A DNA stretch of 64,000 nucleotides, taken from positions 1 to 64,000 of the IMG/VR virus record IMGVR_UViG_3300042506_000430, one strand, 5' to 3'. The position numbers and the translations under genes are program-made. The notes beneath the pieces were generated by a model. It did no database searches. It saw nothing but the letters and a program-made list of their open reading frames with translations, and was not told where the DNA came from. Positions 1 to 64,000 of this stretch are shown here, in pieces; position 1 is the stretch's first letter, and the number at the start of each line of letters is the position of its first letter. Origin of the DNA: a virus.

Positions 1-1
1 T

Positions 2-391
2 GATGTTTTTATTGAAAATGAAATGGATAGAATGATTGAATCTTATTCAAAACCAAAAGTAACAAAAAGTGCATTATTGAGGCATTTAAGAGAATATGAT
101 ACACCAACTACTAAGCCAGTTGTAAAGCCAGCAAAACCAACTACAAAACCAACAAGAAGGGATAATCCATTCATCAACCCAAATCCAAAAGTTAATCCAG
201 ACCCAAAAGCAAATACTGAAACAAAGCCAGTTGTAAAACCAGCAAAACCAACAACAAAACCAACAAGGAGAGATAACCCATTTATTAACCCAAACCCAAA
301 AGTTAATACAACACCAAAAGCAATTTCACCTGAAAAGGCAAAAAACGCTATTATAGATAACATTATGCAATTACTAAATTTTGAAAACTAA
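2..391 (+). CDS. Proline/lysine-rich tandem-repeat protein, 5' end outside window
   Basis: The frame is open from base 2, so the true start may lie upstream; the first in-frame ATG in the window is at 23. The protein has a basic N-terminus and then two near-identical 28-residue copies (DNA 113-196 and 224-307) rich in KPxxKP and a RRDNPFINPNP motif, separated by a short linker, then a helical tail. The low-complexity Pro/Lys repeats suggest an unstructured linker or nucleic-acid or protein-binding strip. It lies directly upstream of the next gene with a one-base TAATG overlap, so the two are probably translationally coupled. I do not recognise a family; a minor role in packaging or the virion is only a guess from position. 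Confidence 0.7.
   Translation, partial: DVFIENEMDRMIESYSKPKVTKSALLRHLREYDTPTTKPVVKPAKPTTKPTRRDNPFINPNPKVNPDPKANTETKPVVKPAKPTTKPTRRDNPFINPNPKVNTTPKAISPEKAKNAIIDNIMQLLNFEN
113..307 (+). repeat. Two 84-bp direct repeats inside the first gene
   Basis: Copies at 113-196 and 224-307 encode the same 28 residues except for synonymous changes, which implies duplication followed by purifying selection on the peptide. Confidence 0.8.
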
Positions 392-1737
392 TGAAGGATA
401 TTAATAAATTAATAAAAAGAAAACTAAAGGAGCAATTAGATTATAGTGGTTCTGAAAGAATGGATCCAAGACTTGAAAAGAAATTGGCTGACCCTGAAAG
501 TATGTTTGCTAAAAACCCAGCCTTTAAGAGGGGTGCTGCTGATGTTCAAAAATTATATAGTGATTCATTTAATGACTTGGTTGAAAAGGTTAGAGATGTA
601 GTTGGTAAGGATGATTTGACACCAAATGAATTGGCTAGCATAATATCAACCACTATGTTTAGAAATGTTAGAGCAATTCAAGAGATTGAACAATCAAATA
701 GTGATGAATTAGTAGAGTTAGCAATTGAAGGGACATTAAATGAAATGGAAATTTCTGATGAAACATTTACTATTAATGCAACATTAGATATGCCAGGTAA
801 TGATGTGGTTGGCAAAATGAAACAAAATAAAGAGGAAATAGAGGATGAATTAACTTTTGAGGAACAAGAGGTGTTGGATGATGAAGTATTTAAAAGAGAT
901 ATTATTAATGCTTTAATTGGTGGTACAGGGAAAAAAGTCCAATACATTTATGAAAAGCCAGAAATAAAAGCAAGATTGGATGAAATTAATCCAAGATTAT
1001 TTCAATTATATAAATCAACATTACCATTAATTGATCTTCATTTTTATTATTTAAATGAAGATTATATGGATATGGCTAGTGGTGGTGGTGGAGTTGCTGG
1101 TGCTGTTGAAGTTGATGATGAAGAAGATAAGGAAACAAATGAATTAAAAACTGTTATAAATGCTGCTGGATTTATTTTTCCAGTTCTATGCCATGAAATA
1201 GGTAAGGGAGTTCAAGAAGCATTAGCAAGACAAGGTTATCCTTCTGATACTGATACAGCTAATATGACATTAGGTCAAGCAGATACATTAAAAGCAGAAA
1301 CAGAGGGTTTAAGAATTGGGCCAGCCATCTTAAAGAAGATAAGAAATATTTTACCAATGGATGTATTGGACAAATCAGATATTGGATTAATTAATTTCTT
1401 TTTTGTTGAATTGTATAAAATACCTGCAAAAGAATTTCTTAACTTAATGAAATATGTTATATCAACTAATCCTAGTGATAATTCATATGCTCAAAATGAA
1501 TTTAAAGACTTAGTTGCTGCTGCAAGAGAAGGTAAGCAAAGATATCTTGATTATTTAATGAGTCAATTTGATGATGGTGGTTTAGGTGACCAAGATGATG
1601 ATGATGATGATACAAATACCCCAGACAACACATATTCTGGTGGTAAACAAGTTAAAAATTTTGACCCAAATGACTATATGGATGTCAGTTTACCTGAATT
1701 ACTTAAAAATTTGAGAGATGCAAATATGTTAAATTAA
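391..1737 (+). CDS. Unknown phage protein upstream of terminase
   Basis: 448 residues, acidic and mostly predicted helical, with a Gly-rich segment near residue 230 and an Asp-rich run near residue 405 (DNA about 1600). No catalytic motif is recognised. It starts at ATG 391, overlapping the previous stop by one base, and ends just before a strong terminator. The position before the large terminase would suit a small terminase, neck or virion protein, but it is much longer than typical small terminases. Function unassigned. Confidence 0.8.
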   Translation: MKDINKLIKRKLKEQLDYSGSERMDPRLEKKLADPESMFAKNPAFKRGAADVQKLYSDSFNDLVEKVRDVVGKDDLTPNELASIISTTMFRNVRAIQEIEQSNSDELVELAIEGTLNEMEISDETFTINATLDMPGNDVVGKMKQNKEEIEDELTFEEQEVLDDEVFKRDIINALIGGTGKKVQYIYEKPEIKARLDEINPRLFQLYKSTLPLIDLHFYYLNEDYMDMASGGGGVAGAVEVDDEEDKETNELKTVINAAGFIFPVLCHEIGKGVQEALARQGYPSDTDTANMTLGQADTLKAETEGLRIGPAILKKIRNILPMDVLDKSDIGLINFFFVELYKIPAKEFLNLMKYVISTNPSDNSYAQNEFKDLVAAAREGKQRYLDYLMSQFDDGGLGDQDDDDDDTNTPDNTYSGGKQVKNFDPNDYMDVSLPELLKNLRDANMLN

Positions 1738-1757
1738 TTTTTATTTTTCATAGAATT

Positions 1758-1790
1758 AACCCCCATTCTTAATTAGTTTGGGGGTTTTTT
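1758..1790 (+). terminator. Rho-independent terminator
   Basis: A C5/G5 stem with flanking A/T pairs (AACCCCCA paired with TGGGGGTT) and a 13-base loop is followed by a T tract. It separates the first two genes from terminase. Confidence 0.85.
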
Positions 1791-1799
1791 TATTTTGTA

Positions 1800-1821
1800 T
1801 GTATTTATAAAAAAACAAAAT
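1800..1821 (+). promoter_or_regulatory. Putative late promoter, TATTTATAA core
   Basis: TATTTATAA at 1802-1810 followed by an A-rich leader, ending 11 bases before the terminase ATG and directly after a terminator. The same element precedes many genes here (see findings). Confidence 0.55.
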
Positions 1822-3573
1822 ATGACAAGAGATCAAGTATTGATTGAATCAGCCAAATGTATAAAAAGCACACCATATTGTTTAAAGACATATTTACAAA
1901 CATATGACAATACAGTTAAAAGATATGTACCATTAGATTTATTTCCAGACCAAGTAAAATTGATTGAGGATTTTGATTCATATAATGAAAATATTGCATT
2001 AAAGTATAGGCAGGCTGGGGTGTCAACGGTTACAGCTGCTTGGATATCAAAAAAATTAGCATTTGCAAATAAGAATAAACCTGAAAAAGTGTTAATTATT
2101 GCCAACAAATTGGATACCGCAGTTGAGATGGCTAATAAGGTTAGACATTTTACAGAACAATGGCCTAATTGGGTTGGTATTGGATTTTCATCTGAAAAAA
2201 ATTCAGCAAGGCATTTTAAATTAAACAATGATTGTGAGGTTAAAGCAGTGGCAACATCAAAAGATGCGTTAAGGGGTTATACACCCACCACATTGATATT
2301 TGATGAGGCAGCCTATATTGATGCTGACCCCGACTTTTGGGCAGCCTCTATGGCATCGCTATCAACAGGGGGTAAGGTTGTGGTAATATCAACACCAAAT
2401 GGTTATGATAGGATATATTATGAGATATATGACCAAGCATTGCGTAATATGAATGAGTTCAAGATTACTGAAATGGTTTGGTATAGGGATCCAAGATATA
2501 CAAAAGATTTATTTTTGGTAAAGACAAAAGATATGATTCATTATCTTTTAAATAAAGAAGAATATACCAAAGATGATATATTAGATTTATCACATGAGAA
2601 TTCATACGAAAGAGACCATCAAGTAGTGATTGACCATATTGAAGAAGGTTATAAACCATGTTCATCTTGGTATGAGGGTATGGTGAAGAAATTAAAATAT
2701 GATAAAAGAAAAGTTTCACAAGAGATTGAAAGTAATTTCTTGGGGTCAGGTGATAATGTATTTGATTCAGAATTATTAACAAATATCTTAAAGAACCAAT
2801 TGGCAAACCCCATATCAAAATTGATGGGAAATAGTTTATGGATGTTTAAAGAGCCAGAAAATGGTCATAGGTATGTTGCAGGTGTTGATGTATCAAGGGG
2901 CGATTCAGAAGATTTTTCAACAATTCAGATTATTGATTTTGATACACAAGAACAAGTTTTGGAATATGTTGGCAAAATACCCCCAGATATATTAGCAGAA
3001 GTTGTGTATAAATGGTGTACAATGTATAGGGCATTTGTTGTTGTCGATTTGACTGGTGGAATGGGAGTTGCAACATCTAGGAAATTACAAGAAATGAATT
3101 ATCCAAGTTTATATTATGATAATGTTGATACAAATAATAAATGGAAGTATGACCCAAAAATGTATGAAAGGATTCCTGGAATAAATTTCAATAACAAAAG
3201 AGTTCAAATGATTGCATCTTATGAAGAAGCATTAAGACATGGTTTTAAAATTTATTCAAATAGACTATACAATGAAATGAATACCTTTATATATATAAAT
3301 GGGAGACCTGATCACCAGAAGGGGCATCATGATGATTGTATTATGGCAATAGCAATGGCTACTTATGTTGCAGAAAAGTCTTTTCAAGTTTTGGAAAAAG
3401 TAACAAACCACACAAAAGCAATGATTAATTCTTGGAGTACACATACAAATACATATACTGAACAATCACTCTATTTTAATCCAATGATATCAAATGCCAA
3501 TGGTAAAGATGGAATAAATACCCCAAATGTAAATGATTACCAAAAATATAATTGGTTATTTGGTGGAAGATAA
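1822..3573 (+). CDS. Terminase large subunit (gp17-like)
   Basis: ATP-driven DNA packaging motor and headful nuclease. Residues counted from ATG 1822 (583 aa). The N-terminal ATPase has an adenine/P-loop-like YRQAGVST near 62-69, Walker B LIFDEAAY near 158-165 and the coupling motif VISTPNG near 188. The C-terminal RNase H-like nuclease has its acidic residues in AGVDVSRGD (near 353-361), VVVDLTGG (near 406) and HHDD (near 502-505). The Walker A lacks the classical GKT but matches the Q-x-G-x-S/T style of phage terminases. An upstream in-frame TTG at 1795 lies in the terminator/promoter region and is less likely to be the start. The length is usual for T4-like terminases. Confidence 0.95.
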   Translation: MTRDQVLIESAKCIKSTPYCLKTYLQTYDNTVKRYVPLDLFPDQVKLIEDFDSYNENIALKYRQAGVSTVTAAWISKKLAFANKNKPEKVLIIANKLDTAVEMANKVRHFTEQWPNWVGIGFSSEKNSARHFKLNNDCEVKAVATSKDALRGYTPTTLIFDEAAYIDADPDFWAASMASLSTGGKVVVISTPNGYDRIYYEIYDQALRNMNEFKITEMVWYRDPRYTKDLFLVKTKDMIHYLLNKEEYTKDDILDLSHENSYERDHQVVIDHIEEGYKPCSSWYEGMVKKLKYDKRKVSQEIESNFLGSGDNVFDSELLTNILKNQLANPISKLMGNSLWMFKEPENGHRYVAGVDVSRGDSEDFSTIQIIDFDTQEQVLEYVGKIPPDILAEVVYKWCTMYRAFVVVDLTGGMGVATSRKLQEMNYPSLYYDNVDTNNKWKYDPKMYERIPGINFNNKRVQMIASYEEALRHGFKIYSNRLYNEMNTFIYINGRPDHQKGHHDDCIMAIAMATYVAEKSFQVLEKVTNHTKAMINSWSTHTNTYTEQSLYFNPMISNANGKDGINTPNVNDYQKYNWLFGGR

Positions 3574-3585
3574 ATATAATATATT

Positions 3586-5439
3586 ATGAGTAATAATGAA
3601 AATCTAACAGTTTGGCAAAGGTTATCTGCAACTTTTGGACCAAATTCTCTTTTAAATCAAGATATCCCAACATATAAATTTGATAAGAAGGAGTTATTAA
3701 GAACGCAAAATAAAGATGAATATCAAAGGGAAAAATTACAAGCCCAGCAATCATTTTATCTATCAAATCAATGGGCAAAGATTGATAACCACTTATATAC
3801 CCAAGCAGTATATTATGAACCAACAAGATTAGCATCAGTCTATGATTTTGAAAGTATGGAGTATACGCCAGAAATAGGGGCAGCATTAGATATATATGCT
3901 GAAGAATCAACAACAGCAAATGAAGATGGTCATATGCTACAAATATATTCTGAATCAAAAAGAATTAAATCGGTGCTAACTGATTTATTTAATAATGTTT
4001 TGGATATAAACACATCATTGCCTATGTGGACTAGGAATACAGCTAAGTTTGGTGATAATTTTGTCTATTTAAAGTTAGACCCAGAAAAAGGCATTGTTGG
4101 TTGCAATCAATTACCTAATATAGAAATAGAAAGATTAGAACCAGGTAGTACTGAAAAATCACCAAATTATGGTGAAATGTCATCAGAAAATCAATCCCTT
4201 AAATTCAAATGGAAAAATAAACAGATGGAATTTCAGCCTTGGGAAGTTGCTCACTTTAGAATATTGGGAGATGATAGAAAATTACCTTATGGTACATCTT
4301 TATTGGAAAAAGCGAGGCGTATTTGGAAACAACTTTTATTGGCAGAAGATGCTATGTTAATATATAGAACATCAAGAGCACCAGAACGTAGGGTATTTAA
4401 AGTTTTTGTTGGTAATATGGATGATAATGATGTTGAGTCATATGTACAGCGTGTTGCAAATAAATTCAAACGAGAACAAATTGTTGATAGTAAAACGGGT
4501 AATGTGGATATGAGATATAATCAAATGGCTGTTGACCAAGATTATTTTATACCAGTAAGAGACCCCGGGCAAGGTAGTCCCATTGAAACTTTACCTGGCG
4601 GAACAAATCTTGGAGAAATTGCAGATATAGAGTATATCCAGAAAAAATTGGTTACAGCATTAAGGATACCAAAAACATTCTTGGGTTTTGAAGATGTGGC
4701 TGGTGAAGGAAAAACTTTAGCGTTACAAGATATTAGATTTGCAAGAACAATAAATAGAATACAAAAATGTATGATATCTGAATTGAATAAAATTGCAATT
4801 ATTCATTTATTTTTATTGGGTTTTGAGGATGAAATATCTAATTTTACTTTGGGATTAACCAATCCATCAACACAATCAGATTTATTAAAGATTGATGTTT
4901 GGAAAGAAAAGGTTGGTCTTTATAGGGATGCAGTTGCGGATCCTGGTACAGGTATTTCACCAGTTTCAGCAACATGGGCTAAAAAACATATTTTTGGTTT
5001 CTCTGATGAGGAGATTAGATTAGATTTACAACAACAGAGAATTGAAAGAGCAGTTGGTGAAGAATTAAAACAAACCCCTCTCATTATTAAGAAAACTGGA
5101 TTATTTGATAATATTGATAAGTTATATGGTACAGTAAGTGGTGGTACAACAACTGCTGGAGCACCACCACCTCCAATGGGGGATGATATGGGTGGTATGG
5201 ATATGGGTGGTATGGATATGGGTGCACCACCACCTCCAATGGGGGATGATATGGGTGGTATGGATATGGGGATACCTCCACCAGCAGAGTCAGGTTTAGC
5301 ACCAGAATCAAGAGATAGAAATTTGAATATTTTGCTTGAACATAGCAAGTTTAATGGAACAAATTATATTCCATTATCAAAAGGTCAAAAATCTTTGGGG
5401 GATTTAGAAAACGAACTAAAAAAGTTATTAGGTTCATAA
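3586..5439 (+). CDS. Portal protein (gp20-like)
   Basis: 617 residues. Forms the dodecameric ring at the head vertex through which DNA is packaged. The sequence has the T4 gp20-like pattern: an N-terminal segment with a YxPTRLASVYDFESM-type motif, the central EIGAALDIYAEE helix, the WEVAHFRI stretch, RAPERRVFKV and a basic/aromatic wing, and a long terminal helix region. It lies 12 bases after terminase, replacing the T4 order in which sheath and tube genes come between. Unusual: residues about 520-565 are a Pro/Gly/Met/Asp low-complexity tail made of two copies of APPPPMGDD followed by GGMDMG units. Confidence 0.92.
   Translation: MSNNENLTVWQRLSATFGPNSLLNQDIPTYKFDKKELLRTQNKDEYQREKLQAQQSFYLSNQWAKIDNHLYTQAVYYEPTRLASVYDFESMEYTPEIGAALDIYAEESTTANEDGHMLQIYSESKRIKSVLTDLFNNVLDINTSLPMWTRNTAKFGDNFVYLKLDPEKGIVGCNQLPNIEIERLEPGSTEKSPNYGEMSSENQSLKFKWKNKQMEFQPWEVAHFRILGDDRKLPYGTSLLEKARRIWKQLLLAEDAMLIYRTSRAPERRVFKVFVGNMDDNDVESYVQRVANKFKREQIVDSKTGNVDMRYNQMAVDQDYFIPVRDPGQGSPIETLPGGTNLGEIADIEYIQKKLVTALRIPKTFLGFEDVAGEGKTLALQDIRFARTINRIQKCMISELNKIAIIHLFLLGFEDEISNFTLGLTNPSTQSDLLKIDVWKEKVGLYRDAVADPGTGISPVSATWAKKHIFGFSDEEIRLDLQQQRIERAVGEELKQTPLIIKKTGLFDNIDKLYGTVSGGTTTAGAPPPPMGDDMGGMDMGGMDMGAPPPPMGDDMGGMDMGIPPPAESGLAPESRDRNLNILLEHSKFNGTNYIPLSKGQKSLGDLENELKKLLGS
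5161..5270 (+). repeat. 47-bp direct repeats in portal gene tail
   Basis: Two identical 47-bp copies (5161-5207 and 5224-5270), spaced 63 bases apart, encode APPPPMGDDMGGMDMG-type units in frame. Confidence 0.85.
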
Positions 5440-5460
5440 TATTTATAAAAAAAGAAAAAT
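5440..5460 (+). promoter_or_regulatory. Putative late promoter, TATTTATAA core
   Basis: TATTTATAA at 5440-5448, 12 bases before ATG 5461, followed by an A-rich leader. Same element as before terminase. Confidence 0.5.
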
Positions 5461-6165
5461 ATGAAATTTGGTAGAGTAAAAACAATTATTGAAAATAATC
5501 TTTCAGAATCTGTAAAAGATAAGAAGATTTTTAAAGAAAACATAAAAAATTTTAAAAAGCATATTTTAAAGGATAAAAATTTATCCAAATTATATGTATT
5601 ATATGGTGATTTATCAAAGCCAAGGGGTTTAACTGAAAGTGAGGCAAAAACTTATCTGGATGAGGGCATTGATTGGGCTAAGAAATTAATTAGTAAATCT
5701 AAAATACCAGTCATCCTAAATAAACTTGATAATAATGAATATGGAAATATTGATAAATTAGTTTATGAATCAACAAAAAGTATTGAAGAATTGGTTGAAA
5801 TCAAAAAGAATATTTTAACTGTATTAGTACAACCAATTAAAATTAATGAGAATAAAATTAACTTACCAATAAGTTCAATGGTTAAAGTTGTTAATACAAA
5901 AGTTAATGAATATATTAATTCATTAAATGAGGAAACAAAAAAGGAAATTTTATCATTATTAAAAGAAGATAAGAATAAATTAAATGCTGATTTTATAACA
6001 TTAAAATCTGATACAGAGAAGAAACTAGTTGAATTGTCTTTGACCGAAACAAATGCTGAAGTTAAGACAAAAATATTAAAGGCAATTGATAAGGTTAAAA
6101 CTGATAAGTTTGATATATTGAATTATTATGAAATAAAAAATTTAAATAAATCATTAAATGGGTAA
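5461..6165 (+). CDS. Unknown helical protein at the gp67/gp68 position
   Basis: 234 residues, Lys/Glu-rich, predicted almost entirely helical with coiled-coil-like stretches in the second half. No known domain recognised. It sits between portal and prohead protease, where T4 has the small prohead core proteins gp67 and gp68, so a head-core or assembly role is plausible from position only. It is preceded by its own putative promoter. Confidence 0.8.
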   Translation: MKFGRVKTIIENNLSESVKDKKIFKENIKNFKKHILKDKNLSKLYVLYGDLSKPRGLTESEAKTYLDEGIDWAKKLISKSKIPVILNKLDNNEYGNIDKLVYESTKSIEELVEIKKNILTVLVQPIKINENKINLPISSMVKVVNTKVNEYINSLNEETKKEILSLLKEDKNKLNADFITLKSDTEKKLVELSLTETNAEVKTKILKAIDKVKTDKFDILNYYEIKNLNKSLNG

Positions 6166-6189
6166 TTTCATTTGATAATTATATTGTTT

Positions 6190-6211
6190 TTGTTTATTTT
6201 TAAATAAACAA
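6190..6211 (+). promoter_or_regulatory. 10-bp inverted repeat upstream of 6222 gene
   Basis: TTGTTTATTT, a two-base spacer, then AAATAAACAA, a perfect inverted repeat centred about 22 bases before the ATG at 6222. The very short spacer and A/T-only core make it more like a protein-binding palindrome than a terminator; a diverged promoter element is also possible. Confidence 0.35.
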
Positions 6212-6221
6212 TTAACAATCA

Positions 6222-6662
6222 ATGAAGAATGGGAAAAAAATAAGACTTAGGTTATTTAATGATTTAAAAGTATTTTACGGTACTATTGATTATATTGAAT
6301 TAAAATCAATTTACATAAATATTCAATCTTGGGTTCAGCCAAAAGATGACTATACTAACTGGAAAAAAATTGTTTGCACCCAGTCAAGGGATATTAAGCA
6401 CACAATATTAGATGTCAATGATTTGAATTTATTTCATAAATCAACAATTGTTGATTTGGATATTAGACATAGTGGTCTTTCGTTAGATAAAAAATCTTTT
6501 ATGAACCTTGAAATAACTTTATTTGCTAAAGTTGGGGTTGATTTTAAATCAAATGAATTAAAGGACTCTGTTAGAAAAATAATAAAAGAAATATATAATA
6601 AAAATATTTCTAAAAACAAATATTTTGATTTTTTCATAACAAAAAGAGATTTAATTCAATAA
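6222..6662 (+). CDS. Unknown protein between portal and protease
   Basis: 146 residues, mixed alpha/beta, basic C-terminal third. The start ATG at 6222 follows the 6190-6211 inverted repeat. It has no motif I recognise. Position suggests a head assembly role (T4 gp67/gp68 location), but sequence alone does not support a family. Confidence 0.75.
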   Translation: MKNGKKIRLRLFNDLKVFYGTIDYIELKSIYINIQSWVQPKDDYTNWKKIVCTQSRDIKHTILDVNDLNLFHKSTIVDLDIRHSGLSLDKKSFMNLEITLFAKVGVDFKSNELKDSVRKIIKEIYNKNISKNKYFDFFITKRDLIQ

Positions 6663-6678
6663 AACAAAACATTTTATA

Positions 6679-6700
6679 TATTTATTATATAAAATATAAT
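6679..6700 (+). promoter_or_regulatory. Putative late promoter, TATTTATTA core
   Basis: TATTTATTA at 6679-6687, 13 bases before the protease ATG, with an A/T-only leader. Confidence 0.5.
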
Positions 6701-7402
6701 ATGAATAGTTTAAGAATATTAGAATCAAATGAAATTGGTCATGGAATATTAATTGAGGCTGATGCTGGTTGGATTAATCCCAAAGACCAATTAAATGTTA
6801 ATTTAATACAAGAAAACAAAAAGTTAGATTATAAGAACCCTTTTGAATTTTATGCTGTATTGCAAAAGCATGATGTACCAAATAGAAATGGTAGAACATA
6901 TCCTGAAAAAATATTAAAAAGGGAGGCTGAAAGATATAAGCAAATTATTGAAAAGGGTTTATCTACTTCTGAATTAAATCACCCCGAATCATCCTTAATT
7001 GACTTAGATAGAGTTGCCCACTTAATAACAGAAATTTGGTGGGATGGCAATATACTAATGGGTAAATTATTGCTATTAACCTCTCCTGGCTTTCACCAGA
7101 GCGGTGTTGTGTCAACCAAGGGTGATGTTGCCGCAAATCTAATGAGGCAAGGAGTGAGCCTAGGAATCAGTTCTAGGGGGGTTGGATCACTTAAAAAAGT
7201 TGGGGAGAAAAATGAGGTTCAAGATGATTTTGAATTGATTTGTTTTGATTTGGTTTCATCCCCATCAACACCCGGGGCATACCTATTCTCAAATAAGGAA
7301 GATAGGCATAAGTATGATGAAAAACTAGAAGAAGAAAAGAAAATTGACCCCTCAACTAATATATTAAAATTAATGAATAAACTTGATAGTTATTTGAAAT
7401 AA
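6701..7402 (+). CDS. Prohead core protease (gp21-like)
   Basis: 233 residues. Serine protease of the T4 gp21/herpesvirus assemblin type that processes scaffold and capsid proteins during head maturation. Visible family motifs: a conserved DVPNRNGRTYP segment near residues 58-68, the catalytic His in ELNHPESS (H94) and the catalytic Ser in GISSRGVG (S157/S158). It is followed one base after its stop by the first of three LRR-like genes, which interrupt the usual protease-scaffold-capsid order. A good substrate-like site is present in the capsid protein downstream. Confidence 0.92.
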   Translation: MNSLRILESNEIGHGILIEADAGWINPKDQLNVNLIQENKKLDYKNPFEFYAVLQKHDVPNRNGRTYPEKILKREAERYKQIIEKGLSTSELNHPESSLIDLDRVAHLITEIWWDGNILMGKLLLLTSPGFHQSGVVSTKGDVAANLMRQGVSLGISSRGVGSLKKVGEKNEVQDDFELICFDLVSSPSTPGAYLFSNKEDRHKYDEKLEEEKKIDPSTNILKLMNKLDSYLK

Positions 7403-7403
7403 A

Positions 7404-8165
7404 ATGGAAATAGCAACATTAGGAAAGATATTTGAATTTATCAAAGAAAAGGGTGAACAAAATTTACCATTATTTTGGAAAATGAAAAATAATATGCCAT
7501 TAACAGAAGAAGATTTGAATGTTAAAGGTGATTTGCATTTATCAAATAGAAACATAACCTCACTACCAAAAGGCTTGAAAGTTTATGGGAATATGAGTTT
7601 AGGGTATAGTAAAGTAAGATCATTACCAGAAGGATTAGAAGTTGGCGGTACGTTAAATGTTTCTGATAGTATGATAAGCAAATTACCAAAAGGATTAAAA
7701 GTTGGTGGTTCTCTGGTTATATCTTATACAAGTATAGGAATACTACCAAAAGGATTGGAAGTTGGTGGAGTTATCTATGCAATAAATAGTCATATATTTA
7801 ATATAGACGAAATACCAAAAGGTGTAATAACTGAAGGAATTGTAACTATCAACAAATTAATACTTAATTCAAATTTAACAATAAGTAGTGATTTGCATTT
7901 ACAACATACAAAAATACCCTCATTACCAGAAGGATTGAAAGTTGGGAAGCATTTGTTTTTAGGATATTCAGAAATAACATCCTTACCAGAAGGATTAAAC
8001 GTTGGGGAGCATTTGTTTTTAGGATATTCAAAAATAACCTCATTACCAAAAGGGTTGGAAGTTTTTGGTGGTTTGTATATTAAAAATGCACCATTAACAA
8101 AATACACAGATGAGCAATTAAGAGAAATGGTTAAACCTGGACATATAAATAGGATAATGAGATAA
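7404..8165 (+). CDS. LRR-like repeat protein, paralog 1
   Basis: 253 residues, the longest member of the family. An N-terminal helical cap (residues 1-45, ATLGKIFEFIKEK then WKMKNNMPLTEEDL) is followed by about nine 20-residue repeats of the LPxGLxVxGxLxLxxxxITS type and a C-terminal cap containing PLTKYTDEQLREMVKPG. The repeats resemble the 20-residue bacterial LRR class (YopM/IpaH type), though another beta-solenoid is possible. The middle (about 120-165) is irregular, with a repeat whose leucines are displaced. It begins one base after the protease stop and overlaps the next paralog by one base. Confidence 0.85.
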   Translation: MEIATLGKIFEFIKEKGEQNLPLFWKMKNNMPLTEEDLNVKGDLHLSNRNITSLPKGLKVYGNMSLGYSKVRSLPEGLEVGGTLNVSDSMISKLPKGLKVGGSLVISYTSIGILPKGLEVGGVIYAINSHIFNIDEIPKGVITEGIVTINKLILNSNLTISSDLHLQHTKIPSLPEGLKVGKHLFLGYSEITSLPEGLNVGEHLFLGYSKITSLPKGLEVFGGLYIKNAPLTKYTDEQLREMVKPGHINRIMR

Positions 8166-8566
8166 TGGAAATAGCAACATTAAAAAACATATTTAATTTC
8201 CTTGAAGTAAATGAAAAAAAATTATCCATAAAATGGAAAATGATGAATAAAATCCCCTTTACTAAAGAACAATTATATGTCAAAGGTGATTTGGATTTAC
8301 AAGGGGAAGACATAGAACAATTGCCAGCAGGGTTATATATTAAACGTAATTTATTGTTAAATGCCACACCAATAAAAAAATTACCAAAAGGTTTAAGAGT
8401 TGGTGGTGATTTGCAGTTACAAGATTGTGAAAATTTAAAATCCCTACCAAAAGATTTAAAAGTTCGGGGTAATATATGGCTTGGTGGCACACCATTAGGG
8501 AGAATGTCAGATGAGAAAATATTAAATATGGTAAAACCAGATGGCTATATAGGTAACATATATTAA
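8165..8566 (+). CDS. LRR-like repeat protein, paralog 2
   Basis: 133 residues: the shared helical cap (ATLKNIFNFLEVNEKK), about four repeats and the C-terminal cap, here with an RMSDEKILNMVKPDG variant. The stop of paralog 1 and this ATG share a base (TAATG), so coupling is likely. One of the shortest members; probably the same fold with fewer coils. Confidence 0.82.
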   Translation: MEIATLKNIFNFLEVNEKKLSIKWKMMNKIPFTKEQLYVKGDLDLQGEDIEQLPAGLYIKRNLLLNATPIKKLPKGLRVGGDLQLQDCENLKSLPKDLKVRGNIWLGGTPLGRMSDEKILNMVKPDGYIGNIY

Positions 8567-8567
8567 A

Positions 8568-9158
8568 ATGAAAGAAGAAACATTAGGAAAGATATTTGAA
8601 TTTATCAAAGAAAAGAGCAAACAAAATTTACCATTATTTTGGAAATTGAAAAATGATATACCATTAACAGAAGAAGATTTGACTTTTAAAGGTGATTTAA
8701 ATTTAGAAAATTCAAAAATAACCTCCTTACCAGATGGTTTGAAAGTTGAGGGTGATTTGATGTTAACCTTTTCAGAAATAAGCTCATTACCAGATGATTT
8801 ACAAGTTGGTGGTCATTTAAACATAATTGGTTGTGATGCCATAAACTCATTACCAAAAGGATTAAAAGTTGGTGACAGCATTCAATTATCACCAAAACGA
8901 ATAGTTTCCATTGGGGAAGGATTGTTTGTTGGTGGGGATTTAAATTTATTTAATAGCCAAATAAAATCATTACCCCAAGGAGTTAAAATTGGGGGAGAGT
9001 TAATATTATCCTTTACAAAAATAGAAACATTACCAAAAGGTTTGATAGTTAAAGGTGGTTTGGATATTGCTGGAACACCATTAGAAAAATATTCAGATGA
9101 TGAATTAAGAAAAATGGTTAAACCTGGAGTTATAAAAGGTTCAATAATTAGAGATTAA
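8568..9158 (+). CDS. LRR-like repeat protein, paralog 3
   Basis: 196 residues with the shared N-cap (ETLGKIFEFIKEKSKQ, nearly identical to paralog 1), about seven repeats and the KYSDDELRKMVKPG C-cap. One base separates it from the previous stop. The near-identical N-terminal DNA of paralogs 1 and 3 (about 7420-7530 and 8580-8690) points to duplication within the island. Confidence 0.84.
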   Translation: MKEETLGKIFEFIKEKSKQNLPLFWKLKNDIPLTEEDLTFKGDLNLENSKITSLPDGLKVEGDLMLTFSEISSLPDDLQVGGHLNIIGCDAINSLPKGLKVGDSIQLSPKRIVSIGEGLFVGGDLNLFNSQIKSLPQGVKIGGELILSFTKIETLPKGLIVKGGLDIAGTPLEKYSDDELRKMVKPGVIKGSIIRD

Positions 9159-9187
9159 AAAATTTGATTTTACAAAAAAAACAACTA

Positions 9188-9218
9188 TATTTATACAAAC
9201 AAATAAAAAACAATACCT
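9188..9218 (+). promoter_or_regulatory. Putative late promoter, TATTTATAC core
   Basis: TATTTATAC at 9188-9196, 22 bases upstream of ATG 9219, with an A-rich leader. Confidence 0.45.
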
Positions 9219-9428
9219 ATGGATGAAAAATTCTTTGTTGCCAGATTAACTTTTTCTCTACCTGATGAGAATACTGGTAAAATGAAAAAAGTAAGAGAAG
9301 AGAAATTAGTTAAAGGTTATTCTGTAACAGATGTTGAAGCAAAAGTTACAGAAAAGTATAAAAACTTTTCCCAAGATTGGAGAATAACAGCAGTTTCAGA
9401 ATCAAAAATTGATGAGGTTTTTGTTTAA
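9219..9428 (+). CDS. DUF4494-like small protein
   Basis: 69 residues. Its pattern, a beta-rich start, then KKVREEKLV, S-x-T-D-V-E-A-K, and a closing ITAVSESKIDEVF, matches my recollection of the DUF4494 family, which is common in Bacteroidetes and their phages and has no known function. It has its own promoter-like element and is followed by a strong terminator, so it is probably a single-gene transcript or the end of one. Confidence 0.7.
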   Translation: MDEKFFVARLTFSLPDENTGKMKKVREEKLVKGYSVTDVEAKVTEKYKNFSQDWRITAVSESKIDEVFV

Positions 9429-9447
9429 AACAAATAACTTTTATCGT

Positions 9448-9483
9448 AAACCCCTAGCATAAATAATGTTAGGGGTTTTTTTA
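9448..9483 (+). terminator. Rho-independent terminator
   Basis: AACCCCTA/TAGGGGTT stem extended by CAT/ATG around a short loop, followed by a T tract. Ends the DUF4494-like transcript before the scaffold gene. Confidence 0.88.
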
Positions 9484-9529
9484 TTTTAAAAATAATAATG
9501 ATAATCAGTAACTTTTTTACTTTTTGATA

Positions 9530-9556
9530 TATTTATTATAAAAATAAATAAAAATT
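9530..9556 (+). promoter_or_regulatory. Putative late promoter, TATTTATTA core
   Basis: TATTTATTA at 9530-9538, 18 bases before the scaffold ATG and just after a terminator; an A-rich leader follows. Confidence 0.58.
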
Positions 9557-11341
9557 ATGCAATCTGAAAAAAATTTAGTAGAAGAAGCACTAATTCAAAT
9601 GAAACAAATTGAAGATGTGCTTGCAGAAAACGCAAAAGGAATACTTGCTTCAACAATGAAGGAAGAAATCGAAGAATTAGTTAAAGAATCTTTAAATGAG
9701 CAAGCAGATATTGAAGATGATGAAACTGATTTAGATATGGAAGATGATATGGATATGGAAGATGATATGGATATGGAGGATGATATGGAAGATGATATGG
9801 AAGATGATATGGATATGGAAGATGATATGGATATGGAAGATGATATGGATATGGAAGATGATATGGATATGGAGGATGATGTTATTGATATGAGGGGAGC
9901 ATCACAAAGTGAACTTTTAAAAGTATTTAAAGCAATGGATGATGAAGATGGTATAATTATATCAAAAGATGGTAATGATATCTCATTAACTGATGATGGT
10001 GATGAATATTTAATAAGACTAGGAGAACAAATAGAAGATTTTGATTCAGATATGGGGAAAGGTAAACAATATTCACGTATGGTTCGTCATCTTAGTAATC
10101 AAATGGATGATGGTGATGATGATTTAGAGGATGATTATATCAAGTCAAGTTATGGTGATGAAGAAGATGATGCTCAAGAATATGGTATGAGATATTTTAA
10201 TGACGACGATGAAGAAGGTGATTTTGAACCTTTTGATGACGAAAACGAAGATATTGATGTGGACTATGCTATGAGCAAAAGACTTGGTTTGAAATATTTT
10301 AATGACAACAAAGAAGAAGATGATGATATGGAAGATGATATGGAGTTAGAAGAAGATGATACGCAATCAACAATTGATAAAATTTTTGAAAAAGCAAATA
10401 AACATAGCAATGTTATTTATGAAATAGAAATGGAAGACGAAGAAGAGTTTGATGTAGAAGATGATGGTTATGAGATGGAAGATGAGGATTATGAAATGGA
10501 AGATGATGATTATGAAATGGAAGATGATGAAGATTTTGATTGTTCTAATTTTAGCACTTCAGATTATTTAGCCAAAAATCCAAAAGCAACTATTTCTGAT
10601 GTGTATGATTACTTGAAAGAAAAAGGTTGTTTAAATGGTGGCGATGGTAATGTTGGAGAGAATTATAATTATTTAGGTGAGGCTAAAAAGACTTCCAAAT
10701 TTAAGTACAAGATGGCTAAAAACGGTTTTAATGAAAAAATGAAAGAGGGTCCTAAAAAAATGGGAACAGGTAAAGCCAAATTTAACTATGACAAATCCGC
10801 AGCAAATGTTGATGGGAAAATGAAAAAAGTTACAACTGGTAAAAAACAAGAAACCAAAGAAGCATCAAGAACTTACGGAATGGGAAGTAAAGCAGGTAGA
10901 GGTCTTAGAAAAGGCGTAACACCAAATAGAAATTTACATTTAGAGGCTCTGGAAAACCAAGTTTCTGAATTAAAACAAACAAATAATGATTATAAAAAAT
11001 CATTAAACATTTTTAGAGAGAAACTAAATGATGTTGCAGTTTTCAATGCTAATTTAGCATATGCAACAAGATTGTTTACTGAACACTCAACTACTAAAAA
11101 AGAAAAAATAAACATTTTAAGACGATTTGATAATATTCAGACATTACAAGAATCTAAAAACTTGTATTCTGCTATTAACAATGAATTATCAAAAGATTCA
11201 AATTCGTCTTTAAATGAGTCTGTTAACCGTAAGATTTCAAATGTTGCGTCAACAGGTTCATCAGCTAACTTAATTGAATCAAAAACTTATGAAAATCCTC
11301 AATTTTTGAGGATGAAGGATTTGATGGGTAAATTAGGTTAA
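9557..11341 (+). CDS. Acidic prohead scaffold protein (gp22-like by position)
   Basis: 594 residues. Probable internal scaffold of the prohead, later degraded by the gp21-like protease. Residues about 60-110 are an extreme acidic repeat of MEDDMD units, with further acidic blocks to about residue 330; residues about 370-460 are basic; and the last third is coiled-coil-like (LEALENQVSELKQTNNDYKK, then a LLRRFD-type helix). The identification rests on position between protease and capsid plus charge pattern and coiled coil, as T4 gp22 is itself poorly conserved. The C-terminal helical part resembles scaffold domains in related phages. Confidence 0.75.
   Translation: MQSEKNLVEEALIQMKQIEDVLAENAKGILASTMKEEIEELVKESLNEQADIEDDETDLDMEDDMDMEDDMDMEDDMEDDMEDDMDMEDDMDMEDDMDMEDDMDMEDDVIDMRGASQSELLKVFKAMDDEDGIIISKDGNDISLTDDGDEYLIRLGEQIEDFDSDMGKGKQYSRMVRHLSNQMDDGDDDLEDDYIKSSYGDEEDDAQEYGMRYFNDDDEEGDFEPFDDENEDIDVDYAMSKRLGLKYFNDNKEEDDDMEDDMELEEDDTQSTIDKIFEKANKHSNVIYEIEMEDEEEFDVEDDGYEMEDEDYEMEDDDYEMEDDEDFDCSNFSTSDYLAKNPKATISDVYDYLKEKGCLNGGDGNVGENYNYLGEAKKTSKFKYKMAKNGFNEKMKEGPKKMGTGKAKFNYDKSAANVDGKMKKVTTGKKQETKEASRTYGMGSKAGRGLRKGVTPNRNLHLEALENQVSELKQTNNDYKKSLNIFREKLNDVAVFNANLAYATRLFTEHSTTKKEKINILRRFDNIQTLQESKNLYSAINNELSKDSNSSLNESVNRKISNVASTGSSANLIESKTYENPQFLRMKDLMGKLG
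9733..9885 (+). repeat. Acidic coding minisatellite
   Basis: About ten tandem in-frame units of GATATGGAAGATGAT-like sequence (15 or 12 bases) encode MEDDMD. Array length could change by slippage without a frameshift. Confidence 0.85.
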
Positions 11342-11366
11342 TAAATTAAATAAAAAAAAATAGAAA

Positions 11367-13157
11367 ATGGGAGCATTATTAGAATCAGGTCTTGTTGGTA
11401 ATATTGGGTTGAAACACCTAAAAGTTATCAAAGAAGATACAATTAACAAATGGAATAAATTAGGATTCCTTGAAGGCTTAAAAGGTCATTTAAAAGAGAA
11501 TGTTGCACAGTTATATGAAAACCAAGCATCATATCTTATTAACGAAGCGGCTAGTACATCTGATACTGGTGCGTTTGAAACAGTTGTTTTCCCAATCGTT
11601 AGGAGAGTATTCTCTAAATTATTGGCTAATGATATTGTATCTGTACAGGCAATGAATTTACCAATTGGTAAACTGTTCTTCTTTGTACCTCAAATCCAAG
11701 AAGCAAATTCTGGTGCACACTATTCACCATATGGTGCTCCAGGTGCAGCAGATACTCAAACACCAACTACTGGTTATGGTAGTGGAAAAAATTTATATGA
11801 TAGATTTTATGAAGGTAATGAGCCAAGCTTAAACCCAGAAGGTCTTTATGATTATTCAAAAGGACAATATAGTGCAGTTACTGCAACAGGTACTACAGTT
11901 GTTTGGAGTGATGGTTCATTAGTTACTTCAGGTTATTCAGCAGGTAATTATAGAAGAGTTATACTAGCTTTGACAGGTTTTGGATCTGATGGTGAAGGTA
12001 AATTAATTGGACCTGATGGTCATCCAATGGATAATGAAAGTTTCTTGGCTGGTTTGACTGTTTATGCAAGTACATCAGCAGGTGGTGCATTCTCTGGTGT
12101 TACAACAGCATCTGGACTTGGCAATCCATTATTGTTTAGAGTTGTTACACAGAAATATGCAAAAGGGCTTGTTCAATATGGTTCTGAGAATACAATAACT
12201 TTCCCTAGTAGTAGAACAGGAGGTGGATCATACAATGATTTATCAACACCTGCTGGTGTTGTTTATCTTGAAGTTGATTTACAAAGACCTGCAACAGTTG
12301 GTGCAGATTCATTAGATGGTTACACAGGTTTCACAACATCAATTTCAGGTACAGCCGCAACTGACTTTACAGCAACTTATAGAATTTACAAGAGTTTAGA
12401 ATTTGAAGATAAAATTGGTGAGGTTTCTTTTGATTTACAATCAGTTACTGTTTCAGTTACAGAAAGAAAGTTAAGAGCACAATGGTCACCAGAAATGGCA
12501 CAAGACGTTGCTGCATTCCATAACATTGATGCTGAAGCAGAATTAACTGCTTTATTATCAGAGCAAATTGCAGCTGAGATTGATAGAGAAATTTTAAGAG
12601 ACCTTAGAAAAGGTGCTGCTTGGAATTTACGTTGGGATTACAATGGTTGGAAGAGATTGGGTACAAACGCTATCCCTTACACACAGAAAGACTGGAATCA
12701 AACATTAATCACAACTATTAACCAAGTATCAGCACAAATCCACAAATCAACATTGAGAGGTGGTGCAAACTGGATTGTTGTTTCTTCTGAAGTTAGTGCA
12801 ATTTTTGATGATTTGGAATACTTCCACGTATCAAATGCATCTCCTGACCAAGACCAATACAACATGGGTATTGAAAGAGTTGGTACATTAGCAGGTCGTT
12901 ACCAAGTATATCGTGACCCTTACTTCCCAGCAAACCAAGTGTTAATGGGACACAAAGGAACATCATTATTAGACACTGGTTATATCTATGCACCATATGT
13001 ACCATTACAATTAACACCAACAATGTATAATCCATTCAACTTTACACCAATTAAAGGTATAATGACAAGATATGCTAAAAAACTAGTTAACAACCGTTTC
13101 TACGGTAGAATTACGGTTGATGGTGTTAGAACATTTGACTTACAAGAGTTAAGATAA
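11367..13157 (+). CDS. Major capsid protein (gp23-like)
   Basis: 596 residues. Main shell protein of the head. T4 gp23 hallmarks are visible: the N-terminal prohead segment with ENQASYLINEA, a VFPIVRRVF motif near residues 73-81, QAMNLPIGKLFFF near 94-106, a large Gly/Thr-rich insertion region, then ERKLRAQWSPEMAQD and the C-terminal DxYFP/GYIYAPYVPL segments. The INE|A site at E60 fits the (I/L)xE consensus of gp21 proteases, so the first 60 residues are probably removed. It lies 25 bases after scaffold and ends at a strong terminator. Confidence 0.95.
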   Translation: MGALLESGLVGNIGLKHLKVIKEDTINKWNKLGFLEGLKGHLKENVAQLYENQASYLINEAASTSDTGAFETVVFPIVRRVFSKLLANDIVSVQAMNLPIGKLFFFVPQIQEANSGAHYSPYGAPGAADTQTPTTGYGSGKNLYDRFYEGNEPSLNPEGLYDYSKGQYSAVTATGTTVVWSDGSLVTSGYSAGNYRRVILALTGFGSDGEGKLIGPDGHPMDNESFLAGLTVYASTSAGGAFSGVTTASGLGNPLLFRVVTQKYAKGLVQYGSENTITFPSSRTGGGSYNDLSTPAGVVYLEVDLQRPATVGADSLDGYTGFTTSISGTAATDFTATYRIYKSLEFEDKIGEVSFDLQSVTVSVTERKLRAQWSPEMAQDVAAFHNIDAEAELTALLSEQIAAEIDREILRDLRKGAAWNLRWDYNGWKRLGTNAIPYTQKDWNQTLITTINQVSAQIHKSTLRGGANWIVVSSEVSAIFDDLEYFHVSNASPDQDQYNMGIERVGTLAGRYQVYRDPYFPANQVLMGHKGTSLLDTGYIYAPYVPLQLTPTMYNPFNFTPIKGIMTRYAKKLVNNRFYGRITVDGVRTFDLQELR

Positions 13158-13181
13158 TCAATTTTATATTGATATAATAGG

Positions 13182-13212
13182 AAGGGTTGCATTTTTTTGC
13201 AACCCTTTTTTT
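13182..13212 (+). terminator. Rho-independent terminator after capsid gene
   Basis: A perfect 10-bp stem (AAGGGTTGCA with TGCAACCCTT) and 6-base T loop are followed by a T tract. Confidence 0.92.
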
Positions 13213-13221
13213 ATTTGCATA

Positions 13222-13241
13222 TATTTATTAATAAAAATTTT
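13222..13241 (+). promoter_or_regulatory. Putative late promoter, TATTTATTA core
   Basis: TATTTATTA at 13222-13230, 11 bases before ATG 13242, immediately after the capsid terminator. Confidence 0.58.
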
Positions 13242-13595
13242 ATGGAAAATAAGCCATCATTTTTTAATGAAGATTTAAGAGTTTGGTTTGGTGATAAGAA
13301 AAAACCAAAAGGTAGCAATCAACCCAAAGGTCCTTGGGTTAATATATGTAGAAAAGATTCAAATGGTAAGCACCCCCCCTGTGGCAGAGAATCTGATGAT
13401 AAGGGTGCATATCCTAAATGTAAGGCGGCTGGTGTTGCTAGTAAGATGAGTGATGCTGAAAAGAAGTCAGCTTGTACAAAGAAAAGAGCGGCTGAAAAAA
13501 AGAATCCAAAATCTGGAACGGGCAATAAACCAACAATGGTTACAAAGGAAAGTTTAATAAGAATTATTGAAGAGTTTTTAATTCATAATCATTAG
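13242..13595 (+). CDS. Small basic Cys-containing phage protein
   Basis: 117 residues from ATG 13242; an upstream in-frame ATG at 13197 lies inside the terminator and is unlikely to be used. A short acidic N-terminus precedes a compact module with GPWVNICRK, HPPCGRE, YPKCKAAG and SACTKKRAAEKKNP, four Cys in spaced positions and many basic residues, then a C-terminal helix. Such modules are widespread in small phage proteins of unknown function; Zn or nucleic-acid binding is a guess. Its last 32 bases overlap the end of the convergent gene on the other strand. Confidence 0.78.
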   Translation: MENKPSFFNEDLRVWFGDKKKPKGSNQPKGPWVNICRKDSNGKHPPCGRESDDKGAYPKCKAAGVASKMSDAEKKSACTKKRAAEKKNPKSGTGNKPTMVTKESLIRIIEEFLIHNH

Positions 13596-14472
13596 CATTA
13601 ACTTCATTTACTAAATGAACATAATCTAAATTAATAAATGAACAATTTCCTTGTCCAGAAACCCTTTGTGATAATATAAATAAAATATTATCATTTTGGG
13701 TGAAAAAAAGATACAAGTAACCATTTTGTGTAAGTAAATCAACTATAACATTATTATTTGGTATTTCATCAAAAGAAGCAAATTTATATTGTATTTTTTT
13801 ACCACTTTTTATAATAAAATTCCTCTTGGGTATTATATTAAATTCTTTCCAAGCATAACCTAATTCAGTCATCCTAAATATTGCAATAAATTCATCTTTT
13901 GTTATTTCAGTTATTTGTTTTTTTGTTGTAAATTCAGTTTCAATAATTGCTTTGGCTTCATTTTTTTTAGTATTGTTACTAGGGAATAAAAAATTATAAA
14001 GAATAGTAGCATGGTTTTTTAGATAATAAAAAGTAGGGTATTTTATGTTTGAGTCGCTACCCTTCATAAAAGATTTAGGGGATAACCCTTCAATTTCAGG
14101 GAATTTAAATATAGGAATAATGCTATCATAATTTTTTGCATCAAATACTTCATCCTCCCCATTAATTTGAATTAAATAATCACCCTTTAGTGTTGTTTGG
14201 GGTTTCATATTTTTAAATTTTCCCATTAATTGTATAAATAATTTTTTTATTGTTTTTCTTTCCTCACCATAAGAAGTTTTTGAATCAATATTTATAAATT
14301 TATTTTTATCAATAGTTTTTTTGGTTAAATCAGAAAACAAATCTGTTTTTTTGAATAGTTCAAAAATATAGTTTTCAAAGTCTGTACCTTTTTCTGAAGC
14401 TGATGTTTTTTTTAGTTTATTTGAAATTTCATCTGCTTGATTAGGAGTTATAAGAATTTTTATTTTGCTCAT
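13564..14472 (-). CDS. Unknown protein, possibly nuclease-like
   Basis: 302 residues from the ATG at 14472; an in-frame ATG at 14502 gives ten more residues. It has an N-terminal helical part with GTDFENYIFELF (residues about 28-40) and a later GDYLIQINGEDEVFDAKNYD segment. A DF-E...E/D-x-D/E-A-K arrangement recalls PD-(D/E)xK-type nuclease folds, but the match is weak and I do not assign it. It converges on, and overlaps by 32 bases, the 13242 gene. It is in a short minus-strand group with 14515-14901. Confidence 0.65.
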   Translation of the reverse strand: MSKIKILITPNQADEISNKLKKTSASEKGTDFENYIFELFKKTDLFSDLTKKTIDKNKFINIDSKTSYGEERKTIKKLFIQLMGKFKNMKPQTTLKGDYLIQINGEDEVFDAKNYDSIIPIFKFPEIEGLSPKSFMKGSDSNIKYPTFYYLKNHATILYNFLFPSNNTKKNEAKAIIETEFTTKKQITEITKDEFIAIFRMTELGYAWKEFNIIPKRNFIIKSGKKIQYKFASFDEIPNNNVIVDLLTQNGYLYLFFTQNDNILFILSQRVSGQGNCSFINLDYVHLVNEVNANDYELKTLQ

Positions 14473-14514
14473 AATGTTTTTAAATTTATATGATATTATC
14501 ATATCTTTGTTAAC

Positions 14515-14901
14515 CTAAAAGGCTTCAACCTTAATTAAAAAGTTTTCTTTTAGATAATTTGACAACTCATAAAAGGTATCAAATTTTGATTGCATCTTAT
14601 CATCAAACCTGCTGATAATATCAATATGTGTTTGATGGTGATTAATAAAAAACTTGAAAAGTTCATATTCATAAATCATATGAATTTCTCTATCATATAT
14701 AATGATAAAGATATTCTCATCTTCAAGATAAATTAATCTTTCTGGCGATTTTGATGAATAAGCAAGTTTGGCATCTGGATTGTCCAGCATTTTAAAGATA
14801 ATATTTTTACACCTAACTTCATCCTCTGTTGGGTCAGTTAATGCCAAGATGTTTTCTTTAAATGAATTAACTAGGGGGGTCAACCAAGATTTAATGTTCA
14901 T
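14515..14901 (-). CDS. Unknown small phage protein
   Basis: 128 residues, acidic, with a beta-rich middle (RLIYLEDENIFIIIYDREIHMIY) flanked by helices. No motif recognised. It has a promoter-like element just upstream and is followed 42 bases later by the next minus-strand gene. It lies just downstream of the LRR-like array but is not related to it. Confidence 0.7.
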   Translation of the reverse strand: MNIKSWLTPLVNSFKENILALTDPTEDEVRCKNIIFKMLDNPDAKLAYSSKSPERLIYLEDENIFIIIYDREIHMIYEYELFKFFINHHQTHIDIISRFDDKMQSKFDTFYELSNYLKENFLIKVEAF

Positions 14902-14920
14902 AGTTTTTTTATTACAAATA
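14902..14920 (-). promoter_or_regulatory. Putative late promoter variant, TATTTGTAA core
   Basis: Minus-strand TATTTGTAA at 14912-14920 followed by an A tract, 10 bases before ATG 14901. One mismatch to the element seen elsewhere. Confidence 0.4.
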
Positions 14921-14934
14921 TACTACAAGTTGAA

Positions 14935-15501
14935 TTAAATAGCAAATTCTGTTTCATCCCAATCAGGATCCTCATTTAATATAATACCTTTAATATATCC
15001 AGGTTTAACCATTTTTTTTAATTGATTTTCAGTGTATTTGGTTAATTTTGTGTAAGTTATGTTTATTCCATCATCAACTTTCAATCCTTTTGGTAATGAT
15101 TGTAATTTGTAACAATGATTTAAATATAATGTACCATTAACTTTTAATCCTTCTGGTAATGATTCAAGTTTTTCACAGCCATATAAATCCAAATCACCCC
15201 CAACTTTCAATAGTTCTGGTAATGATTTTATATTTGAATGTTCTAAAGATAACTCGCCCCCAACTTCCAAGTCTTCTGGTAATGAAGTTATTTTTGAATA
15301 ATCTAAATTCAAATTGCCACTAACTTTCAATCCTTCTGGTAATGAAGTTATTTTAAAATTTGATAAATCCAAATCATCATTAACAATTAAATCTTCTTTT
15401 GTTAATGGTGAACCATTTGTTATTTTCCATAAAAATGGAATTTTTGTACCATCTAACTTTTCAATAAAATTAAATATATTCTTTAGTGTTTCTTTTTCCA
15501 T
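14935..15501 (-). CDS. LRR-like repeat protein, paralog 4
   Basis: 188 residues: N-cap (ETLKNIFNFIEKLDG, WKITNGSPLTKEDL), about six repeats including two 21-residue cysteine-type coils (LYGCEKLES and LNHCYKLQS), and a C-cap KYTENQLKKMVKPG. Unlike its siblings it carries an acidic C-terminal extension (EDPDWDETEFAI). It is the last gene of the array in transcription order, joined to paralog 5 by the TAATG overlap. Confidence 0.84.
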   Translation of the reverse strand: MEKETLKNIFNFIEKLDGTKIPFLWKITNGSPLTKEDLIVNDDLDLSNFKITSLPEGLKVSGNLNLDYSKITSLPEDLEVGGELSLEHSNIKSLPELLKVGGDLDLYGCEKLESLPEGLKVNGTLYLNHCYKLQSLPKGLKVDDGINITYTKLTKYTENQLKKMVKPGYIKGIILNEDPDWDETEFAI

Positions 15502-15905
15502 TATCTAATTATATTATTTATATATCCAGGATTAACCATTTGCCTTAATTCCTCAGTTGAATATTTTGTTAATGGTGTATTTTTAATAAACAAACGACCC
15601 CAAACTTTCAACCCTTTTGGTAATGATGTTATATTTGAATGTCCCAAATCCAAATCCTCCCCAACTTTTAATCCTTCTGGTAATGATTGTATATTTTTAC
15701 AACCATATAAACTTAAAATATCCTCAACGTTCAATCCATCTGGTAATGATTCAATATCTGTTTCTGTTAAATCCAAATCCCCTTCAACAAATAACTCTTC
15801 ATCTGTTAATGGTTCATTATTCATTAATTTCCACATAAATGGTTTATCCTTATTTTCTTCTTCTTCAAGGAATGTAAATATCTTTTTTAGTGTTTCTTTT
15901 TCCAT
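15501..15905 (-). CDS. LRR-like repeat protein, paralog 5
   Basis: 134 residues, about four repeats, one of them of the 21-residue LYGCKNIQS type. N-cap is ETLKKIFTFLEEEENKDKP; C-cap is KYSTEELRQMVNPG. One-base TAATG overlaps at both ends. A short member of the family. Confidence 0.83.
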   Translation of the reverse strand: MEKETLKKIFTFLEEEENKDKPFMWKLMNNEPLTDEELFVEGDLDLTETDIESLPDGLNVEDILSLYGCKNIQSLPEGLKVGEDLDLGHSNITSLPKGLKVWGRLFIKNTPLTKYSTEELRQMVNPGYINNIIR

Positions 15906-16552
15906 TATCTTTCTATATTTCCAAGTATAAATCCTGGTTTAACCATTTTTCTTAATTCATTATCTGAAAATTTTGCTAACCCAGAGTCGTGAATGGCCAA
16001 ATTACCATAAACCTCCAACCCTTTTGGTAATGAAGTTAAATTTTTGCAACGCATTAAATCTAACAATCTATTAACTTTTAATCCTTTTGGTAAAAATCCT
16101 ATCTCTGAATCCTCCAAAGATAATATACCAACTTCCATTCCTTCTGGTAATGATTCCAAATATGGGGTGGTATTTAAATTTAATTCACCTTCAATTTTTA
16201 ATCCTTTTGGTAATGATTGTATTTGTGTATATGATAAATCCAAATCTAATTTAACTTTTAATCCTTTTGGTAATTTTCTTATTTCTGTATAATTTAAAAC
16301 TAAATGCCCTCCAACTTCCAATCCTTCTGGTAATGATTTAATATCTGAATTTTGTAAAAACAAATCACCTTCAACTTTCAATCCTTCTGGCAATTCTTCT
16401 ATCTCTAAATCTGATAAATTCAAATCACCTTTAACATGTAAATCATCTTCTGTGAATGGAAAACCATTTGACCATTTCCACCTAAGTGGCGTATTCCTAT
16501 TATCCTTCTTTTCAAGGAAATTAAATATCTTCTTTAATGTTTCTTTTTCCAT
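15905..16552 (-). CDS. LRR-like repeat protein, paralog 6
   Basis: 215 residues, about eight repeats, one of them shortened by about a residue (MEVGILSLEDSEIGF). N-cap WKWSNGFPFTEDDL is shared with paralog 7, suggesting these two are close relatives. C-cap KFSDNELRKMVKPG. TAATG overlap with neighbours on both sides. Confidence 0.84.
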   Translation of the reverse strand: MEKETLKKIFNFLEKKDNRNTPLRWKWSNGFPFTEDDLHVKGDLNLSDLEIEELPEGLKVEGDLFLQNSDIKSLPEGLEVGGHLVLNYTEIRKLPKGLKVKLDLDLSYTQIQSLPKGLKIEGELNLNTTPYLESLPEGMEVGILSLEDSEIGFLPKGLKVNRLLDLMRCKNLTSLPKGLEVYGNLAIHDSGLAKFSDNELRKMVKPGFILGNIER

Positions 16553-17016
16553 TATCTATATATATATCTATTTAAAAAACTAGGCTCAACCATTTTTATT
16601 AATTCATCATCTGAAAATTTTGCTAATGGTGTTCCACCAATAAACAAATTTTGCCCAACTTTCAATCCTTTTGGTAATGATGCTATTTCAGAGTAGGATA
16701 AATCCAAATCAACCCCAACTTCTAATCCTTCTGGCATAGAAGTTATTCTTGTGTTTGATAAATCTAAATGTCTCCCAACTTTCAATCCTTTTGGTAATGA
16801 TTTAATATCAGAAAATTGTAAATACAAGTCACCTTCAACATATAAATTATCTGGCAATGTTTCTATCCCTGAATCTGAAAAATCCAAATCACCTTTAATA
16901 TGCAAATCATCTTCTGTTAATGGTTCACCACTTGACCATTTCCATAATAATGGTGCTCTTATTTCATCATTCTTTTCAAGAAATTTAAATATCTTCTTTA
17001 ATGTTTCTTTTTCCAT
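16552..17016 (-). CDS. LRR-like repeat protein, paralog 7
   Basis: 154 residues, about five regular repeats, N-cap WKWSSGEPLTEDDL and C-cap KFSDDELIKMVEPS. The upstream gene is not a paralog here, but the bases just before this start (AGATAATGG) still match the array junction, as if an earlier paralog end had been cut back. Confidence 0.84.
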   Translation of the reverse strand: MEKETLKKIFKFLEKNDEIRAPLLWKWSSGEPLTEDDLHIKGDLDFSDSGIETLPDNLYVEGDLYLQFSDIKSLPKGLKVGRHLDLSNTRITSMPEGLEVGVDLDLSYSEIASLPKGLKVGQNLFIGGTPLAKFSDDELIKMVEPSFLNRYIYR

Positions 17017-17019
17017 TAT

Positions 17020-17442
17020 CTATCCTTTCTTCCACTTTCCACCCAATTTCTTATACCTTTTTGCCGCAGCACCATTACAATATGCGCTTGGGCATACTTT
17101 ATACCTAGACCTTGCCCAACTCAAACATTGACTCCATAACTTGGGATTTGTTGGTTTATTCTTTTTTTCCTTTGCTTCTGTTATGTTCTGGCTATCCCTA
17201 TTTTCAAATTCATTCATCATAAAATCAAAAACTTGATCCAAGTTTTCTTTTGCAACTGTCACATGGTCATCAGCCCAATCATGGCCATTGGTCAACAATT
17301 CATTAATTTCATCAGGTTGAAATTCAAGCAATAATTCACATTGTCTTTTAATTTGTTTTAAGTTTCCAAAAAACATATAATTTTCTGTTGCTTGCTCATT
17401 TATTGCATTCTTAACAATTTTTTTAATTACTGGATGTATCAT
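17020..17442 (-). CDS. Unrelated gene interrupting the array; phage basic C-terminal module
   Basis: 140 residues. The first part (about residues 18-75, YMFFGNLKQIKRQCELLLEF then NGHDWADDHVTVAKENLDQVFDFM) resembles a helical module recurrent in T4-like phage proteins of unknown function. The C-terminal part (from about residue 97; NPKLWSQCLSWARSRYKVCPSAYCNGAAAKRYKK) resembles a short basic module also recurrent in phage and algal-virus proteins. It has its own promoter-like element at 17456-17464 and ends in a TAG that overlaps the array junction. Function unknown; possibly virion-packaged or DNA-binding. Confidence 0.78.
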   Translation of the reverse strand: MIHPVIKKIVKNAINEQATENYMFFGNLKQIKRQCELLLEFQPDEINELLTNGHDWADDHVTVAKENLDQVFDFMMNEFENRDSQNITEAKEKKNKPTNPKLWSQCLSWARSRYKVCPSAYCNGAAAKRYKKLGGKWKKG

Positions 17443-17464
17443 ATCTTATTTTTTATTATAAATA
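17443..17464 (-). promoter_or_regulatory. Putative late promoter, TATTTATAA core
   Basis: Minus-strand TATTTATAA at 17456-17464, 13 bases before ATG 17442, with an A-rich leader; placed in the only sizeable gap inside the array. Confidence 0.52.
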
Positions 17465-17522
17465 TCATTATTCTTTATTTTGATTATGGCTCTCATATTT
17501 TGATTTTAAGGGACTTTTTGTT

Positions 17523-17586
17523 TTAGCCTATTACTATGTCATCTTTATTAAAATCTGCTGTTGTGGTTAAATTGTATGTGGTTATA
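17523..17586 (-). pseudogene. Possible gene-tail remnant
   Basis: In the gap between paralog 8 and the 17020 gene, one minus-strand frame reads about 20 residues (YNLTTTADFNKDDIVIG) to a TAA at 17523. The composition looks like the end of a structural protein rather than random A/T-rich sequence, but the fragment is short and unrecognised. Confidence 0.2.
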
Positions 17587-18121
17587 TCCTAATTATTCTA
17601 CCTATACGCCCAGGTTTAACCATTTCTCTTAATTCAGCATCTGAAAATTTGTCTAAACTATCTCCAACACTCACGGCTAAATATCCATTAACTTCCAATC
17701 CTTTTGGTAATCTTTTTATTGGTGTATCCATTATTGATAACCAAAGGTCAATTACTAGCCCTTCTGGTAATGAAGTTATTTTTGTATTATGCAAATACAA
17801 AGAAGCACCAATTTTAATATCATTTGGTATGTTTTTTATAATTGAATGCGATAACTCCAGAGAACCATCAACTTTTAACCCTTTTGGTAATTCTTCTATT
17901 TTTGAAAATCTAGTAATCATTCTACCTTTAACTTCCAAATTATCTGGTAATGATTTTAAAGTTGAATCTGTTAAATCTAAATCACCATTAACAATTAAAT
18001 CTTCTTTTGTTAGGGGATCACCAAGTTTTAATTTCCAAATAAAGGTATCTCTATCTTTATGTTTTTTGTTTTCTTTCTTTTCAAGGAAATCAAATATATT
18101 TTTTATTGCTTCTTTTTCCAT
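17582..18121 (-). CDS. LRR-like repeat protein, paralog 8
   Basis: 179 residues, about six repeats, several degenerate (MITRFSKIEE, IPNDIKIGASLYLHNTKITS, LWLSIMDTPIKR). The N-cap (EAIKNIFDFLEKKENKKHKDRD) is identical to that of paralog 9, marking a recent duplication. The IPNDIKIG coil is shared with paralog 13. C-cap KFSDAELREMVKPG. Stop TAA at 17582 faces the 139-base gap. Confidence 0.84.
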   Translation of the reverse strand: MEKEAIKNIFDFLEKKENKKHKDRDTFIWKLKLGDPLTKEDLIVNGDLDLTDSTLKSLPDNLEVKGRMITRFSKIEELPKGLKVDGSLELSHSIIKNIPNDIKIGASLYLHNTKITSLPEGLVIDLWLSIMDTPIKRLPKGLEVNGYLAVSVGDSLDKFSDAELREMVKPGRIGRIIRI

Positions 18122-18729
18122 TATCTAATTATTTGCTCCTTTATAAATCCAGGTTTAACCATATTTCTTAATTCTTCATCAGAAAATTTTACTAATGGTG
18201 ATCCACTTATAATTAAAATCCCCCTAACTTTCAACCCTTTTGGTAATGATGTTAAACTTGTGCAATTTTCTAAATACAAATCACGGCCAACTTCCAATCC
18301 TTCTGGCAAGGATGTTAAACTTGTGCAATTTTCTAAATCTAAATTATGCGCAACTTTCAATCCTTTTGGTAAAGATATTAAATTTGTGGAATTTTCTAAA
18401 TATAAAGACGCTCCAAGTTCTAATCCTCTTGGCAGTGAAATTAAATCTTCACAACCTTCTAAATCTAAACGACCCCCAACTTTTAAGTTATCAGGTAATG
18501 ATTTAATAGATGAATAATTTAAAATCAAATAACCACCAACTTTCAACCCATCTGGTAATGAGGTTATTTTTGAATATGATAAATCCAAATTACCTTTTAC
18601 ATTTAACTCTTCTTCTGTTATTGGTTCATCAAATTTTAATTTCCAAATAATGCTATCCCTATCTTTATGTTTTTTATTTTCTTTCTTTTCAAGGAAATCA
18701 AATATATTTTTTATTGCTTCTTTTTCCAT
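18121..18729 (-). CDS. LRR-like repeat protein, paralog 9
   Basis: 202 residues, about seven repeats; four consecutive coils are of the 21-residue type with C or S in the turn (EGCEDLIS, ENSTNLIS, ENCTSLTS twice), a local expansion of that subtype. The N-cap is identical to paralog 8. C-cap KFSDEELRNMVKPG. TAATG overlaps with both neighbours. Confidence 0.85.
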   Translation of the reverse strand: MEKEAIKNIFDFLEKKENKKHKDRDSIIWKLKFDEPITEEELNVKGNLDLSYSKITSLPDGLKVGGYLILNYSSIKSLPDNLKVGGRLDLEGCEDLISLPRGLELGASLYLENSTNLISLPKGLKVAHNLDLENCTSLTSLPEGLEVGRDLYLENCTSLTSLPKGLKVRGILIISGSPLVKFSDEELRNMVKPGFIKEQIIR

Positions 18730-19208
18730 TATCTAATTATTTTACCATTTATAAACCCATCTGGTTCAACCATTTCTCTTATTTTTTCATCTGAAAGTTT
18801 TGCTAATGGAGTTTTTACAATATGTAAATTACGTTCAACTTTTAAACCTTTTGATAATGTTTCTATATCTGAATATGTTAAATCTAAATCGCGACCAACA
18901 TATAAATCACCTGGCAAGGATTTGAAACTTGTCCATTCAAAATTCAAATCACCCTCAACAAATAATTTTTCTGGGAATGTTTTTAAACTTGAGAACCGAA
19001 AATCAGCATTTCCTATAACTTTTAACCCTTTTGGTAAATGTTGTATATTTATGCCAGATATATCCAAATCGCCTCTAACAATTAAATCTTCTTTTGTTAA
19101 TGGTTCATTAAACATAAATTTCCACCTTAAAGTTCCTTTGTTTTTATGTTTTTTATTGTCTTCTTTTTCAAGAAAATCAAGTATATTTTTTAGTGTTTCT
19201 TTTTCCAT
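18729..19208 (-). CDS. LRR-like repeat protein, paralog 10
   Basis: 159 residues, about five repeats with more aromatic residues than usual (ADFRFSSLKT, LNFEWTSFKS). N-cap ETLKNILDFLEKEDNKKHKN; C-cap KLSDEKIREMVEPDG, similar to paralog 2. One-base overlaps at both ends. Confidence 0.83.
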   Translation of the reverse strand: MEKETLKNILDFLEKEDNKKHKNKGTLRWKFMFNEPLTKEDLIVRGDLDISGINIQHLPKGLKVIGNADFRFSSLKTFPEKLFVEGDLNFEWTSFKSLPGDLYVGRDLDLTYSDIETLSKGLKVERNLHIVKTPLAKLSDEKIREMVEPDGFINGKIIR

Positions 19209-19678
19209 TATCTAATTATATTTCCTTTAAATGAACCATTATTTAAATTTTTATTTCTTCTTATTTCAGCATCTGTATATTTTTTGGCAAGGAAGGATTC
19301 TCCTATATATAAATTACCACCAACATATAAATTTTTTGGGATTTCTTCTATATCTGAATGTCTAAAATACAAATCACCCCCAACATATAAATTGTCTGGT
19401 AATGATTCTATATTTGTATGGGATAAGTTAAAACTATCCTTAACATATAACCCTTCTGGTAATGAGTTTATTTCTGATCCCAACAACCACAATTTACCTT
19501 CAACTCTCATCCCATTAGGTAATGAGGTTATAGTTGTAAATTCCAAATTTAAATTGCCTTTTATATTTAAATCCTCTTTTGTTAGTTCATTATTTACCCA
19601 TTTCCATAAAAATGGTGTTTTGATATCATCATTTTCTTCAAGGAAATCAAATATTCTTTTTAATGTTTCTTTTTCCAT
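19208..19678 (-). CDS. LRR-like repeat protein, paralog 11
   Basis: 156 residues, about five repeats. The C-cap differs from most of the family (AKKYTDAEIRRNKNLNNGS) and is shared almost exactly with paralog 12, as are the last two coils (LPDNLYVGGDL, IPKNLYVGG). The N-terminal halves of the two genes differ, so the C-terminal half looks recently duplicated or exchanged. Confidence 0.84.
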   Translation of the reverse strand: MEKETLKRIFDFLEENDDIKTPFLWKWVNNELTKEDLNIKGNLNLEFTTITSLPNGMRVEGKLWLLGSEINSLPEGLYVKDSFNLSHTNIESLPDNLYVGGDLYFRHSDIEEIPKNLYVGGNLYIGESFLAKKYTDAEIRRNKNLNNGSFKGNIIR

Positions 19679-20151
19679 TATCTAATTATATTTCCTTTAA
19701 ATGAACCATTATTTAAATTTTTATTTCTTCTTATTTCACCATCTGTATATTTTTTGGCGAGGGGGGTCTCTTCTATATCTAATTCACCACCAACGTATAA
19801 ATTTTTTGGTATTTCTCCTATATTTGAATATTTAAACCATAAATCACCCCCAACATATAAATTGTCTGGTAATGATTCAATATATGTATGTGATACATCC
19901 AAACTACCCTTAACATATAGCCCTTCTGGTAATGTTTTTATTGCTGATGCAAATAATGACAAATCACCTTGAACTCTCAATCCCTCTGGTAATGAGGTTA
20001 TTGCTGAATGATTTAAAATTAAATCCCCATCAAAATTTAATTCATCTTCTGTAAATGGGTGATTAATTTTTACTTTATAAGCAAAAGGTTTTGGTCTATT
20101 TTCCTCTTTCTCAAGGAATTCAATTATTTTTTTTAATGTTTCTATTTCCAT
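19678..20151 (-). CDS. LRR-like repeat protein, paralog 12
   Basis: 157 residues, about five repeats, C-terminal half near-identical to paralog 11. The N-cap (IETLKKIIEFLEKEENRPKPFAYKVK) instead resembles paralog 14 (FAYKVKNNEPLTEKDL). This gene therefore looks like a chimera of two family lineages. TAATG overlaps at both ends. Confidence 0.84.
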   Translation of the reverse strand: MEIETLKKIIEFLEKEENRPKPFAYKVKINHPFTEDELNFDGDLILNHSAITSLPEGLRVQGDLSLFASAIKTLPEGLYVKGSLDVSHTYIESLPDNLYVGGDLWFKYSNIGEIPKNLYVGGELDIEETPLAKKYTDGEIRRNKNLNNGSFKGNIIR

Positions 20152-20690
20152 TACTCTCTTAATATTCCTTTTATAAATCCAGGTTTAACCATTTCTTTTA
20201 ATTCAGCATTAGAAAATTTGGATAAACTATCATTACTATTTAAAACTAAATAACCCTTAATTATCAATCCTTTTGGTAATGAAGTTATTTTTGTTTTCTG
20301 CAAATACAAAGAACCACCAATTTCAATATCATCAGGTATATTTTTTATTTTTGAGTTCCTTAAATTCAAATTACCACCAACTTTCAATCCTTTTGGTAGT
20401 GATTCTATATTTGAACTTGCTAAAGATAAATAATCCCCAACTTCTAACCCTTCTGGTAATGAGACTATTGCCGAACAACCCATTAAATTAACCCAACCCT
20501 TAACTCTTAATCCTTCTGGTAATGATGTTACTTTTGTATATGATAATTCCAAATTACCATTAATATTTAATTCATCATATGTTAATTCATTAAATATAAC
20601 CTTCCATTTAAAACTACCTTTATCTCGGGGCATTTTATTTTCTTCCTTTTCAAGAAAATCAAGTATTTTTTTAAATGTTTTATTTTCCAT
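20151..20690 (-). CDS. LRR-like repeat protein, paralog 13
   Basis: 179 residues, about six repeats. It shares an IPDDIEIGGSLYLQKTKITS coil and a following irregular coil with paralog 8, and lacks part of the usual N-cap (NELTYDELNINGNL). C-cap KFSNAELKEMVKPG. It starts three bases after the TAG stop of paralog 14, still within the AGATAATGG junction. Confidence 0.84.
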   Translation of the reverse strand: MENKTFKKILDFLEKEENKMPRDKGSFKWKVIFNELTYDELNINGNLELSYTKVTSLPEGLRVKGWVNLMGCSAIVSLPEGLEVGDYLSLASSNIESLPKGLKVGGNLNLRNSKIKNIPDDIEIGGSLYLQKTKITSLPKGLIIKGYLVLNSNDSLSKFSNAELKEMVKPGFIKGILRE

Positions 20691-20693
20691 TAT

Positions 20694-21107
20694 CTACATA
20701 TTTCCTATTATTTCTCCTATATAACCATTTGGCTTTATCATATTCAATAATTCATTGTCTGAAATTTCTGTAAATTTTGTTCTGTAAATATATAAACTAC
20801 CCCCAACTTTCAAGTCTTTTGGTAATGAGGTTAAACCCCAACACCCAGCTAACCATAAATTACCCTCAACTTCCAATCCTTCTGGTAATGTTTTTATATC
20901 TGAGTCTGTTAAATCTAAAACACGCCCAACTTTCAATCCTTCTGGTAATGAAGTTATTTTAAAATTTGATAAATCCAAATTACCTTCAATATTTAAATCT
21001 TTTTCTGTTAAGGGTTCATTATTTTTTACTTTATAAGCAAAAGGTTTTTTTCTATTTTCTTCCTTCTCAAGGAATTCAAGTATTCTTTTTAATGTTTCTT
21101 CTTTCAC
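20694..21107 (-). CDS. LRR-like repeat protein, paralog 14 (GTG start)
   Basis: 137 residues, about four repeats. It starts with GTG at 21107, overlapping the TGA stop of paralog 15 by four bases (GTGA), the one junction in the array that departs clearly from the TAATG pattern. N-cap KEETLKRILEFLEKEENRKKPFAYKVK resembles paralog 12. C-cap variant SDNELLNMIKPNG. Confidence 0.83.
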   Translation of the reverse strand: MKEETLKRILEFLEKEENRKKPFAYKVKNNEPLTEKDLNIEGNLDLSNFKITSLPEGLKVGRVLDLTDSDIKTLPEGLEVEGNLWLAGCWGLTSLPKDLKVGGSLYIYRTKFTEISDNELLNMIKPNGYIGEIIGNM

Positions 21108-21700
21108 AATCTTGATATTTTTTCTTTTATAAATCCAGGATAAACCATTTCTCTTAATTGTCCATCTGTGTATTTTCGTAATGGGGTATTTTCTATATAC
21201 AATACCCCCCTAACTTCTAACCCTTTTGGTAATGATGTTATTTTTGTATCTTTTAAATTCAAATATTTACCAACTTTTAATCCTTCTGGTAGTGAAATTA
21301 AATCTTTGCAAGAATATAAATCCAAAAAACCCCTAATTTTTAAGTCATTAGGTAATGAACTAATGGATGTATAATTTAAATGCAAATTACCACCAACTTT
21401 CAATCCTTTTGGTAATGAGGTTATTTTTGAATATGCTAAAAACAAATGCTTCCCAACTTTTAATCCTTCTGGTAATGATTGTATTCTTGAAAATGTTAAA
21501 ATTAAGTCCCCCTCAACTTTTAACCCTTCTGGTAATGATTCTATACTTGAGTACATTAAATTCAAATCATCTTTTATATTTAATTCATCTTTTGTTAATG
21601 GTTTATTAAATAATAACTTCCACCTTAAATTATTTTTAGGTATTACCCCTTCCTTTTCTTCAAGAAAATCAAGTATTTTTTCAATTGTTTCTTTTTCCAT
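21104..21700 (-). CDS. LRR-like repeat protein, paralog 15
   Basis: 198 residues, about seven regular repeats, N-cap ETIEKILDFLEEKEG and C-cap KYTDGQLREMVYPG. It overlaps paralog 16 by TAATG and paralog 14 by GTGA. The LPEGLKVGKHLFLAYSKITS coil is close to coils in paralog 1 of island 1, linking the two islands. Confidence 0.85.
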   Translation of the reverse strand: MEKETIEKILDFLEEKEGVIPKNNLRWKLLFNKPLTKDELNIKDDLNLMYSSIESLPEGLKVEGDLILTFSRIQSLPEGLKVGKHLFLAYSKITSLPKGLKVGGNLHLNYTSISSLPNDLKIRGFLDLYSCKDLISLPEGLKVGKYLNLKDTKITSLPKGLEVRGVLYIENTPLRKYTDGQLREMVYPGFIKEKISRL

Positions 21701-22407
21701 TATCTAACTATTTTTCCTTTTATAAATCCAGGTTGAATCATCTTTCTTAATCTATAATTACTAATTTCATCTAAATGGGAAAGATTCAACATTATAGATC
21801 CATAAACTTTCAATCCTTTTGGTAATGAGGTTAAATCTGTTAGTCTTAAATCCAAATCACCACCAACTTTTAAACCTTCTGGCAATGATTGTATATTTTT
21901 ACAACCAAATAACACCAAATCTTTCCTAACTTCAAGTCCTTCTGGTAATGAAGTTATTTTTGTATTATTTAAAACTAAATGCCCTCCAACTTTCAATCCT
22001 TCTGGTAATGAAGTTATTTTTGTATTATTTAAATACAAATCCCTACCAACTTTCAATCCTTTTGGTAGCAAGGTTATATCTGTATTAGATGAAAACAAAT
22101 CACCACCAACTTCCAATCCTTCAGGTAATGATGTTATTTTTGTTGAACCTAAATTCAAATTACCCCCAACTTTCAAACCTTCTGGCAATGAGGTTATTTT
22201 TGATCTTCTTAAATCGAAATTACCACCAACTTTCAAACCTTCTGGTAATGAGGTTATTGTTGTTTCATAAAACCACAAATTACCTATAACATCTAAATCT
22301 TCTTTGGTTATTGGCTCATTATTTAATATTTTCCATTTAAATGGTGCTCTATGTTCTCCTTTCTCTTCAAGGAATTCAAATATTCTTTTTAATGTTTCTT
22401 TTTCCAT
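21700..22407 (-). CDS. LRR-like repeat protein, paralog 16 (first of array)
   Basis: 235 residues, about nine very regular repeats close to LPEGLKVGGxLxLxxTKITS; several coils are nearly identical in DNA, so internal duplication is recent. N-cap ETLKRIFEFLEEKGEHRAP; the C-cap is diverged (LDEISNYRLRKMIQPG). It is the most upstream array member, 7 bases after the stop of the structural gene 22415-23917, and the junction sequence TAATTAGATAATGG is still present there. Confidence 0.86.
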   Translation of the reverse strand: MEKETLKRIFEFLEEKGEHRAPFKWKILNNEPITKEDLDVIGNLWFYETTITSLPEGLKVGGNFDLRRSKITSLPEGLKVGGNLNLGSTKITSLPEGLEVGGDLFSSNTDITLLPKGLKVGRDLYLNNTKITSLPEGLKVGGHLVLNNTKITSLPEGLEVRKDLVLFGCKNIQSLPEGLKVGGDLDLRLTDLTSLPKGLKVYGSIMLNLSHLDEISNYRLRKMIQPGFIKGKIVR

Positions 22408-22414
22408 TATCTAA

Positions 22415-23917
22415 TTATTTTTTATTTATAATAAAAAAGTGCAATTGTTTTTTATAAGTGGTAATCTCCCCAGCAATTTGAACCTTTAAATCAACAAAAT
22501 ATTTATTTGGTATTTTATCTCTTGTGTCAAAATTAAAATAATATTCATTTGGTGTTCTGTTAAATTCTGTCCAATCTTGAACTTGAACTTGGGTTTCCCC
22601 CTCCTTAACATAAACACGATAAAATCCTTTAATGTTTGTTAATAATTCACTTGTGCTATATGCTTTTTTAATTATAACCCCAATCTTTCTAACATCAGTA
22701 TTGAGTATTTTTTCCCCTTGCATAATGTTATAGAAATCAAAATTATATGTTTCACTTTCTGTTGTCTTTGTTCCAGTTTTAATTCGATTATTTACATCAT
22801 ATAATACAAATTCATTTTCAACATTGGGTAATGTAATTCCATTTAAGGTCATCCCACTCCAAACATCAGTAAATACCATAGGTGCTGTATATCCACTAAA
22901 TACATTTGGTACAGATACCTCATACACACCCTTGGTAATTAATTTTGTTGATAAGTTTGTGCAACCAGTAACAACATTCCCATCATTGTCAAATATATTA
23001 ACAATTGGATTGTTATCCAAATTTGAATACGAATCTTCATCTGTTACATAAAGATATAATTTATTTACCCTATTCTTAACAAAATTATTTCTATCATCCT
23101 TAATCAAATCATCATAAGTTGTTAATAGATAAGGTTCATAAAATGTCTGGGTGTGCCTTGAAAAAAAGCCAACAGAATAGCTTTCCGTTAACCCTGTTGC
23201 ATTTTCATAAGATGGGGTATAAGCAATGCCCCAACCAGAATAAGATGTGGTAGAACCGCTTAAAATGGCGTTTATTTCATTTGTCATGTTAAATGAAACA
23301 TCTTCATTACCAAATTCAAAATGTTTGGTATCAAGAATGGTCAATCCGCTATAATTAACATTTCCCGTATTTTTATTGTTATAAATACCAGGTTCAGTCC
23401 ATCCGCTTAATGTTTGAGCATTATACCAATTTGAGGGGGTTGATGCAAATGAATTATCATTCTTTATAACTAGGGGATATTTCGCCCCTGACCCTGAATT
23501 TAAGTTTTTTGAATAATCTGTATAATCATAACCTACACCTTCATCCCAATTTTGAACATACCCTGTGCTACCACTACTCAATGGAATTCTAAATAAAACC
23601 AAATCAAAGGAAGATGCTCTACGTTTTTGATTTGGCATTTTCCCATTTAATAAGGATTCATCAAAAGATGCTGAATTTTTTAAGACTAATGTATGTGTGA
23701 CACTTGACAATGAACCGCTAAAAATGATATCATCATTAACTTTATCAATTAGAGGTTCTAAATCTAAATCAAAAATTAGCCTTGTTGGTCCATATGCTGG
23801 GATTAAGTAATCTGTTGCACCATAAGTTAATTCAATAACAGGGTTTCTACCTGTATTTATTTTTGAATTTGCAATTAAAGTGTTGTTTCTATTAAAATAA
23901 GATAGATGAATTGACAT
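22415..23917 (-). CDS. Probable virion structural protein (tail or adhesin)
   Basis: 500 residues, beta-rich, Ser/Thr/Gly/Asn-rich, with no signal peptide. A middle region (about 80-260) with SSFDLVLFRIPL, TGYVQNWDEGVGYDYTDY and FFSRHTQTFYEPYLLTTYDD recalls DNRLRE-like carbohydrate-binding or stalk modules seen in surface and phage structural proteins. The C-terminal part has repeated FYNIMxGE and RVYVKEGE strands, Ig-like. It begins with its own promoter-like element and leads into the LRR array. Tail fibre, baseplate or neck-attached adhesin is an inference. Confidence 0.68.
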   Translation of the reverse strand: MSIHLSYFNRNNTLIANSKINTGRNPVIELTYGATDYLIPAYGPTRLIFDLDLEPLIDKVNDDIIFSGSLSSVTHTLVLKNSASFDESLLNGKMPNQKRRASSFDLVLFRIPLSSGSTGYVQNWDEGVGYDYTDYSKNLNSGSGAKYPLVIKNDNSFASTPSNWYNAQTLSGWTEPGIYNNKNTGNVNYSGLTILDTKHFEFGNEDVSFNMTNEINAILSGSTTSYSGWGIAYTPSYENATGLTESYSVGFFSRHTQTFYEPYLLTTYDDLIKDDRNNFVKNRVNKLYLYVTDEDSYSNLDNNPIVNIFDNDGNVVTGCTNLSTKLITKGVYEVSVPNVFSGYTAPMVFTDVWSGMTLNGITLPNVENEFVLYDVNNRIKTGTKTTESETYNFDFYNIMQGEKILNTDVRKIGVIIKKAYSTSELLTNIKGFYRVYVKEGETQVQVQDWTEFNRTPNEYYFNFDTRDKIPNKYFVDLKVQIAGEITTYKKQLHFFIINKK

Positions 23918-23935
23918 TTTTTTATTTAATAAATA
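23918..23935 (-). promoter_or_regulatory. Putative late promoter, TATTTATTA core
   Basis: Minus-strand TATTTATTA at 23927-23935 with an A-rich leader, 9 bases before ATG 23917. Could drive the structural gene and the whole LRR array. Confidence 0.52.
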
Positions 23936-25444
23936 TCAATTAATCCTAATTTTTTTGTTTAATATTTTTGTTGTTGCAAGTGAAAACTCACGTAATAGAT
24001 TTTGAATTGTTGATCCATCTTCTGTAACAGAAACTGGTGCCTCCCCGGGAAATGGATGTGCATGTGTAACCAAAAATCTAATGATTAAATTAATCAATTC
24101 AAGAAGTTCTTCTCCCCTAATAATTGAAGATGTATTGGGGTCAATACTATCAACAATTTTATCATTATCAATACCATATAAAGTATCTGTTAAATCAATT
24201 TTGGATTTGTTAGGTGAAGGAGTAGTATTGTGGCTTAATAAATAAATTGTGTCAGCACCAATTAAAGCAGATGAATTTTCTTCGTTTATTATTGTATTAC
24301 CAATAACAACACCACTTTCAGTAAAAGTAGGAACAATTGTACTATCTTTTGAATAAATAAATCCTGAACCCCTTTTATTTGAAAATTTATCAAACTTTAT
24401 TTCATTATATATGTCAATAACATTTGTAGATGGTGTTTTAGATAAAAATGTTCCACTCAATCTTAAATAAGTTGAATATCCTGGTCTAAAAAATATTGGG
24501 AATTTTATTTCATTTTCAAAAAATAATTGTGTTCCATCATCAAGTTTTACACCTGAATTGCATTTTTGAATAAAATCATTAATAAATTTAATTGTATTTT
24601 CTTTACTTAATTGATTAAACTTAACCCTACATCTAAATATTTTTAAATCATCAATAGTACTATTAATATCCAAATTTTTAATAGCTACTCTTTCATTTTG
24701 AATTAAATTATATAAATTAATAAATCCATCAAATTTATCATTTGTAGCATCAGGATTTTGGATAACCCATTCAATCAAGAATTTTGTTCCTAATGTTTTT
24801 TCTCTTTCAAGTTCAATAACTTCTGGGGGATTTTTTACTTTCCTTGATTTAAACTGTGATACTTGAACAAATGACCTATTATAATTTGGTGTAGGAAACT
24901 CATTTGGATTCATTGACCCCTTGTATTTACCTGCCCTAATTATAACATCATCCTCTTTAACTAAAATGTCAGATGATCCCCTACCAATAATACCAGTATC
25001 ATTAGGTTCAACAAATATGCCTTTAACTTTTGATTTCCTATATGAACCATCAAGATTTTTTAATGTTAATGTTCTTTTAAATCTTCTACCTGAACCAGTT
25101 AATATACGAGATTCTGTCACAGTATTAGAATCCGCTCGCATAGGAGAATTAAAATCAGATTGAATATAATATTGATTATCAAACTTAAAATCTTTATTTG
25201 CATAAATAACCAATATTCTTTCTCCAGCACTCAAGGGAGCATTTATATAATAAGGCAATAATGGTTTAAATATGAAAGGATCCCTATCCCCCCAGATGTC
25301 TGTTTTTTCATTAAAATTTGGGTTACTAATTGAATTTAATATATCATCATTTCTATCTGAATCAACCCTAGCCCTAACCCTATTTAATCCTAATGGGTCT
25401 TCAATATCAATTATCTCCGCTGGAAATAGTACTCTATTGTCCAT
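23936..25444 (-). CDS. Baseplate hub/spike-type OB-fold protein
   Basis: 502 residues. The N-terminus (RVLFPAEIIDIEDPLGLNRVRARVDSD, then WGDRDPFIFKPLLPYYINAPLSAGERILVIY) matches the OB-fold pattern of phage gp5/gpV-like baseplate proteins. A beta-rich middle follows, and the C-terminus has a THAHPFPGEAP motif often found near the end of such baseplate proteins. I see no lysozyme domain as in T4 gp5. It overlaps the small 25434 gene by 11 bases and is part of a minus-strand tail module. Confidence 0.66.
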   Translation of the reverse strand: MDNRVLFPAEIIDIEDPLGLNRVRARVDSDRNDDILNSISNPNFNEKTDIWGDRDPFIFKPLLPYYINAPLSAGERILVIYANKDFKFDNQYYIQSDFNSPMRADSNTVTESRILTGSGRRFKRTLTLKNLDGSYRKSKVKGIFVEPNDTGIIGRGSSDILVKEDDVIIRAGKYKGSMNPNEFPTPNYNRSFVQVSQFKSRKVKNPPEVIELEREKTLGTKFLIEWVIQNPDATNDKFDGFINLYNLIQNERVAIKNLDINSTIDDLKIFRCRVKFNQLSKENTIKFINDFIQKCNSGVKLDDGTQLFFENEIKFPIFFRPGYSTYLRLSGTFLSKTPSTNVIDIYNEIKFDKFSNKRGSGFIYSKDSTIVPTFTESGVVIGNTIINEENSSALIGADTIYLLSHNTTPSPNKSKIDLTDTLYGIDNDKIVDSIDPNTSSIIRGEELLELINLIIRFLVTHAHPFPGEAPVSVTEDGSTIQNLLREFSLATTKILNKKIRIN

Positions 25445-25652
25445 AATTATTTCTTGAATTATATTCTTCTAAAATTTTAGAATAAGCCCCCTCAATCTCA
25501 TCTAATTTATAAGTCAGATTGATAACTATATTTTTTGTTTCATTAAATTCCTCAGTCAAACTATCCAAAACATTAATAATTTCACTATTACTTTTATTTT
25601 TAATATCCTTACAGAATTCAATAATATTTTCATTATTTTTCATATTAACCAT
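25434..25652 (-). CDS. Small coiled-coil phage protein
   Basis: 72 residues from ATG 25652 (ATG 25643, one base past the upstream stop, is equally possible; a TTG further upstream is less likely). Predicted as one long helix (NVLDSLTEEFNETKNIVINL). Overlaps both neighbours. A chaperone or linker for the flanking baseplate proteins is possible by position only. Confidence 0.6.
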   Translation of the reverse strand: MVNMKNNENIIEFCKDIKNKSNSEIINVLDSLTEEFNETKNIVINLTYKLDEIEGAYSKILEEYNSRNNYGQ

Positions 25653-27687
25653 GTCTTTTTTTAGCAAAAACCCTTCCTGTTAATAGGGGGTCAATAAAAC
25701 CATCAACTGCACCATTTGTAATTTCTTCAGAATCCATGCCATTTATAAGTGATTCAGCAAACAATAAAACTCTATTTGGTGAACCATCTAACAAGTTTTC
25801 AGTTTTTAAACCCAAATTTTGCATTTCAGAAATAACATTTATTTTAGCTCGTTCACTTGAATACCCAGGTAAAAATTGAGCACCAAGTAATAATGGTGCT
25901 GGTATTGGTATAATTGCTCTTTTACTTAAAACATTAATTGAATTTAATATTTGTCCAATAGATTCAATTACACTTTTACATTTTTTTAAATCAACCTTAA
26001 TTGATAATATACCAAATAAAGATGAAGTCAATGCAAGTATTATTCTTTTTTGTTTGTTGGTGTATTTTTCAAAAATACCTCCAACCACTTTTGACACCAT
26101 CTTTTTTAATTTACCCTTCAATATGTTAAATAATTCTTTTAAGAATAATTCCAATATTTTTTTGGTAACATTTTGAATATAAACTTTATATTTTTTTGCA
26201 AATATTTCAGCACTCCCAATTACTTCTTTTGCATATGATAAATTACTTTTAGCCTCATTTAAATTTTTTTCAGCTTGGTCTTTTAGTTCATTATATTTAT
26301 CATTAATTGTCCCTTCAATAACTTGACCCAACACCATTATTGGAAATAATAATTTTGGGCTAATAATAGATTCAATGGTTGCTTTAACAAAAGAAAATAA
26401 AGTTGCATTATTATTTTGTAAATTATTATTTTGTAATATACTTAATATTCCCTCATTTATTGCATTACTTTTTTCTTGTTCAGATAATCCATCAAATGTA
26501 TCAATAATATCTTTTGCAAAATCTCTTATAATCTCATAATCAATTGGCTGATTTAATACCCCACAACTCTCATAATCAATTATTTTATTTTGATAATTAT
26601 TTATATTCCTATCTATTTTTCTTAAATCAATTTCAGAAAATGTGAAAAAATCATCAGTATCATTATCTAGTTCTGATATTTTAGAAATGCCACTAACATT
26701 TATTTCTTCACTATTGTCAATACATTTATTACAAAATCTTTCAATTAATAACATAAATTTACTTTTCTCCTTTATGTCTGTTTCTGTACTACTTTCTGTA
26801 ATATCTGCACCATCAATAAGATAACTAAATATGTTTTTTATAATATTATTAAAATCAATGATGTCTAATGTATCGTAATAATCAAATATAAATTTACTAT
26901 AAGAATTAAATGTATTATCACCATCCCCCAACAAAGCAACCGCAATAAAATCCCCATCTACATCTAAATCATTTTTTGTTTCATATGAAAAATCAAATAA
27001 ATCCAATCCAGAATATCCTTTATAATTTGTACCATATTTTTGATAAAAAGTTTCTTTCTCATTACTTAATCGCTCATATAACTCACGATTAAATGAAAAC
27101 CCTAAATTGCCACCATATCCTTTATATTTATCATTTGTAATGTTTTGACCTATTGTGGTGTTTTTTAGATTTTCATAAAAAAATATACCAGATGTAGAAT
27201 CTGGACTTTTTGTTAAATTACCAAATAAATCTAAATTCTTAATAGGGACAAAAACTTTTGATTTTTTGTCCATTTTAAATGATGGCTTAATATATTCATT
27301 TTTAGGTATAACTGGAAATGTTTGGTCATCTCTACAACCTAATAATTTAATTGCCTCATCAGATAATATTTTTTTTATTTCTGAAAGGTTTTTAACTGTA
27401 ATATCTGAAAATGTCTTTAATAATTTGTTATTAGTATCCAATCCCTCACCATCTATTTTTTTTATATAACTAATTATTTGTTCAAAAACAGAGGGGGCTT
27501 TATTGGTCTTTAAATTGCTTGGGGCTTTATTTATATTAATTGAATTACTTACATTAGAAACAACTTTATCAAAAAAGATTTCACTCTGTCTTCTAGCTGT
27601 TTTTGACGCATTGTTACTATCTAAGTAAGTTGTATATGCATCAATTTTTTTGCTAATGTTCTTATATTCATTAATTAAATTTGGCAT
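25645..27687 (-). CDS. Large unknown phage structural-type protein
   Basis: 680 residues, mostly helical, with Asn/Asp-rich beta segments around residues 140-260 and a long coiled-coil-like stretch from about residue 450 (NDKYNELKDQAEKNLNEAKS) followed by a hydrophobic helix near 565 and a Pro-rich hydrophobic loop (IPIPAPLLLGAQFLPGY) near 610. No family recognised. Its place upstream of the OB-fold baseplate protein suggests a tail or baseplate component. Confidence 0.65.
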   Translation of the reverse strand: MPNLINEYKNISKKIDAYTTYLDSNNASKTARRQSEIFFDKVVSNVSNSININKAPSNLKTNKAPSVFEQIISYIKKIDGEGLDTNNKLLKTFSDITVKNLSEIKKILSDEAIKLLGCRDDQTFPVIPKNEYIKPSFKMDKKSKVFVPIKNLDLFGNLTKSPDSTSGIFFYENLKNTTIGQNITNDKYKGYGGNLGFSFNRELYERLSNEKETFYQKYGTNYKGYSGLDLFDFSYETKNDLDVDGDFIAVALLGDGDNTFNSYSKFIFDYYDTLDIIDFNNIIKNIFSYLIDGADITESSTETDIKEKSKFMLLIERFCNKCIDNSEEINVSGISKISELDNDTDDFFTFSEIDLRKIDRNINNYQNKIIDYESCGVLNQPIDYEIIRDFAKDIIDTFDGLSEQEKSNAINEGILSILQNNNLQNNNATLFSFVKATIESIISPKLLFPIMVLGQVIEGTINDKYNELKDQAEKNLNEAKSNLSYAKEVIGSAEIFAKKYKVYIQNVTKKILELFLKELFNILKGKLKKMVSKVVGGIFEKYTNKQKRIILALTSSLFGILSIKVDLKKCKSVIESIGQILNSINVLSKRAIIPIPAPLLLGAQFLPGYSSERAKINVISEMQNLGLKTENLLDGSPNRVLLFAESLINGMDSEEITNGAVDGFIDPLLTGRVFAKKRHG

Positions 27688-27691
27688 ACCA

Positions 27692-28060
27692 TTACTTTAA
27701 TGTGTAATTATTTGTTAAATCATTATTTATGTCTTTATTTAATAAATTTTCTAATACAGTTTCATCCAAATCTGCAAATGAATAAGATGTTTCATCTTTA
27801 CTCATTTTTTCCCAGATACTTGATTGTAATTTAGATAAACTTAATTTTTTTTCAACACACTCATTAATAATTTTTTGTTGCTTTTCAATAACAGGTCCAA
27901 TCATTGTCATATCTTCTGGATCCTTTAACATTGTTAGCATTTTGTTTTGTATTCTAATGGCAGTTGTCCTCTGCTCAACAAGTTCATTGTATATTTCTTG
28001 CATTAGATTTAGAATTGATTCCTTATTAAAAGAAATTTCTTTTTTAACTGGTCTAGCCAT
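27692..28060 (-). CDS. Unknown helical phage protein
   Basis: 122 residues with an N-terminal basic stretch (ARPVKKEISF), then helices with ESILNLMQEIYNELVEQRTTAIRIQNKM. It begins 2 bases after the sigma-like gene's stop and ends 4 bases before the 27687 start. Its role is unknown; it may be a small tail or regulatory protein co-expressed with the sigma-like factor. Confidence 0.7.
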   Translation of the reverse strand: MARPVKKEISFNKESILNLMQEIYNELVEQRTTAIRIQNKMLTMLKDPEDMTMIGPVIEKQQKIINECVEKKLSLSKLQSSIWEKMSKDETSYSFADLDETVLENLLNKDINNDLTNNYTLK

Positions 28061-28062
28061 AA

Positions 28063-28797
28063 TTAAACAATTTTATTTATAATAAAAATATAAAGAGATT
28101 TAAATTTCTTTAACGAAACTCGAATCTCTTTAGTTGTTAAGTTTGTCATTTCACGCAATGACAACAAAATTAAATTTTTATTAAACTTTGAATTATCTGT
28201 TGCTGTAAATATTGTTTCATATTTTTCAAAAACATCTATTAATGCTAATCCTAATTTTCTTTCATTATCAGTTAAAGATTGGGTTTCAACAAAATCTTTT
28301 AGTTTAATAGTATATTCAACAATAATTAAATCTAAATCAACCACATCATCATCTATGTTATATAACATATCTGGGCGTTCTTCTATTGATGCTGAAATAT
28401 CTTCATAAGATACCTTTCTGTTGGTTTCTTTTTGGTCTTTTAATATTTGACCCATCAAATAATTTTTACATATCGTACCAAAGTATGAATATGCTTTTTT
28501 ATTTTTGGATGGTTTAAATTTATCTACTTTGGTCATAAGAAAAGAATGAACATCAGTATGAATCTCATTGAAGTCCATATCTTTTCTATATAACCTGTAT
28601 CGTCTAATTATTGACGATATCATTTTATCTAAAGGCTTTCTAAGAAATTGGTTGTATATTTTGTTTTTTTCATGTAAAGTATTTGCTGTTAGAAAATCTA
28701 CAACAGCCTTTTCTTCCCTTATGTCAAAATAGTTTTCTTTTGGGGTTTTCTTTGTTTTCTTAGTATCATCTATTACATCAATAGTTTGGGTTGTCAT
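28063..28797 (-). CDS. Late sigma factor-like protein (gp55-like)
   Basis: 244 residues. Residues about 55-140 look like sigma region 2: a basic helix DKMISSIIRRYRLYRKD, then FLMTKVDKFKPSKNKKAYSYFGTICKNYLMGQI, the FxPxKxxxAYxYFxxIxxNxL pattern of phage gp55-type late sigma factors. The C-terminal part has a helical RxxTNLTTKEIRVSLKKF segment that could be a DNA-binding helix-turn-helix. It would direct host RNA polymerase to phage late promoters, possibly the TATTTAT(A/T)A element found upstream of many genes here. Overlaps the next gene by one base. Confidence 0.62.
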   Translation of the reverse strand: MTTQTIDVIDDTKKTKKTPKENYFDIREEKAVVDFLTANTLHEKNKIYNQFLRKPLDKMISSIIRRYRLYRKDMDFNEIHTDVHSFLMTKVDKFKPSKNKKAYSYFGTICKNYLMGQILKDQKETNRKVSYEDISASIEERPDMLYNIDDDVVDLDLIIVEYTIKLKDFVETQSLTDNERKLGLALIDVFEKYETIFTATDNSKFNKNLILLSLREMTNLTTKEIRVSLKKFKSLYIFIINKIV

Positions 28798-29603
28798 TAA
28801 GAATTTTGAATTTCGTACTTTATTTTTCTATCAGTTGTAAAAAAATATTCTTTTTTAGCAGTTTGAAGCCAAAATTTAACTTCATCTTCAGTAATTTTAT
28901 TATCATCATACTTATAATTCCAAAATATTGACCCCTCCCTTAAATTGGTATGTTTATATCCCAATCTTGGTATTGTCATAACTGATGTTGAATTATAAGT
29001 TAACCTCAATAAAAATTCATAACTAAATGTTAATTTTATTGATGGCTTAAATCCACCTGTGCTAATAAATATATCCTTTTTCAAAATAATTCCAGAAGTT
29101 TGAAAATTTTGATATTCTTGTAGGATGTCATTTGTTAAAACTCCCATTTCTTGGGTGAAATTTGCCGCAAATGTTGCTTCATTTGTAAAACCAGCAAATG
29201 TTTCTTTTGCATCAACATCAACAACAACAGGTAAAAATGCCCCATATTCAGGATAAACTTCTGCATACTTTTTAAAATTCTTAAACCAAATATTTGAATA
29301 CTCATCATCAAATTCAAATAATGAAATCCATTCTGATGAAGCGTTTTCAACGCCATAATTAATTTGCTCACAATAATTTGGTTCAGAATCCCAAGCTAAT
29401 TTTTTAACATTAATAGATTTAAAATCATATTCATTTAAATATTTAACAAGAGAATCTTCTTTTGTATGGATAATAACCAATTCATCAAAATCATTTTCTT
29501 GTTTCTCCAATGACGCAATTGCTTTGGTGAAAAACATATCAAAGTCTTTAACTTTTGATGATTTAATTGGTAATATAATTGATAGTGATAATTTTTTGCT
29601 CAT
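28797..29603 (-). CDS. Glycosyltransferase, GT-A/family 2-like
   Basis: 268 residues. N-terminal Rossmann-type strand (LSLSIILPI), a LDELVIIHT-like segment, then WISLFEFDDEY near residue 95, a DxD-like acidic motif, and the acceptor-side FQTSGIILKKDIFISTGGFKPSI typical of GT2 enzymes. Upstream of the sigma-like gene with a one-base overlap. Sugar and acceptor unknown. Confidence 0.78.
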   Translation of the reverse strand: MSKKLSLSIILPIKSSKVKDFDMFFTKAIASLEKQENDFDELVIIHTKEDSLVKYLNEYDFKSINVKKLAWDSEPNYCEQINYGVENASSEWISLFEFDDEYSNIWFKNFKKYAEVYPEYGAFLPVVVDVDAKETFAGFTNEATFAANFTQEMGVLTNDILQEYQNFQTSGIILKKDIFISTGGFKPSIKLTFSYEFLLRLTYNSTSVMTIPRLGYKHTNLREGSIFWNYKYDDNKITEDEVKFWLQTAKKEYFFTTDRKIKYEIQNS

Positions 29604-29604
29604 T

Positions 29605-30651
29605 TTATAATTTGTTTAGTTGCTCTTGAAATGCGTTTATTCTATTATCAAAATATGAATTAAAACAATTGATAACTGTTGATGTGAATTTATCCTTATC
29701 TTTATACATATTAGATGTCTTTTCTATCTCTTCATATAGTTCAGGTGTTATACTGTCTTCCAACCAATTCTGAATAAATTCGGCAATATAATCAACCATT
29801 TTTAATTTGTCTTGTATCCAAATGCCGTTTTTATCATTCATCCATTCAGGTATTAAATCTGGTATTCTACCAATAACTGGAATACCACAAGCCATAGATT
29901 CTAATGGATATGTTCCAAAACCACTAATATCATCAATCCAAACGCTTAAAAAACAATTCTTTAAAGAATTAGCAAATTCACTTTGGCTAAGACCCCTCAT
30001 ATCCCTAAATGTGAACCACCTAAATTGGGGGTATTTTAAATAAAATTGTTTAACAATATTAATTGTATCAGTCTGCTCTCTTGTGTGAACAGCAATAATT
30101 GGCATTGGGGGTACTTTTGGTTTATCAAATAAATCTGAAATTACTGGGGTAATAATGTCATAAGACATTTTCTTCATATATGAATCTAGTTCATCCTTTT
30201 GTTTTTCAGAAGTTGTTATACATTTTAAAAATCCTAATGAAGGCCAACTTTGCCCTGGTTGTAATGTATCTAAAACATAAGAGTAAGATTGCATCAATAC
30301 AATTTTACCACAAGGCAAATCTTTTATTTGTTCCATAATAAATCCATATATTTCTGGAAGTACAATAAAATCTTCTGGACTAATTTCCAAATTCTCCCCC
30401 TCAATTGAACGGTGGGGTAATGAGGTCATATAACTTTCGTCAAGCCAAGAAGCAACACCTGAATAATCTTTCTTTTCGTGTAATATAATAGGATTGAAGC
30501 CGTTATCTTTTAATGATAATGCCACATCGTATATATATTTTATGGATGCCCTAGCATTTCCTTTTGTGTCTTGAGCCACAAAATAAATCCTTGATTTCTT
30601 ATCTTTTAAGATATTTAAAGAATTTTCAATTTTTGGTTTAATATCATTCAT
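29605..30651 (-). CDS. Glycosyltransferase, GT-B (family 4-like)
   Basis: 348 residues. GT-B pattern: an N-terminal domain with ARASIKYIYDVALSLKDNGFNPIILHEK, then in the C-terminal domain VWIDDISGFGTYPLESMACGIPVIGRIPDLIPEW, which carries the ExxACGxPVI donor-nucleotide signature. It sits one base from its neighbour on the downstream side. Donor and acceptor unknown. Confidence 0.85.
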   Translation of the reverse strand: MNDIKPKIENSLNILKDKKSRIYFVAQDTKGNARASIKYIYDVALSLKDNGFNPIILHEKKDYSGVASWLDESYMTSLPHRSIEGENLEISPEDFIVLPEIYGFIMEQIKDLPCGKIVLMQSYSYVLDTLQPGQSWPSLGFLKCITTSEKQKDELDSYMKKMSYDIITPVISDLFDKPKVPPMPIIAVHTREQTDTINIVKQFYLKYPQFRWFTFRDMRGLSQSEFANSLKNCFLSVWIDDISGFGTYPLESMACGIPVIGRIPDLIPEWMNDKNGIWIQDKLKMVDYIAEFIQNWLEDSITPELYEEIEKTSNMYKDKDKFTSTVINCFNSYFDNRINAFQEQLNKL

Positions 30652-30652
30652 G

Positions 30653-30931
30653 TTAATATTTGTTTATTATCTTTTTGTTTAATAATGTATTAAATGCCAA
30701 TTTAAATGGTAGAGTCAAGTTATTACCTGAACTTAATCCAAGTTTTTCATCAATGTCATCATTCTCTGTTAGAATAACATCTAACATTAGTTTTACAAGT
30801 TCATATTTTATAATATTTATTTTTGTATCTGTTGTACCTGTTATTTCTATTGATGCAACTTCTGTCATATCAACATACTTTTCAACAATATCTAAATCAA
30901 CATAATAATGTTCTCCTAAAATTTTTAACAT
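30653..30931 (-). CDS. Unknown small phage protein
   Basis: 92 residues, two beta strands then helices. No motif. It overlaps the upstream HAD-like gene by 7 bases. Of the genes in this stretch it has the least evidence, although the tight packing supports it. Confidence 0.6.
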   Translation of the reverse strand: MLKILGEHYYVDLDIVEKYVDMTEVASIEITGTTDTKINIIKYELVKLMLDVILTENDDIDEKLGLSSGNNLTLPFKLAFNTLLNKKIINKY

Positions 30932-31512
30932 AGTTCTAAAATTTTGTCTTTAAATTCTCTTAGTTTATTTATGCTATGTTTGGTTTTAATATTTTTATTG
31001 TATTCTTGTTCATACTTAATTATAACCAAATTGTTTGGCACATCTAATAATAGGTTAGGATTAGCCGTAAGTAAAACATCTATTGGTTTAATCATCTCAT
31101 TTTTTGTTTGTTCGCTATAAAATTTGATATTTTCAATCAAACAAGAAAATTTTGATAAAAAGAACAATGTTGCTGGCTTTGATTTTCCAATTTCATCGGA
31201 AACAATAATAATCTCATGATTATCTCTCATATCCAAATAAAAATCATTCAAATCATTCATCCCTGTATATTCAACAGATGCTGCATGCCCAAATATCTCC
31301 ATTGGATGTTCAATGTATAAAAAATTATACAAATCATCATCCAATGGAAATTTAAAATGATTTAAAAGATTTAAGGAATCAATTGGGTAATTTATTTCAT
31401 ATTTAAATTCTGATTCATTATCTTCATTTGCAACATAAAACTTATCATAAACTTGTTCTATCTTCCCAAGAGTGTCCCTTAATATTCCATTTAAATCAAT
31501 TGCTATTGTCAT
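30925..31512 (-). CDS. HAD-like phosphatase/nucleotidase fold protein
   Basis: 195 residues. Starts with AIDLNGILRDT (first motif, D-x-N/D-G-x-L-x-D/T) and has HEIIIVSDEIGKSKPATLFFL near residue 100, resembling HAD motif II Ser and the helix after it. A later Asp-rich PIDVLLTANPNLLLD segment could be motif IV. A small 5'-nucleotidase or phosphatase of the HAD superfamily is likely, though the DxNG start is atypical. Overlaps phoH by 17 bases. Confidence 0.55.
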   Translation of the reverse strand: MTIAIDLNGILRDTLGKIEQVYDKFYVANEDNESEFKYEINYPIDSLNLLNHFKFPLDDDLYNFLYIEHPMEIFGHAASVEYTGMNDLNDFYLDMRDNHEIIIVSDEIGKSKPATLFFLSKFSCLIENIKFYSEQTKNEMIKPIDVLLTANPNLLLDVPNNLVIIKYEQEYNKNIKTKHSINKLREFKDKILELC

Positions 31513-32227
31513 ACTTTTTTAAAATTTTGCTTATGATGGGGTTTCTAACAATATCCTCACTATAAAATTCATGGTGAGCAATATCTGAGATGCCTTGTAA
31601 TCTTTCCATAGCATCATATAATCCAGTTCCCCTCTTGTCTTTATATCTATCAGTTTGTTCCAAATCTCCAGATATAAAGAATTTAGTATTAAAACCTATT
31701 CTTGTCAATAGTAATTTCATTTGATTTGGTGTGGTATTTTGTGCCTCTTCTAATACCAAGATGGTGTTGTCAATGTTTAAACCCCTCATATAAGCAAGAG
31801 CCATAACCTCAATAACCTCCATATCCATTAATTTCTCACGGATATTTTTGCCAATTATTTTGTTAATTAAATAAAATGATGGATAAATATATGGATCCAT
31901 CTTCTCATTTACATTTCCAGGTAACGCCCCTAGTTTCTCTTCTGCTTCAACTGCTGGTTTAACAATCACCAACTTGTCATATGTATTGCTGGGGTCTGCA
32001 AGTAAGTCAATGGCTGCTTTCATAGACATATAACTCTTTCCAGTTCCAGCAGGACCAATGCAAATTGTAATTTGGTTATTTAACAATTTGTCATAATAAA
32101 CCACTTGATTGTCATTTAGGAATTTTTCTTTTGTTTTCTTTTTAAGTAAACTACAAATTTGGCTTTTCCTAGATTGGGGAGCTAACTCAACCTCATCTTC
32201 TTTTTTCACAAATCTTCTTCTCGTCAT
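31496..32227 (-). CDS. phoH: PhoH-like ATPase
   Basis: 243 residues. P-loop GPAGTGKS at 58-65, Walker B TILVLEEAQN near 155-164, and the PhoH signatures KPAVEAEEKLGALPG and TPNQMKLLLTRIGFNTKFFISGDLEQTD, RGTGL. PhoH family proteins are widespread in phages, with proposed roles in RNA or nucleotide metabolism. It has its own promoter-like element and overlaps the HAD-like gene. Confidence 0.93.
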   Translation of the reverse strand: MTRRRFVKKEDEVELAPQSRKSQICSLLKKKTKEKFLNDNQVVYYDKLLNNQITICIGPAGTGKSYMSMKAAIDLLADPSNTYDKLVIVKPAVEAEEKLGALPGNVNEKMDPYIYPSFYLINKIIGKNIREKLMDMEVIEVMALAYMRGLNIDNTILVLEEAQNTTPNQMKLLLTRIGFNTKFFISGDLEQTDRYKDKRGTGLYDAMERLQGISDIAHHEFYSEDIVRNPIISKILKKYDNSN

Positions 32228-32254
32228 TAAGTTGTTTTTATTTAATAATAAATA
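32228..32254 (-). promoter_or_regulatory. Putative late promoter, TATTTATTA core
   Basis: Minus-strand TATTTATTA at 32246-32254, 18 bases before phoH ATG, with an A-rich leader. Confidence 0.5.
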
Positions 32255-32261
32255 ATAGGAA

Positions 32262-33263
32262 CTAGAATTTAGTAGTCAAATTTTCATCATTAAATTTATG
32301 TAACCAATATTCTATCATTTCATCAAGCATTGTTTCAAATGTATATTTTGGTTGCCAGTTAATTGTTTTCCTTAATTTTGTTGCATCTCCTTTTAAATCA
32401 TATAGTTCTTCTGGTCTATAAAATTTTTCATCTTGTTTTACATAATCCATATAATTTAACCCCAAGTATGAAAAAACATATTCACACAATTCTCTAACAG
32501 AATGGGATACCCCTGTGGCACACACAAAGTCATCAGGATTATCTAATTGCAATATTGACCACATTGCCTCCACATAATCTTTTGCGTGTCCCCAGTCCCT
32601 TGTAGCATCCAAATTACCCAAACTTAATGAATTAGCTAATCCCAATTTTATTTTAACTGCTTGTTTAACCACCTTGTTTGTTACAAAGTTTGTCCCCCTT
32701 CTTGGGGATTCGTGATTAAATAAAATCCCATTTGATATAAACATACCATATGAATTTCTATAATTTCTTGCAATATTATACCCAAATACTTTTGAACAAC
32801 CATAGGGTGATACCGGATTTAAAGGCGTTGTTTCCCTTTGAAATCCATCAGCATCAATTGAATTACCAAACATTTCAGATGATGATGCCTGGTATATTTT
32901 AATTGACTTATCTACAAGTTTAACCGCTTCAAGTAAGTTTAAAACGCCAAGTCCAGTTGCATTTGCTGTGTAAATGGGTTGGTCAAATGATATTCTTACA
33001 TGAGATTGTGCTGCCAAATTATATATCTCATTAGGTCTAACATCTTGTATTACTCTAATTAATGATGATAAGTCAGTCAAATCAGCATAATGTAATTTTA
33101 ACTTATCATATATATTATCCAATCTTGATGTTTGATTTTCTGCAACTGAATTTCTTTTCAATGTTCCATGAACTTCATATCCTTTCTCAATCAATAATTC
33201 TGCTAAGTATGATCCATCTTGACCATTTATCCCAGATATCAATGCTATTTTATTTTCTTGCAT
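32262..33263 (-). CDS. gmd: GDP-mannose 4,6-dehydratase, copy 1
   Basis: 333 residues from ATG 33263, which overlaps the upstream stop by 14 bases; an in-frame ATG at 33290 is also possible. Converts GDP-D-mannose to GDP-4-keto-6-deoxymannose. Visible: SGINGQDGSYL NADP-binding motif at the N-terminus, NLAAQSHVRISF, catalytic SSSEMFG and YGCSK, ATRDWGHAKDY and the C-terminal YRPEELYDLKGD. Extended SDR family. It is downstream of the GDP-fucose synthase gene, so it probably supplies it. Distinct from the second copy at 34158. Confidence 0.95.
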   Translation of the reverse strand: MQENKIALISGINGQDGSYLAELLIEKGYEVHGTLKRNSVAENQTSRLDNIYDKLKLHYADLTDLSSLIRVIQDVRPNEIYNLAAQSHVRISFDQPIYTANATGLGVLNLLEAVKLVDKSIKIYQASSSEMFGNSIDADGFQRETTPLNPVSPYGCSKVFGYNIARNYRNSYGMFISNGILFNHESPRRGTNFVTNKVVKQAVKIKLGLANSLSLGNLDATRDWGHAKDYVEAMWSILQLDNPDDFVCATGVSHSVRELCEYVFSYLGLNYMDYVKQDEKFYRPEELYDLKGDATKLRKTINWQPKYTFETMLDEMIEYWLHKFNDENLTTKF

Positions 33264-34152
33264 AAGTATAATTTTCAATAAACCACTCAACTGTTTCCTT
33301 CAACCCCTCCTCAATTGGGGTGAATTTAAAATCTGGTAAATATGACATCAATTTGCTATTATCAGATGGCTTTCTAAATTGTCCATCAGGTTTAGAATCA
33401 TCAAATATTACCTTACCCTTAAAGTTAAAATAATTTACCAATAAGTCAACCAAATCTCTTATACTAATTTCAGATGAGGGACTCAAAATAATTGGTTCAG
33501 ATTCATTGTAATTATTTAAAACCCATTCACTTAATCTTGCAACATCTTTAACATAAATAAATTCTCTTAATGGTTTACCAGATCCCCAAACAATAAAATC
33601 AGTTTTTGTTTCTTTTGCCAAAAATAATTTATGAATTAACATAGGAATAACATGACCATGCTCTAATGAGAAATTATCATTAGAACCATATATGTTTGTT
33701 GGTATTACTGATTTATAATTTAACCCATATTGTTCTCTATATGCCCTAATTTGTATATCTGCCATTCTCTTGGCATAAGCATAGGGATAATTTGATGAAT
33801 GAGGCTCACCCAAATGTATCTTCTTTTCAGTTAGGGGGTAATCAATATTATCTGGAAATACACAAGTGGATAAGAAACAAACCAAATTTTCAACTCCAAC
33901 CTTCCTTGCTGATTCTATAACATTTGTGTTTATCATAATGTTATCATAGAAATATTCACCCTTATACTTCATATTACCCCCAAGTCCACCAACTTTACCA
34001 GCACAATGAATAATATGTGTTGGTTTATGCTTTTCAAAGGCTTCATATGTAAGGTGGGGGTTTGTTAAATCAATTTCACTTCCAATCTTAATATCTGATT
34101 TAATATGTGAACCAACTAAACCATATCCACCAGTTACTAACAATTTTAGCAT
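33250..34152 (-). CDS. fcl: GDP-L-fucose synthase
   Basis: 300 residues. Epimerase/reductase converting GDP-4-keto-6-deoxymannose to GDP-L-fucose. TGGYGLVGS N-terminal motif, HCAGKVGGLGGN, STCVFP, the catalytic YAYAKR (YxxxK), and PLREFIYVKDVA, all typical of the WcaG/Fcl family. It sits between the two gmd genes and ends the GDP-fucose branch; the GT11 fucosyltransferase at 39913 is the likely user. Confidence 0.94.
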   Translation of the reverse strand: MLKLLVTGGYGLVGSHIKSDIKIGSEIDLTNPHLTYEAFEKHKPTHIIHCAGKVGGLGGNMKYKGEYFYDNIMINTNVIESARKVGVENLVCFLSTCVFPDNIDYPLTEKKIHLGEPHSSNYPYAYAKRMADIQIRAYREQYGLNYKSVIPTNIYGSNDNFSLEHGHVIPMLIHKLFLAKETKTDFIVWGSGKPLREFIYVKDVARLSEWVLNNYNESEPIILSPSSEISIRDLVDLLVNYFNFKGKVIFDDSKPDGQFRKPSDNSKLMSYLPDFKFTPIEEGLKETVEWFIENYTYARK

Positions 34153-34157
34153 ATAAA

Positions 34158-35156
34158 CTAATATTTTTTATTATTAATCATTTTAGTAATCCTAACTTGT
34201 TCATCCCAATGCTCAATCATTTCATCCATTAACATTTCAAAAGTATATTCTGGCTTCCAACCAAATTCTTTTCTAATTTTAGTAGAATCACCTTTAAGAT
34301 ATTTTAATTCTTCAGGTCTCATAAATTCTTGGTCTTGGACAACATATAGATTATAATCAAGTTCTAGTTTAGTAAATACATAATCAATCATTTCTCTAAC
34401 TGAATGAGTTTTCATTGTTGATACAACATAATCATCTGGTGTATTGTGGTTTAATAATAAGTGCATTGCTTTTACATAATCTTTAGAATGACCCCAATCT
34501 CTATATGAATCCATATTGCCAATGACTAGTTTATTTGCTAATCCATGTTTTATTTCAAGAGCAGTTTTAATAACTTTGCTTGTTACAAAATTGGATCCCC
34601 TTCTTGGGGATTCATGATTGAATAGTATTCCATTTACAGCATGTAATCCATAACCCCTTCTGTAACTTCTAACTAATGAATATGCAGATAATTTAGAACA
34701 CCCATATGGTGATACTGGTATCATTGGTGTTGTTTCTCGTTGAAAGCCATCACTATCAACAGAGTTTCCAAACATTTCTGATGATGATGCTTGATAAAAT
34801 TTAGCATTTGGACAACTTCTTCTATAGGCTTCTAACATATTTAAAACACCATTTGAATTTGTTTGTAATGTAAATTCTGGTATATCAAAACTTATTCTAA
34901 CATGACTTTGTGCTGCTAAATTATATATTTCATCAGGTTGTATTTTATCTAATAATTTTTGTAAATTTGTTTGGTCTAAAACATCCCCATAATAAACATA
35001 CATTCTATCTTTTATGGATTCAATACGGCTTTGTTGGTGTTCAGGTACTGAATTTCTTCTAACAATGCCATAAACTTCATATCCTAAAGACAATAAATAT
35101 TCTGATAAGTATGAGCCATCTTGCCCATTAATTCCTGTAATAAATGCTTTTTTCAT
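34158..35156 (-). CDS. gmd: GDP-mannose 4,6-dehydratase, copy 2
   Basis: 332 residues, full length. It has TGINGQDGSYL, NLAAQSHVRISF, SSSEMFG, YGCSK and RPEELKYLKGD, all as in copy 1, so both look catalytically intact. It lies next to the short DegT aminotransferase (35158), which is consistent with a GDP-4-keto-6-deoxymannose to GDP-perosamine branch separate from fucose. Retaining two enzymes for one reaction is unusual. Confidence 0.94.
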   Translation of the reverse strand: MKKAFITGINGQDGSYLSEYLLSLGYEVYGIVRRNSVPEHQQSRIESIKDRMYVYYGDVLDQTNLQKLLDKIQPDEIYNLAAQSHVRISFDIPEFTLQTNSNGVLNMLEAYRRSCPNAKFYQASSSEMFGNSVDSDGFQRETTPMIPVSPYGCSKLSAYSLVRSYRRGYGLHAVNGILFNHESPRRGSNFVTSKVIKTALEIKHGLANKLVIGNMDSYRDWGHSKDYVKAMHLLLNHNTPDDYVVSTMKTHSVREMIDYVFTKLELDYNLYVVQDQEFMRPEELKYLKGDSTKIRKEFGWKPEYTFEMLMDEMIEHWDEQVRITKMINNKKY

Positions 35157-35157
35157 A

Positions 35158-35757
35158 TTATTTTTTAAAAATTTTCATTTTAGTTAAATCAGGCCAATCA
35201 GTAACTACCCATTGCCTTGGTGGGGTATTGATTGCATCTTGTAATTTATTTAGTCCTAATTGTGCAATCTCAGGTGTCATATAATAATGAAATCCAAGAG
35301 TGTCTATATCTTGGTCTCTCCACGGTATGTTAGGTAATCTTCCATCATAAGACATTTTCTTTAATGAAATATAATCAATTTCATTATCAAGTAAAATAAT
35401 ACCCCCTCTACCTAATGAAAGATGTTTTTGATATTGAAAACTAACACACATAAATGTGTTGGGAATATAACTATTTTTTTTCCACAATACTGCTGCATCA
35501 ATAATTCTTTTATCACCATAATTAAGTGTATAATAATTTTCCCAATCTTCATATCTCCATTCTAGTTCTATACCTATTTTTTCTGCCAAAAATGGTACAG
35601 ACAAATATGTTCTTGTAGGTACATTAATTTTGGTTTCTTTAACATATCTTAAACATAATTCTAACCCATGTGTACAACTATCAACAGCAACTGCATAAGA
35701 AGAACCAAAAAACTCTGATATTTTATTTTCAAAAGTTGAAACTACTTCAAAATTCAT
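35158..35757 (-). CDS. Short DegT/DnrJ/EryC1-family aminotransferase
   Basis: 199 residues, about half the family length of 360-400. The PLP domain is condensed: YAVAVDSCTHGLEL (phosphate-binding loop region), RIIDAAVLW with the pyridine-N Asp (D87), SFQYQKHLSLGRGG with the Schiff-base Lys (K111). The usual middle section and C-terminal small domain are missing, but the ends are clean with a stop 2 bases before gmd and a TGA/ATG overlap upstream, so it is not obviously a broken gene. A similar short paralog lies at 48733. Probable sugar 4-aminotransferase or a degenerate binding protein. Confidence 0.7.
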   Translation of the reverse strand: MNFEVVSTFENKISEFFGSSYAVAVDSCTHGLELCLRYVKETKINVPTRTYLSVPFLAEKIGIELEWRYEDWENYYTLNYGDKRIIDAAVLWKKNSYIPNTFMCVSFQYQKHLSLGRGGIILLDNEIDYISLKKMSYDGRLPNIPWRDQDIDTLGFHYYMTPEIAQLGLNKLQDAINTPPRQWVVTDWPDLTKMKIFKK

Positions 35758-36656
35758 TTTTTATCATTTAAATAGGTTTTAATATTGTTGTTATCATCAC
35801 ACCATTTAAGTGCGTATTGACCTTCTAACGGTCTTGAAAACATTGGATGGTAATGTTTGGCACACCCCTCAAAAAAATAATGATTGGCTTGAGTTAATCT
35901 AGTTTTATTAAAATCTGTAACACCTTCAACATTACAGCCACCATGCAACATATTTGAAGCCCATATTAAAGCTTGTCCTTTTTTTAAACTTACGTTTTTT
36001 TCAGAGGCTTTTTTACTTTTTATTAATTCAATTAAAAAATCTTCATATATTTTATAATTATTAGATTCCCCATTTTCAATAGTATCAGGGTGAGGTAAAT
36101 TAAGATTATGGTATTCATATACTGGCCATTTATGACTACCCGGTATTATTTTTAAAGTGCCATTAGTTTCATCAACATCTTCAAATGCTACCCACACACC
36201 AACCATCCAAAGATGTGGTATTGTGTGAAAATGTATTGTATCACTATGTAGTGGTTGATTACTACCTTTAATAAAATTAATAGTTGAAAATGGAAATGGC
36301 GTTTTTCCATATAAATAACTAAGAGTATTAATAATTTTAGGGTGTATTGTTAAATTAGCAATTGAGTCACTTTTTTTCCAATGTTCAAATATTCTTTTAC
36401 TTTCTGTATATTGAAAGTGGTCAGCATGATATGTAGTATTTTCATTATTTAGTGCACTATACGTGTCATTTACTATTGGTAATATATCATCATCAGTTAA
36501 TTCTAAATCAATAATAAGATAACCATTTTCATTATAAAATTTACAATTTTCTTTTTGTTTATTGGTTAGCCCTGAATCATCCAATAATTCGTGAAAAAAT
36601 GGTGATTCAATCCATGGAATGTCTAATGAGTTGTTTGATGGTTTAAAATTATTCAT
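35754..36656 (-). CDS. PhyH-type Fe(II)/2-oxoglutarate dioxygenase
   Basis: 300 residues. Phytanoyl-CoA dioxygenase family fold. Iron ligands appear in LHSDTIHF (H137, D139) and NMLHGG (H238), with GTLKIIPGSHKWP between them as in PhyH. It probably hydroxylates a sugar or acyl intermediate of the glycan pathway. It overlaps the aminotransferase by 4 bases and the acetyltransferase by 8 bases. Confidence 0.85.
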   Translation of the reverse strand: MNNFKPSNNSLDIPWIESPFFHELLDDSGLTNKQKENCKFYNENGYLIIDLELTDDDILPIVNDTYSALNNENTTYHADHFQYTESKRIFEHWKKSDSIANLTIHPKIINTLSYLYGKTPFPFSTINFIKGSNQPLHSDTIHFHTIPHLWMVGVWVAFEDVDETNGTLKIIPGSHKWPVYEYHNLNLPHPDTIENGESNNYKIYEDFLIELIKSKKASEKNVSLKKGQALIWASNMLHGGCNVEGVTDFNKTRLTQANHYFFEGCAKHYHPMFSRPLEGQYALKWCDDNNNIKTYLNDKK

Positions 36657-37179
36657 AGTTCATAAGTTTTTTAGCACTTTCTAATATTTGTTTTGAATCT
36701 CTCGTTTTGATTGGTTTTGCTGGTGATCCAGCATATACTGTCCAAGGTTCTGTATCTTTAGTAACAACAGACCCAGCTCCAACTATTGACCCTTCACCTA
36801 ATGTTACACCAGGTAAAACAGTACAATTAACACCTAAAGTAGAGTATCTTTTAAATATTACTGGTTTATTTATGACCATTCGATGTTCTAATGGAACAAC
36901 AGGCGATATTAATCCTTGAGTAAAATCATCACTTGCGCAGACAATTCTACTTCCAGAACCAATGTTAGTAAAATCTTCCATAACAATTAATGCTGGCGCA
37001 CCACCTATAATTGAAACACTTGGTGCAATATGAATATAATCCCCCAATATTGCTTGAGTTGATATATAAGTCCACATATCAATTGCTACATGATTACCTA
37101 TTTCAACTAATTCAGGTCTTGATATTATTGCTAAATTACTAACCCTAACATCTTTCCCCACTTTTTTTAATTTTTTCAT
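36649..37179 (-). CDS. Hexapeptide-repeat acyltransferase (WbbJ-like)
   Basis: 176 residues with left-handed beta-helix hexad repeats (VSNLAIISRPELVEIGNHVAI, TLGVNCTVLPGVTLGEGSIVGAGSVVT) and a closing VYAGSPAKPIK, typical of O- or N-acetyltransferases for sugars. It may transfer the acyl group made or modified by the adjacent KAS III and SDR genes. It is 9 bases from the SDR gene. Confidence 0.88.
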   Translation of the reverse strand: MKKLKKVGKDVRVSNLAIISRPELVEIGNHVAIDMWTYISTQAILGDYIHIAPSVSIIGGAPALIVMEDFTNIGSGSRIVCASDDFTQGLISPVVPLEHRMVINKPVIFKRYSTLGVNCTVLPGVTLGEGSIVGAGSVVTKDTEPWTVYAGSPAKPIKTRDSKQILESAKKLMNYE

Positions 37180-37188
37180 TTTTTATAT

Positions 37189-37839
37189 TTATAATCCACC
37201 ATTTATTTTTAAATTACCACCACAAAAATATTCATTTTCTATAATATAATCAATAGTATTATATAATTCTTCAGTTTTACCAAACCTTTTTAAACCTATT
37301 TTTTCTTTTGCAATATCTTGATATTTAGATTCAACTCTATCACCCATTCCACCATCCCAATATCCTAGTTGTATTGTATTACATGTTATTCCATGTTTTA
37401 TATTTTCTTTATTAGCAACCGAAATTAATCTATCCAAAAAAGCTTTTGATGCACAATATAATGAATTTTTAGGTACATTCATTTCAGAAAAAATTGAAGA
37501 TATTGATATCACTCTACCCCATTTATTTTTAATCATATTTGGTAAGCATCCAGAAAGTATATTTATATTACCTTTTATGTTTACATTCAACATATCATCA
37601 ATTTCTTTATAATCATCCTCAGTAATACTATTTAAAAATACATCATATTTTTTACCTGACATATTTAAAACAATATCTACTTGATTTTCATTAAAAAAAT
37701 TATTTACTTCTTTTGGGTTTGTTACATCAACGTCTTTACTACTTAAATCAATTACTTCATATTTTTTTTTAAGAAATGGTACTAATTTAGTTCCAAGACC
37801 ACCTTTTCCACCAAAAACAACTATTTTTTTCATAATCAT
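37189..37839 (-). CDS. SDR-family oxidoreductase (FabG-like)
   Basis: 216 residues. NAD(P)-binding FGGKGGLGTKL at the N-terminus, NMSG, ISISSIFSEM, YCASKAF (YxxxK) and a C-terminal GGNLKINGG. FabG-like proteins reduce 3-ketoacyl groups, so pairing with the KAS III gene suggests synthesis of a short hydroxyacyl group. The start ATG at 37839 overlaps the KAS III stop by 4 bases (ATGA); ATG 37833 is an alternative. Confidence 0.85.
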   Translation of the reverse strand: MIMKKIVVFGGKGGLGTKLVPFLKKKYEVIDLSSKDVDVTNPKEVNNFFNENQVDIVLNMSGKKYDVFLNSITEDDYKEIDDMLNVNIKGNINILSGCLPNMIKNKWGRVISISSIFSEMNVPKNSLYCASKAFLDRLISVANKENIKHGITCNTIQLGYWDGGMGDRVESKYQDIAKEKIGLKRFGKTEELYNTIDYIIENEYFCGGNLKINGGL

Positions 37840-38780
37840 TGATTATACTTAATTATCATTGAACCCCAAGCCCAACCAGCACCAACAGCTGATAATAATA
37901 TATTATCACCATAAGTTATTTCACCTGATTTAATTGCATCATCTAAAGCAATTGGTATTGATGCACCTGCAATATTACCATATTTATCCATTATTGTTTT
38001 TACTTTATGCATTGGTAAACCAACATCTTTTGCAACCAACTTTAATATATTAATACTAGGTTGATGTGGTACTAACATATTAATATCATCAGCTGTTAAA
38101 TTAGCTTCTTTTAAAACACTTTTAATTGATTCAGGTAATACTTTAGTTGCTTGTTCCCAAACTTCTTTGCCTACCATTTCAAATGGTTTATCTAATGGCA
38201 TTCTAAAACCTGTCATACCAGTACCTTTACCATTAGACAATATTTCACTTACCATCCAACTATTATCTGAGGGTCCTAAAACTACAGCTCCAGCACCATC
38301 GCCAAAAAATACACAATGACGATTATTTAAGTTAGTATGTTTAGAATATGTTTCACTAGCAACAATTAATATATTTTTATATATACCAGTACTAATTAAT
38401 GTTGATGCAAATGACATAGCATAGACAAACCCAGCACAAACTGCATTAATATCAAATGATGGTACATTTTTTTCAATATCTAATTTATTATGTAAAACAC
38501 ATGCAGTTGATGGTGATATTTGATCAGGACTAGAAGTAACTACTATAATTAAATCTAAATCTTCTTTATTTATGTTAGCCGATTCTAAAGCATTTATGGC
38601 AGCATAGTAAGCTAAATCAGAAGTTTTCTCATCAGCAATAAATCTTCTTTCTAAAATACCTAATTTTTGTTCAACCCATTCTGGTGTTGTGTCTATGTTT
38701 TTACATAGTTCACTATTACTCACAACCCTATTAGGTAGATAAGACCCAGTACCAATTATTGTTACTTTATCACTCTTCAT
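37836..38780 (-). CDS. 3-oxoacyl-ACP synthase III-like (KAS III, FabH)
   Basis: 314 residues, normal family length. Catalytic triad C115 (INAVCAGF), H239 (VPHQPS) and N269 (YGNIAGAS) all present, with FFGDGAGAVVLG. Typically condenses acyl-CoA with malonyl-ACP. No acyl carrier protein is visible nearby, so it may use host ACP or CoA. It is in the same overlapping run as SDR, acyltransferase, PhyH and DegT, which is unusual for a phage and points to acyl-decorated sugar synthesis. Confidence 0.92.
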   Translation of the reverse strand: MKSDKVTIIGTGSYLPNRVVSNSELCKNIDTTPEWVEQKLGILERRFIADEKTSDLAYYAAINALESANINKEDLDLIIVVTSSPDQISPSTACVLHNKLDIEKNVPSFDINAVCAGFVYAMSFASTLISTGIYKNILIVASETYSKHTNLNNRHCVFFGDGAGAVVLGPSDNSWMVSEILSNGKGTGMTGFRMPLDKPFEMVGKEVWEQATKVLPESIKSVLKEANLTADDINMLVPHQPSINILKLVAKDVGLPMHKVKTIMDKYGNIAGASIPIALDDAIKSGEITYGDNILLSAVGAGWAWGSMIIKYNQ

Positions 38781-38789
38781 TTATAGAAA

Positions 38790-38870
38790 TGTTTTATCTA
38801 ATTCTTACCTTTTGCAGAAATCTGTTTTATATTCATATACTAATACCCAACTTTCTTGGATAATTACATT
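38790..38870 (-). pseudogene. Remnant of cupin gene paralog
   Basis: Short gap between KAS III and FkbM genes. Its sequence aligns with two separate parts of the intact cupin gene at 39496-39909: 38790-38844 with about 39508-39562, and 38845-38870 with about 39693-39723. The break falls at a shared TAAT, as if some 135 bases were deleted between short direct repeats. Confidence 0.6.
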
Positions 38871-39499
38871 TTATTTTTTTCCCATGACTCCCAAACAAAA
38901 GGATAATCAAATTTATTTTCAAATCCATTATAAATTAAGTTTTTTTGAATATTAATTCTTCTTTCTATATCATTTTCAATACCTAAATGAAACTGTATTT
39001 GTATATTTTTAAATTTATTAATAATTTTACTTTCAATCATATATTCCATTAATGCATATTCATCGCCCTCAATATTAATCTGAAGTAAATCTACTTGATT
39101 AATGTTATTATCTGAAAGTATTTTATCAATAGGTAAGGTTTTAATTTGGATTACAGAATTACCATTTGTATTAAAATTTGTTGATGAGCCATCATTTGAC
39201 AAATATAAAGATTTAGTTGCCTCATTTTTATCTGTAGATACACCTACATTCATTACTTTTATTTTTTTATAATTTTCATATTTTGTAACTAAATGATTAT
39301 AAAAGTCTGGGACAGGTTCAACTAATATTATATTAGGAACATATGGGTTATTTTTTTTTAAAATTTCATCAATCCATAACCCATAATACCCCCCTAAATC
39401 AATAACAATTGAATTGTTATTTAATTCATAATTTATGTTATGGGTATAATCACCATTATCCCCAAACCACTTATTTAAACTTGTAATGTCTTGTCTCAT
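38864..39499 (-). CDS. FkbM-family methyltransferase
   Basis: 211 residues. SAM-binding SIVIDLGGYYGLW near residue 30, LVEPVPDFY, TLPIDKILSDNNINQVDLLQINIEGDEY (the TID...D-KIDVEG pattern of FkbM enzymes). O-methylates a sugar hydroxyl in related systems. Its stop is near the degenerate remnant; it overlaps the cupin gene by 4 bases. Confidence 0.88.
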   Translation of the reverse strand: MRQDITSLNKWFGDNGDYTHNINYELNNNSIVIDLGGYYGLWIDEILKKNNPYVPNIILVEPVPDFYNHLVTKYENYKKIKVMNVGVSTDKNEATKSLYLSNDGSSTNFNTNGNSVIQIKTLPIDKILSDNNINQVDLLQINIEGDEYALMEYMIESKIINKFKNIQIQFHLGIENDIERRINIQKNLIYNGFENKFDYPFVWESWEKNKM

Positions 39500-39909
39500 A
39501 AAATAAAAGTTTTATCAAATTCTTGTCCTTCATAAGGACCTGTTTTATATTCATATACTAATGTGTTATCTTCTAATATTTCATAATTATGCCCACCTTC
39601 TAATGTAAATGATGCATCACCAAAATATAAAATTTCTGTTGTTAAAATTGAATCATCAATATCGTAAAATATACATTTGACGCTCCCTTGTAATACCACC
39701 CAACTTTCTTGTGCAATTACATTTCTAGTTCTTTCTTTCCAAATATGTTTATGTGGTTTAAATGTTGTACCCTTAGTTAAATTTAATTTTGAACATTGGA
39801 TAAAGTTATCCCCAGATATTATATCTTCTCTTCCTGGGGTTATTTCATTTTTTCTAACTATTATGTGTAGTAGTTTAGTTTCATTAATTTTTGAATATAT
39901 CTTTTTCAT
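39496..39909 (-). CDS. Cupin-fold protein, sugar-pathway associated
   Basis: 137 residues. FKPHKHIWKERTRN (metal-binding His cluster), ESWVVLQGSVKCIFYD, FTLEGGHNYEIL, YKTGPYEG: a single cupin barrel. Close relatives sit in surface polysaccharide clusters, and FdtA/WxcM-type sugar ketoisomerases have this fold, but I do not see enough to name the reaction. Overlaps both neighbours by about 4 bases or less; a broken copy lies at 38790. Confidence 0.72.
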   Translation of the reverse strand: MKKIYSKINETKLLHIIVRKNEITPGREDIISGDNFIQCSKLNLTKGTTFKPHKHIWKERTRNVIAQESWVVLQGSVKCIFYDIDDSILTTEILYFGDASFTLEGGHNYEILEDNTLVYEYKTGPYEGQEFDKTFIL

Positions 39910-39912
39910 TTT

Positions 39913-40725
39913 TTAAATTTTAATCCAATTATCAAGTAATATGTCAGAAGAGTTTAGATGTGACGCTGAGGGTCCAAACCAATTATTAGGTCCAATTATT
40001 TTTTTATCTTTATTTTCATTTAAATAAGCACCCCACCAACCAAAAGTACTATTACATATTATATTGTGTTCACACATACTCATTGAGTATAAATCTAAAT
40101 AATCTTTGCCCAAACTAACAAATTCTTTATTAGGTAAAAAATCAAACATACTTTTAACACCATTTAAATCATCACTAAATATTAAGTAATTTCTATCAAG
40201 ACCAATCAAATTAATAGCTGACATATAATACTCTATAGATTGTTGTGGATGGTAATTAGATGATGATAAATAATCACCTCTTCTAATATGAATTGAAACT
40301 GAATTTTGAACATTTGGTAATCTTTCCAAAATAATTTGTTTAATATTTATAGTTGGTTTAAAAAGATTGATAATATAATCTTTATTATTTATAAAATATT
40401 TTTCACTCTGAAAATAACCTTCAATTAATAAATTTTCACCTATGTTATATTTTATTTGCCCATAATTAAATGTTATAGGTTCTACATGTACTCTATATGG
40501 TAATAGTAATTTCTCTATAAAAGTAATATTACGTAATAAATTATCTTTATAAACACTATAATCAGGGTCAAACCCTGGTTTTGGCGTCTCAGTACTAATT
40601 GGTCTTAAAAATTCATTTGAAAAAATATAATCAACATTATTATCCAAAGCCAAACTAATTGATGCAGATAATTTAAACATAACATTACATATCCCACCTT
40701 GATGATTTGTAGTTATAAAATTCAT
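39913..40725 (-). CDS. Alpha-1,2-fucosyltransferase-like, GT11
   Basis: 270 residues. The HIRRGDY donor motif of GT11 at 146-152, an N-terminal QGGICNVMFKLS replacing the usual GGLGNQMFQ, FSDDLNGVK and STFGWWGAYLN. Predicted to transfer fucose from GDP-fucose made by gmd and fcl. Its N-terminal motif variation could alter acceptor use. Overlaps the 40722 gene by 4 bases. Confidence 0.92.
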   Translation of the reverse strand: MNFITTNHQGGICNVMFKLSASISLALDNNVDYIFSNEFLRPISTETPKPGFDPDYSVYKDNLLRNITFIEKLLLPYRVHVEPITFNYGQIKYNIGENLLIEGYFQSEKYFINNKDYIINLFKPTINIKQIILERLPNVQNSVSIHIRRGDYLSSSNYHPQQSIEYYMSAINLIGLDRNYLIFSDDLNGVKSMFDFLPNKEFVSLGKDYLDLYSMSMCEHNIICNSTFGWWGAYLNENKDKKIIGPNNWFGPSASHLNSSDILLDNWIKI

Positions 40726-41570
40726 ATTTTTGTGGTATATAGATTTATTAAAGTTTCACATCTTTTTTCATATGTATGCTTTTTTGACAACTCCAATCCA
40801 GATTTACCAATAGACTCTCTTAATTTATCATTAGATAGTAATTGTTTTATTTTTAAAATCATTTCATTATTATCTTTATACATCATAACATTTACACCAT
40901 CAATAAAACCCAATTCTTCATACTGGTAATTATAGTTAGTCACTAAGGGTATGCCACATCCTATGGTCTCAAAACTTCTATAATTAATATCATTTGATAA
41001 GTTACAATTCCAATGTATTTTGTAGGAATTTATTGCATTAACCATAGAGTCACCAATAACAAAATTATCAAATATAAAACTAAAATTACTTGATAATAAA
41101 TCTATATAGTTGTTTCTATTAAGTAAGTTACCACAAAACCCAAGGTCACATTTTTTAGCAGCATTTCTTGGAGAGATTAATGTATCATCAAATGAGTTTG
41201 GAAACCAAATCTTATAATCTTTATTAACATAATCTTTAGTTGAGTGTAATAAAATGTCATAATTACCTCTATTATATTCTTTTATATACCCTTCTTCCCC
41301 TTTTACATGCGCATCAATACTCCATAAAAATTTTGTTGTTTTAACTTTAGATAAATTTGGAACCCATCCTGTCTCATTATAATTTTCTAAATTTATTATT
41401 AAATCATATGATTCATAATCTATATTATCATTAAAATTATTGTGACCTAAACCCCAAACATCACATTCTTGATTTAACTTAATAAATGCTCTTTGTAAAC
41501 AAAAACATTCTCTAAAATGTCTATTTTCATTATGTCTGCCATTCTCTTGTATTAAAAGTATTTTTAACAT
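40722..41570 (-). CDS. Glycosyltransferase, GT-B CgeB-like
   Basis: 282 residues. Short GT-B protein with FLWSIDAHVKG and the C-terminal DINYRSFETIGCGIPLVTNYNYQ, resembling CgeB/DUF3880-like glycosyltransferases (E-x-x-x-C-G-x-P). It probably transfers a sugar in the same glycan assembly. One base from the next FkbM gene. Confidence 0.8.
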   Translation of the reverse strand: MLKILLIQENGRHNENRHFRECFCLQRAFIKLNQECDVWGLGHNNFNDNIDYESYDLIINLENYNETGWVPNLSKVKTTKFLWSIDAHVKGEEGYIKEYNRGNYDILLHSTKDYVNKDYKIWFPNSFDDTLISPRNAAKKCDLGFCGNLLNRNNYIDLLSSNFSFIFDNFVIGDSMVNAINSYKIHWNCNLSNDINYRSFETIGCGIPLVTNYNYQYEELGFIDGVNVMMYKDNNEMILKIKQLLSNDKLRESIGKSGLELSKKHTYEKRCETLINLYTTKI

Positions 41571-41571
41571 A

Positions 41572-42363
41572 TTAATAATTTGTTATAATTTTATTGATAA
41601 CCCCATTTATTAAATTATTATTTAAGTGATTCCCTTCGGTTAATGGTTGGATATTATTTTTTTGAGTAAACAATTCAATATTGTCTTTATGTACAAAAAT
41701 ATGGTCAGAAGGATAATCATATTCTAAATAAAAAGGAATGTATCCAATATCTTTAAGTAATTTAAAAATATTGGAATCATCATATCCAAATTTGGTTAAT
41801 TGAAAATTTTCTAACTCTACAATCAATGTTGGTTTATCTTTCTTTATTGTCTCAACCCCACCTTCTAACACAAATTTTTCATATCCCTGAACATCAATTT
41901 TAATAAAATCTATTTTTGGTAAATCTAAACTATCAATTGTTTTTATATTAATTTCTTCACCACCAGCACCAACACTTAAATCACCAATATTAATCCAAGG
42001 AGAATTGTAATTAATTTGATTCATTTTAGATACAATATTTTCATTACCTAATCCAAAATTATATACAATTATGTTTTTAATGTTGTTATCATTAATTGAT
42101 AATGTTTGGATATCAAACATAATTTTTTGAGGTTCAAAACTATAAACTATATTACAATACTTAGAGGCAATTATTGAATGCCACCCATAATTACTTCCAA
42201 CGTCTATAAAGGTTGAGTCACTATCTAAATTAGTTTTTAAAAATTCAATAATATGTTTTTCCCAAATTTTTCCGTTAATTATATCCCCACCAATACCATC
42301 ATTTTTGAAAGTATATATTTCAAACCAATCTACTTTAGTTTTAATTATATTATCTATTATCAT
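41572..42363 (-). CDS. FkbM-family methyltransferase
   Basis: 263 residues. STFIDVGSNYGWHS (SAM motif), YSFEPQKIMF, TIDSLDLPKIDFIKIDVQGYEKFVLEGG, closely following the FkbM consensus. Second of three FkbM domains here. Overlaps the adjacent glycosyltransferase by 14 bases. Confidence 0.92.
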   Translation of the reverse strand: MIIDNIIKTKVDWFEIYTFKNDGIGGDIINGKIWEKHIIEFLKTNLDSDSTFIDVGSNYGWHSIIASKYCNIVYSFEPQKIMFDIQTLSINDNNIKNIIVYNFGLGNENIVSKMNQINYNSPWINIGDLSVGAGGEEINIKTIDSLDLPKIDFIKIDVQGYEKFVLEGGVETIKKDKPTLIVELENFQLTKFGYDDSNIFKLLKDIGYIPFYLEYDYPSDHIFVHKDNIELFTQKNNIQPLTEGNHLNNNLINGVINKIITNY

Positions 42364-43405
42364 ATAATTTTTGATATAAAGTTTCCCATTCTAATGTTAT
42401 TTTTTTTTCTTCAAAATCTATTGCCCTGTTTTTTGCATTATAGGACATTGTTTTATATAATTCTTTGTCATTACAAAGGTTTGTAATAGATTCTACATAT
42501 TCGTTTTCATTTTTACATACAAATCCACCATCTTTTATAATTTCATCTTGAGCATTATATCCAGCAAAATGAGAAATAATTGGTTTACCATAAATCATAG
42601 ATTGTGCTATTGCAGTTCCAAATGTTTCTCCATCACTTCTATAGTGTAAAAACATATCAATAGTATTATGGAATTTATGTATTAATTCATCATCATTTGT
42701 TGGGTCAATAATTATACAATTATTATTTAATTCTAAACTATTAATTAAATTTATAGTTTGACAACATGCGCCAATTATAATGTATTTAAATTTATAACCA
42801 TTATCTTTTATTTTTTTTAATGAATTTAAAGCTATTGGATGAAAATTATCTTTTCTACCCGTTCTACCAAATACAAAATAATCTTTAGGGATATTATATT
42901 CTAATTTTAAATTATCCTTTGAATTTAACGGAAAAGGAATTGGGTTGTAAATCATATAATCAGAACCATTTCTAATCTCTGTTACCTTATTACTAATTGT
43001 TACAGAACAATCTAAAAATTCAGAAAAATCCTTACCACCAAATATATTTGTTTCAATTTGAATTGGGCAAATTCTTTGATTAAACGGCCATTCAAAATAT
43101 CCACTTCTTGCAAAATGAATTATGTCAAAATTATATGATTTAACTATTTTGGTAAAATTATTTTCTCTATAAGGATAACCCATATCCGGGCCTAATTTAT
43201 CTGTTGACGCCTCAAAAGGTATTAGTTGAGAATTGTTTAGTTTTGTTTTTAAAAAATTTAACCGATTATTGTCTTGGTTAGGATTATAACAAACGTATAC
43301 ATCAAATAAATCAAGGTTTAAATTTAATAATATTCTTTCATGTGACCTCCAAGTACCCCCATAGTCTATGGTATGTGAGTAAAATAAAATTTTAATTTTA
43401 TTCAT
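42350..43405 (-). CDS. Glycosyltransferase, GT4
   Basis: 351 residues. N-terminal GGTWRSHERILLNL, then YNPIPFPLNSK, FGRTGRKDNFHPIALN, and the C-terminal DGETFGTAIAQSMIYGKPIISHFAGYN, the E-x7-E type motif of GT4. Donor unknown. One base from the GT2 gene. Confidence 0.92.
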   Translation of the reverse strand: MNKIKILFYSHTIDYGGTWRSHERILLNLNLDLFDVYVCYNPNQDNNRLNFLKTKLNNSQLIPFEASTDKLGPDMGYPYRENNFTKIVKSYNFDIIHFARSGYFEWPFNQRICPIQIETNIFGGKDFSEFLDCSVTISNKVTEIRNGSDYMIYNPIPFPLNSKDNLKLEYNIPKDYFVFGRTGRKDNFHPIALNSLKKIKDNGYKFKYIIIGACCQTINLINSLELNNNCIIIDPTNDDELIHKFHNTIDMFLHYRSDGETFGTAIAQSMIYGKPIISHFAGYNAQDEIIKDGGFVCKNENEYVESITNLCNDKELYKTMSYNAKNRAIDFEEKKITLEWETLYQKLYDNR

Positions 43406-43406
43406 A

Positions 43407-44057
43407 TTATCTAATAATACTAGTATTTAATCTATAAATATATAATCTTTCAGGTATTTGATAAAACTTATACCCATTATTAATGGCTCTTTGCCATAAA
43501 TCCCAATCCTCCATACCTTTAATATCTCTATATCCACCTAATTCTAATAATGCATTTTTTCTAACTAACATAGAACCATGAGTTAATACATTCTCACTAA
43601 AAATTTTATTAAAAATATCTAAATGAGTTATATTGTCATTAACATCAAAACAACTTGGCAATAAATTATCATCATTTATTCCAGTAATATTCCAAGCATG
43701 TGTTCCTAAAAAATCAATTTCATTATTTTCTATGTAGTGAAGTTGCTTTTCAAGTTTGTCTGGTAAATATAAATCATCGCCATCCAAAAATCCAACCCAT
43801 TCAGTTTCAACATGCTTTAAACCAAATTCTTTAGCATATGATAATCCTTGTTTTTTATCTTTTTTTAATATGGTTAAATCTAAATTGTAATTTGCTAATT
43901 CAATCATTTTTTGAGTATAATCCCAACATTCATCTAAAACAATAATAGTTTTAAAATTTTTATAAGTTTGATTAACCAATGAATTTATTGATTTATTCAA
44001 TAACATATCATAAAATTCATTTATACTATGCACACAAATTAAAATTGTTAATTTCAT
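43407..44057 (-). CDS. Glycosyltransferase, GT2
   Basis: 216 residues. LTILICVHSINEFYDMLLNKSI, then LVNQTYKNFKTIIVLDEC, ETEWVGFLDGDDLYLP with the DGDD metal motif near residue 92, and RKNALLELGGYRD. Well-preserved GT-A fold. No membrane helices, so probably soluble. Confidence 0.93.
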   Translation of the reverse strand: MKLTILICVHSINEFYDMLLNKSINSLVNQTYKNFKTIIVLDECWDYTQKMIELANYNLDLTILKKDKKQGLSYAKEFGLKHVETEWVGFLDGDDLYLPDKLEKQLHYIENNEIDFLGTHAWNITGINDDNLLPSCFDVNDNITHLDIFNKIFSENVLTHGSMLVRKNALLELGGYRDIKGMEDWDLWQRAINNGYKFYQIPERLYIYRLNTSIIR

Positions 44058-44063
44058 AATTCT

Positions 44064-44717
44064 TTAATAAATTTCTAAATAAAATTTAGGATGTCTATTT
44101 TCATTCTCATCAAAAACATCGCCAACAAATTCATTATTCATTCTATTATTAGGAAATTTAACTGTATTTTTTTCTAAAGTAAAATATGAATCATGAACAA
44201 AAGAATTTTCTTTAACTTTATTGTAAATAATATCTTTTAGGAAATTTTGGTCAATTTGCCAAAAATCACCCTTAACATATTCATTAATTAAATTTTTAAT
44301 ATTTTTTAATATTTTATTTCTGCATCCCCACATACCACCCATTATTAGTGCGTTGTGGTAAGGGTGATCTCTCATAATATGGAAATCTTTATTGGATTTT
44401 AGCCATTCATCTACTGCTAATTTCTCTCTAATTGATACTCTGCTATCAGTATCTCTTGATATCATTATATCTGAGTCTTCACAAGCATAAAATCTCCAAA
44501 ACATACTAGTCCAATCACCTTCATCTAGCATTTTAACAATTTCAACATTATCAAATGTTGATAATTTTTCAACAATATCTTCTGGCACTGATTTCCCACA
44601 ATAAAACCTACAGACCCAATCTGGGTAAATTGTTTTTGACAATTCAGCATTTTTAATTGCACCTAAAGTATATTTTGGATTGTCTCCCCAAAGACTAAAA
44701 GATATTACTTTATTCAT
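44064..44717 (-). CDS. Glycosyltransferase-like, DTD motif (cassette Y copy 1)
   Basis: 217 residues. ISFSLWGDNPKYTLGAIKNA at the N-terminus, RFYCGKSVPEDI, and SRDTDSRVSIREKLAVDEW with a DTD metal-binding-like motif near residue 93. A close paralog lies at 60613-61281 on the other strand, again directly after a paralog of the 44714 gene. Probably a GT-A transferase of uncharacterised family. Confidence 0.75.
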   Translation of the reverse strand: MNKVISFSLWGDNPKYTLGAIKNAELSKTIYPDWVCRFYCGKSVPEDIVEKLSTFDNVEIVKMLDEGDWTSMFWRFYACEDSDIMISRDTDSRVSIREKLAVDEWLKSNKDFHIMRDHPYHNALIMGGMWGCRNKILKNIKNLINEYVKGDFWQIDQNFLKDIIYNKVKENSFVHDSYFTLEKNTVKFPNNRMNNEFVGDVFDENENRHPKFYLEIY

Positions 44718-45379
44718 AATTCAAAATTAATTTTTTTTCTGTTATTGTAAAGATTTGTATCATAATTTAAATCTTGATAATTTTTTTTATGAATTTCATC
44801 TTGTTTTCCAAATCCCCAATCTGGGTGTTCATGTTTTATGATGACATCATCAAAATATGTTTGCTTACCTAATAAATTTGCAACACTCATAAATTCATTA
44901 TCACACCATGTTGATTTATATCCAGGATAATAAATGTAATTAAATTTTTCATAATATCTTTTGCCCAAAATACAAATTGTATTTAATTCACTCTTTTTAA
45001 ACCCATCATTAAACCACAGAACCCCATCTGTATTAGGATATATATCTTTCATTTTATTAATGATAATTTCATCATATCCTTTAATTTGGGGAATCATATC
45101 ATCTGATGCTAAAAGCAAAATATCCCAATCTTTTGCATAGTCCATATCTCTATTAACTGCATGTACTTTTGAAGAACTTTGACCAACCACAACCTTGCAA
45201 TTTTTAAAAGTTGATAAAATTTCCAAACAATCAGAATTGTTCATTTCGATATCATCCTCATCAATTGTTATTAAAAACAACATATTATCCAAATTATTTG
45301 CAAGAGTTTGGTATATTTTTAAAACATTAAAAAATTTAATTTTTCTATTCCTTGTTGGAAATTTTACCAATATCTTCAT
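44714..45379 (-). CDS. GT-A-like glycosyltransferase (cassette X copy 1)
   Basis: 221 residues. KFPTRNRKIKF, ITIDEDDIEMNN, VVVGQSSSKVHAVNRDM, then DILLLASDDMIPQI with a DD motif near residue 90. Resembles GT2-like folds, though divergent. It overlaps the Y gene (44064) by 4 bases, and the same X-Y order occurs at 59964-61281. Confidence 0.75.
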   Translation of the reverse strand: MKILVKFPTRNRKIKFFNVLKIYQTLANNLDNMLFLITIDEDDIEMNNSDCLEILSTFKNCKVVVGQSSSKVHAVNRDMDYAKDWDILLLASDDMIPQIKGYDEIIINKMKDIYPNTDGVLWFNDGFKKSELNTICILGKRYYEKFNYIYYPGYKSTWCDNEFMSVANLLGKQTYFDDVIIKHEHPDWGFGKQDEIHKKNYQDLNYDTNLYNNRKKINFEL

Positions 45380-47013
45380 TATATTATTTTAATATATTCA
45401 TCCTTTATTTGTTTTGCAACTGTTGAACCAAAATATTTGTCCTCCAACTCCTCTTGATTTGGGGGTAAGTGAAATTCTTTACTCAAAATATCTCCAATAT
45501 CATTAACTTCATAAATCCAACCACCTTTTCCACACATCCAGCCTTCAATTGTTGTTCTACCTAACATTATACCAGCAGTTTCAACACATTTTTTTGTATA
45601 TTTTTCAATGTTCCAAGTTGATTTAAAATGTTTAACATGAGAATCATTTAATAATTCAGATAAGTAATTTGATGAACTATCTCCAACCAACCAAAGTTCA
45701 AGATTTTTTTCTTTGGTATAAATAACTAAGTCTCTTATTGTTTTCTCTCTTAAATAATCAATTGTTCCAACAAATAAAACATAATTATCATTTGATGATT
45801 TATTTAAATTAAATCTATTCTCATCAATTGGGTTATATATAACTGAAATATCTTCCAATGGAATCCTAAAATCATTTTCAATATAATCTGCTATACTAGG
45901 TCTAATTGCTACATATTTTTTTATGGATGGATGTAATATTGGTTCTTCTACAGAAATAACCTCTGAGTGGATGGTATATAGTTTTGGGATACCCGGATAT
46001 AATTGACATATTTTTTCAGCAATTGGTTTATGCTGAATATGAATCACATCATAATTAACTGGTGCAACAGAATATAGCATATTCTCTTCACTAACTTTAA
46101 AACCCTCCTCAGTATTGACACCCCACTTACCATCACCCAATTTAAAACCTGGGGGTTCATTTATGTGAAAAACATTAATTCCAAGATTTGCTGCCATCTT
46201 TGTTAATGACCCCCCTATATCTGAAACAACAGTAACATTGCAATTTTGATTTAATAAGTTTCTAGCTAACTCATATACGTATAATTCAGATCCTGTGAAG
46301 TTTTTAAAATATAAGCAAGATATTAAAACATTTAATTTTCTTTTCCCATTATGGGGTAATTTAACTGGCAAGTTATCTGCATACTTTTCAGCAAATTTAA
46401 TTTTATTTTCTTCCCATTTCTCATTTGTTTGTCCAATTGATAAGTGAGTTATTTTTATATTATATAAAACGCCAATATTAACCCCTTGCATATAGTTTTC
46501 AAAACAAAATGATATATCATAGAAATGAAATCCATCAAAATCTTCAATAAAATTGCTCTTAATTCTATCTTTATGAATTGCCATAAACAAGCCATCAACA
46601 ATTACCACCTTTTCTGCCTCATTACCTAATGAGGTTGAATACTTGGATTCCCATTGTTTACCCTCATGCTTATGGTTAACAATACCAAGCATCTTATTTC
46701 TTTCTTCCCACCACATACCAGATGATGGCATACTAGTTGTGCCAGCAATACCCAATATGCCAAAATTGGTTTTATCAAAGTGCTTAATTAATTTATTCCC
46801 CCAACCTTTATCTTCAAAAATGATGTCATCATGACAAAGAACAACAATGTTGTTCTTTGCCTTATTTAGTATTTCATTATAAACTTTTGCCAATGATTTT
46901 TCACCATTGTTAATTACCTCAATAATTTCCACATTTTTTGGGCCAACTGTTTTCTTAACTTGCTCAATAAATGCTGGATTGCTCTTTCTTGTTGAAAATC
47001 CTATTGTTATCAT
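45379..47013 (-). CDS. Two-domain glycosyltransferase, GT2-like plus GT4
   Basis: 544 residues from ATG 47013; a longer form would use a TTG at 47058 and is less likely. The N-terminal half (about 1-225) is a GT2-like domain with IVVLCHDDIIFEDKG and VDGLFMAIHK. The C-terminal half is GT4-like with FTGSELYVYELARNLL, HIQHKPIAEKI, YTIHSEVI, NPIDENRFN, LFVGTIDYLREKTIRDLV. The expected C-terminal E-x7-E is less clear (TAGIMLGRTTIEGWMCGKGG). A fusion like this could perform two consecutive transfers. Confidence 0.85.
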   Translation of the reverse strand: MITIGFSTRKSNPAFIEQVKKTVGPKNVEIIEVINNGEKSLAKVYNEILNKAKNNIVVLCHDDIIFEDKGWGNKLIKHFDKTNFGILGIAGTTSMPSSGMWWEERNKMLGIVNHKHEGKQWESKYSTSLGNEAEKVVIVDGLFMAIHKDRIKSNFIEDFDGFHFYDISFCFENYMQGVNIGVLYNIKITHLSIGQTNEKWEENKIKFAEKYADNLPVKLPHNGKRKLNVLISCLYFKNFTGSELYVYELARNLLNQNCNVTVVSDIGGSLTKMAANLGINVFHINEPPGFKLGDGKWGVNTEEGFKVSEENMLYSVAPVNYDVIHIQHKPIAEKICQLYPGIPKLYTIHSEVISVEEPILHPSIKKYVAIRPSIADYIENDFRIPLEDISVIYNPIDENRFNLNKSSNDNYVLFVGTIDYLREKTIRDLVIYTKEKNLELWLVGDSSSNYLSELLNDSHVKHFKSTWNIEKYTKKCVETAGIMLGRTTIEGWMCGKGGWIYEVNDIGDILSKEFHLPPNQEELEDKYFGSTVAKQIKDEYIKII

Positions 47014-47044
47014 ATTGTTATTATTTTTTATTTCATTGAAAAAA

Positions 47045-48712
47045 CTAGCAATTATCAATGTAAACCATCACTTCATTATTGTAAGGAATGAATGTATTGT
47101 TTAAATCGTGGACAATTTTACCATTAATCTTAATTTTCCATTTTTTATAGTGTTTTTTATTACAAGATGTCCACATACCTGTTTTAATTTCTGAAGAATA
47201 AATAACATTGTCATTCTCGTCCAAAAATTCAACATAGTAATTTTTTAACGTATTGCCCTTAATCTCTAATTGTGGAGTATCCAAAAAAGAAATGTGGATT
47301 TCATTTTTTTTCTTATTTTGATATTTTTCATTTAAGAATTCTTTTTTGGTTGCTAAAAACCAATTCCAAGGATTATTTATTTTTTGTAAAGAAAAATTTT
47401 TTGATTCTAAAACACTTAAAGATTTTTCTGTTTTTGATTTCCATTCTGGAATCATCCAATCATGGAAACTTATAGCTATTTGGTCAATATTTTCAAAATC
47501 TTGATTATCAAAACTATCTAATAAATCATATTCTGCACCTTCAATATTGATTTTCAATAATGAAATTTTGTTTATTGAGAATTCTTTACAAAAATTTTTC
47601 CATGTTTTAACTTTTACCTCTTCCCCATCCTCTGAGTTAATCATAGATGTGTTTATACCTTTGTTTTTCATTTTTATGATGCCATCTTCTTTACCAATTA
47701 CTCCTTTGAAAAGCTCTGTGTGTCTAATTTGATTTTCAAAGGGGTCGACACCAATTACTCTTTTCTTCCCAATAAAAAAATTACTCCAATCCCAATTCAA
47801 ACAACCTATATCCACTACATCCCCATTATGAATTAAACATCTGTCATTTACTGTACTATAATCTTGACCTGGAATAGTTTGGATTAAATTTTGTCTACAT
47901 GTGATCATATCCGCAACATAATTAATTTCTTTTTCATGTAAATCAAAAGGTCTTACACAATGACAATCTAAGTAAAATCCTTCTTTTAGCAGTTTTTCAT
48001 CATAACTACCATCACGTGCGTTAAGTGATTTCATTTGGTTGTCAACATAGTCTATTGGAAAATGCCACTTTTCAATTCTGTCTTTAAGAAAAAATCCTTC
48101 CTCATAACCGCGTCTTAATTTATGTACCTGAAACCTATCCGAGAATTCTTCAATTTTTTTGGTTAAATATATTTCGTCACCATACCACTTTAATATTTTT
48201 TTGTATTTAAATTTACTTAACCGATCAAAAAAATCTGAGAAACTGCCTTCCAAATTAAAAATTTCTTCAAATATTTTACCCTTTGCTGCGTTATAACACA
48301 TTGCAAAAATATTAGAATCAAACCATCCTTTAGAATCATTCCTTTCTAAATCATACGCATCACTAGAATATACCACAATGCTGTCCTCATCAAAATCTTT
48401 TATTGTGTTTTGAAAATAGTCATAACTAAACAACATCATATCAATGTCAGAAATTAGACAAACTTCATCTGGAAAAAACTTAGTTCCATATAGTCTATAG
48501 AATATAGCTTGAATACTTATTTGAATTTGTGGCAGGGCTTTGACTTCCTTAACCAATCCGTTTCCATCAAAATAAAAATCAGTTTCTTTTTCTCCTATTT
48601 TAAATAATACTGGAGTTGCTCCTAATTGCTTTTTACAAACCTTGGCAACCACAGGCCAATAGTCTTGGTAATATGAATCATCACACGACATTATTAGTTT
48701 TGCAACTTTCAT
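47045..48712 (-). CDS. Fusion: GT-A-like domain plus FkbM methyltransferase
   Basis: 555 residues. N-terminal part has LYGTKFFPDEVCLISDIDMMLFS near residue 80, a DxD motif, then a NSN/D-like acidic region. The C-terminal part from about 290 has VVDIGCLNW, IGVDPFENQ and SINKISLLKINIEGAEYDLL, a FkbM domain; a beta-rich tail follows. A single chain adding and methylating a sugar is an inference. Confidence 0.82.
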   Translation of the reverse strand: MKVAKLIMSCDDSYYQDYWPVVAKVCKKQLGATPVLFKIGEKETDFYFDGNGLVKEVKALPQIQISIQAIFYRLYGTKFFPDEVCLISDIDMMLFSYDYFQNTIKDFDEDSIVVYSSDAYDLERNDSKGWFDSNIFAMCYNAAKGKIFEEIFNLEGSFSDFFDRLSKFKYKKILKWYGDEIYLTKKIEEFSDRFQVHKLRRGYEEGFFLKDRIEKWHFPIDYVDNQMKSLNARDGSYDEKLLKEGFYLDCHCVRPFDLHEKEINYVADMITCRQNLIQTIPGQDYSTVNDRCLIHNGDVVDIGCLNWDWSNFFIGKKRVIGVDPFENQIRHTELFKGVIGKEDGIIKMKNKGINTSMINSEDGEEVKVKTWKNFCKEFSINKISLLKINIEGAEYDLLDSFDNQDFENIDQIAISFHDWMIPEWKSKTEKSLSVLESKNFSLQKINNPWNWFLATKKEFLNEKYQNKKKNEIHISFLDTPQLEIKGNTLKNYYVEFLDENDNVIYSSEIKTGMWTSCNKKHYKKWKIKINGKIVHDLNNTFIPYNNEVMVYIDNC

Positions 48713-48732
48713 ACTTTTTTAATGTTTTAAAA

Positions 48733-49377
48733 TTATTTTTTATAAATTTCATAAGTAGATAAATCAGGATATGGTAATTCCAAATCCTCATTATGTTTTT
48801 TTGTTCCATTCAAGTTATAAAATTGACTCATCATCAATAATCCTCTTGCTGCAAGTTCTGGCATCATATAAAAATTCCAACCTAACATATCAAAATAATC
48901 ATCATGATAAGAACATTCTCTTCTACCACTAAACCTTGCTCTTTTGAACCACATAGCAGCATGCAGATTGTCTGTTAAAATTGCACCGCCTTTACTCAAT
49001 TTCAATGTTTTGTATGGTCCTGTGAATGATACACACATGTGAGTTTCTGGTATATACATATTTGCAGTAAATCTTAGGGCAGAATCTATCACATTTGTTG
49101 GGTTTAACCTATATGAGCCTTTAGTTGTGTTACCCTCTACAGGTGTAAAATTAACTTTTAACCCTGCATGAATTATTTCACAAGGAACTGAAGGATATGT
49201 CCTTGAAGGGCAATCTACATAATCAGTGGCCAATGATTTTTTAATGTTTTTTTCATAATACAATGAAAGAAAAAGAGCATTACTCATATTGTCTAAAGCA
49301 ATTGCATAAGGTGCTCCAGTATAATCGCATATACTTTTCTCAAAGTCTTCAGTTATTTTATAAACTCCTTGCGCCAT
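48733..49377 (-). CDS. Short DegT/DnrJ/EryC1-family aminotransferase, copy 2
   Basis: 214 residues, again about half the usual length. YAIALDNMSNALFL, VIDSALRF (D98), SFTGPYKTLKLSKGG with candidate Schiff-base Lys K123, and LGWNFYMMPELAARGLL. It shares layout and ends with the 35158 gene, including a closing PDLSTYEIYKK-like tail. It overlaps the NeuD-like acyltransferase by 20 bases, which favours sugar amination followed by acylation. Confidence 0.72.
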   Translation of the reverse strand: MAQGVYKITEDFEKSICDYTGAPYAIALDNMSNALFLSLYYEKNIKKSLATDYVDCPSRTYPSVPCEIIHAGLKVNFTPVEGNTTKGSYRLNPTNVIDSALRFTANMYIPETHMCVSFTGPYKTLKLSKGGAILTDNLHAAMWFKRARFSGRRECSYHDDYFDMLGWNFYMMPELAARGLLMMSQFYNLNGTKKHNEDLELPYPDLSTYEIYKK

Positions 49378-49963
49378 TTTTAATTATTTTTACAGGAACT
49401 CCAACATAAGTTCCAGGTTTATTTATATCTTTCACTACACAACCATTTGAACCAATTACAACTTCTTCACAAATATTAATCTTCTGTTTTACACTAGAAT
49501 TAGTCCCCAAATAAACAACATCTCCAATATTACAATTTCCTGAAACTCTTGCACCAGGAGCAGTTGTAAAATAATCTCCAATTTTACAATCATGACCTAT
49601 TGATGTATGTATGTTTAAATGAGTGTGTTTACCAAAATTACAATTAGTTGTAATAATCACACCTGAACAAACAATACTACCTTCGCCAAATTCAATGTTT
49701 TTATTTAAAATTTGTGCTGAAGGACTAATATATTTTGTATATATAGTCTCCTTTGGTAATTTTTCAACTAAACTTTTTCTTAATTTACTATCACCTATTG
49801 CAACTAAAACAATATATTTTTTTGGATCAAATTTGGATAAAGGATAAATATTATCATTATTTTCATTAAAGAAAGTATCTTCAACAAAACATTTTATATT
49901 ATTTTTCATTTCAGCTCTAATCTCATTAGCACACCCACCAGCCCCTATCAAAACTAACTCCAT
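49358..49963 (-). CDS. NeuD/PglD-like sugar acyltransferase
   Basis: 201 residues. N-terminal LVLIGAGGCANEIRAEM Rossmann-like part, then IGDSKLRKSLVEKL, and a hexapeptide-repeat C-terminal (FGEGSIVCSGVIITTNCNFGKH, HTSIGHDCKIGDYF). Architecture typical of NeuD/PglD/PerB acetyltransferases that acylate UDP- or GDP-linked amino sugars. Paired with the DegT gene. Confidence 0.92.
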   Translation of the reverse strand: MELVLIGAGGCANEIRAEMKNNIKCFVEDTFFNENNDNIYPLSKFDPKKYIVLVAIGDSKLRKSLVEKLPKETIYTKYISPSAQILNKNIEFGEGSIVCSGVIITTNCNFGKHTHLNIHTSIGHDCKIGDYFTTAPGARVSGNCNIGDVVYLGTNSSVKQKINICEEVVIGSNGCVVKDINKPGTYVGVPVKIIKNGARSL

Positions 49964-49969
49964 AATTTA

Positions 49970-50578
49970 TTATAATTGTATTCCTGTTGATCCAAAACCA
50001 TTATCCCCCCTATCTGTTTGGGGTAATTCATCAATATTTTCTATATTAACATATTTGCCTTGTATTACTGGACACAATACTGCTTGTGCAATCTTTGTTC
50101 CTTTCTTAATATGAAACTCTTCTCTTGATGTGTTAAACAAAATTACCTTAACTTCCCCAACATAACCCCCATCAATAGTAGATGGTGTGTTCAATACAGT
50201 AACCCCATAATTGATTGCTAATCCACTTTTTGGTCTAATCTGTATTTCATGTTCATCTGGTATATTAAAGGCCAACCCCGTGTTTACCATTAGCCTAGAT
50301 AGGGGTTTTAATACAACTTCTTCTACTGAACAGAGGTCAAATCCAGAATCTTTTTCATAATTATAAAATGGTTCAATTGCATCTGGATGTACTTTTTTAT
50401 ATCCAAGGTTTTTTACCTTCATTGCAGTTTCAAATAATGTACCATATTCTTCTGGTGAAATGCCAAACATTTCCAAAAGTCCATTAATATCATCATCATC
50501 ACCTTGTTCATTCATAAGATTTTGCAATCTTTCAATTTCTTCTTGCGATAAATCATCAAAATCATTTCCTAAACTCAT
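49970..50578 (-). CDS. dut: dUTP diphosphatase with acidic N-terminal extension
   Basis: 202 residues. Hydrolyses dUTP to dUMP, limiting uracil in phage DNA. All trimeric dUTPase motifs are visible: SGFDLCS (78-84), RPKSGLA (115-121), STIDGGYVGE (133-142), and the C-terminal RGDNGFGSTG (190-199). About 55 N-terminal residues are extra and acidic (with EQGDDDD), not typical of the family, and may mediate interaction. Confidence 0.95.
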   Translation of the reverse strand: MSLGNDFDDLSQEEIERLQNLMNEQGDDDDINGLLEMFGISPEEYGTLFETAMKVKNLGYKKVHPDAIEPFYNYEKDSGFDLCSVEEVVLKPLSRLMVNTGLAFNIPDEHEIQIRPKSGLAINYGVTVLNTPSTIDGGYVGEVKVILFNTSREEFHIKKGTKIAQAVLCPVIQGKYVNIENIDELPQTDRGDNGFGSTGIQL

Positions 50579-50583
50579 TTTTT

Positions 50584-50973
50584 TTAGTTTTTATTGTTAT
50601 TTAATATTTTAGTTGTACTAATATTAGGTGTTTTTTCAAAGAAAACAACCTCTTTAACAAATTCTTGACCAATTATTTCTTTCCCCTTATAATCATCTCC
50701 AATAATCATTATATCTGGTTGATAGTAAGCCAAAATTGATTTTAATTCAGTATCAGAATCAAAAGAAGTTACTTCATCAACATATTTTAAAGAGGACATT
50801 ACTTTAAATCTTGCATCCAAAGAATTAAAGGGTCTATCATTACCCTTTAATTCTTTAACTCTCATATCACTATCTAACCCAACAAATACATAACCAAAAC
50901 TTTTTGCATATTCTAACAAATGAATATGCCCAATATGTAAAACGTCAAAACAACCATTTACCCAGACCTTCAT
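50584..50973 (-). CDS. Cytidylyltransferase-fold nucleotidyltransferase
   Basis: 129 residues. VNGCFDVLHIGHIHLLEYAK contains the HxGH signature, GLDSDMRVKELKG, RPFNSLDAR, and a C-terminal IIGDDYKGKEIIG and STTKIL, the pattern shared by TagD and HldE adenylyl/cytidylyltransferases. Probably activates a sugar or polyol phosphate for the glycan pathway. Confidence 0.9.
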   Translation of the reverse strand: MKVWVNGCFDVLHIGHIHLLEYAKSFGYVFVGLDSDMRVKELKGNDRPFNSLDARFKVMSSLKYVDEVTSFDSDTELKSILAYYQPDIMIIGDDYKGKEIIGQEFVKEVVFFEKTPNISTTKILNNNKN

Positions 50974-50976
50974 ACC

Positions 50977-51678
50977 TTATTTTAAAATTAAAAGTTTCTT
51001 AATTACATCAATTAAAACCTCAACATCCCTCTCACAATATTTTGTAATACCTTCAATATTGTTGTCATTCCAATATGCGTCATGTACTTTATTACCTGTA
51101 ACATCCATATTCTTTGATGATTCTATACCAAGACTAACACACATTAACTCTAAAGATGCAATTGAACCAAATTGACCATATTGCCAAATGTCTTTTGTGT
51201 CTATTGCTTTAACTTCCCAAGGTTTAGTATCAAAACTTGGTAAAATCTTTGGGGGCATCAGTCCATTAATCATCATTCTCTTAGCCAATACTGGAATATC
51301 AAATCCCTTAACATTATGGCCACAAAGGAAATAATTTAATGAGCCAACTTTTTGAAGAACCTTTTGGGTTTTTTTAAGAATATCCAATTCGTCTTTTCCA
51401 GAAAATGATTGCATTTTAATTGACCCATCATCATTAACAAATGCCAGAGAAACACAAGCAATTTTTAGGAACTCAGAAACAAGTGCTGAACGATTATGAA
51501 ACATAGAATCAAAACCATCAGCACCATCCTCTGGAAATCTTTTTTCAAACCAATCATAATAATTTTCAAACTGAAAGGCTAATTCAGGTTTGTTTGTTTT
51601 TAAGGCATCAAAACTGGCTTCACAACCAACAGTTTCAATGTCAAGGAATAAGATTTTGTTTAAAGGTACATTTATCAT
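50977..51678 (-). CDS. DEDDy-type 3'-5' exonuclease
   Basis: 233 residues. Exo I FLDIETVG (D13, E15), Exo II GHNVKGFDIPVL, Exo III YCERDVEV with the Tyr of the DEDDy class. It resembles the exonuclease domain of family-B polymerases (predicted 3'-5' exonuclease, PolB-like). A role in phage DNA replication or proofreading is likely. Tightly packed with the dUTPase group. Confidence 0.88.
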   Translation of the reverse strand: MINVPLNKILFLDIETVGCEASFDALKTNKPELAFQFENYYDWFEKRFPEDGADGFDSMFHNRSALVSEFLKIACVSLAFVNDDGSIKMQSFSGKDELDILKKTQKVLQKVGSLNYFLCGHNVKGFDIPVLAKRMMINGLMPPKILPSFDTKPWEVKAIDTKDIWQYGQFGSIASLELMCVSLGIESSKNMDVTGNKVHDAYWNDNNIEGITKYCERDVEVLIDVIKKLLILK

Positions 51679-51685
51679 GTTGTAG

Positions 51686-52906
51686 TTATTTAATTAGTGA
51701 CTTATAAAATTCTGCTCTATTTTTTGTTACAGTAATTAAGGAATATGTATCCTTTACTGTTTCATATAAATTTTCTCCAAGGTCTTGTACTAAGTTGGGA
51801 TTCTTCAGTAACTTTTCAATATACTTTGCCCAATCAACCCCATTCCTATCAGCATCAACAAGCAAAGCATTCCCCCCCTTTACAAAAGTACCTCTATCTA
51901 ATCCATGTTTCAAATCAATCGTATAAGGACCAAAGTTTGAGGCTATTAATGCTTTTTTATAAAACCCAGCTTCAATTACTTTTAATTGCGACTTCATTTC
52001 ATTAAAAATGTGATTCTTTATTGGTGCTAAAGATATGTCAAATTTTGCATAATTCTTAGCATATGCAGTAACAGGTTTTGTCCACACTCTTAAATAAGCC
52101 TCATTATTTTCTTTATCATAAGGTTCTTGTACAAATTTAAACAAATATTTTTTATAATCCTCACTTATTGTAGAATATTTTTGTGTAAATATTTCTTCAT
52201 ATCTTGCCCATACAGTTTCTTCTGGTTTAATATTTCTTTTCTTTTGCTCTTTTGTTTCAGAATTAATTTCAGTAACAGAACCCCTAGTATCAAATCCACA
52301 TAATACAAATTGTAATTTATTTGAATATTTTGTTAATGAACTAAATGGTTTATCTAAAATCATTAAATCATGTTGATGACTAGACCCACCAAGCCAACCC
52401 ACTCTAACCCTATCAGATTCAAGGGTTGGCTCATTAAATTGGGGGTCATTTGGATTTATAGCATTTGGAAACACAAAAACATTTTTATTATATTTTTTGA
52501 TTAAATCTGCATATAATTTTGTTGTTGTTGTAACATATTTTGCTGCTTTTAAATTTTCAATTATTTTTTCATTTATTTTATGAATTTTTATAATCTCATG
52601 TATTGGGTGATCCTTTGTTGGCATCCAATAATCATCAATATCACAAATTGTAATTATACCCATATTATTTAATGTTAATATAAGGCTCTTTGCTTTATCA
52701 AAATCATGACCAATACTTCTATGGAAAGCAACAATTTCATAATTCTTCCAAAAGTTCATATCATCCATTGGGGGTTCATAATCAATATCTATGTGAAATT
52801 CACCAGAATATTCTGATTGTAAGAAAAGATGGGGGTCAATTGAGCGGAATTTTCCAACCCCAGAGCGGTCAGATGGGACTACTAAAACTTTTATTTGTTT
52901 ACTCAT
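51686..52906 (-). CDS. Glycosyltransferase, GT-B
   Basis: 406 residues. An N-terminal VLVVPSDRSGVGKFRS, ICDIDDYW, FVFPNAINPNDPQF, RVGWLGGSSHQHDL, and the C-terminal LKVIEAGFYKKALIASNFGPY, a GT4/GT1-like donor-site motif. First gene of the large minus-strand run, downstream of a promoter-like element. Confidence 0.88.
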   Translation of the reverse strand: MSKQIKVLVVPSDRSGVGKFRSIDPHLFLQSEYSGEFHIDIDYEPPMDDMNFWKNYEIVAFHRSIGHDFDKAKSLILTLNNMGIITICDIDDYWMPTKDHPIHEIIKIHKINEKIIENLKAAKYVTTTTKLYADLIKKYNKNVFVFPNAINPNDPQFNEPTLESDRVRVGWLGGSSHQHDLMILDKPFSSLTKYSNKLQFVLCGFDTRGSVTEINSETKEQKKRNIKPEETVWARYEEIFTQKYSTISEDYKKYLFKFVQEPYDKENNEAYLRVWTKPVTAYAKNYAKFDISLAPIKNHIFNEMKSQLKVIEAGFYKKALIASNFGPYTIDLKHGLDRGTFVKGGNALLVDADRNGVDWAKYIEKLLKNPNLVQDLGENLYETVKDTYSLITVTKNRAEFYKSLIK

Positions 52907-52937
52907 TTTTATATTTTATATTTAAATATAATAAATA
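52907..52937 (-). promoter_or_regulatory. Putative late promoter, TATTTATTA core
   Basis: Minus-strand TATTTATTA at 52929-52937, 22 bases before ATG 52906 and just downstream of the terminator at 52943-52982. Confidence 0.55.
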
Positions 52938-52942
52938 AAATC

Positions 52943-52982
52943 AAAAAAAAAAGCAATATGCAGAGATTGCATATTGCTTTTT
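52943..52982 (-). terminator. Rho-independent terminator
   Basis: A perfect 12-bp stem (AAGCAATATGCA with TGCATATTGCTT, 5-base loop) followed on the minus strand by a T tract. It ends the 55581-53004 minus-strand group. Confidence 0.9.
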
Positions 52983-53003
52983 ACAAACAAAATAATTATT
53001 TAA

Positions 53004-53576
53004 TTAACTTTTAATTTTTTTAATCTTTTGTATTTTACCTTCAAAAATATGTGACCCCACCCTAAATTGGAAAAACTCATCTGACTTCTCTGTACTTTCT
53101 GTTAATAACCCCATTTCTTTAATGGTTGATTTAACTGTTTCTTTTACAATTTTTTTAATATATTCTGCGTCTATTTGTGTGTTTGATACTTGTTTTTGTT
53201 CTACTATATTTTGTTTTGGTTTATTGCCCATTAATTTTGATGCTTTTTCAACCATCTCATCTGTTAAAATATTTCTACCAATAGGTTGCTGAACTTGTGC
53301 AATTGGATGTTCCAGCATAATCCTTTTAATTTCATCTGGCAATCTTGATTTCTTTATTGCATCTTCAGAGGGGGTTTCAATATTTCTTATTGGCATAACT
53401 GGTGCTGTCATTTCATTTTCAGATAGTATATCATCAGGTATATTATATCTTGCATTTGGTATTGAAAAATCAACATTATCACCCGTTGGTATTGCGTTAC
53501 CACTTCTTGGTAACTTGTTGTGAACATCCATTATTGCTTTGGATTTCATTAGTTTTTGCATTAAATCATTTTCCAT
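53004..53576 (-). CDS. Unknown phage protein, possible virion component
   Basis: 190 residues: a disordered N-terminal half rich in Pro/Asn with LPDEIKRIMLEHPIAQ near residue 95, then a helical YIKKIVKETVKSTIKEMG and a short beta-rich end (FRVGSHIFEGKIQKIKKIK). Resembles structural-associated proteins in phages by composition only. First gene before the terminator, last of its group in transcription order. Confidence 0.65.
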   Translation of the reverse strand: MENDLMQKLMKSKAIMDVHNKLPRSGNAIPTGDNVDFSIPNARYNIPDDILSENEMTAPVMPIRNIETPSEDAIKKSRLPDEIKRIMLEHPIAQVQQPIGRNILTDEMVEKASKLMGNKPKQNIVEQKQVSNTQIDAEYIKKIVKETVKSTIKEMGLLTESTEKSDEFFQFRVGSHIFEGKIQKIKKIKS

Positions 53577-53577
53577 A

Positions 53578-53617
53578 TTATGTAATATTTATTTGGTATT
53601 TTATGTAATATTTATTT
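53578..53617. repeat. 17-bp perfect direct repeat
   Basis: TTATGTAATATTTATTT at 53578-53594 and 53601-53617, 23 bases apart. The second copy includes the stop of 53601-54029; the first lies just upstream of the ATG at 53576. Confidence 0.75.
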
Positions 53618-54029
53618 CATCTTCTGGTGTATTATAATCCCCATCAAATTCTGCTTTAACCAAGCACACACCACCTCTGAAAGTTTTATCCCCATTAAAG
53701 TTAAACCCTTCTCTTGGGGTTGTAAATACTTCACCTGATGGATTTAATGACATTATTTTATCCAATCTAAATATCCTCCAACCGGGTAGAATTTGTTTCC
53801 CCAAATAACCAGTATGTGAAGCCCCTTCAATATCATATGCCCTAACTGCTCTATTCCCACCTTTGGTTGTACCAAGACAAACAGGTTCAATTAGTCTTAA
53901 TCCTTTACCCCCTGGCTCATCACCATCATAATAAACGACACAGACTTGTCTACCCTTTATTGCTGAAGCAATTGATTCAATTGAAGCAATTTCTGTTAAT
54001 AATGATTTTAATGTATTTGTTAATTTCAT
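53601..54029 (-). CDS. WYL-like domain protein
   Basis: 142 residues. The middle (GRQVCVVYYDGDEPGGKGLRLIEPVCLG, then NRAVRAYDIEGASHTGYLG, LPGWRIFRLDKIMSL) resembles the WYL domain fold, a ligand-sensing module of transcription regulators, but without an HTH. Possibly a regulatory or nucleic-acid-binding phage protein. Overlaps the next gene by 4 bases. Confidence 0.5.
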   Translation of the reverse strand: MKLTNTLKSLLTEIASIESIASAIKGRQVCVVYYDGDEPGGKGLRLIEPVCLGTTKGGNRAVRAYDIEGASHTGYLGKQILPGWRIFRLDKIMSLNPSGEVFTTPREGFNFNGDKTFRGGVCLVKAEFDGDYNTPEDEINIT

Positions 54030-54325
54030 TTCTTAAAATCTGGATATGGATTTTTTTCCTTAAATTTATTTATTTTTATTTCACTTTTTCTTTCAGTAAC
54101 ATCTAGTTGTGTTCCAATTGTTGGTGTATGAGTATCAAGGAAAATACCATTGCCCCTACCTTTTCCATCGCCATCCCCAAGGGCATTTGGATTTTTTGAT
54201 GAATATTCAAATGCTATATCCTTATATTCATTTTTTGGTAATAGCTTTGCTCTTTGCTCTTCTGCAAATTTGCTCAAATTATTTTCAATATTTTGGCTTA
54301 AATCAATTGCTAATTCATCTCCCAT
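54026..54325 (-). CDS. Unknown small phage protein
   Basis: 99 residues, low complexity GDGDGKGRGNG in the middle, with charged ends. No recognised family. Overlapped by the WYL-like gene at its end. Start ATG near 54325. Confidence 0.65.
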   Translation of the reverse strand: MGDELAIDLSQNIENNLSKFAEEQRAKLLPKNEYKDIAFEYSSKNPNALGDGDGKGRGNGIFLDTHTPTIGTQLDVTERKSEIKINKFKEKNPYPDFKK

Positions 54326-54329
54326 AATT

Positions 54330-54800
54330 TTAATATTTTATTAATTTTTTTATTTTATTTATTTCCTCTGTTATTTTTGGTATTGAGGAAGCATGCCTTT
54401 CTGTTGCCTTTTTATGTGTTTCTGATGGTCTAACATTGGTATCATCTTTATCATGTGAATCAATAAATTGATTTGATTCACCAGCATTTGTTCTATTTCT
54501 TTGGGTCATTTTAACATTTGCTCTCATTTGATTTAATGTTTGTTCAACCCAATATTTCATTTTAAGACTACCATTTAAAATAAATTCAGCATCCTTAAAA
54601 TCACCTTTATAAGTATCAAAATAACTTTTTATTCTTTTCATTTGGGTATATGATATTGTATTTTTCCCTTGTAATTCTTTATTCCTTTTATAACCTTCGC
54701 TATCTTGGGGAATTTGTCCAATAGAGTTCATACACATCATTAAATGTTGTTTCATTTCTGGAGGAAAAGGAATTGGTCTATTATAAAGTTTACTATTCAC
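54330..54800 (-). CDS. Unknown helical phage protein (GTG start)
   Basis: 156 residues. Starts with GTG at 54800, overlapping the upstream TAG stop by 8 bases. N-terminal FPPEMKQHLMMCMNSIG, then YTQMKRIKSYFDTY and a charged tail. No known domain. Confidence 0.68.
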   Translation of the reverse strand: MNSKLYNRPIPFPPEMKQHLMMCMNSIGQIPQDSEGYKRNKELQGKNTISYTQMKRIKSYFDTYKGDFKDAEFILNGSLKMKYWVEQTLNQMRANVKMTQRNRTNAGESNQFIDSHDKDDTNVRPSETHKKATERHASSIPKITEEINKIKKLIKY

Positions 54801-55581
54801 TTTTTAGCATTTTTATTAAATCATTTATACTTAATCCGTTTTTCTCTGCTTGGGTTTTCAACATTTTAATATTCTTTTTGATAATTGGATTTGTTTCATC
54901 TTTTGATGACTGCAAATCACTATCTCCATTTCTTTTTGATACAACCAAATCTTCAACCATTTTATTGAACTCAGATAATGTCATTTTATCAATAGACCCT
55001 TTCTTTTTCTTTTTGCTTATTTTCCCAGAAGGGTCTTTACCAAATTCTTTTGTTCTTTGCTTTGCCTCATCAGGTTCAACATCAAGTTTATCAACCAAAT
55101 ATTTATATGTTTTTTTACCATCAAGATTTTTTGTTTCCTCATAGCCAAATGCATTGGACATATCAATCTCTTCAATCCCCTCACCATAATATGTTCTATA
55201 TCCACGAGTTACAGGGTCATTTGTTTGCCTTGTTGCTGGAATAATTTGATCCATTGTTCTATGAGTATGTTGCGTATTATTTAATATGGGGATTTTTGAT
55301 GTTAGCATTGAACCATCATCATCAACCAATTCTTCCAATTCTTTTTTTAACTTCTTTGTTGTTGGTTTTCTTTTGGTTTTAACAATTTTATTTAAGTGAT
55401 TTTTTATTTTTTTAATATTTTTTTTATCAAAGTGAACAACTTCATCATTATCTCTTGCTTCGGACAATGTGCCATTTATTGAGAAATATAGTGAATATTT
55501 ATCAGTCTTTTCTCTAATTAAAAAATAATAAGGTGAATTAAAATATTCTTCGTTAATATTTATCATTTGACTTTTATTCAT
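54793..55581 (-). CDS. Unknown phage protein, first of minus-strand group
   Basis: 262 residues, Lys-rich. N-terminal YFLIREKTDKYSLYFSINGT is beta-like; the rest has runs of charged helices and a KKKKKGSIDKM segment. No motif recognised. ATG 55581 (ATG 55566 possible). It is transcribed away from the 55622 gene across a 40-base shared promoter region. Confidence 0.72.
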   Translation of the reverse strand: MNKSQMININEEYFNSPYYFLIREKTDKYSLYFSINGTLSEARDNDEVVHFDKKNIKKIKNHLNKIVKTKRKPTTKKLKKELEELVDDDGSMLTSKIPILNNTQHTHRTMDQIIPATRQTNDPVTRGYRTYYGEGIEEIDMSNAFGYEETKNLDGKKTYKYLVDKLDVEPDEAKQRTKEFGKDPSGKISKKKKKGSIDKMTLSEFNKMVEDLVVSKRNGDSDLQSSKDETNPIIKKNIKMLKTQAEKNGLSINDLIKMLKSE

Positions 55582-55621
55582 AAATATTCACTAAATACTA
55601 TTTATTATAATAATAATATAA
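55582..55621. promoter_or_regulatory. Divergent promoter region
   Basis: The 40-base gap between divergent genes holds TATTTATTA at 55599-55607 for the plus strand, 14 bases before ATG 55622. On the minus strand, TATTTAGTG is a weak match. Both transcripts must start here. Confidence 0.5.
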
Positions 55622-57376
55622 ATGAGTTATCAAAATATTAATCAATATAATTTTAATAAGATTGGATTTAGACCTGTAAATGAAATTATTGATATAAGTT
55701 TGGCTTCGGATGAGTTGAATTTTGATGAGGAAACTGTATTTTCATCAAATTTGATTGCTGAGAATGATGGGAATAGGATGCCATTCAATTTTGATTTTAA
55801 CTATTCTGGTAATTCAAGTGGATATTCATCAACAGATGTTATTGTTTCAAAAAATTATTATAATCCAGAAAATTATAATTTAACAGCAAATACATACCAA
55901 AATAAAATTTCAATATGTGATATTGGATTAACCGGAATTGATAATGGATTAACCAATGTTATTTCTGGTCAAACCATTGAAATAAATTATGGTTTATATA
56001 CAAATACAAATGATATATATAATAGGTATAAATTTGATAGAAGATTAAAATTACACCCCATAACAGGGTTCACAACAAGCACAAATAGAATATATAATGA
56101 TAATAGTTATTCTTATAATATAACATCTGGAACAACATCAAGTCTCAAATATTCATCATTAAATGGTTCATTTTATCAAGGATTTTATAGATTATTTGGT
56201 TATGATTATGAAATATTCCCAGAAAGACCAAATCTTGGCTGGACAGCAGAATTTGTATTAAAATATAGATGGACAGGCGATACAAATGGTTTGAATGTAA
56301 GATATCCAAAAAATAAGGGGACATTCTTTTATTTAGGTGCAAGAGCAGAAAATAAGTTTTATCATTTTGCTGATGGACATCCAGTGTCATATAGTGCATA
56401 TACAAGACCAACATCTGGCTTAACTTGTTGGGATACTTGCAATTGTGATATAAATTATTCAGCATCCACATATTCAGCATCAACTTGTAATAAGGTATAT
56501 CCAATCACAGGAATAACAAATCCAGATAAAGATGTTATATTTAATGAACCAAATCCCTTATATGATTCTGTTTCAAATGCACTATCACTTCAGTTAAGTG
56601 GTAATTCTGGCAACCCAATAGTTTGTGTAAAAACATTCACCCTAACAGGAACTTGCGAAACATCAGGTGCAACTATAAATCAATGGTGCTCAACAAAAGG
56701 AATATTTGATGAATTTAAAAATACAACATATATCCAAGATGAAAATTGGGTTCAAATTGACGCAGTATTTGTTAGAGATAGACTAATTGAAAATTGTGAT
56801 TTAAAAGAACTTGGGGGGTTAGGATTATTAGTCTCAAGGGAATATACTGCAACAACAACCAATAGAAGCATTGAATTAATACAACCAAAATTAAGTGGTG
56901 AAACAAATGCAAGCATTGAAGTTGTTAATTTTGACCAATCATGGATTAATACAAAAAAATATAGAAATGGAAATTTAAGAATATACATAAATGGTAAAAT
57001 ATTCTTCATCATTGATAATTTTGAGGAAATTATCCCAAGACCATTAAATACTCTAAAAGAAAGACAAATTGGCGTCCCCTTCAATATTTCAGTTGGGGGT
57101 GGCACACAAGGGCTTAAAGATTCTCTTACATTAAGTTCATGTACAAATAACACCCTAATACAAGACCCAGAATTATTACCAACTGATATACTAAATAATA
57201 CATCATATTCTGGTTTAACCACAAATATTACTCTTGAAGAAGAATTTGGGGGTAGTTTAATAGGTGATATGGGGGCATTTAGAATGTATGTTGAACCCTT
57301 AAATGCTGGTCAAATAAGGCATAATTTTAATATATTAAAAACAAAATATAATTTAATAAACCCATACATAAAGTAG
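55622..57376 (+). CDS. Structural or adhesin-like protein
   Basis: 584 residues, Asn/Thr/Tyr-rich beta-structured, with a possible concanavalin-like segment (NLGWTAEFVLKYRW and WVQIDAVFVRDR, NLRIYINGKIFFIIDNF). A Cys cluster near residues 270-300 (LTCWDTCNCD, STCNKV) and another near 345-360 (TGTCETSGATINQWCST) may form disulfides. No signal peptide. A tail-fibre or virion surface protein is plausible, and it sits beside the second glycosyltransferase run, so it could be the target of those enzymes. Confidence 0.65.
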   Translation: MSYQNINQYNFNKIGFRPVNEIIDISLASDELNFDEETVFSSNLIAENDGNRMPFNFDFNYSGNSSGYSSTDVIVSKNYYNPENYNLTANTYQNKISICDIGLTGIDNGLTNVISGQTIEINYGLYTNTNDIYNRYKFDRRLKLHPITGFTTSTNRIYNDNSYSYNITSGTTSSLKYSSLNGSFYQGFYRLFGYDYEIFPERPNLGWTAEFVLKYRWTGDTNGLNVRYPKNKGTFFYLGARAENKFYHFADGHPVSYSAYTRPTSGLTCWDTCNCDINYSASTYSASTCNKVYPITGITNPDKDVIFNEPNPLYDSVSNALSLQLSGNSGNPIVCVKTFTLTGTCETSGATINQWCSTKGIFDEFKNTTYIQDENWVQIDAVFVRDRLIENCDLKELGGLGLLVSREYTATTTNRSIELIQPKLSGETNASIEVVNFDQSWINTKKYRNGNLRIYINGKIFFIIDNFEEIIPRPLNTLKERQIGVPFNISVGGGTQGLKDSLTLSSCTNNTLIQDPELLPTDILNNTSYSGLTTNITLEEEFGGSLIGDMGAFRMYVEPLNAGQIRHNFNILKTKYNLINPYIK

Positions 57377-57428
57377 AATATTTACTTTATTGTAAAAAAC
57401 TTTAATATTAATATATTAAATGTTTTAA

Positions 57429-58679
57429 ATGAGTAAGATATTTGTTCAAATTGCATCTTATAGAGATTATTTATTGGAATCAACCATAGAAGATATAATT
57501 TCAAATGCAAAAAACCCCAAGAACCTAGTTATTGCAATTGCACGACAATACCACCCAGATGATAAGTTTGGCACATTAGATAAATGGAGAAAAGATAAGA
57601 GATTCAAAATTATTGATATATTATATAATGAAACAAAAGGTGTTTGTTGGGCAAGAAACATGGTTCAACAATTATATAATAATGAAGAATATACATTACA
57701 GATTGATTCCCACATGCGTTTTGAACAAAATTGGGATGATATTTTAATTAAAATGATTAAGCAACTTCAAAAATCTGGCTACCCAAAACCATTATTAACA
57801 GGGTATGTATCCTCTTTTGACCCAGATAATGATCCAGAGGCAAGGTCAAAAGAACCTTGGCGAATGCTATTTGATAGATTCATTCCAGAAGGTGCAATGT
57901 TTTTTTTACCTGATACTATTAAAAATTGGCAAAATTTAAGTCAGCCAGTTTCTTCAAGATTTTATTCTGCACATTTTTGTTTCACACTTGGCATATTTTC
58001 AAAGGAGGTTCAGCATAACCCAGAATATTATTTTCATGGTGAAGAAATCTCAATTGCTGCAAGAGCATATACACATGGTTATGATTTATTTCATCCACAT
58101 AGATTAACTGTTTATCATGAATATACAAGAAAGAACAGAACAAAACAATGGGATGATGATAAGGAGTGGGTTGATAAAAATAATAAAAGCCATTTAATTA
58201 ATAAGAAACTTTTTGGGATGGATGGCTTGGTTCAGGAGGGTCATAATGGTTTGTATGGATTTGGTTCTGTTCGAACATTAAGGGATTATGAGAGGTATGC
58301 TGGGATTTTATTTTCAAGAAGGGCTATTCAAGAGGAGACATTAAAACATTCTTACCCCCCAAATACATATAATTATGAAACGGAGGAAGATTGGTTAAAT
58401 TCATTTTCAAGCATATTTAAACATTGTATTGATGTGTCTTATAATTCAGTTCCAGAGAAAGATTATGATTTTTGGGTGGTTGCATTCCATGATGAGAATG
58501 ATGAAACAATATATCGAAAAGACGCAGATAAGGATGAAATTAATAGAATGTTAAATGACCCCGACCATTACTGTAAAATATGGAGGGAATTCAATGCGAT
58601 AAGGCAGCCAAAGTATTGGGTTGTTTGGCCTCATAGTGAATCTAAAGGTTGGTGTGATAAGATAAGTGGTAATTTTTAA
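57429..58679 (+). CDS. GlcNAc-transferase-like, GT60/PF11397 type
   Basis: 416 residues. FVQIASYRDYLLESTIEDII at the N-terminus, AIARQYHP, GVCWARNMVQQLY, and QIDSHMRFEQNWD (DSH metal motif) near residue 97, then FYSAHFCFTLG, FHGEEISIAARAYTHGYDLFHPHR. This matches the GlcNAc/GT60 family that adds GlcNAc to hydroxyproline in Skp1. A very similar partial gene starts at 63001. Confidence 0.85.
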   Translation: MSKIFVQIASYRDYLLESTIEDIISNAKNPKNLVIAIARQYHPDDKFGTLDKWRKDKRFKIIDILYNETKGVCWARNMVQQLYNNEEYTLQIDSHMRFEQNWDDILIKMIKQLQKSGYPKPLLTGYVSSFDPDNDPEARSKEPWRMLFDRFIPEGAMFFLPDTIKNWQNLSQPVSSRFYSAHFCFTLGIFSKEVQHNPEYYFHGEEISIAARAYTHGYDLFHPHRLTVYHEYTRKNRTKQWDDDKEWVDKNNKSHLINKKLFGMDGLVQEGHNGLYGFGSVRTLRDYERYAGILFSRRAIQEETLKHSYPPNTYNYETEEDWLNSFSSIFKHCIDVSYNSVPEKDYDFWVVAFHDENDETIYRKDADKDEINRMLNDPDHYCKIWREFNAIRQPKYWVVWPHSESKGWCDKISGNF

Positions 58680-58689
58680 TTTAATATAT

Positions 58690-59964
58690 ATGTTTAGTAT
58701 AATAAACCATATAATAGCTGAAAAAGGATATTACATTAATTTGGATAACTCAATAGATAGGAGAGTTAGGGTTGAGGAACAAATTGAGAAATATAATATT
58801 AATGGATTAGAAAGATTCCCAGCATTGACTGATTCTTGGCATCAATACTCTTGCACCAAATCTCATTTGGCAATATTACAGAAATGTTTTGATGAAAATA
58901 TTGAAACAGTAATGATTTTTGAAGATGATTTTCAGATATATGATGAATGTAAATTTGCTCACAATACACTTAATTTAAATGATTGTTTAACTAGTGTTGT
59001 TAATGATTTAAATTTGGTTGATTGGGATGTTATATTGTTTGGCTGCAACCCAAGAACTTATTTAATACCTATAACAAATAATTTGGCAATTAACTCTAAA
59101 AGTACAGGTGCTTGGGCTTATCTCATTAAAAAGAAGGCATATAAATACATTTTAGATAATTTAAATTATGGACGTGATTTATTGGCTATAGATGATTTTT
59201 TACCACTATTGAATCAAAGAGGATTCACATCTTTGACCACCATACCATTAACCATTCATCATGGTGTTAATTTAGTATCAACATTACAACCAAGAGAACC
59301 TGTCAACTATAATGTTATGATAGAGGGAAATTATTATAATTATATTTATAATTATGTTACAGATAAAAGTCTTACATATGATACTTATCAAATTGAACAA
59401 GAAATAACAGTTGTGATAACAGGTAAATTTATCAATGACTTCATATCACATTTAAGATATTCATTAATGTCAATTCCCCCAACCATAGAGAAATGCAGAT
59501 TTCTAATTATATATGACATATTGGATTATTCAGCATCTCACAATAGCATTATTCAAGTATATGATTATTTCAAAAATAGAAACAAATCAATAAATTGTGA
59601 TATTAGATTTTCTACTGAAAACAATAGAAATAATTTATTATTAGAGTTAATTAAAACAAAATATTTTATTCATTTAGAACATGGCTGGGTATTCTTGAAT
59701 AATGATATCAACTTTAAAGAAATGATAAATAATCTAAACAATAATGAAAGCATTAATGGATTTTGGTTTAATCATGGCCAAGATGAGGCAAATAATACCC
59801 CAACCATATTTAGAACATCAACATATACCAATAATTACAATTTGCAAATGTATGATGAAAATATAATGGTTACACATATAAATCACCAAGAATTAGAAAA
59901 CCCAATTCTTAAAAATATTGCAAATGAATTTATTAAAAATAATCCTTTAAAAACATATGATTAA
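58690..59964 (+). CDS. Glycosyltransferase, GT25-like plus second domain
   Basis: 424 residues from ATG 58690; a GTG at 58666 overlapping the previous gene is less likely. N-terminal GYYINLDNSIDRR, then RFPALTD, CTKSHLAILQ, MIFEDDFQIYDE (the EDD motif), and WDVILFGC, TGAWAYLIKKKAY: all GT25 marks. The C-terminal half (about 240 onwards) is a separate, unrecognised alpha/beta domain. Overlaps the next gene by TAATG. Confidence 0.87.
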   Translation: MFSIINHIIAEKGYYINLDNSIDRRVRVEEQIEKYNINGLERFPALTDSWHQYSCTKSHLAILQKCFDENIETVMIFEDDFQIYDECKFAHNTLNLNDCLTSVVNDLNLVDWDVILFGCNPRTYLIPITNNLAINSKSTGAWAYLIKKKAYKYILDNLNYGRDLLAIDDFLPLLNQRGFTSLTTIPLTIHHGVNLVSTLQPREPVNYNVMIEGNYYNYIYNYVTDKSLTYDTYQIEQEITVVITGKFINDFISHLRYSLMSIPPTIEKCRFLIIYDILDYSASHNSIIQVYDYFKNRNKSINCDIRFSTENNRNNLLLELIKTKYFIHLEHGWVFLNNDINFKEMINNLNNNESINGFWFNHGQDEANNTPTIFRTSTYTNNYNLQMYDENIMVTHINHQELENPILKNIANEFIKNNPLKTYD

Positions 59965-60623
59965 TGAAATTTTTATTCAAATTTCCATCCAGAGGGAGGT
60001 CAAATAAATTCAAGGAAACATTGCAATTACATTTAATGCATTTGTCAAATAAAAATGAATACAAATTCATATTCACTTTTGATGAAGATGATGATACAAT
60101 GAATAATGATGATATTAAAAACTTTATAAAAACTTTAAATATTGATTTTAAAATATTTTATGGTCAAAGCAAAAATAAAATAGAAGCAATAAATGCAAAT
60201 TTAAGTGATGAGGATTATGATATTTTAATTTTAATAGCTGATGATATGATTCCACAAGTTATGGAATATGATGAGATAATAAGAAACATTATTGAAACAT
60301 CAGAAAATGGTACAGATACTATTATACATTTCAATACAACTAGATGGGCAAATCTTCTTGATGTTTGGTGTATAATGGGAAAGAAATATTATGATAGATT
60401 TAAATACATTTATAATCCTGTGTATAAGAGTATTTATGCGGATAATGAATATACTGAGGTTGCTCAAATTTTAGATAGATACATTTTTTCTGAAATCATA
60501 GCATTCAACCATAATTGGGATTCAGATGAAACAACCTTAAAAAGTTGGGGGCATAATCAAGAAGATGAGAATATTTATAATTCAAGAAAAAATGAAAATT
60601 TTGATTTAAAAAATGGTAAATAA
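59964..60623 (+). CDS. GT-A-like glycosyltransferase (cassette X copy 2)
   Basis: 219 residues, paralog of 44714-45379: KFPSRGRSNKF, FTFDEDDDTMNN, FYGQSKNKIEAINA, DILILIADDMIPQV, and the same Y-x-D-N-E-(Y/F) stretch. The order X then Y (60613) is the same as in the minus-strand copy. The next gene starts inside it (11-base overlap). Confidence 0.78.
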   Translation: MKFLFKFPSRGRSNKFKETLQLHLMHLSNKNEYKFIFTFDEDDDTMNNDDIKNFIKTLNIDFKIFYGQSKNKIEAINANLSDEDYDILILIADDMIPQVMEYDEIIRNIIETSENGTDTIIHFNTTRWANLLDVWCIMGKKYYDRFKYIYNPVYKSIYADNEYTEVAQILDRYIFSEIIAFNHNWDSDETTLKSWGHNQEDENIYNSRKNENFDLKNGK

Positions 60624-61281
60624 AAAAATAATATCTTTTTCCTTGTGGGGTGATAATCCAAAATATACCTTGGGTGCAATTAAAAATGCTAAATTAGCTA
60701 GTACAATTTACTCCAATTGGATATGTAGATATTATATTGGTCTTTCAACCCCTACTGAAATTGTGGATGAATTAAAACATATGAATAACACAGAGATTGT
60801 AATTATGAATGAGCAAGGTGAGTGGAATTCTATGTTCTGGAGGTTTTTACCTATTGGTGATAATGATATTGATGTTATGTTATCAAGAGATTGTGATTCA
60901 AGATTATCAATTAGAGAAAAGTTATGTGTTGATGAATTTATAAATTCAGATAAAATGTTTCATAATATGATAGACCACCCATTCCATAATGGAATTATGG
61001 GTGGCATGTGGGGTGCAAAAAAAGGAGTTTTAAATAATATGAAAGAATTAATTGATAATTGGCCAAAAACAAATCAATGGCAAACAGATCAATCTTTTTT
61101 AAATACAATGGTAACGCCTATAATTGGTGATAATATTTTTATACATGATTCCATCAATAAAAGAAATTTTCCAATAAAAAGAAAAGATTATGAATATGTT
61201 GGGGAATCATATAATGGATATGATGAAAGGTCTGAACATTGGTGTGTTTTTACTTTTGATGAATACAAACATTTGGATTAA
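60613..61281 (+). CDS. Glycosyltransferase-like, DCD motif (cassette Y copy 2)
   Basis: 222 residues, paralog of 44064-44717: ISFSLWGDNPKYTLGAIKNA (same motif), WNSMFWRF, SRDCDSRLSIREKLCVDEF (DCD here versus DTD), GIMGGMWG, DQSFLN. It overlaps cassette X copy 2. Confidence 0.78.
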   Translation: MVNKKIISFSLWGDNPKYTLGAIKNAKLASTIYSNWICRYYIGLSTPTEIVDELKHMNNTEIVIMNEQGEWNSMFWRFLPIGDNDIDVMLSRDCDSRLSIREKLCVDEFINSDKMFHNMIDHPFHNGIMGGMWGAKKGVLNNMKELIDNWPKTNQWQTDQSFLNTMVTPIIGDNIFIHDSINKRNFPIKRKDYEYVGESYNGYDERSEHWCVFTFDEYKHLD

Positions 61282-61283
61282 AT

Positions 61284-62957
61284 ATGAATAAATTAACATT
61301 AGTAACTGGACTCTGGGATATAAAAAGAGATTCATTGGGTGATGGTTGGAATCGCTCATATAATCATTATTTGGATAAATTAAAACAATTATTAAGTGTT
61401 GATAATAATTTAATTGTATTTGGTGATAATGAATTAAAGAAATTTGTTTTTCAACATAGAAGTGAGAATAATACTTTTTTTATTGAAAGAAATTTGGATT
61501 GGTTTAAAAATAATAATTACTTTGATTTAATCCAAAAAATAAGAACAAACCCCCAATGGTATCAACAAGCTGGGTGGTTAGAAGAATCCACACAAGCAAA
61601 GTTAGAATATTATAATCCCCTAGTTATGTCCAAGATGTTCTTGTTGCATGATGCAAAGATTATGGATCCGTTTAATTCAGAATATGTGTTTTGGATTGAT
61701 GCTGGATTAACAAATACAGTTCACCCTGGATATTTCACTCATGATAAGGTTTTGGATATGTTGCCAAAATATATATCAAAATTTAGTTTTGTTTGTTTTC
61801 CATATGAAACAACAAGTGAAATACATGGTTTTGATTATAATAAGATGGTATCTATTGTTGGCAAACCAGTTAACAAAGTGGCAAGAGGTGGTTTCTTTGG
61901 TGGACCCAAAAACACAATAAGTGATATTAATTCAATATATTATGGCTTATTAATGGATACATTAGGTCAGGGTTATATGGGTACAGAGGAATCCTTATTT
62001 TCAATAATGACATATAAACATTCAGATTTAATAAATTATTTTGAGATTGATGGGAATGGTTTGTTTGGAAAGTTTTTTGAGGATTTAAAGAATGATGTAT
62101 TGGAAATAAAATCAGAGAATAAAATGATAAATAGCACGCCTTTGGATACATCAAAAGTTGGCTTATATGTAATAGGGTTTAATTCCCCCAACCAATTTGA
62201 AACATTGATTAAATCTATGTTAGATTATGATGCAAATTTTATTGATAAGACGCAGAAATATTTATTGGATAATTCAACAGATTTATCAACAACCCCAAGA
62301 TATATTGAGTTATGTGAGTTGTATGGATTTGAGCATATAAAGAAAGATAATCTTGGAATATGTGGTGGAAGGCAATTCATTGCGGAGCATTTTAATGATT
62401 CTGATTTGGATGTGATGATTTTCTCTGAGGATGATATGAACTTCTATAAGAAACCAGGTGAGGTATGCAGAAATGGATTTAATAGATATACCCCCAACTT
62501 ATATAACAAGTGTTTGAATATTATTCAGAAGGAGAATTATAATTTCTTAAAGATTAATTTTAGTGAATTTTATGGGGACAATTCAACACAATGGAGTTGG
62601 TATAATGTTCCGCAAAATGTTAGGGTTGAGAATTGGCCAGATAAACCAAATCTACCTATTCAAGGATTGGATCCAAATGCACCAAGAACAAAGTTCAATA
62701 ATATAAAATCAATGGAGGCTTTGCCTTATGCTGATGGTGAGATTTATTATTGCAACTGGACACATTTCATAACAAAGGCTGGAAATAAAAAAATGTTTAT
62801 TGATACAAAATTTGCCCATCCTTATGAAAATACATGGATGTCATTTATGTACCAAGAAACAGTTAAGAATGTTATTAAGCCTGGAATATTATTATTGACC
62901 CCTATTGAACATCATAGGTTTGACCATTATGCTGGTGAATTAAGAAGGGAGAATTAA
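61284..62957 (+). CDS. HtrL/YibB-like transferase plus GT2-like domain
   Basis: 557 residues. N-terminal half (1-270) has LVTGLWDIKRDSLGDGW, NPLVMSKMFLLHDA, YVFWIDAG, FVCFPYE and the GTEESLFSIM pattern, resembling HtrL/YibB/WlaTC proteins, with a DxG-type acidic site. The C-terminal half (from about 290) has GLYVIGFNSPNQFETLIKSML, then DLDVMIFSEDDMNFY, a GT2-like nucleotide-sugar domain. Likely a two-step transferase. Its start is 2 bases after the previous stop. Confidence 0.82.
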   Translation: MNKLTLVTGLWDIKRDSLGDGWNRSYNHYLDKLKQLLSVDNNLIVFGDNELKKFVFQHRSENNTFFIERNLDWFKNNNYFDLIQKIRTNPQWYQQAGWLEESTQAKLEYYNPLVMSKMFLLHDAKIMDPFNSEYVFWIDAGLTNTVHPGYFTHDKVLDMLPKYISKFSFVCFPYETTSEIHGFDYNKMVSIVGKPVNKVARGGFFGGPKNTISDINSIYYGLLMDTLGQGYMGTEESLFSIMTYKHSDLINYFEIDGNGLFGKFFEDLKNDVLEIKSENKMINSTPLDTSKVGLYVIGFNSPNQFETLIKSMLDYDANFIDKTQKYLLDNSTDLSTTPRYIELCELYGFEHIKKDNLGICGGRQFIAEHFNDSDLDVMIFSEDDMNFYKKPGEVCRNGFNRYTPNLYNKCLNIIQKENYNFLKINFSEFYGDNSTQWSWYNVPQNVRVENWPDKPNLPIQGLDPNAPRTKFNNIKSMEALPYADGEIYYCNWTHFITKAGNKKMFIDTKFAHPYENTWMSFMYQETVKNVIKPGILLLTPIEHHRFDHYAGELRREN

Positions 62958-63000
62958 TATTTAATTCAAAATAAAATATATTATTATTATAATAAAAAAT

Positions 63001-64000
63001 ATGAAAATATTTGTTCAAATTGCAAGTTATCGTGACCCTGAATTAGTTAAAACCATTGAGGATATTCTGGATAAGGCAAAGAAGCCAAAGAACCTTGTTT
63101 TTGCCATTGCAAGGCAATATGCTGATGAGGATGGATTTGATAATCTTGATAAATGGAGAAAAGATAAAAGATTTAAAATATTGGATATTCCATATAATGA
63201 ATCAAAGGGTGCTTGTTGGGCAAGAAATTTACTTCAGCAATTATATAATGATGAGGAATATACCCTTCAACTTGATTCACATATGCGTTTTAATCAAGAT
63301 TGGGATGACACATTAATAAAAATAATTAAGGGCTTGCAGAAAGATGGTTATAAGAAGCCTTTATTAACTTCCTATGCTTGTTCTTATGAACCAACAAATG
63401 ACCCAGCAGGGAGGATACAAGACCCTTGGAGGATGGTTTTTGATAGGTTTGCTCCAGAAGGTAATGTCTTTTTTATGCCAGAAACAATTGATGAATGGAA
63501 AACATTAAAGAAACCAATACCAGCAAGATTTTATTCAGCACATTATGCTTTTACCCTTGGACAATTTGCCAAGGAGGTTCAGCATAATCCAGAATATTAT
63601 TTTCATGGTGAGGAGATTTCAATTGCAGTTAGAGCTTATACTTGGGGATATGATTTATTCCATCCCCATATTCCAATCATATATCATGAATATACAAGAA
63701 AGGGAAAGGTTAAACAATGGGATGATGATAAGGAATGGGTTAAACGTAATGATAGGGCACATTATCTAAATAAAAGATTGTTTGGGGTTGATGGTGTTCA
63801 ACAAGAGGGTCATGATGGATTATATGGTTTTGGTCCGGTTAGAACATTAAGAGATTATGAAAAATATGCTGGTATTCATTTTTCCAAACGTGCTGTTCAA
63901 CAATGGACAATTGATAAGAAGAACCCCCCAGTTAAAGAGGAGTATAAGACAGAGGAAGAATGGGAAAATAGTTTTTCAATTATATTTCGGCATTGCATTG
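63001..64000 (+). CDS. GlcNAc-transferase-like (GT60 type) paralog, cut by window end
   Basis: The reading frame opens at ATG 63001 and continues to base 64000 with no stop, so 3' sequence is missing; 333 codons are visible. It matches 57429-58679 throughout: FVQIASYRD, AIARQY, ACWARNLLQQLY, QLDSHMRFNQDWDD, FYSAHYAFTLGQF and FHGEEISIAVRAY. The two paralogs flank the GT25, X, Y and HtrL-like genes. An A/T-rich TATTATTATAATAAAAA leader precedes it. Confidence 0.9.
   Translation, partial: MKIFVQIASYRDPELVKTIEDILDKAKKPKNLVFAIARQYADEDGFDNLDKWRKDKRFKILDIPYNESKGACWARNLLQQLYNDEEYTLQLDSHMRFNQDWDDTLIKIIKGLQKDGYKKPLLTSYACSYEPTNDPAGRIQDPWRMVFDRFAPEGNVFFMPETIDEWKTLKKPIPARFYSAHYAFTLGQFAKEVQHNPEYYFHGEEISIAVRAYTWGYDLFHPHIPIIYHEYTRKGKVKQWDDDKEWVKRNDRAHYLNKRLFGVDGVQQEGHDGLYGFGPVRTLRDYEKYAGIHFSKRAVQQWTIDKKNPPVKEEYKTEEEWENSFSIIFRHCI

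Follow-up and report, generated by a model that had tools for sequence, protein, structure and literature searches.

Variable lymphocyte receptors of jawless fish are leucine-rich repeat (LRR) solenoids that carry their variability on the concave sheet, and they are either secreted or anchored at the surface. In the type III effectors IpaH, SspH and SlrP, an LRR domain is joined to a separate effector domain. The closest kind of family to the one described here is that of Cafeteria roenbergensis virus (CroV), for which about 70 LRR proteins of the FNIP/FGxxFN type are described, without associated enzymatic activities; the same account mentions such proteins in other giant viruses (PMC9525666). 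Its authors propose either that these proteins counter the antiviral response of the host by binding cellular factors or that they have a structural role. LRR proteins of phages have been reported as single proteins, in a vibriophage (PMC10945359) and as a BspA-type protein encoded by a single gene (PMC7765460).

The family described here resembles that of CroV in being large and virus-encoded. CroV is a eukaryotic giant virus, and its proteins are described as having a 22-residue FGxxFN repeat, a double Phe spine and caps with little homology (PMC9525666), whereas the phage proteins consist of 20- or 21-residue units with the consensus LPxGLxVGGxLxLxx(T/S/C)xIxS, lack FG..FN, and share their caps. 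The Edwardsiella phage Edno5 encodes an LRR protein with 46.6% identity to our member R16, located beside cIII and RecT genes; like the vibriophage and BspA-type proteins it is a single gene, unlike the multi-island family here.

LRR gene islands and their neighbourhood

The window, the whole 64,000-base stretch that was analysed, is the first part (bases 1-64000) of a phage contig of 80,371 bases. It contains sixteen LRR genes, placed as in an earlier sequence-only reading: three on the plus strand (7404-9158) and thirteen on the minus strand (14935-22407). Island 1 is bordered on the left by the prohead protease gene (6701..7402, +; Pfam Peptidase_S77, 2.5e-24) and on the right by a DUF4494 gene (9219..9428, +; Pfam DUF4494, 1.1e-9), as that reading had named them. 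Between these genes, all on the plus strand, lie R01 (7404..8165, 253 aa, its solenoid irregular in the middle), which starts 1 nt past the protease gene, R02 (8165..8566, 133 aa) and R03 (8568..9158, 196 aa). Island 2, on the minus strand, begins with R04 (14935..15501, 188 aa, with a C-terminal extension), R05 (15501..15905, 134 aa), R06 (15905..16552, 215 aa) and R07 (16552..17016, 154 aa). The array is then interrupted by p17020 (17020..17442, -), an unrelated conserved gene that the sequence-only reading had passed over. Beyond it follow R08 (17582..18121, 179 aa), R09 (18121..18729, 202 aa, with many 21-residue repeats), R10 (18729..19208, 159 aa), R11 (19208..19678, 156 aa), whose last residues are identical to those of R12 (19678..20151, 157 aa), R13 (20151..20690, 179 aa), R14 (20694..21107, 137 aa, GTG start), R15 (21104..21700, 198 aa) and R16 (21700..22407, 235 aa). 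The border gene of island 2 (22415..23917, -) has no PHROG or Pfam match and is probably a tail gene by position.

All sixteen proteins have the proposed build of a shared N-cap, repeats and a shared C-cap, with 3-8 anchored repeats each. We counted 81 anchored repeats by hand (LP or a variant) and 79 by pattern. If the half repeat at the end of each N-cap is added, the total is about 97, and it is because these half repeats are included that the earlier figures of "about a hundred" repeats, 4-9 per protein, hold.

The array first noticed in the window is real and even understated. A third island of eight LRR genes lies beyond the window at 76169-80371, its last gene cut by the contig end, and the record therefore contains at least 24 LRR genes. 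Counted over longer contigs of the same virus, there are at least 36 LRR genes in six islands, and a 270-kb relative (G004) has 41. LRR genes make up about 16% of a phage contig. The cassettes are grouped in islands that belong to several transcription units, with many stop-to-start joints (TAATG), and their reading frames are intact (an internal stop in 0 of 29 own-record matches).

Head and tail modules had been regarded as the special place of the array, a view that is not supported. At least two of the six islands do lie in head and capsid-tail regions. Island 3 has a mixed setting: superoxide dismutase and SNF2-like helicase genes border it, but on its left a head-tail-adaptor-like gene is two genes away, and on its right a tail sheath gene follows after about 4.6 kb. 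Other islands of the same virus are flanked by lysis-type genes and by peptidase and ClpA-like genes, and lie close to an endolysin gene; in the 270-kb relative, a ten-gene island has thymidylate kinase on one side and RNA ligase on the other. These islands refute a restriction to head and tail modules. A search for promoters found the pattern TA..TTTG at 6 of 95 starts, compared to 6.27 expected at random. TATAAATA is the T4 late promoter. It occurs at 8 of 95 starts (1.06 at random), but all three LRR cases, R16 included, fall inside the coding end of the preceding gene, and these matches therefore do not argue for late promoters in the islands.

LRR fold and the presumed concave face

AlphaFold2 predicts a confident LRR solenoid for R16 (pLDDT 95.1) and for a 449-aa member from another locus (L032; pLDDT 93.4). 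Among the Foldseek candidates for R16, 724 of 725 aligned with Z of at least 2, and most of those listed are named LRR proteins; sequence searches of the PDB with R16 also land among LRRs. No Pfam LRR model scored above its cut-off in the ten of the sixteen proteins that were scanned, the nearest being LRR_1 (18 versus 20.6 bits) and LRR_4 (19.2 versus 27 bits). The conserved LRR segment is given as LxxLxLxxNxL, where N is Asn, Thr, Ser or Cys (PMC2946307). Compared to this segment, the phage repeats retain LxL, the N-type position (Ser, Thr or Cys) and the following Ile or Leu; the first Leu is mostly replaced by Gly, with a Val one position before.

The closest solved match to R16 is a "Leucine-rich repeat protein" in the rod-export complex of the polar flagellar motor (PDB 8z5u chain 0; also 8z5w and 8z60), with a phmmer E-value of 5.1e-27, a VIA Z of 24.2, an r.m.s.d. 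of 1.8 over 175 residues and 36% identity. This chain is a 199-residue bacterial motor part, and the phage N-cap is unmatched in it, because the alignment of the structures starts at R16 residue 52. The bacterial short LRR domains of SspH1, SlrP, IpaH and XopL are weaker matches in both sequence and fold. The suggested likeness to YopM/IpaH holds for the repeats only.

In 255 of the 256 distinct proteins with parsed repeats, the longest non-repeat stretches are 74 (N-terminal), 60 (middle) and 63 (C-terminal) residues. Judged by length, these proteins have no room for an extra domain, unlike the type III effectors with their effector domain, and fusion to structural or catalytic domains was rejected on this basis. 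NCBIfam effector models gave 9-33 bits against cut-offs of at least 450 in five proteins. Variable lymphocyte receptors are among the 50 best fold matches; unlike these, none of the 256 phage proteins contains a membrane-like segment by hydropathy. A signal-peptide-like N-terminus is absent in 254 of the 256, and the remaining two are borderline hydrophobic.

The 92 repeat units parsed from 24 genes are all distinct, most of their differences falling at positions presumed to form the concave face. The face was assigned from DSSP and the pattern of the repeats and not from accessibility. Positions 10, 12, 14, 15 and 17 of the 70 twenty-residue units reach 3.0-3.5 bits (background, 3.70), compared to about 1.1 bits or less at structural positions, and 516 distinct 20-mers repeat this pattern. 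Aromatic residues (YFWH) make up 17.9% of the face and 3.1% of the other exposed positions. The variability is thus concentrated on the presumed concave LRR face as in a repertoire of the lymphocyte receptor type, with reservations about position 19 and the face assignment.

Omega was 0.89 at face, 0.64 at other exposed and 0.17 at structural positions, from 50 pairs that are not fully independent, because several come from the same gene slot. Positive selection at the face is not proven, since the interval of its omega (0.60-1.34) includes 1; face omega exceeded that of other exposed positions in only 93.4% of bootstraps, and position 19 is equally fast (0.109) though not predicted to lie on the face. 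These data support relaxed or diversifying evolution of the putative face positions. Overall omega of the LRR genes is 0.58, compared to pooled values of 0.14-0.20 for core genes. The N-cap has an omega of 0.66 and the C-cap is similar, and we rejected the idea that the N-cap is a strongly conserved docking site. When the comparison was made with contig G008, two LRR genes had a pooled omega of 0.20, which counts against our reading.

Turnover and exchange among related phages

Outgroup phages have empty sites at the island positions: their DUF4494 gene starts 4-45 nt past the protease stop (44 loci measured), and p17020 adjoins a homologue of the gene at 22415 in most of the outgroup loci measured. 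Phages with 97-98% identical core DNA carry different island content. R02 has a 99% identical protein in locus L018, where the DNA from terminase to protease is only 79.8% identical. Contig G016 differs from the window at seven bases, none of them in LRR genes, which also speaks against our reading, and one difference to contig G001 falls at the end of the window record.

Among 38 LRR genes, 28 have a counterpart of at least 75% identity in another phage, and 17 one of at least 90%. All except one are closer to another phage than to their own paralog (96% cut), often by a small margin, and, with alleles excluded, no own paralog is more than 70% identical. These cross-phage counterparts and the low identity of own paralogs therefore point to an exchanged pool of cassettes, not to fresh local duplication, and the same figures led us to reject recent tandem duplication as the main source. 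Of 159 pairs, 20 share N-caps but have dissimilar repeat regions, and a single gene slot accounts for 15 of these 20; the repeat regions of R19 and R22 are 75% identical. The N-cap tract of R06 differs by eight bases in another contig of the same virus (G018), and the 5' tract of R08, which equals that of R09 in the window record, is different there. Misassembly of similar cassettes could produce the appearance of such tracts.

RVT_1, a sign of a diversity-generating retroelement, was found in none of eight records, which may be fragments (controls were positive in 3 of 14 genomes). A scan of genome contigs for a cellular origin of the N-capped family returned nine loci, by eye LRRs of another build without the N-cap, and such an origin was rejected. 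The 71 LRR loci kept are all in one phage clade, whose nearest phages by capsid infect Flavobacterium, Microcystis and Rhodothermus. The phage collection contained no isolate of this clade.

Possible functions of the family

Our preferred reading, to which we give slightly less than an even chance, is that these are standalone LRR binders acting in the host cytoplasm against varied host proteins, chiefly those of defence and takeover. A common, capped LRR solenoid, as predicted, is kept while residues of its presumed concave face change from repeat to repeat, and cassettes are gained, lost and exchanged among phages of one clade. Each protein would fold alone in the host cytoplasm and bind one or a few proteins stoichiometrically with its concave face. 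Most targets would be host proteins, above all those of defence and host takeover, and differences in targets among host strains may select for variety. PADLOC found no known defence family in the five window proteins scanned (of 16), a silence that is uninformative about binding targets. The binding repertoire proposed in the sequence-only reading is thus retained as regards the LRR family, the variable face and the varying gene content; its head and tail placement and virion decoration are not supported. An expansion invariant among related phages, with no variation of the binding surface, would have refuted that reading; it is not what we found, because the presumed face is variable, its omega far exceeds that of structural positions, and gene content differs.

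A role as virion proteins, either decorating head or tail or packaged into the particle and then ejected in the manner of T4 internal proteins, and binding host surface or cytoplasmic targets on entry, strikes us as a rather unlikely explanation. Islands 1 and 2 inside head and capsid-tail regions, R01 immediately behind the protease gene and island 3 near a head-tail-adaptor-like gene, with the tail sheath gene farther off, would fit it, as would two further islands adjoining lysis-type, presumably late, genes. The tail module of a coral-mucus vibriophage is also described as holding a variable LRR-like protein (PMC10945359). The islands among lysis-type, peptidase/ClpA-like and nucleotide genes argue against a virion role, as does the lack of fusion to structural domains; for decoration nothing specific was found, neither an anchor domain nor, in 254 of 256 proteins, a signal-peptide-like N-terminus. 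T4-type internal head proteins are packaged via a cleaved targeting peptide, and by eye we saw no T4-type cleavage motif in the N-caps.

We consider it improbable that the family is directed at co-infecting phages or other mobile elements, as in superinfection control: the exchange of cassettes suggests that relatives often co-infect, and all 71 loci are in one clade, but hydropathy indicates no membrane or envelope association, and no exclusion or immunity gene was recognised among the island neighbours scanned. Similarly improbable is a scaffold, in which the proteins, by binding one another or phage proteins, would form the lining of a replication compartment or an assembly site or keep it in order. 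Such a role is one option proposed for the CroV proteins (PMC9525666); changes of the gene set between close phages and variable faces fit changing foreign targets better than they fit a phage structure that is conserved. Genomic parasites or neutral amplification, with cassettes of little use to the phage spreading by homologous recombination at the shared caps, would account for the TAATG junctions, the shared N-caps with dissimilar repeats and the loose constraint on the LRR genes. Intact frames, the low omega of structural positions and the heavy load on the contig make this explanation, too, improbable.

A more far-reaching version of the preferred reading of cytoplasmic binders, possible though on balance unlikely, is a clade-shared, recombining pool of antibody-like binders, present as a changing set of dozens per genome, whose faces are diversified and traded against varied defence proteins. 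In a bolder form, the common caps would let a phage machine, such as the ClpA-like ATPase beside one island, act on captured proteins. Variable lymphocyte receptors are described as somatic and animal (PMC9525666), unlike the phage genes, which change by exchange between genomes. If the antibody-like pool is real, it would be a viral counterpart of immune-receptor repertoires; if defence binding holds, cassette exchange would provide diversification with no diversity-generating retroelement found. Large viral LRR families have been reported for eukaryotic giant viruses, and here one is seen in tailed phages. If host defences are what these proteins bind, the pool would amount to a library of binders supplied by nature, and it would map those hosts' defences.

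Extent and siting of the LRR gene family

All sixteen open reading frames claimed in the sequence-only reading are present, three on the plus strand (R01-R03, 7404-9158) and thirteen on the minus strand (R04-R16, 14935-22407), and the proteins can be aligned at the N-cap and the C-cap. The thirteen minus-strand genes do not form an unbroken array, however, as an unrelated gene (17020-17442) lies among them. The consensus of 23 members is MExETLKxIFxFLExxE...WKxxNNxPLTKEDLNVxGDL for the N-cap and KYSDxELRxMVKPGFIKGxIIR for the C-cap. Ten adjacent LRR gene pairs in the window share a one-base overlap (TAATG). The window covers the first 64,000 bases of an 80,371-base IMG/VR record. With R16 as query, this record contains 29 R16-like stretches without internal stops, some of which lie on a third island (76169-80371, plus strand). 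A profile of N-caps, from which the gene counts per record are taken, finds 24 genes in this record. Five other records belong to the same virus (overlaps 99.96-100% identical) and contain 33 (G001, 112,963 bases), 26 (G002), 23 (G016), 17 (G017) and 16 (G018) genes. As G001 and G002 overlap by 78.6 kb, they jointly hold at least 36 LRR genes in six islands over a summed ~141.6 kb. The array of G017 has one extra gene, probably a split gene, given that its one single-base indel relative to the window falls in an LRR gene. The relatives G006, G008, G003 and G007 have 17, 19, 23 and 9 LRR genes, and G004 (270,075 bases) has 41 in nine islands.

The proposed location beside head and tail modules applies to island 1 (R01-R03), which lies between head genes, and to island 2 (R04-R16), between capsid-side and probable tail genes, but not to some others, which are found at lysis-type, peptidase/ClpA-like, endolysin and nucleotide genes. 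Island 3 starts at a divergently read superoxide dismutase gene, next to which is a head-tail-adaptor-like gene, and ends (in G001) at an SNF2-like helicase gene, with a tail sheath gene ~4.6 kb beyond. The island at 8292-11744 of G001 has lysis-type genes on one side and peptidase and ClpA-like genes on the other. Of two small islands in G002, one is preceded by a gene adjoining an endolysin; the genes next to the other gave no match, and a protease is ~0.8 kb away. In G004, where the neighbour data cover a minority of the nine islands, an endolysin again occurs close to one island, and another, of ten genes, is flanked by thymidylate kinase and RNA ligase genes. The superoxide dismutase is of the iron/manganese type (13435-14136 of L009, a stretch of the window's record; Pfam 2.4e-40). 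The ClpA-like AAA+ ATPase of G001 (locus L161, 12603-14603; phrog_4871, 4.2e-228) is one gene away from a seven-gene LRR island and a possible partner of it.

The phage has a T4-type protease and terminase. Its named capsid matches are all below 60% identity (top: Microcystis phage Mel-JY01, Flavobacterium phage immuto and Rhodothermus phage RM378), and the host is likely a member of the Bacteroidota. Among 50,697 phage records, R16 had matches in Edwardsiella phage Edno5 alone (two records, at 46.6% identity); a second family member, searched with a looser limit, added three weak records. All 71 LRR loci kept from a scan (best 80 of 280 stretches) have non-LRR DNA in common with the window's clade.

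Turnover, exchange and recombination

A search for array variation among related phages, suggested by the sequence-only reading, revealed different gene sets at the protease/DUF4494 junction, with up to five LRR genes in the closer clade and an empty site in outgroups. The outgroups (L085-L160) are the 76 loci with capsid identity ≤80% among the best 80 of the capsid scan; no N-cap genes were seen in their searched stretches, and in the 44 measurable loci DUF4494 starts 4-45 nt past the protease stop. Loci L060, L067 and L073 have different junction sets despite 96.6-98.4% identical terminase-to-protease DNA. In L018, R02 is 99% identical, compared with 79.8% for terminase-to-protease DNA; its protease is also 98% identical, so the exchanged tract may extend into neighbouring genes. 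Only 8 of 23 complete LRR genes of the window's record have a near-full-length counterpart in G006, and in four other relatives only one or two do. The dS of the G006 counterparts is ~0.10, compared with 0.49 in core genes, with a bias towards low values as counterparts were picked by similarity. With all same-virus records excluded, 28 of 38 distinct LRR proteins have a counterpart of ≥75% in another phage (17 at ≥90%); none has an own paralog above 70%. The head island of relatives (L060, L067, L065, L061, L032, L182) includes a long LRR gene of 13-17 parsed repeats, which has no copy in the window and varies in repeat number among close phages.

Among 159 gene pairs with N-cap DNA ≥96% alike, the repeat regions are <75% alike (aligned columns) in 20, 15 of them at the R03 slot. 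Repeat number is unequal in 31 pairs with caps matching at ≥93%; the 25 listed all come from a single long gene slot, with length differences that add up from 60- and 63-base units. Comparison of the same-virus contigs with the window gives 28 differing sites, of which 20 fall in LRR genes (15-25% of the span): 14/14 in G018, 5/6 in G001, 1/1 in G017, 0/7 in G016 and 0/0 in G002. The 14 G018 sites are clustered in N-caps, in two tight tracts, and in the window the R08 tract equals the R09 tract. The tracts look like gene conversion, but may also stem from mis-assembly; no exact donor turned up for those of G018. No reverse transcriptase was found in eight records.

Predicted fold and variation of the presumed concave face

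Structure prediction, run on R16 with 23 family sequences as AlphaFold2 input, bore out an LRR solenoid (mean pLDDT 95.1, pTM 0.87). In the model, an N-terminal pair of helices precedes the solenoid, each repeat of which contributes two short strands, and further helices follow at the C-terminus; a 449-residue family member of L032, in which 17 repeats were parsed, is predicted to have the same elements (pLDDT 93.4). The closest solved structure to R16 is a polar flagellar motor LRR protein, 8z5u chain 0 (Foldseek E 4.0e-6; VIA Z 24.2, rmsd 1.8 for 175 residues; phmmer 5.1e-27), followed at Z ≤17.4 by structures that include a Leptospira LRR protein, SHOC2, XopL, IpaH, SlrP and SspH1.

Parsing of 24 genes, with irregular units omitted, yielded 70 units of 20 residues and 22 of 21; all 92 are different. 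For the 20-residue units, positions 10, 12, 14, 15 and 17 show an entropy of 3.0-3.5 bits (background 3.70), and positions 1, 2, 4, 5, 7, 11, 13, 16 and 18 one of 0.1-1.1 bits. The 21-residue units (n=22) reach 2.6-3.2 bits at positions 10, 12, 14, 15, 17 and 18. A larger set, 516 distinct 20-mers, shows the same pattern; it represents 256 distinct proteins encoded by 692 complete genes in overlapping loci (36 incomplete genes left out). Assigned by repeat pattern and DSSP, the variable positions flank the LxL strand and would form the concave LRR sheet. Tyr, Phe, Trp and His make up 17.9% of residues at face positions, compared with 3.1% at other exposed positions.

Omega was estimated from 50 gene pairs (80-97% identical, each gene used once, several pairs from one slot), by position class for 20-residue units only. 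The five face positions give 0.89 (bootstrap 0.60-1.34), the other exposed positions 0.64 (0.46-0.87) and the structural positions 0.17. The nonsynonymous rate ratio of face to other exposed positions is 1.24-2.00, face omega is the higher in 93.4% of bootstraps, and position 19 evolves at the same pace as the face. For the caps, omega is 0.66 and 0.67, and for core genes 0.14-0.20 (five comparisons, each pooling 6-17 genes). By position class, these values suggest that face variation is tolerated or favoured; with a face interval of 0.60-1.34, positive selection is unproven as the cause.

Accompanying genes and proposed role

The record also encodes an outer-membrane beta barrel of 1114 residues with a carboxypeptidase-regulatory-like domain (L009 5312-8656, record 67312-70656, minus strand; Pfam OMP_b-brl_4 1.7e-49). 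Such a protein is unusual for a phage, and it might alter host receptors. The gene occurs in three of eight records searched, which are fragments: the window's, G001 and the relative G004 (85%). The genes adjoining it (L009 3593-5256) read by eye as those of an S-adenosylmethionine synthetase and a DoxX/MauE-like protein (Pfam MauE below cut-off). A large cluster at 28797-53000, by eye containing nucleotide-sugar, glycosyltransferase, methyltransferase and beta-ketoacyl synthase III-like genes, may make or alter a surface glycan. A 111-bp repeat is present in nearly two copies (89% match) at 113-323, in an ORF at the contig start, and an acidic 18-bp tandem repeat (DMEDDM type) at 9734-9880, inside ORF 9557-11341, which occupies the expected position of the scaffold gene. 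The motif TATAAATA, which resembles the T4 late promoter, lies upstream of 8 of 95 starts in the window's record (including 28060, 37179, 70785 and 76136), compared with 1.06 at random places; at LRR genes it falls within the coding end of the preceding gene.

Viral LRR proteins and large LRR families of giant viruses are already known, and single phage LRR proteins are described in two reports (PMC10945359; PMC7765460). In the open-access literature searched, we found no report of a phage clade with dozens of LRR cassettes. The LRR proteins of CroV were proposed to act on cellular factors as agonists or antagonists, or to be structural parts (PMC9525666), much like the reading we tentatively favour here: that the phage LRR proteins would bind a variety of host proteins stoichiometrically in the cytoplasm. 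The cell compartment, the targets and the purpose in this reading are inferred; what the analysis shows is the predicted fold, the face variation, the standalone form and the exchange.
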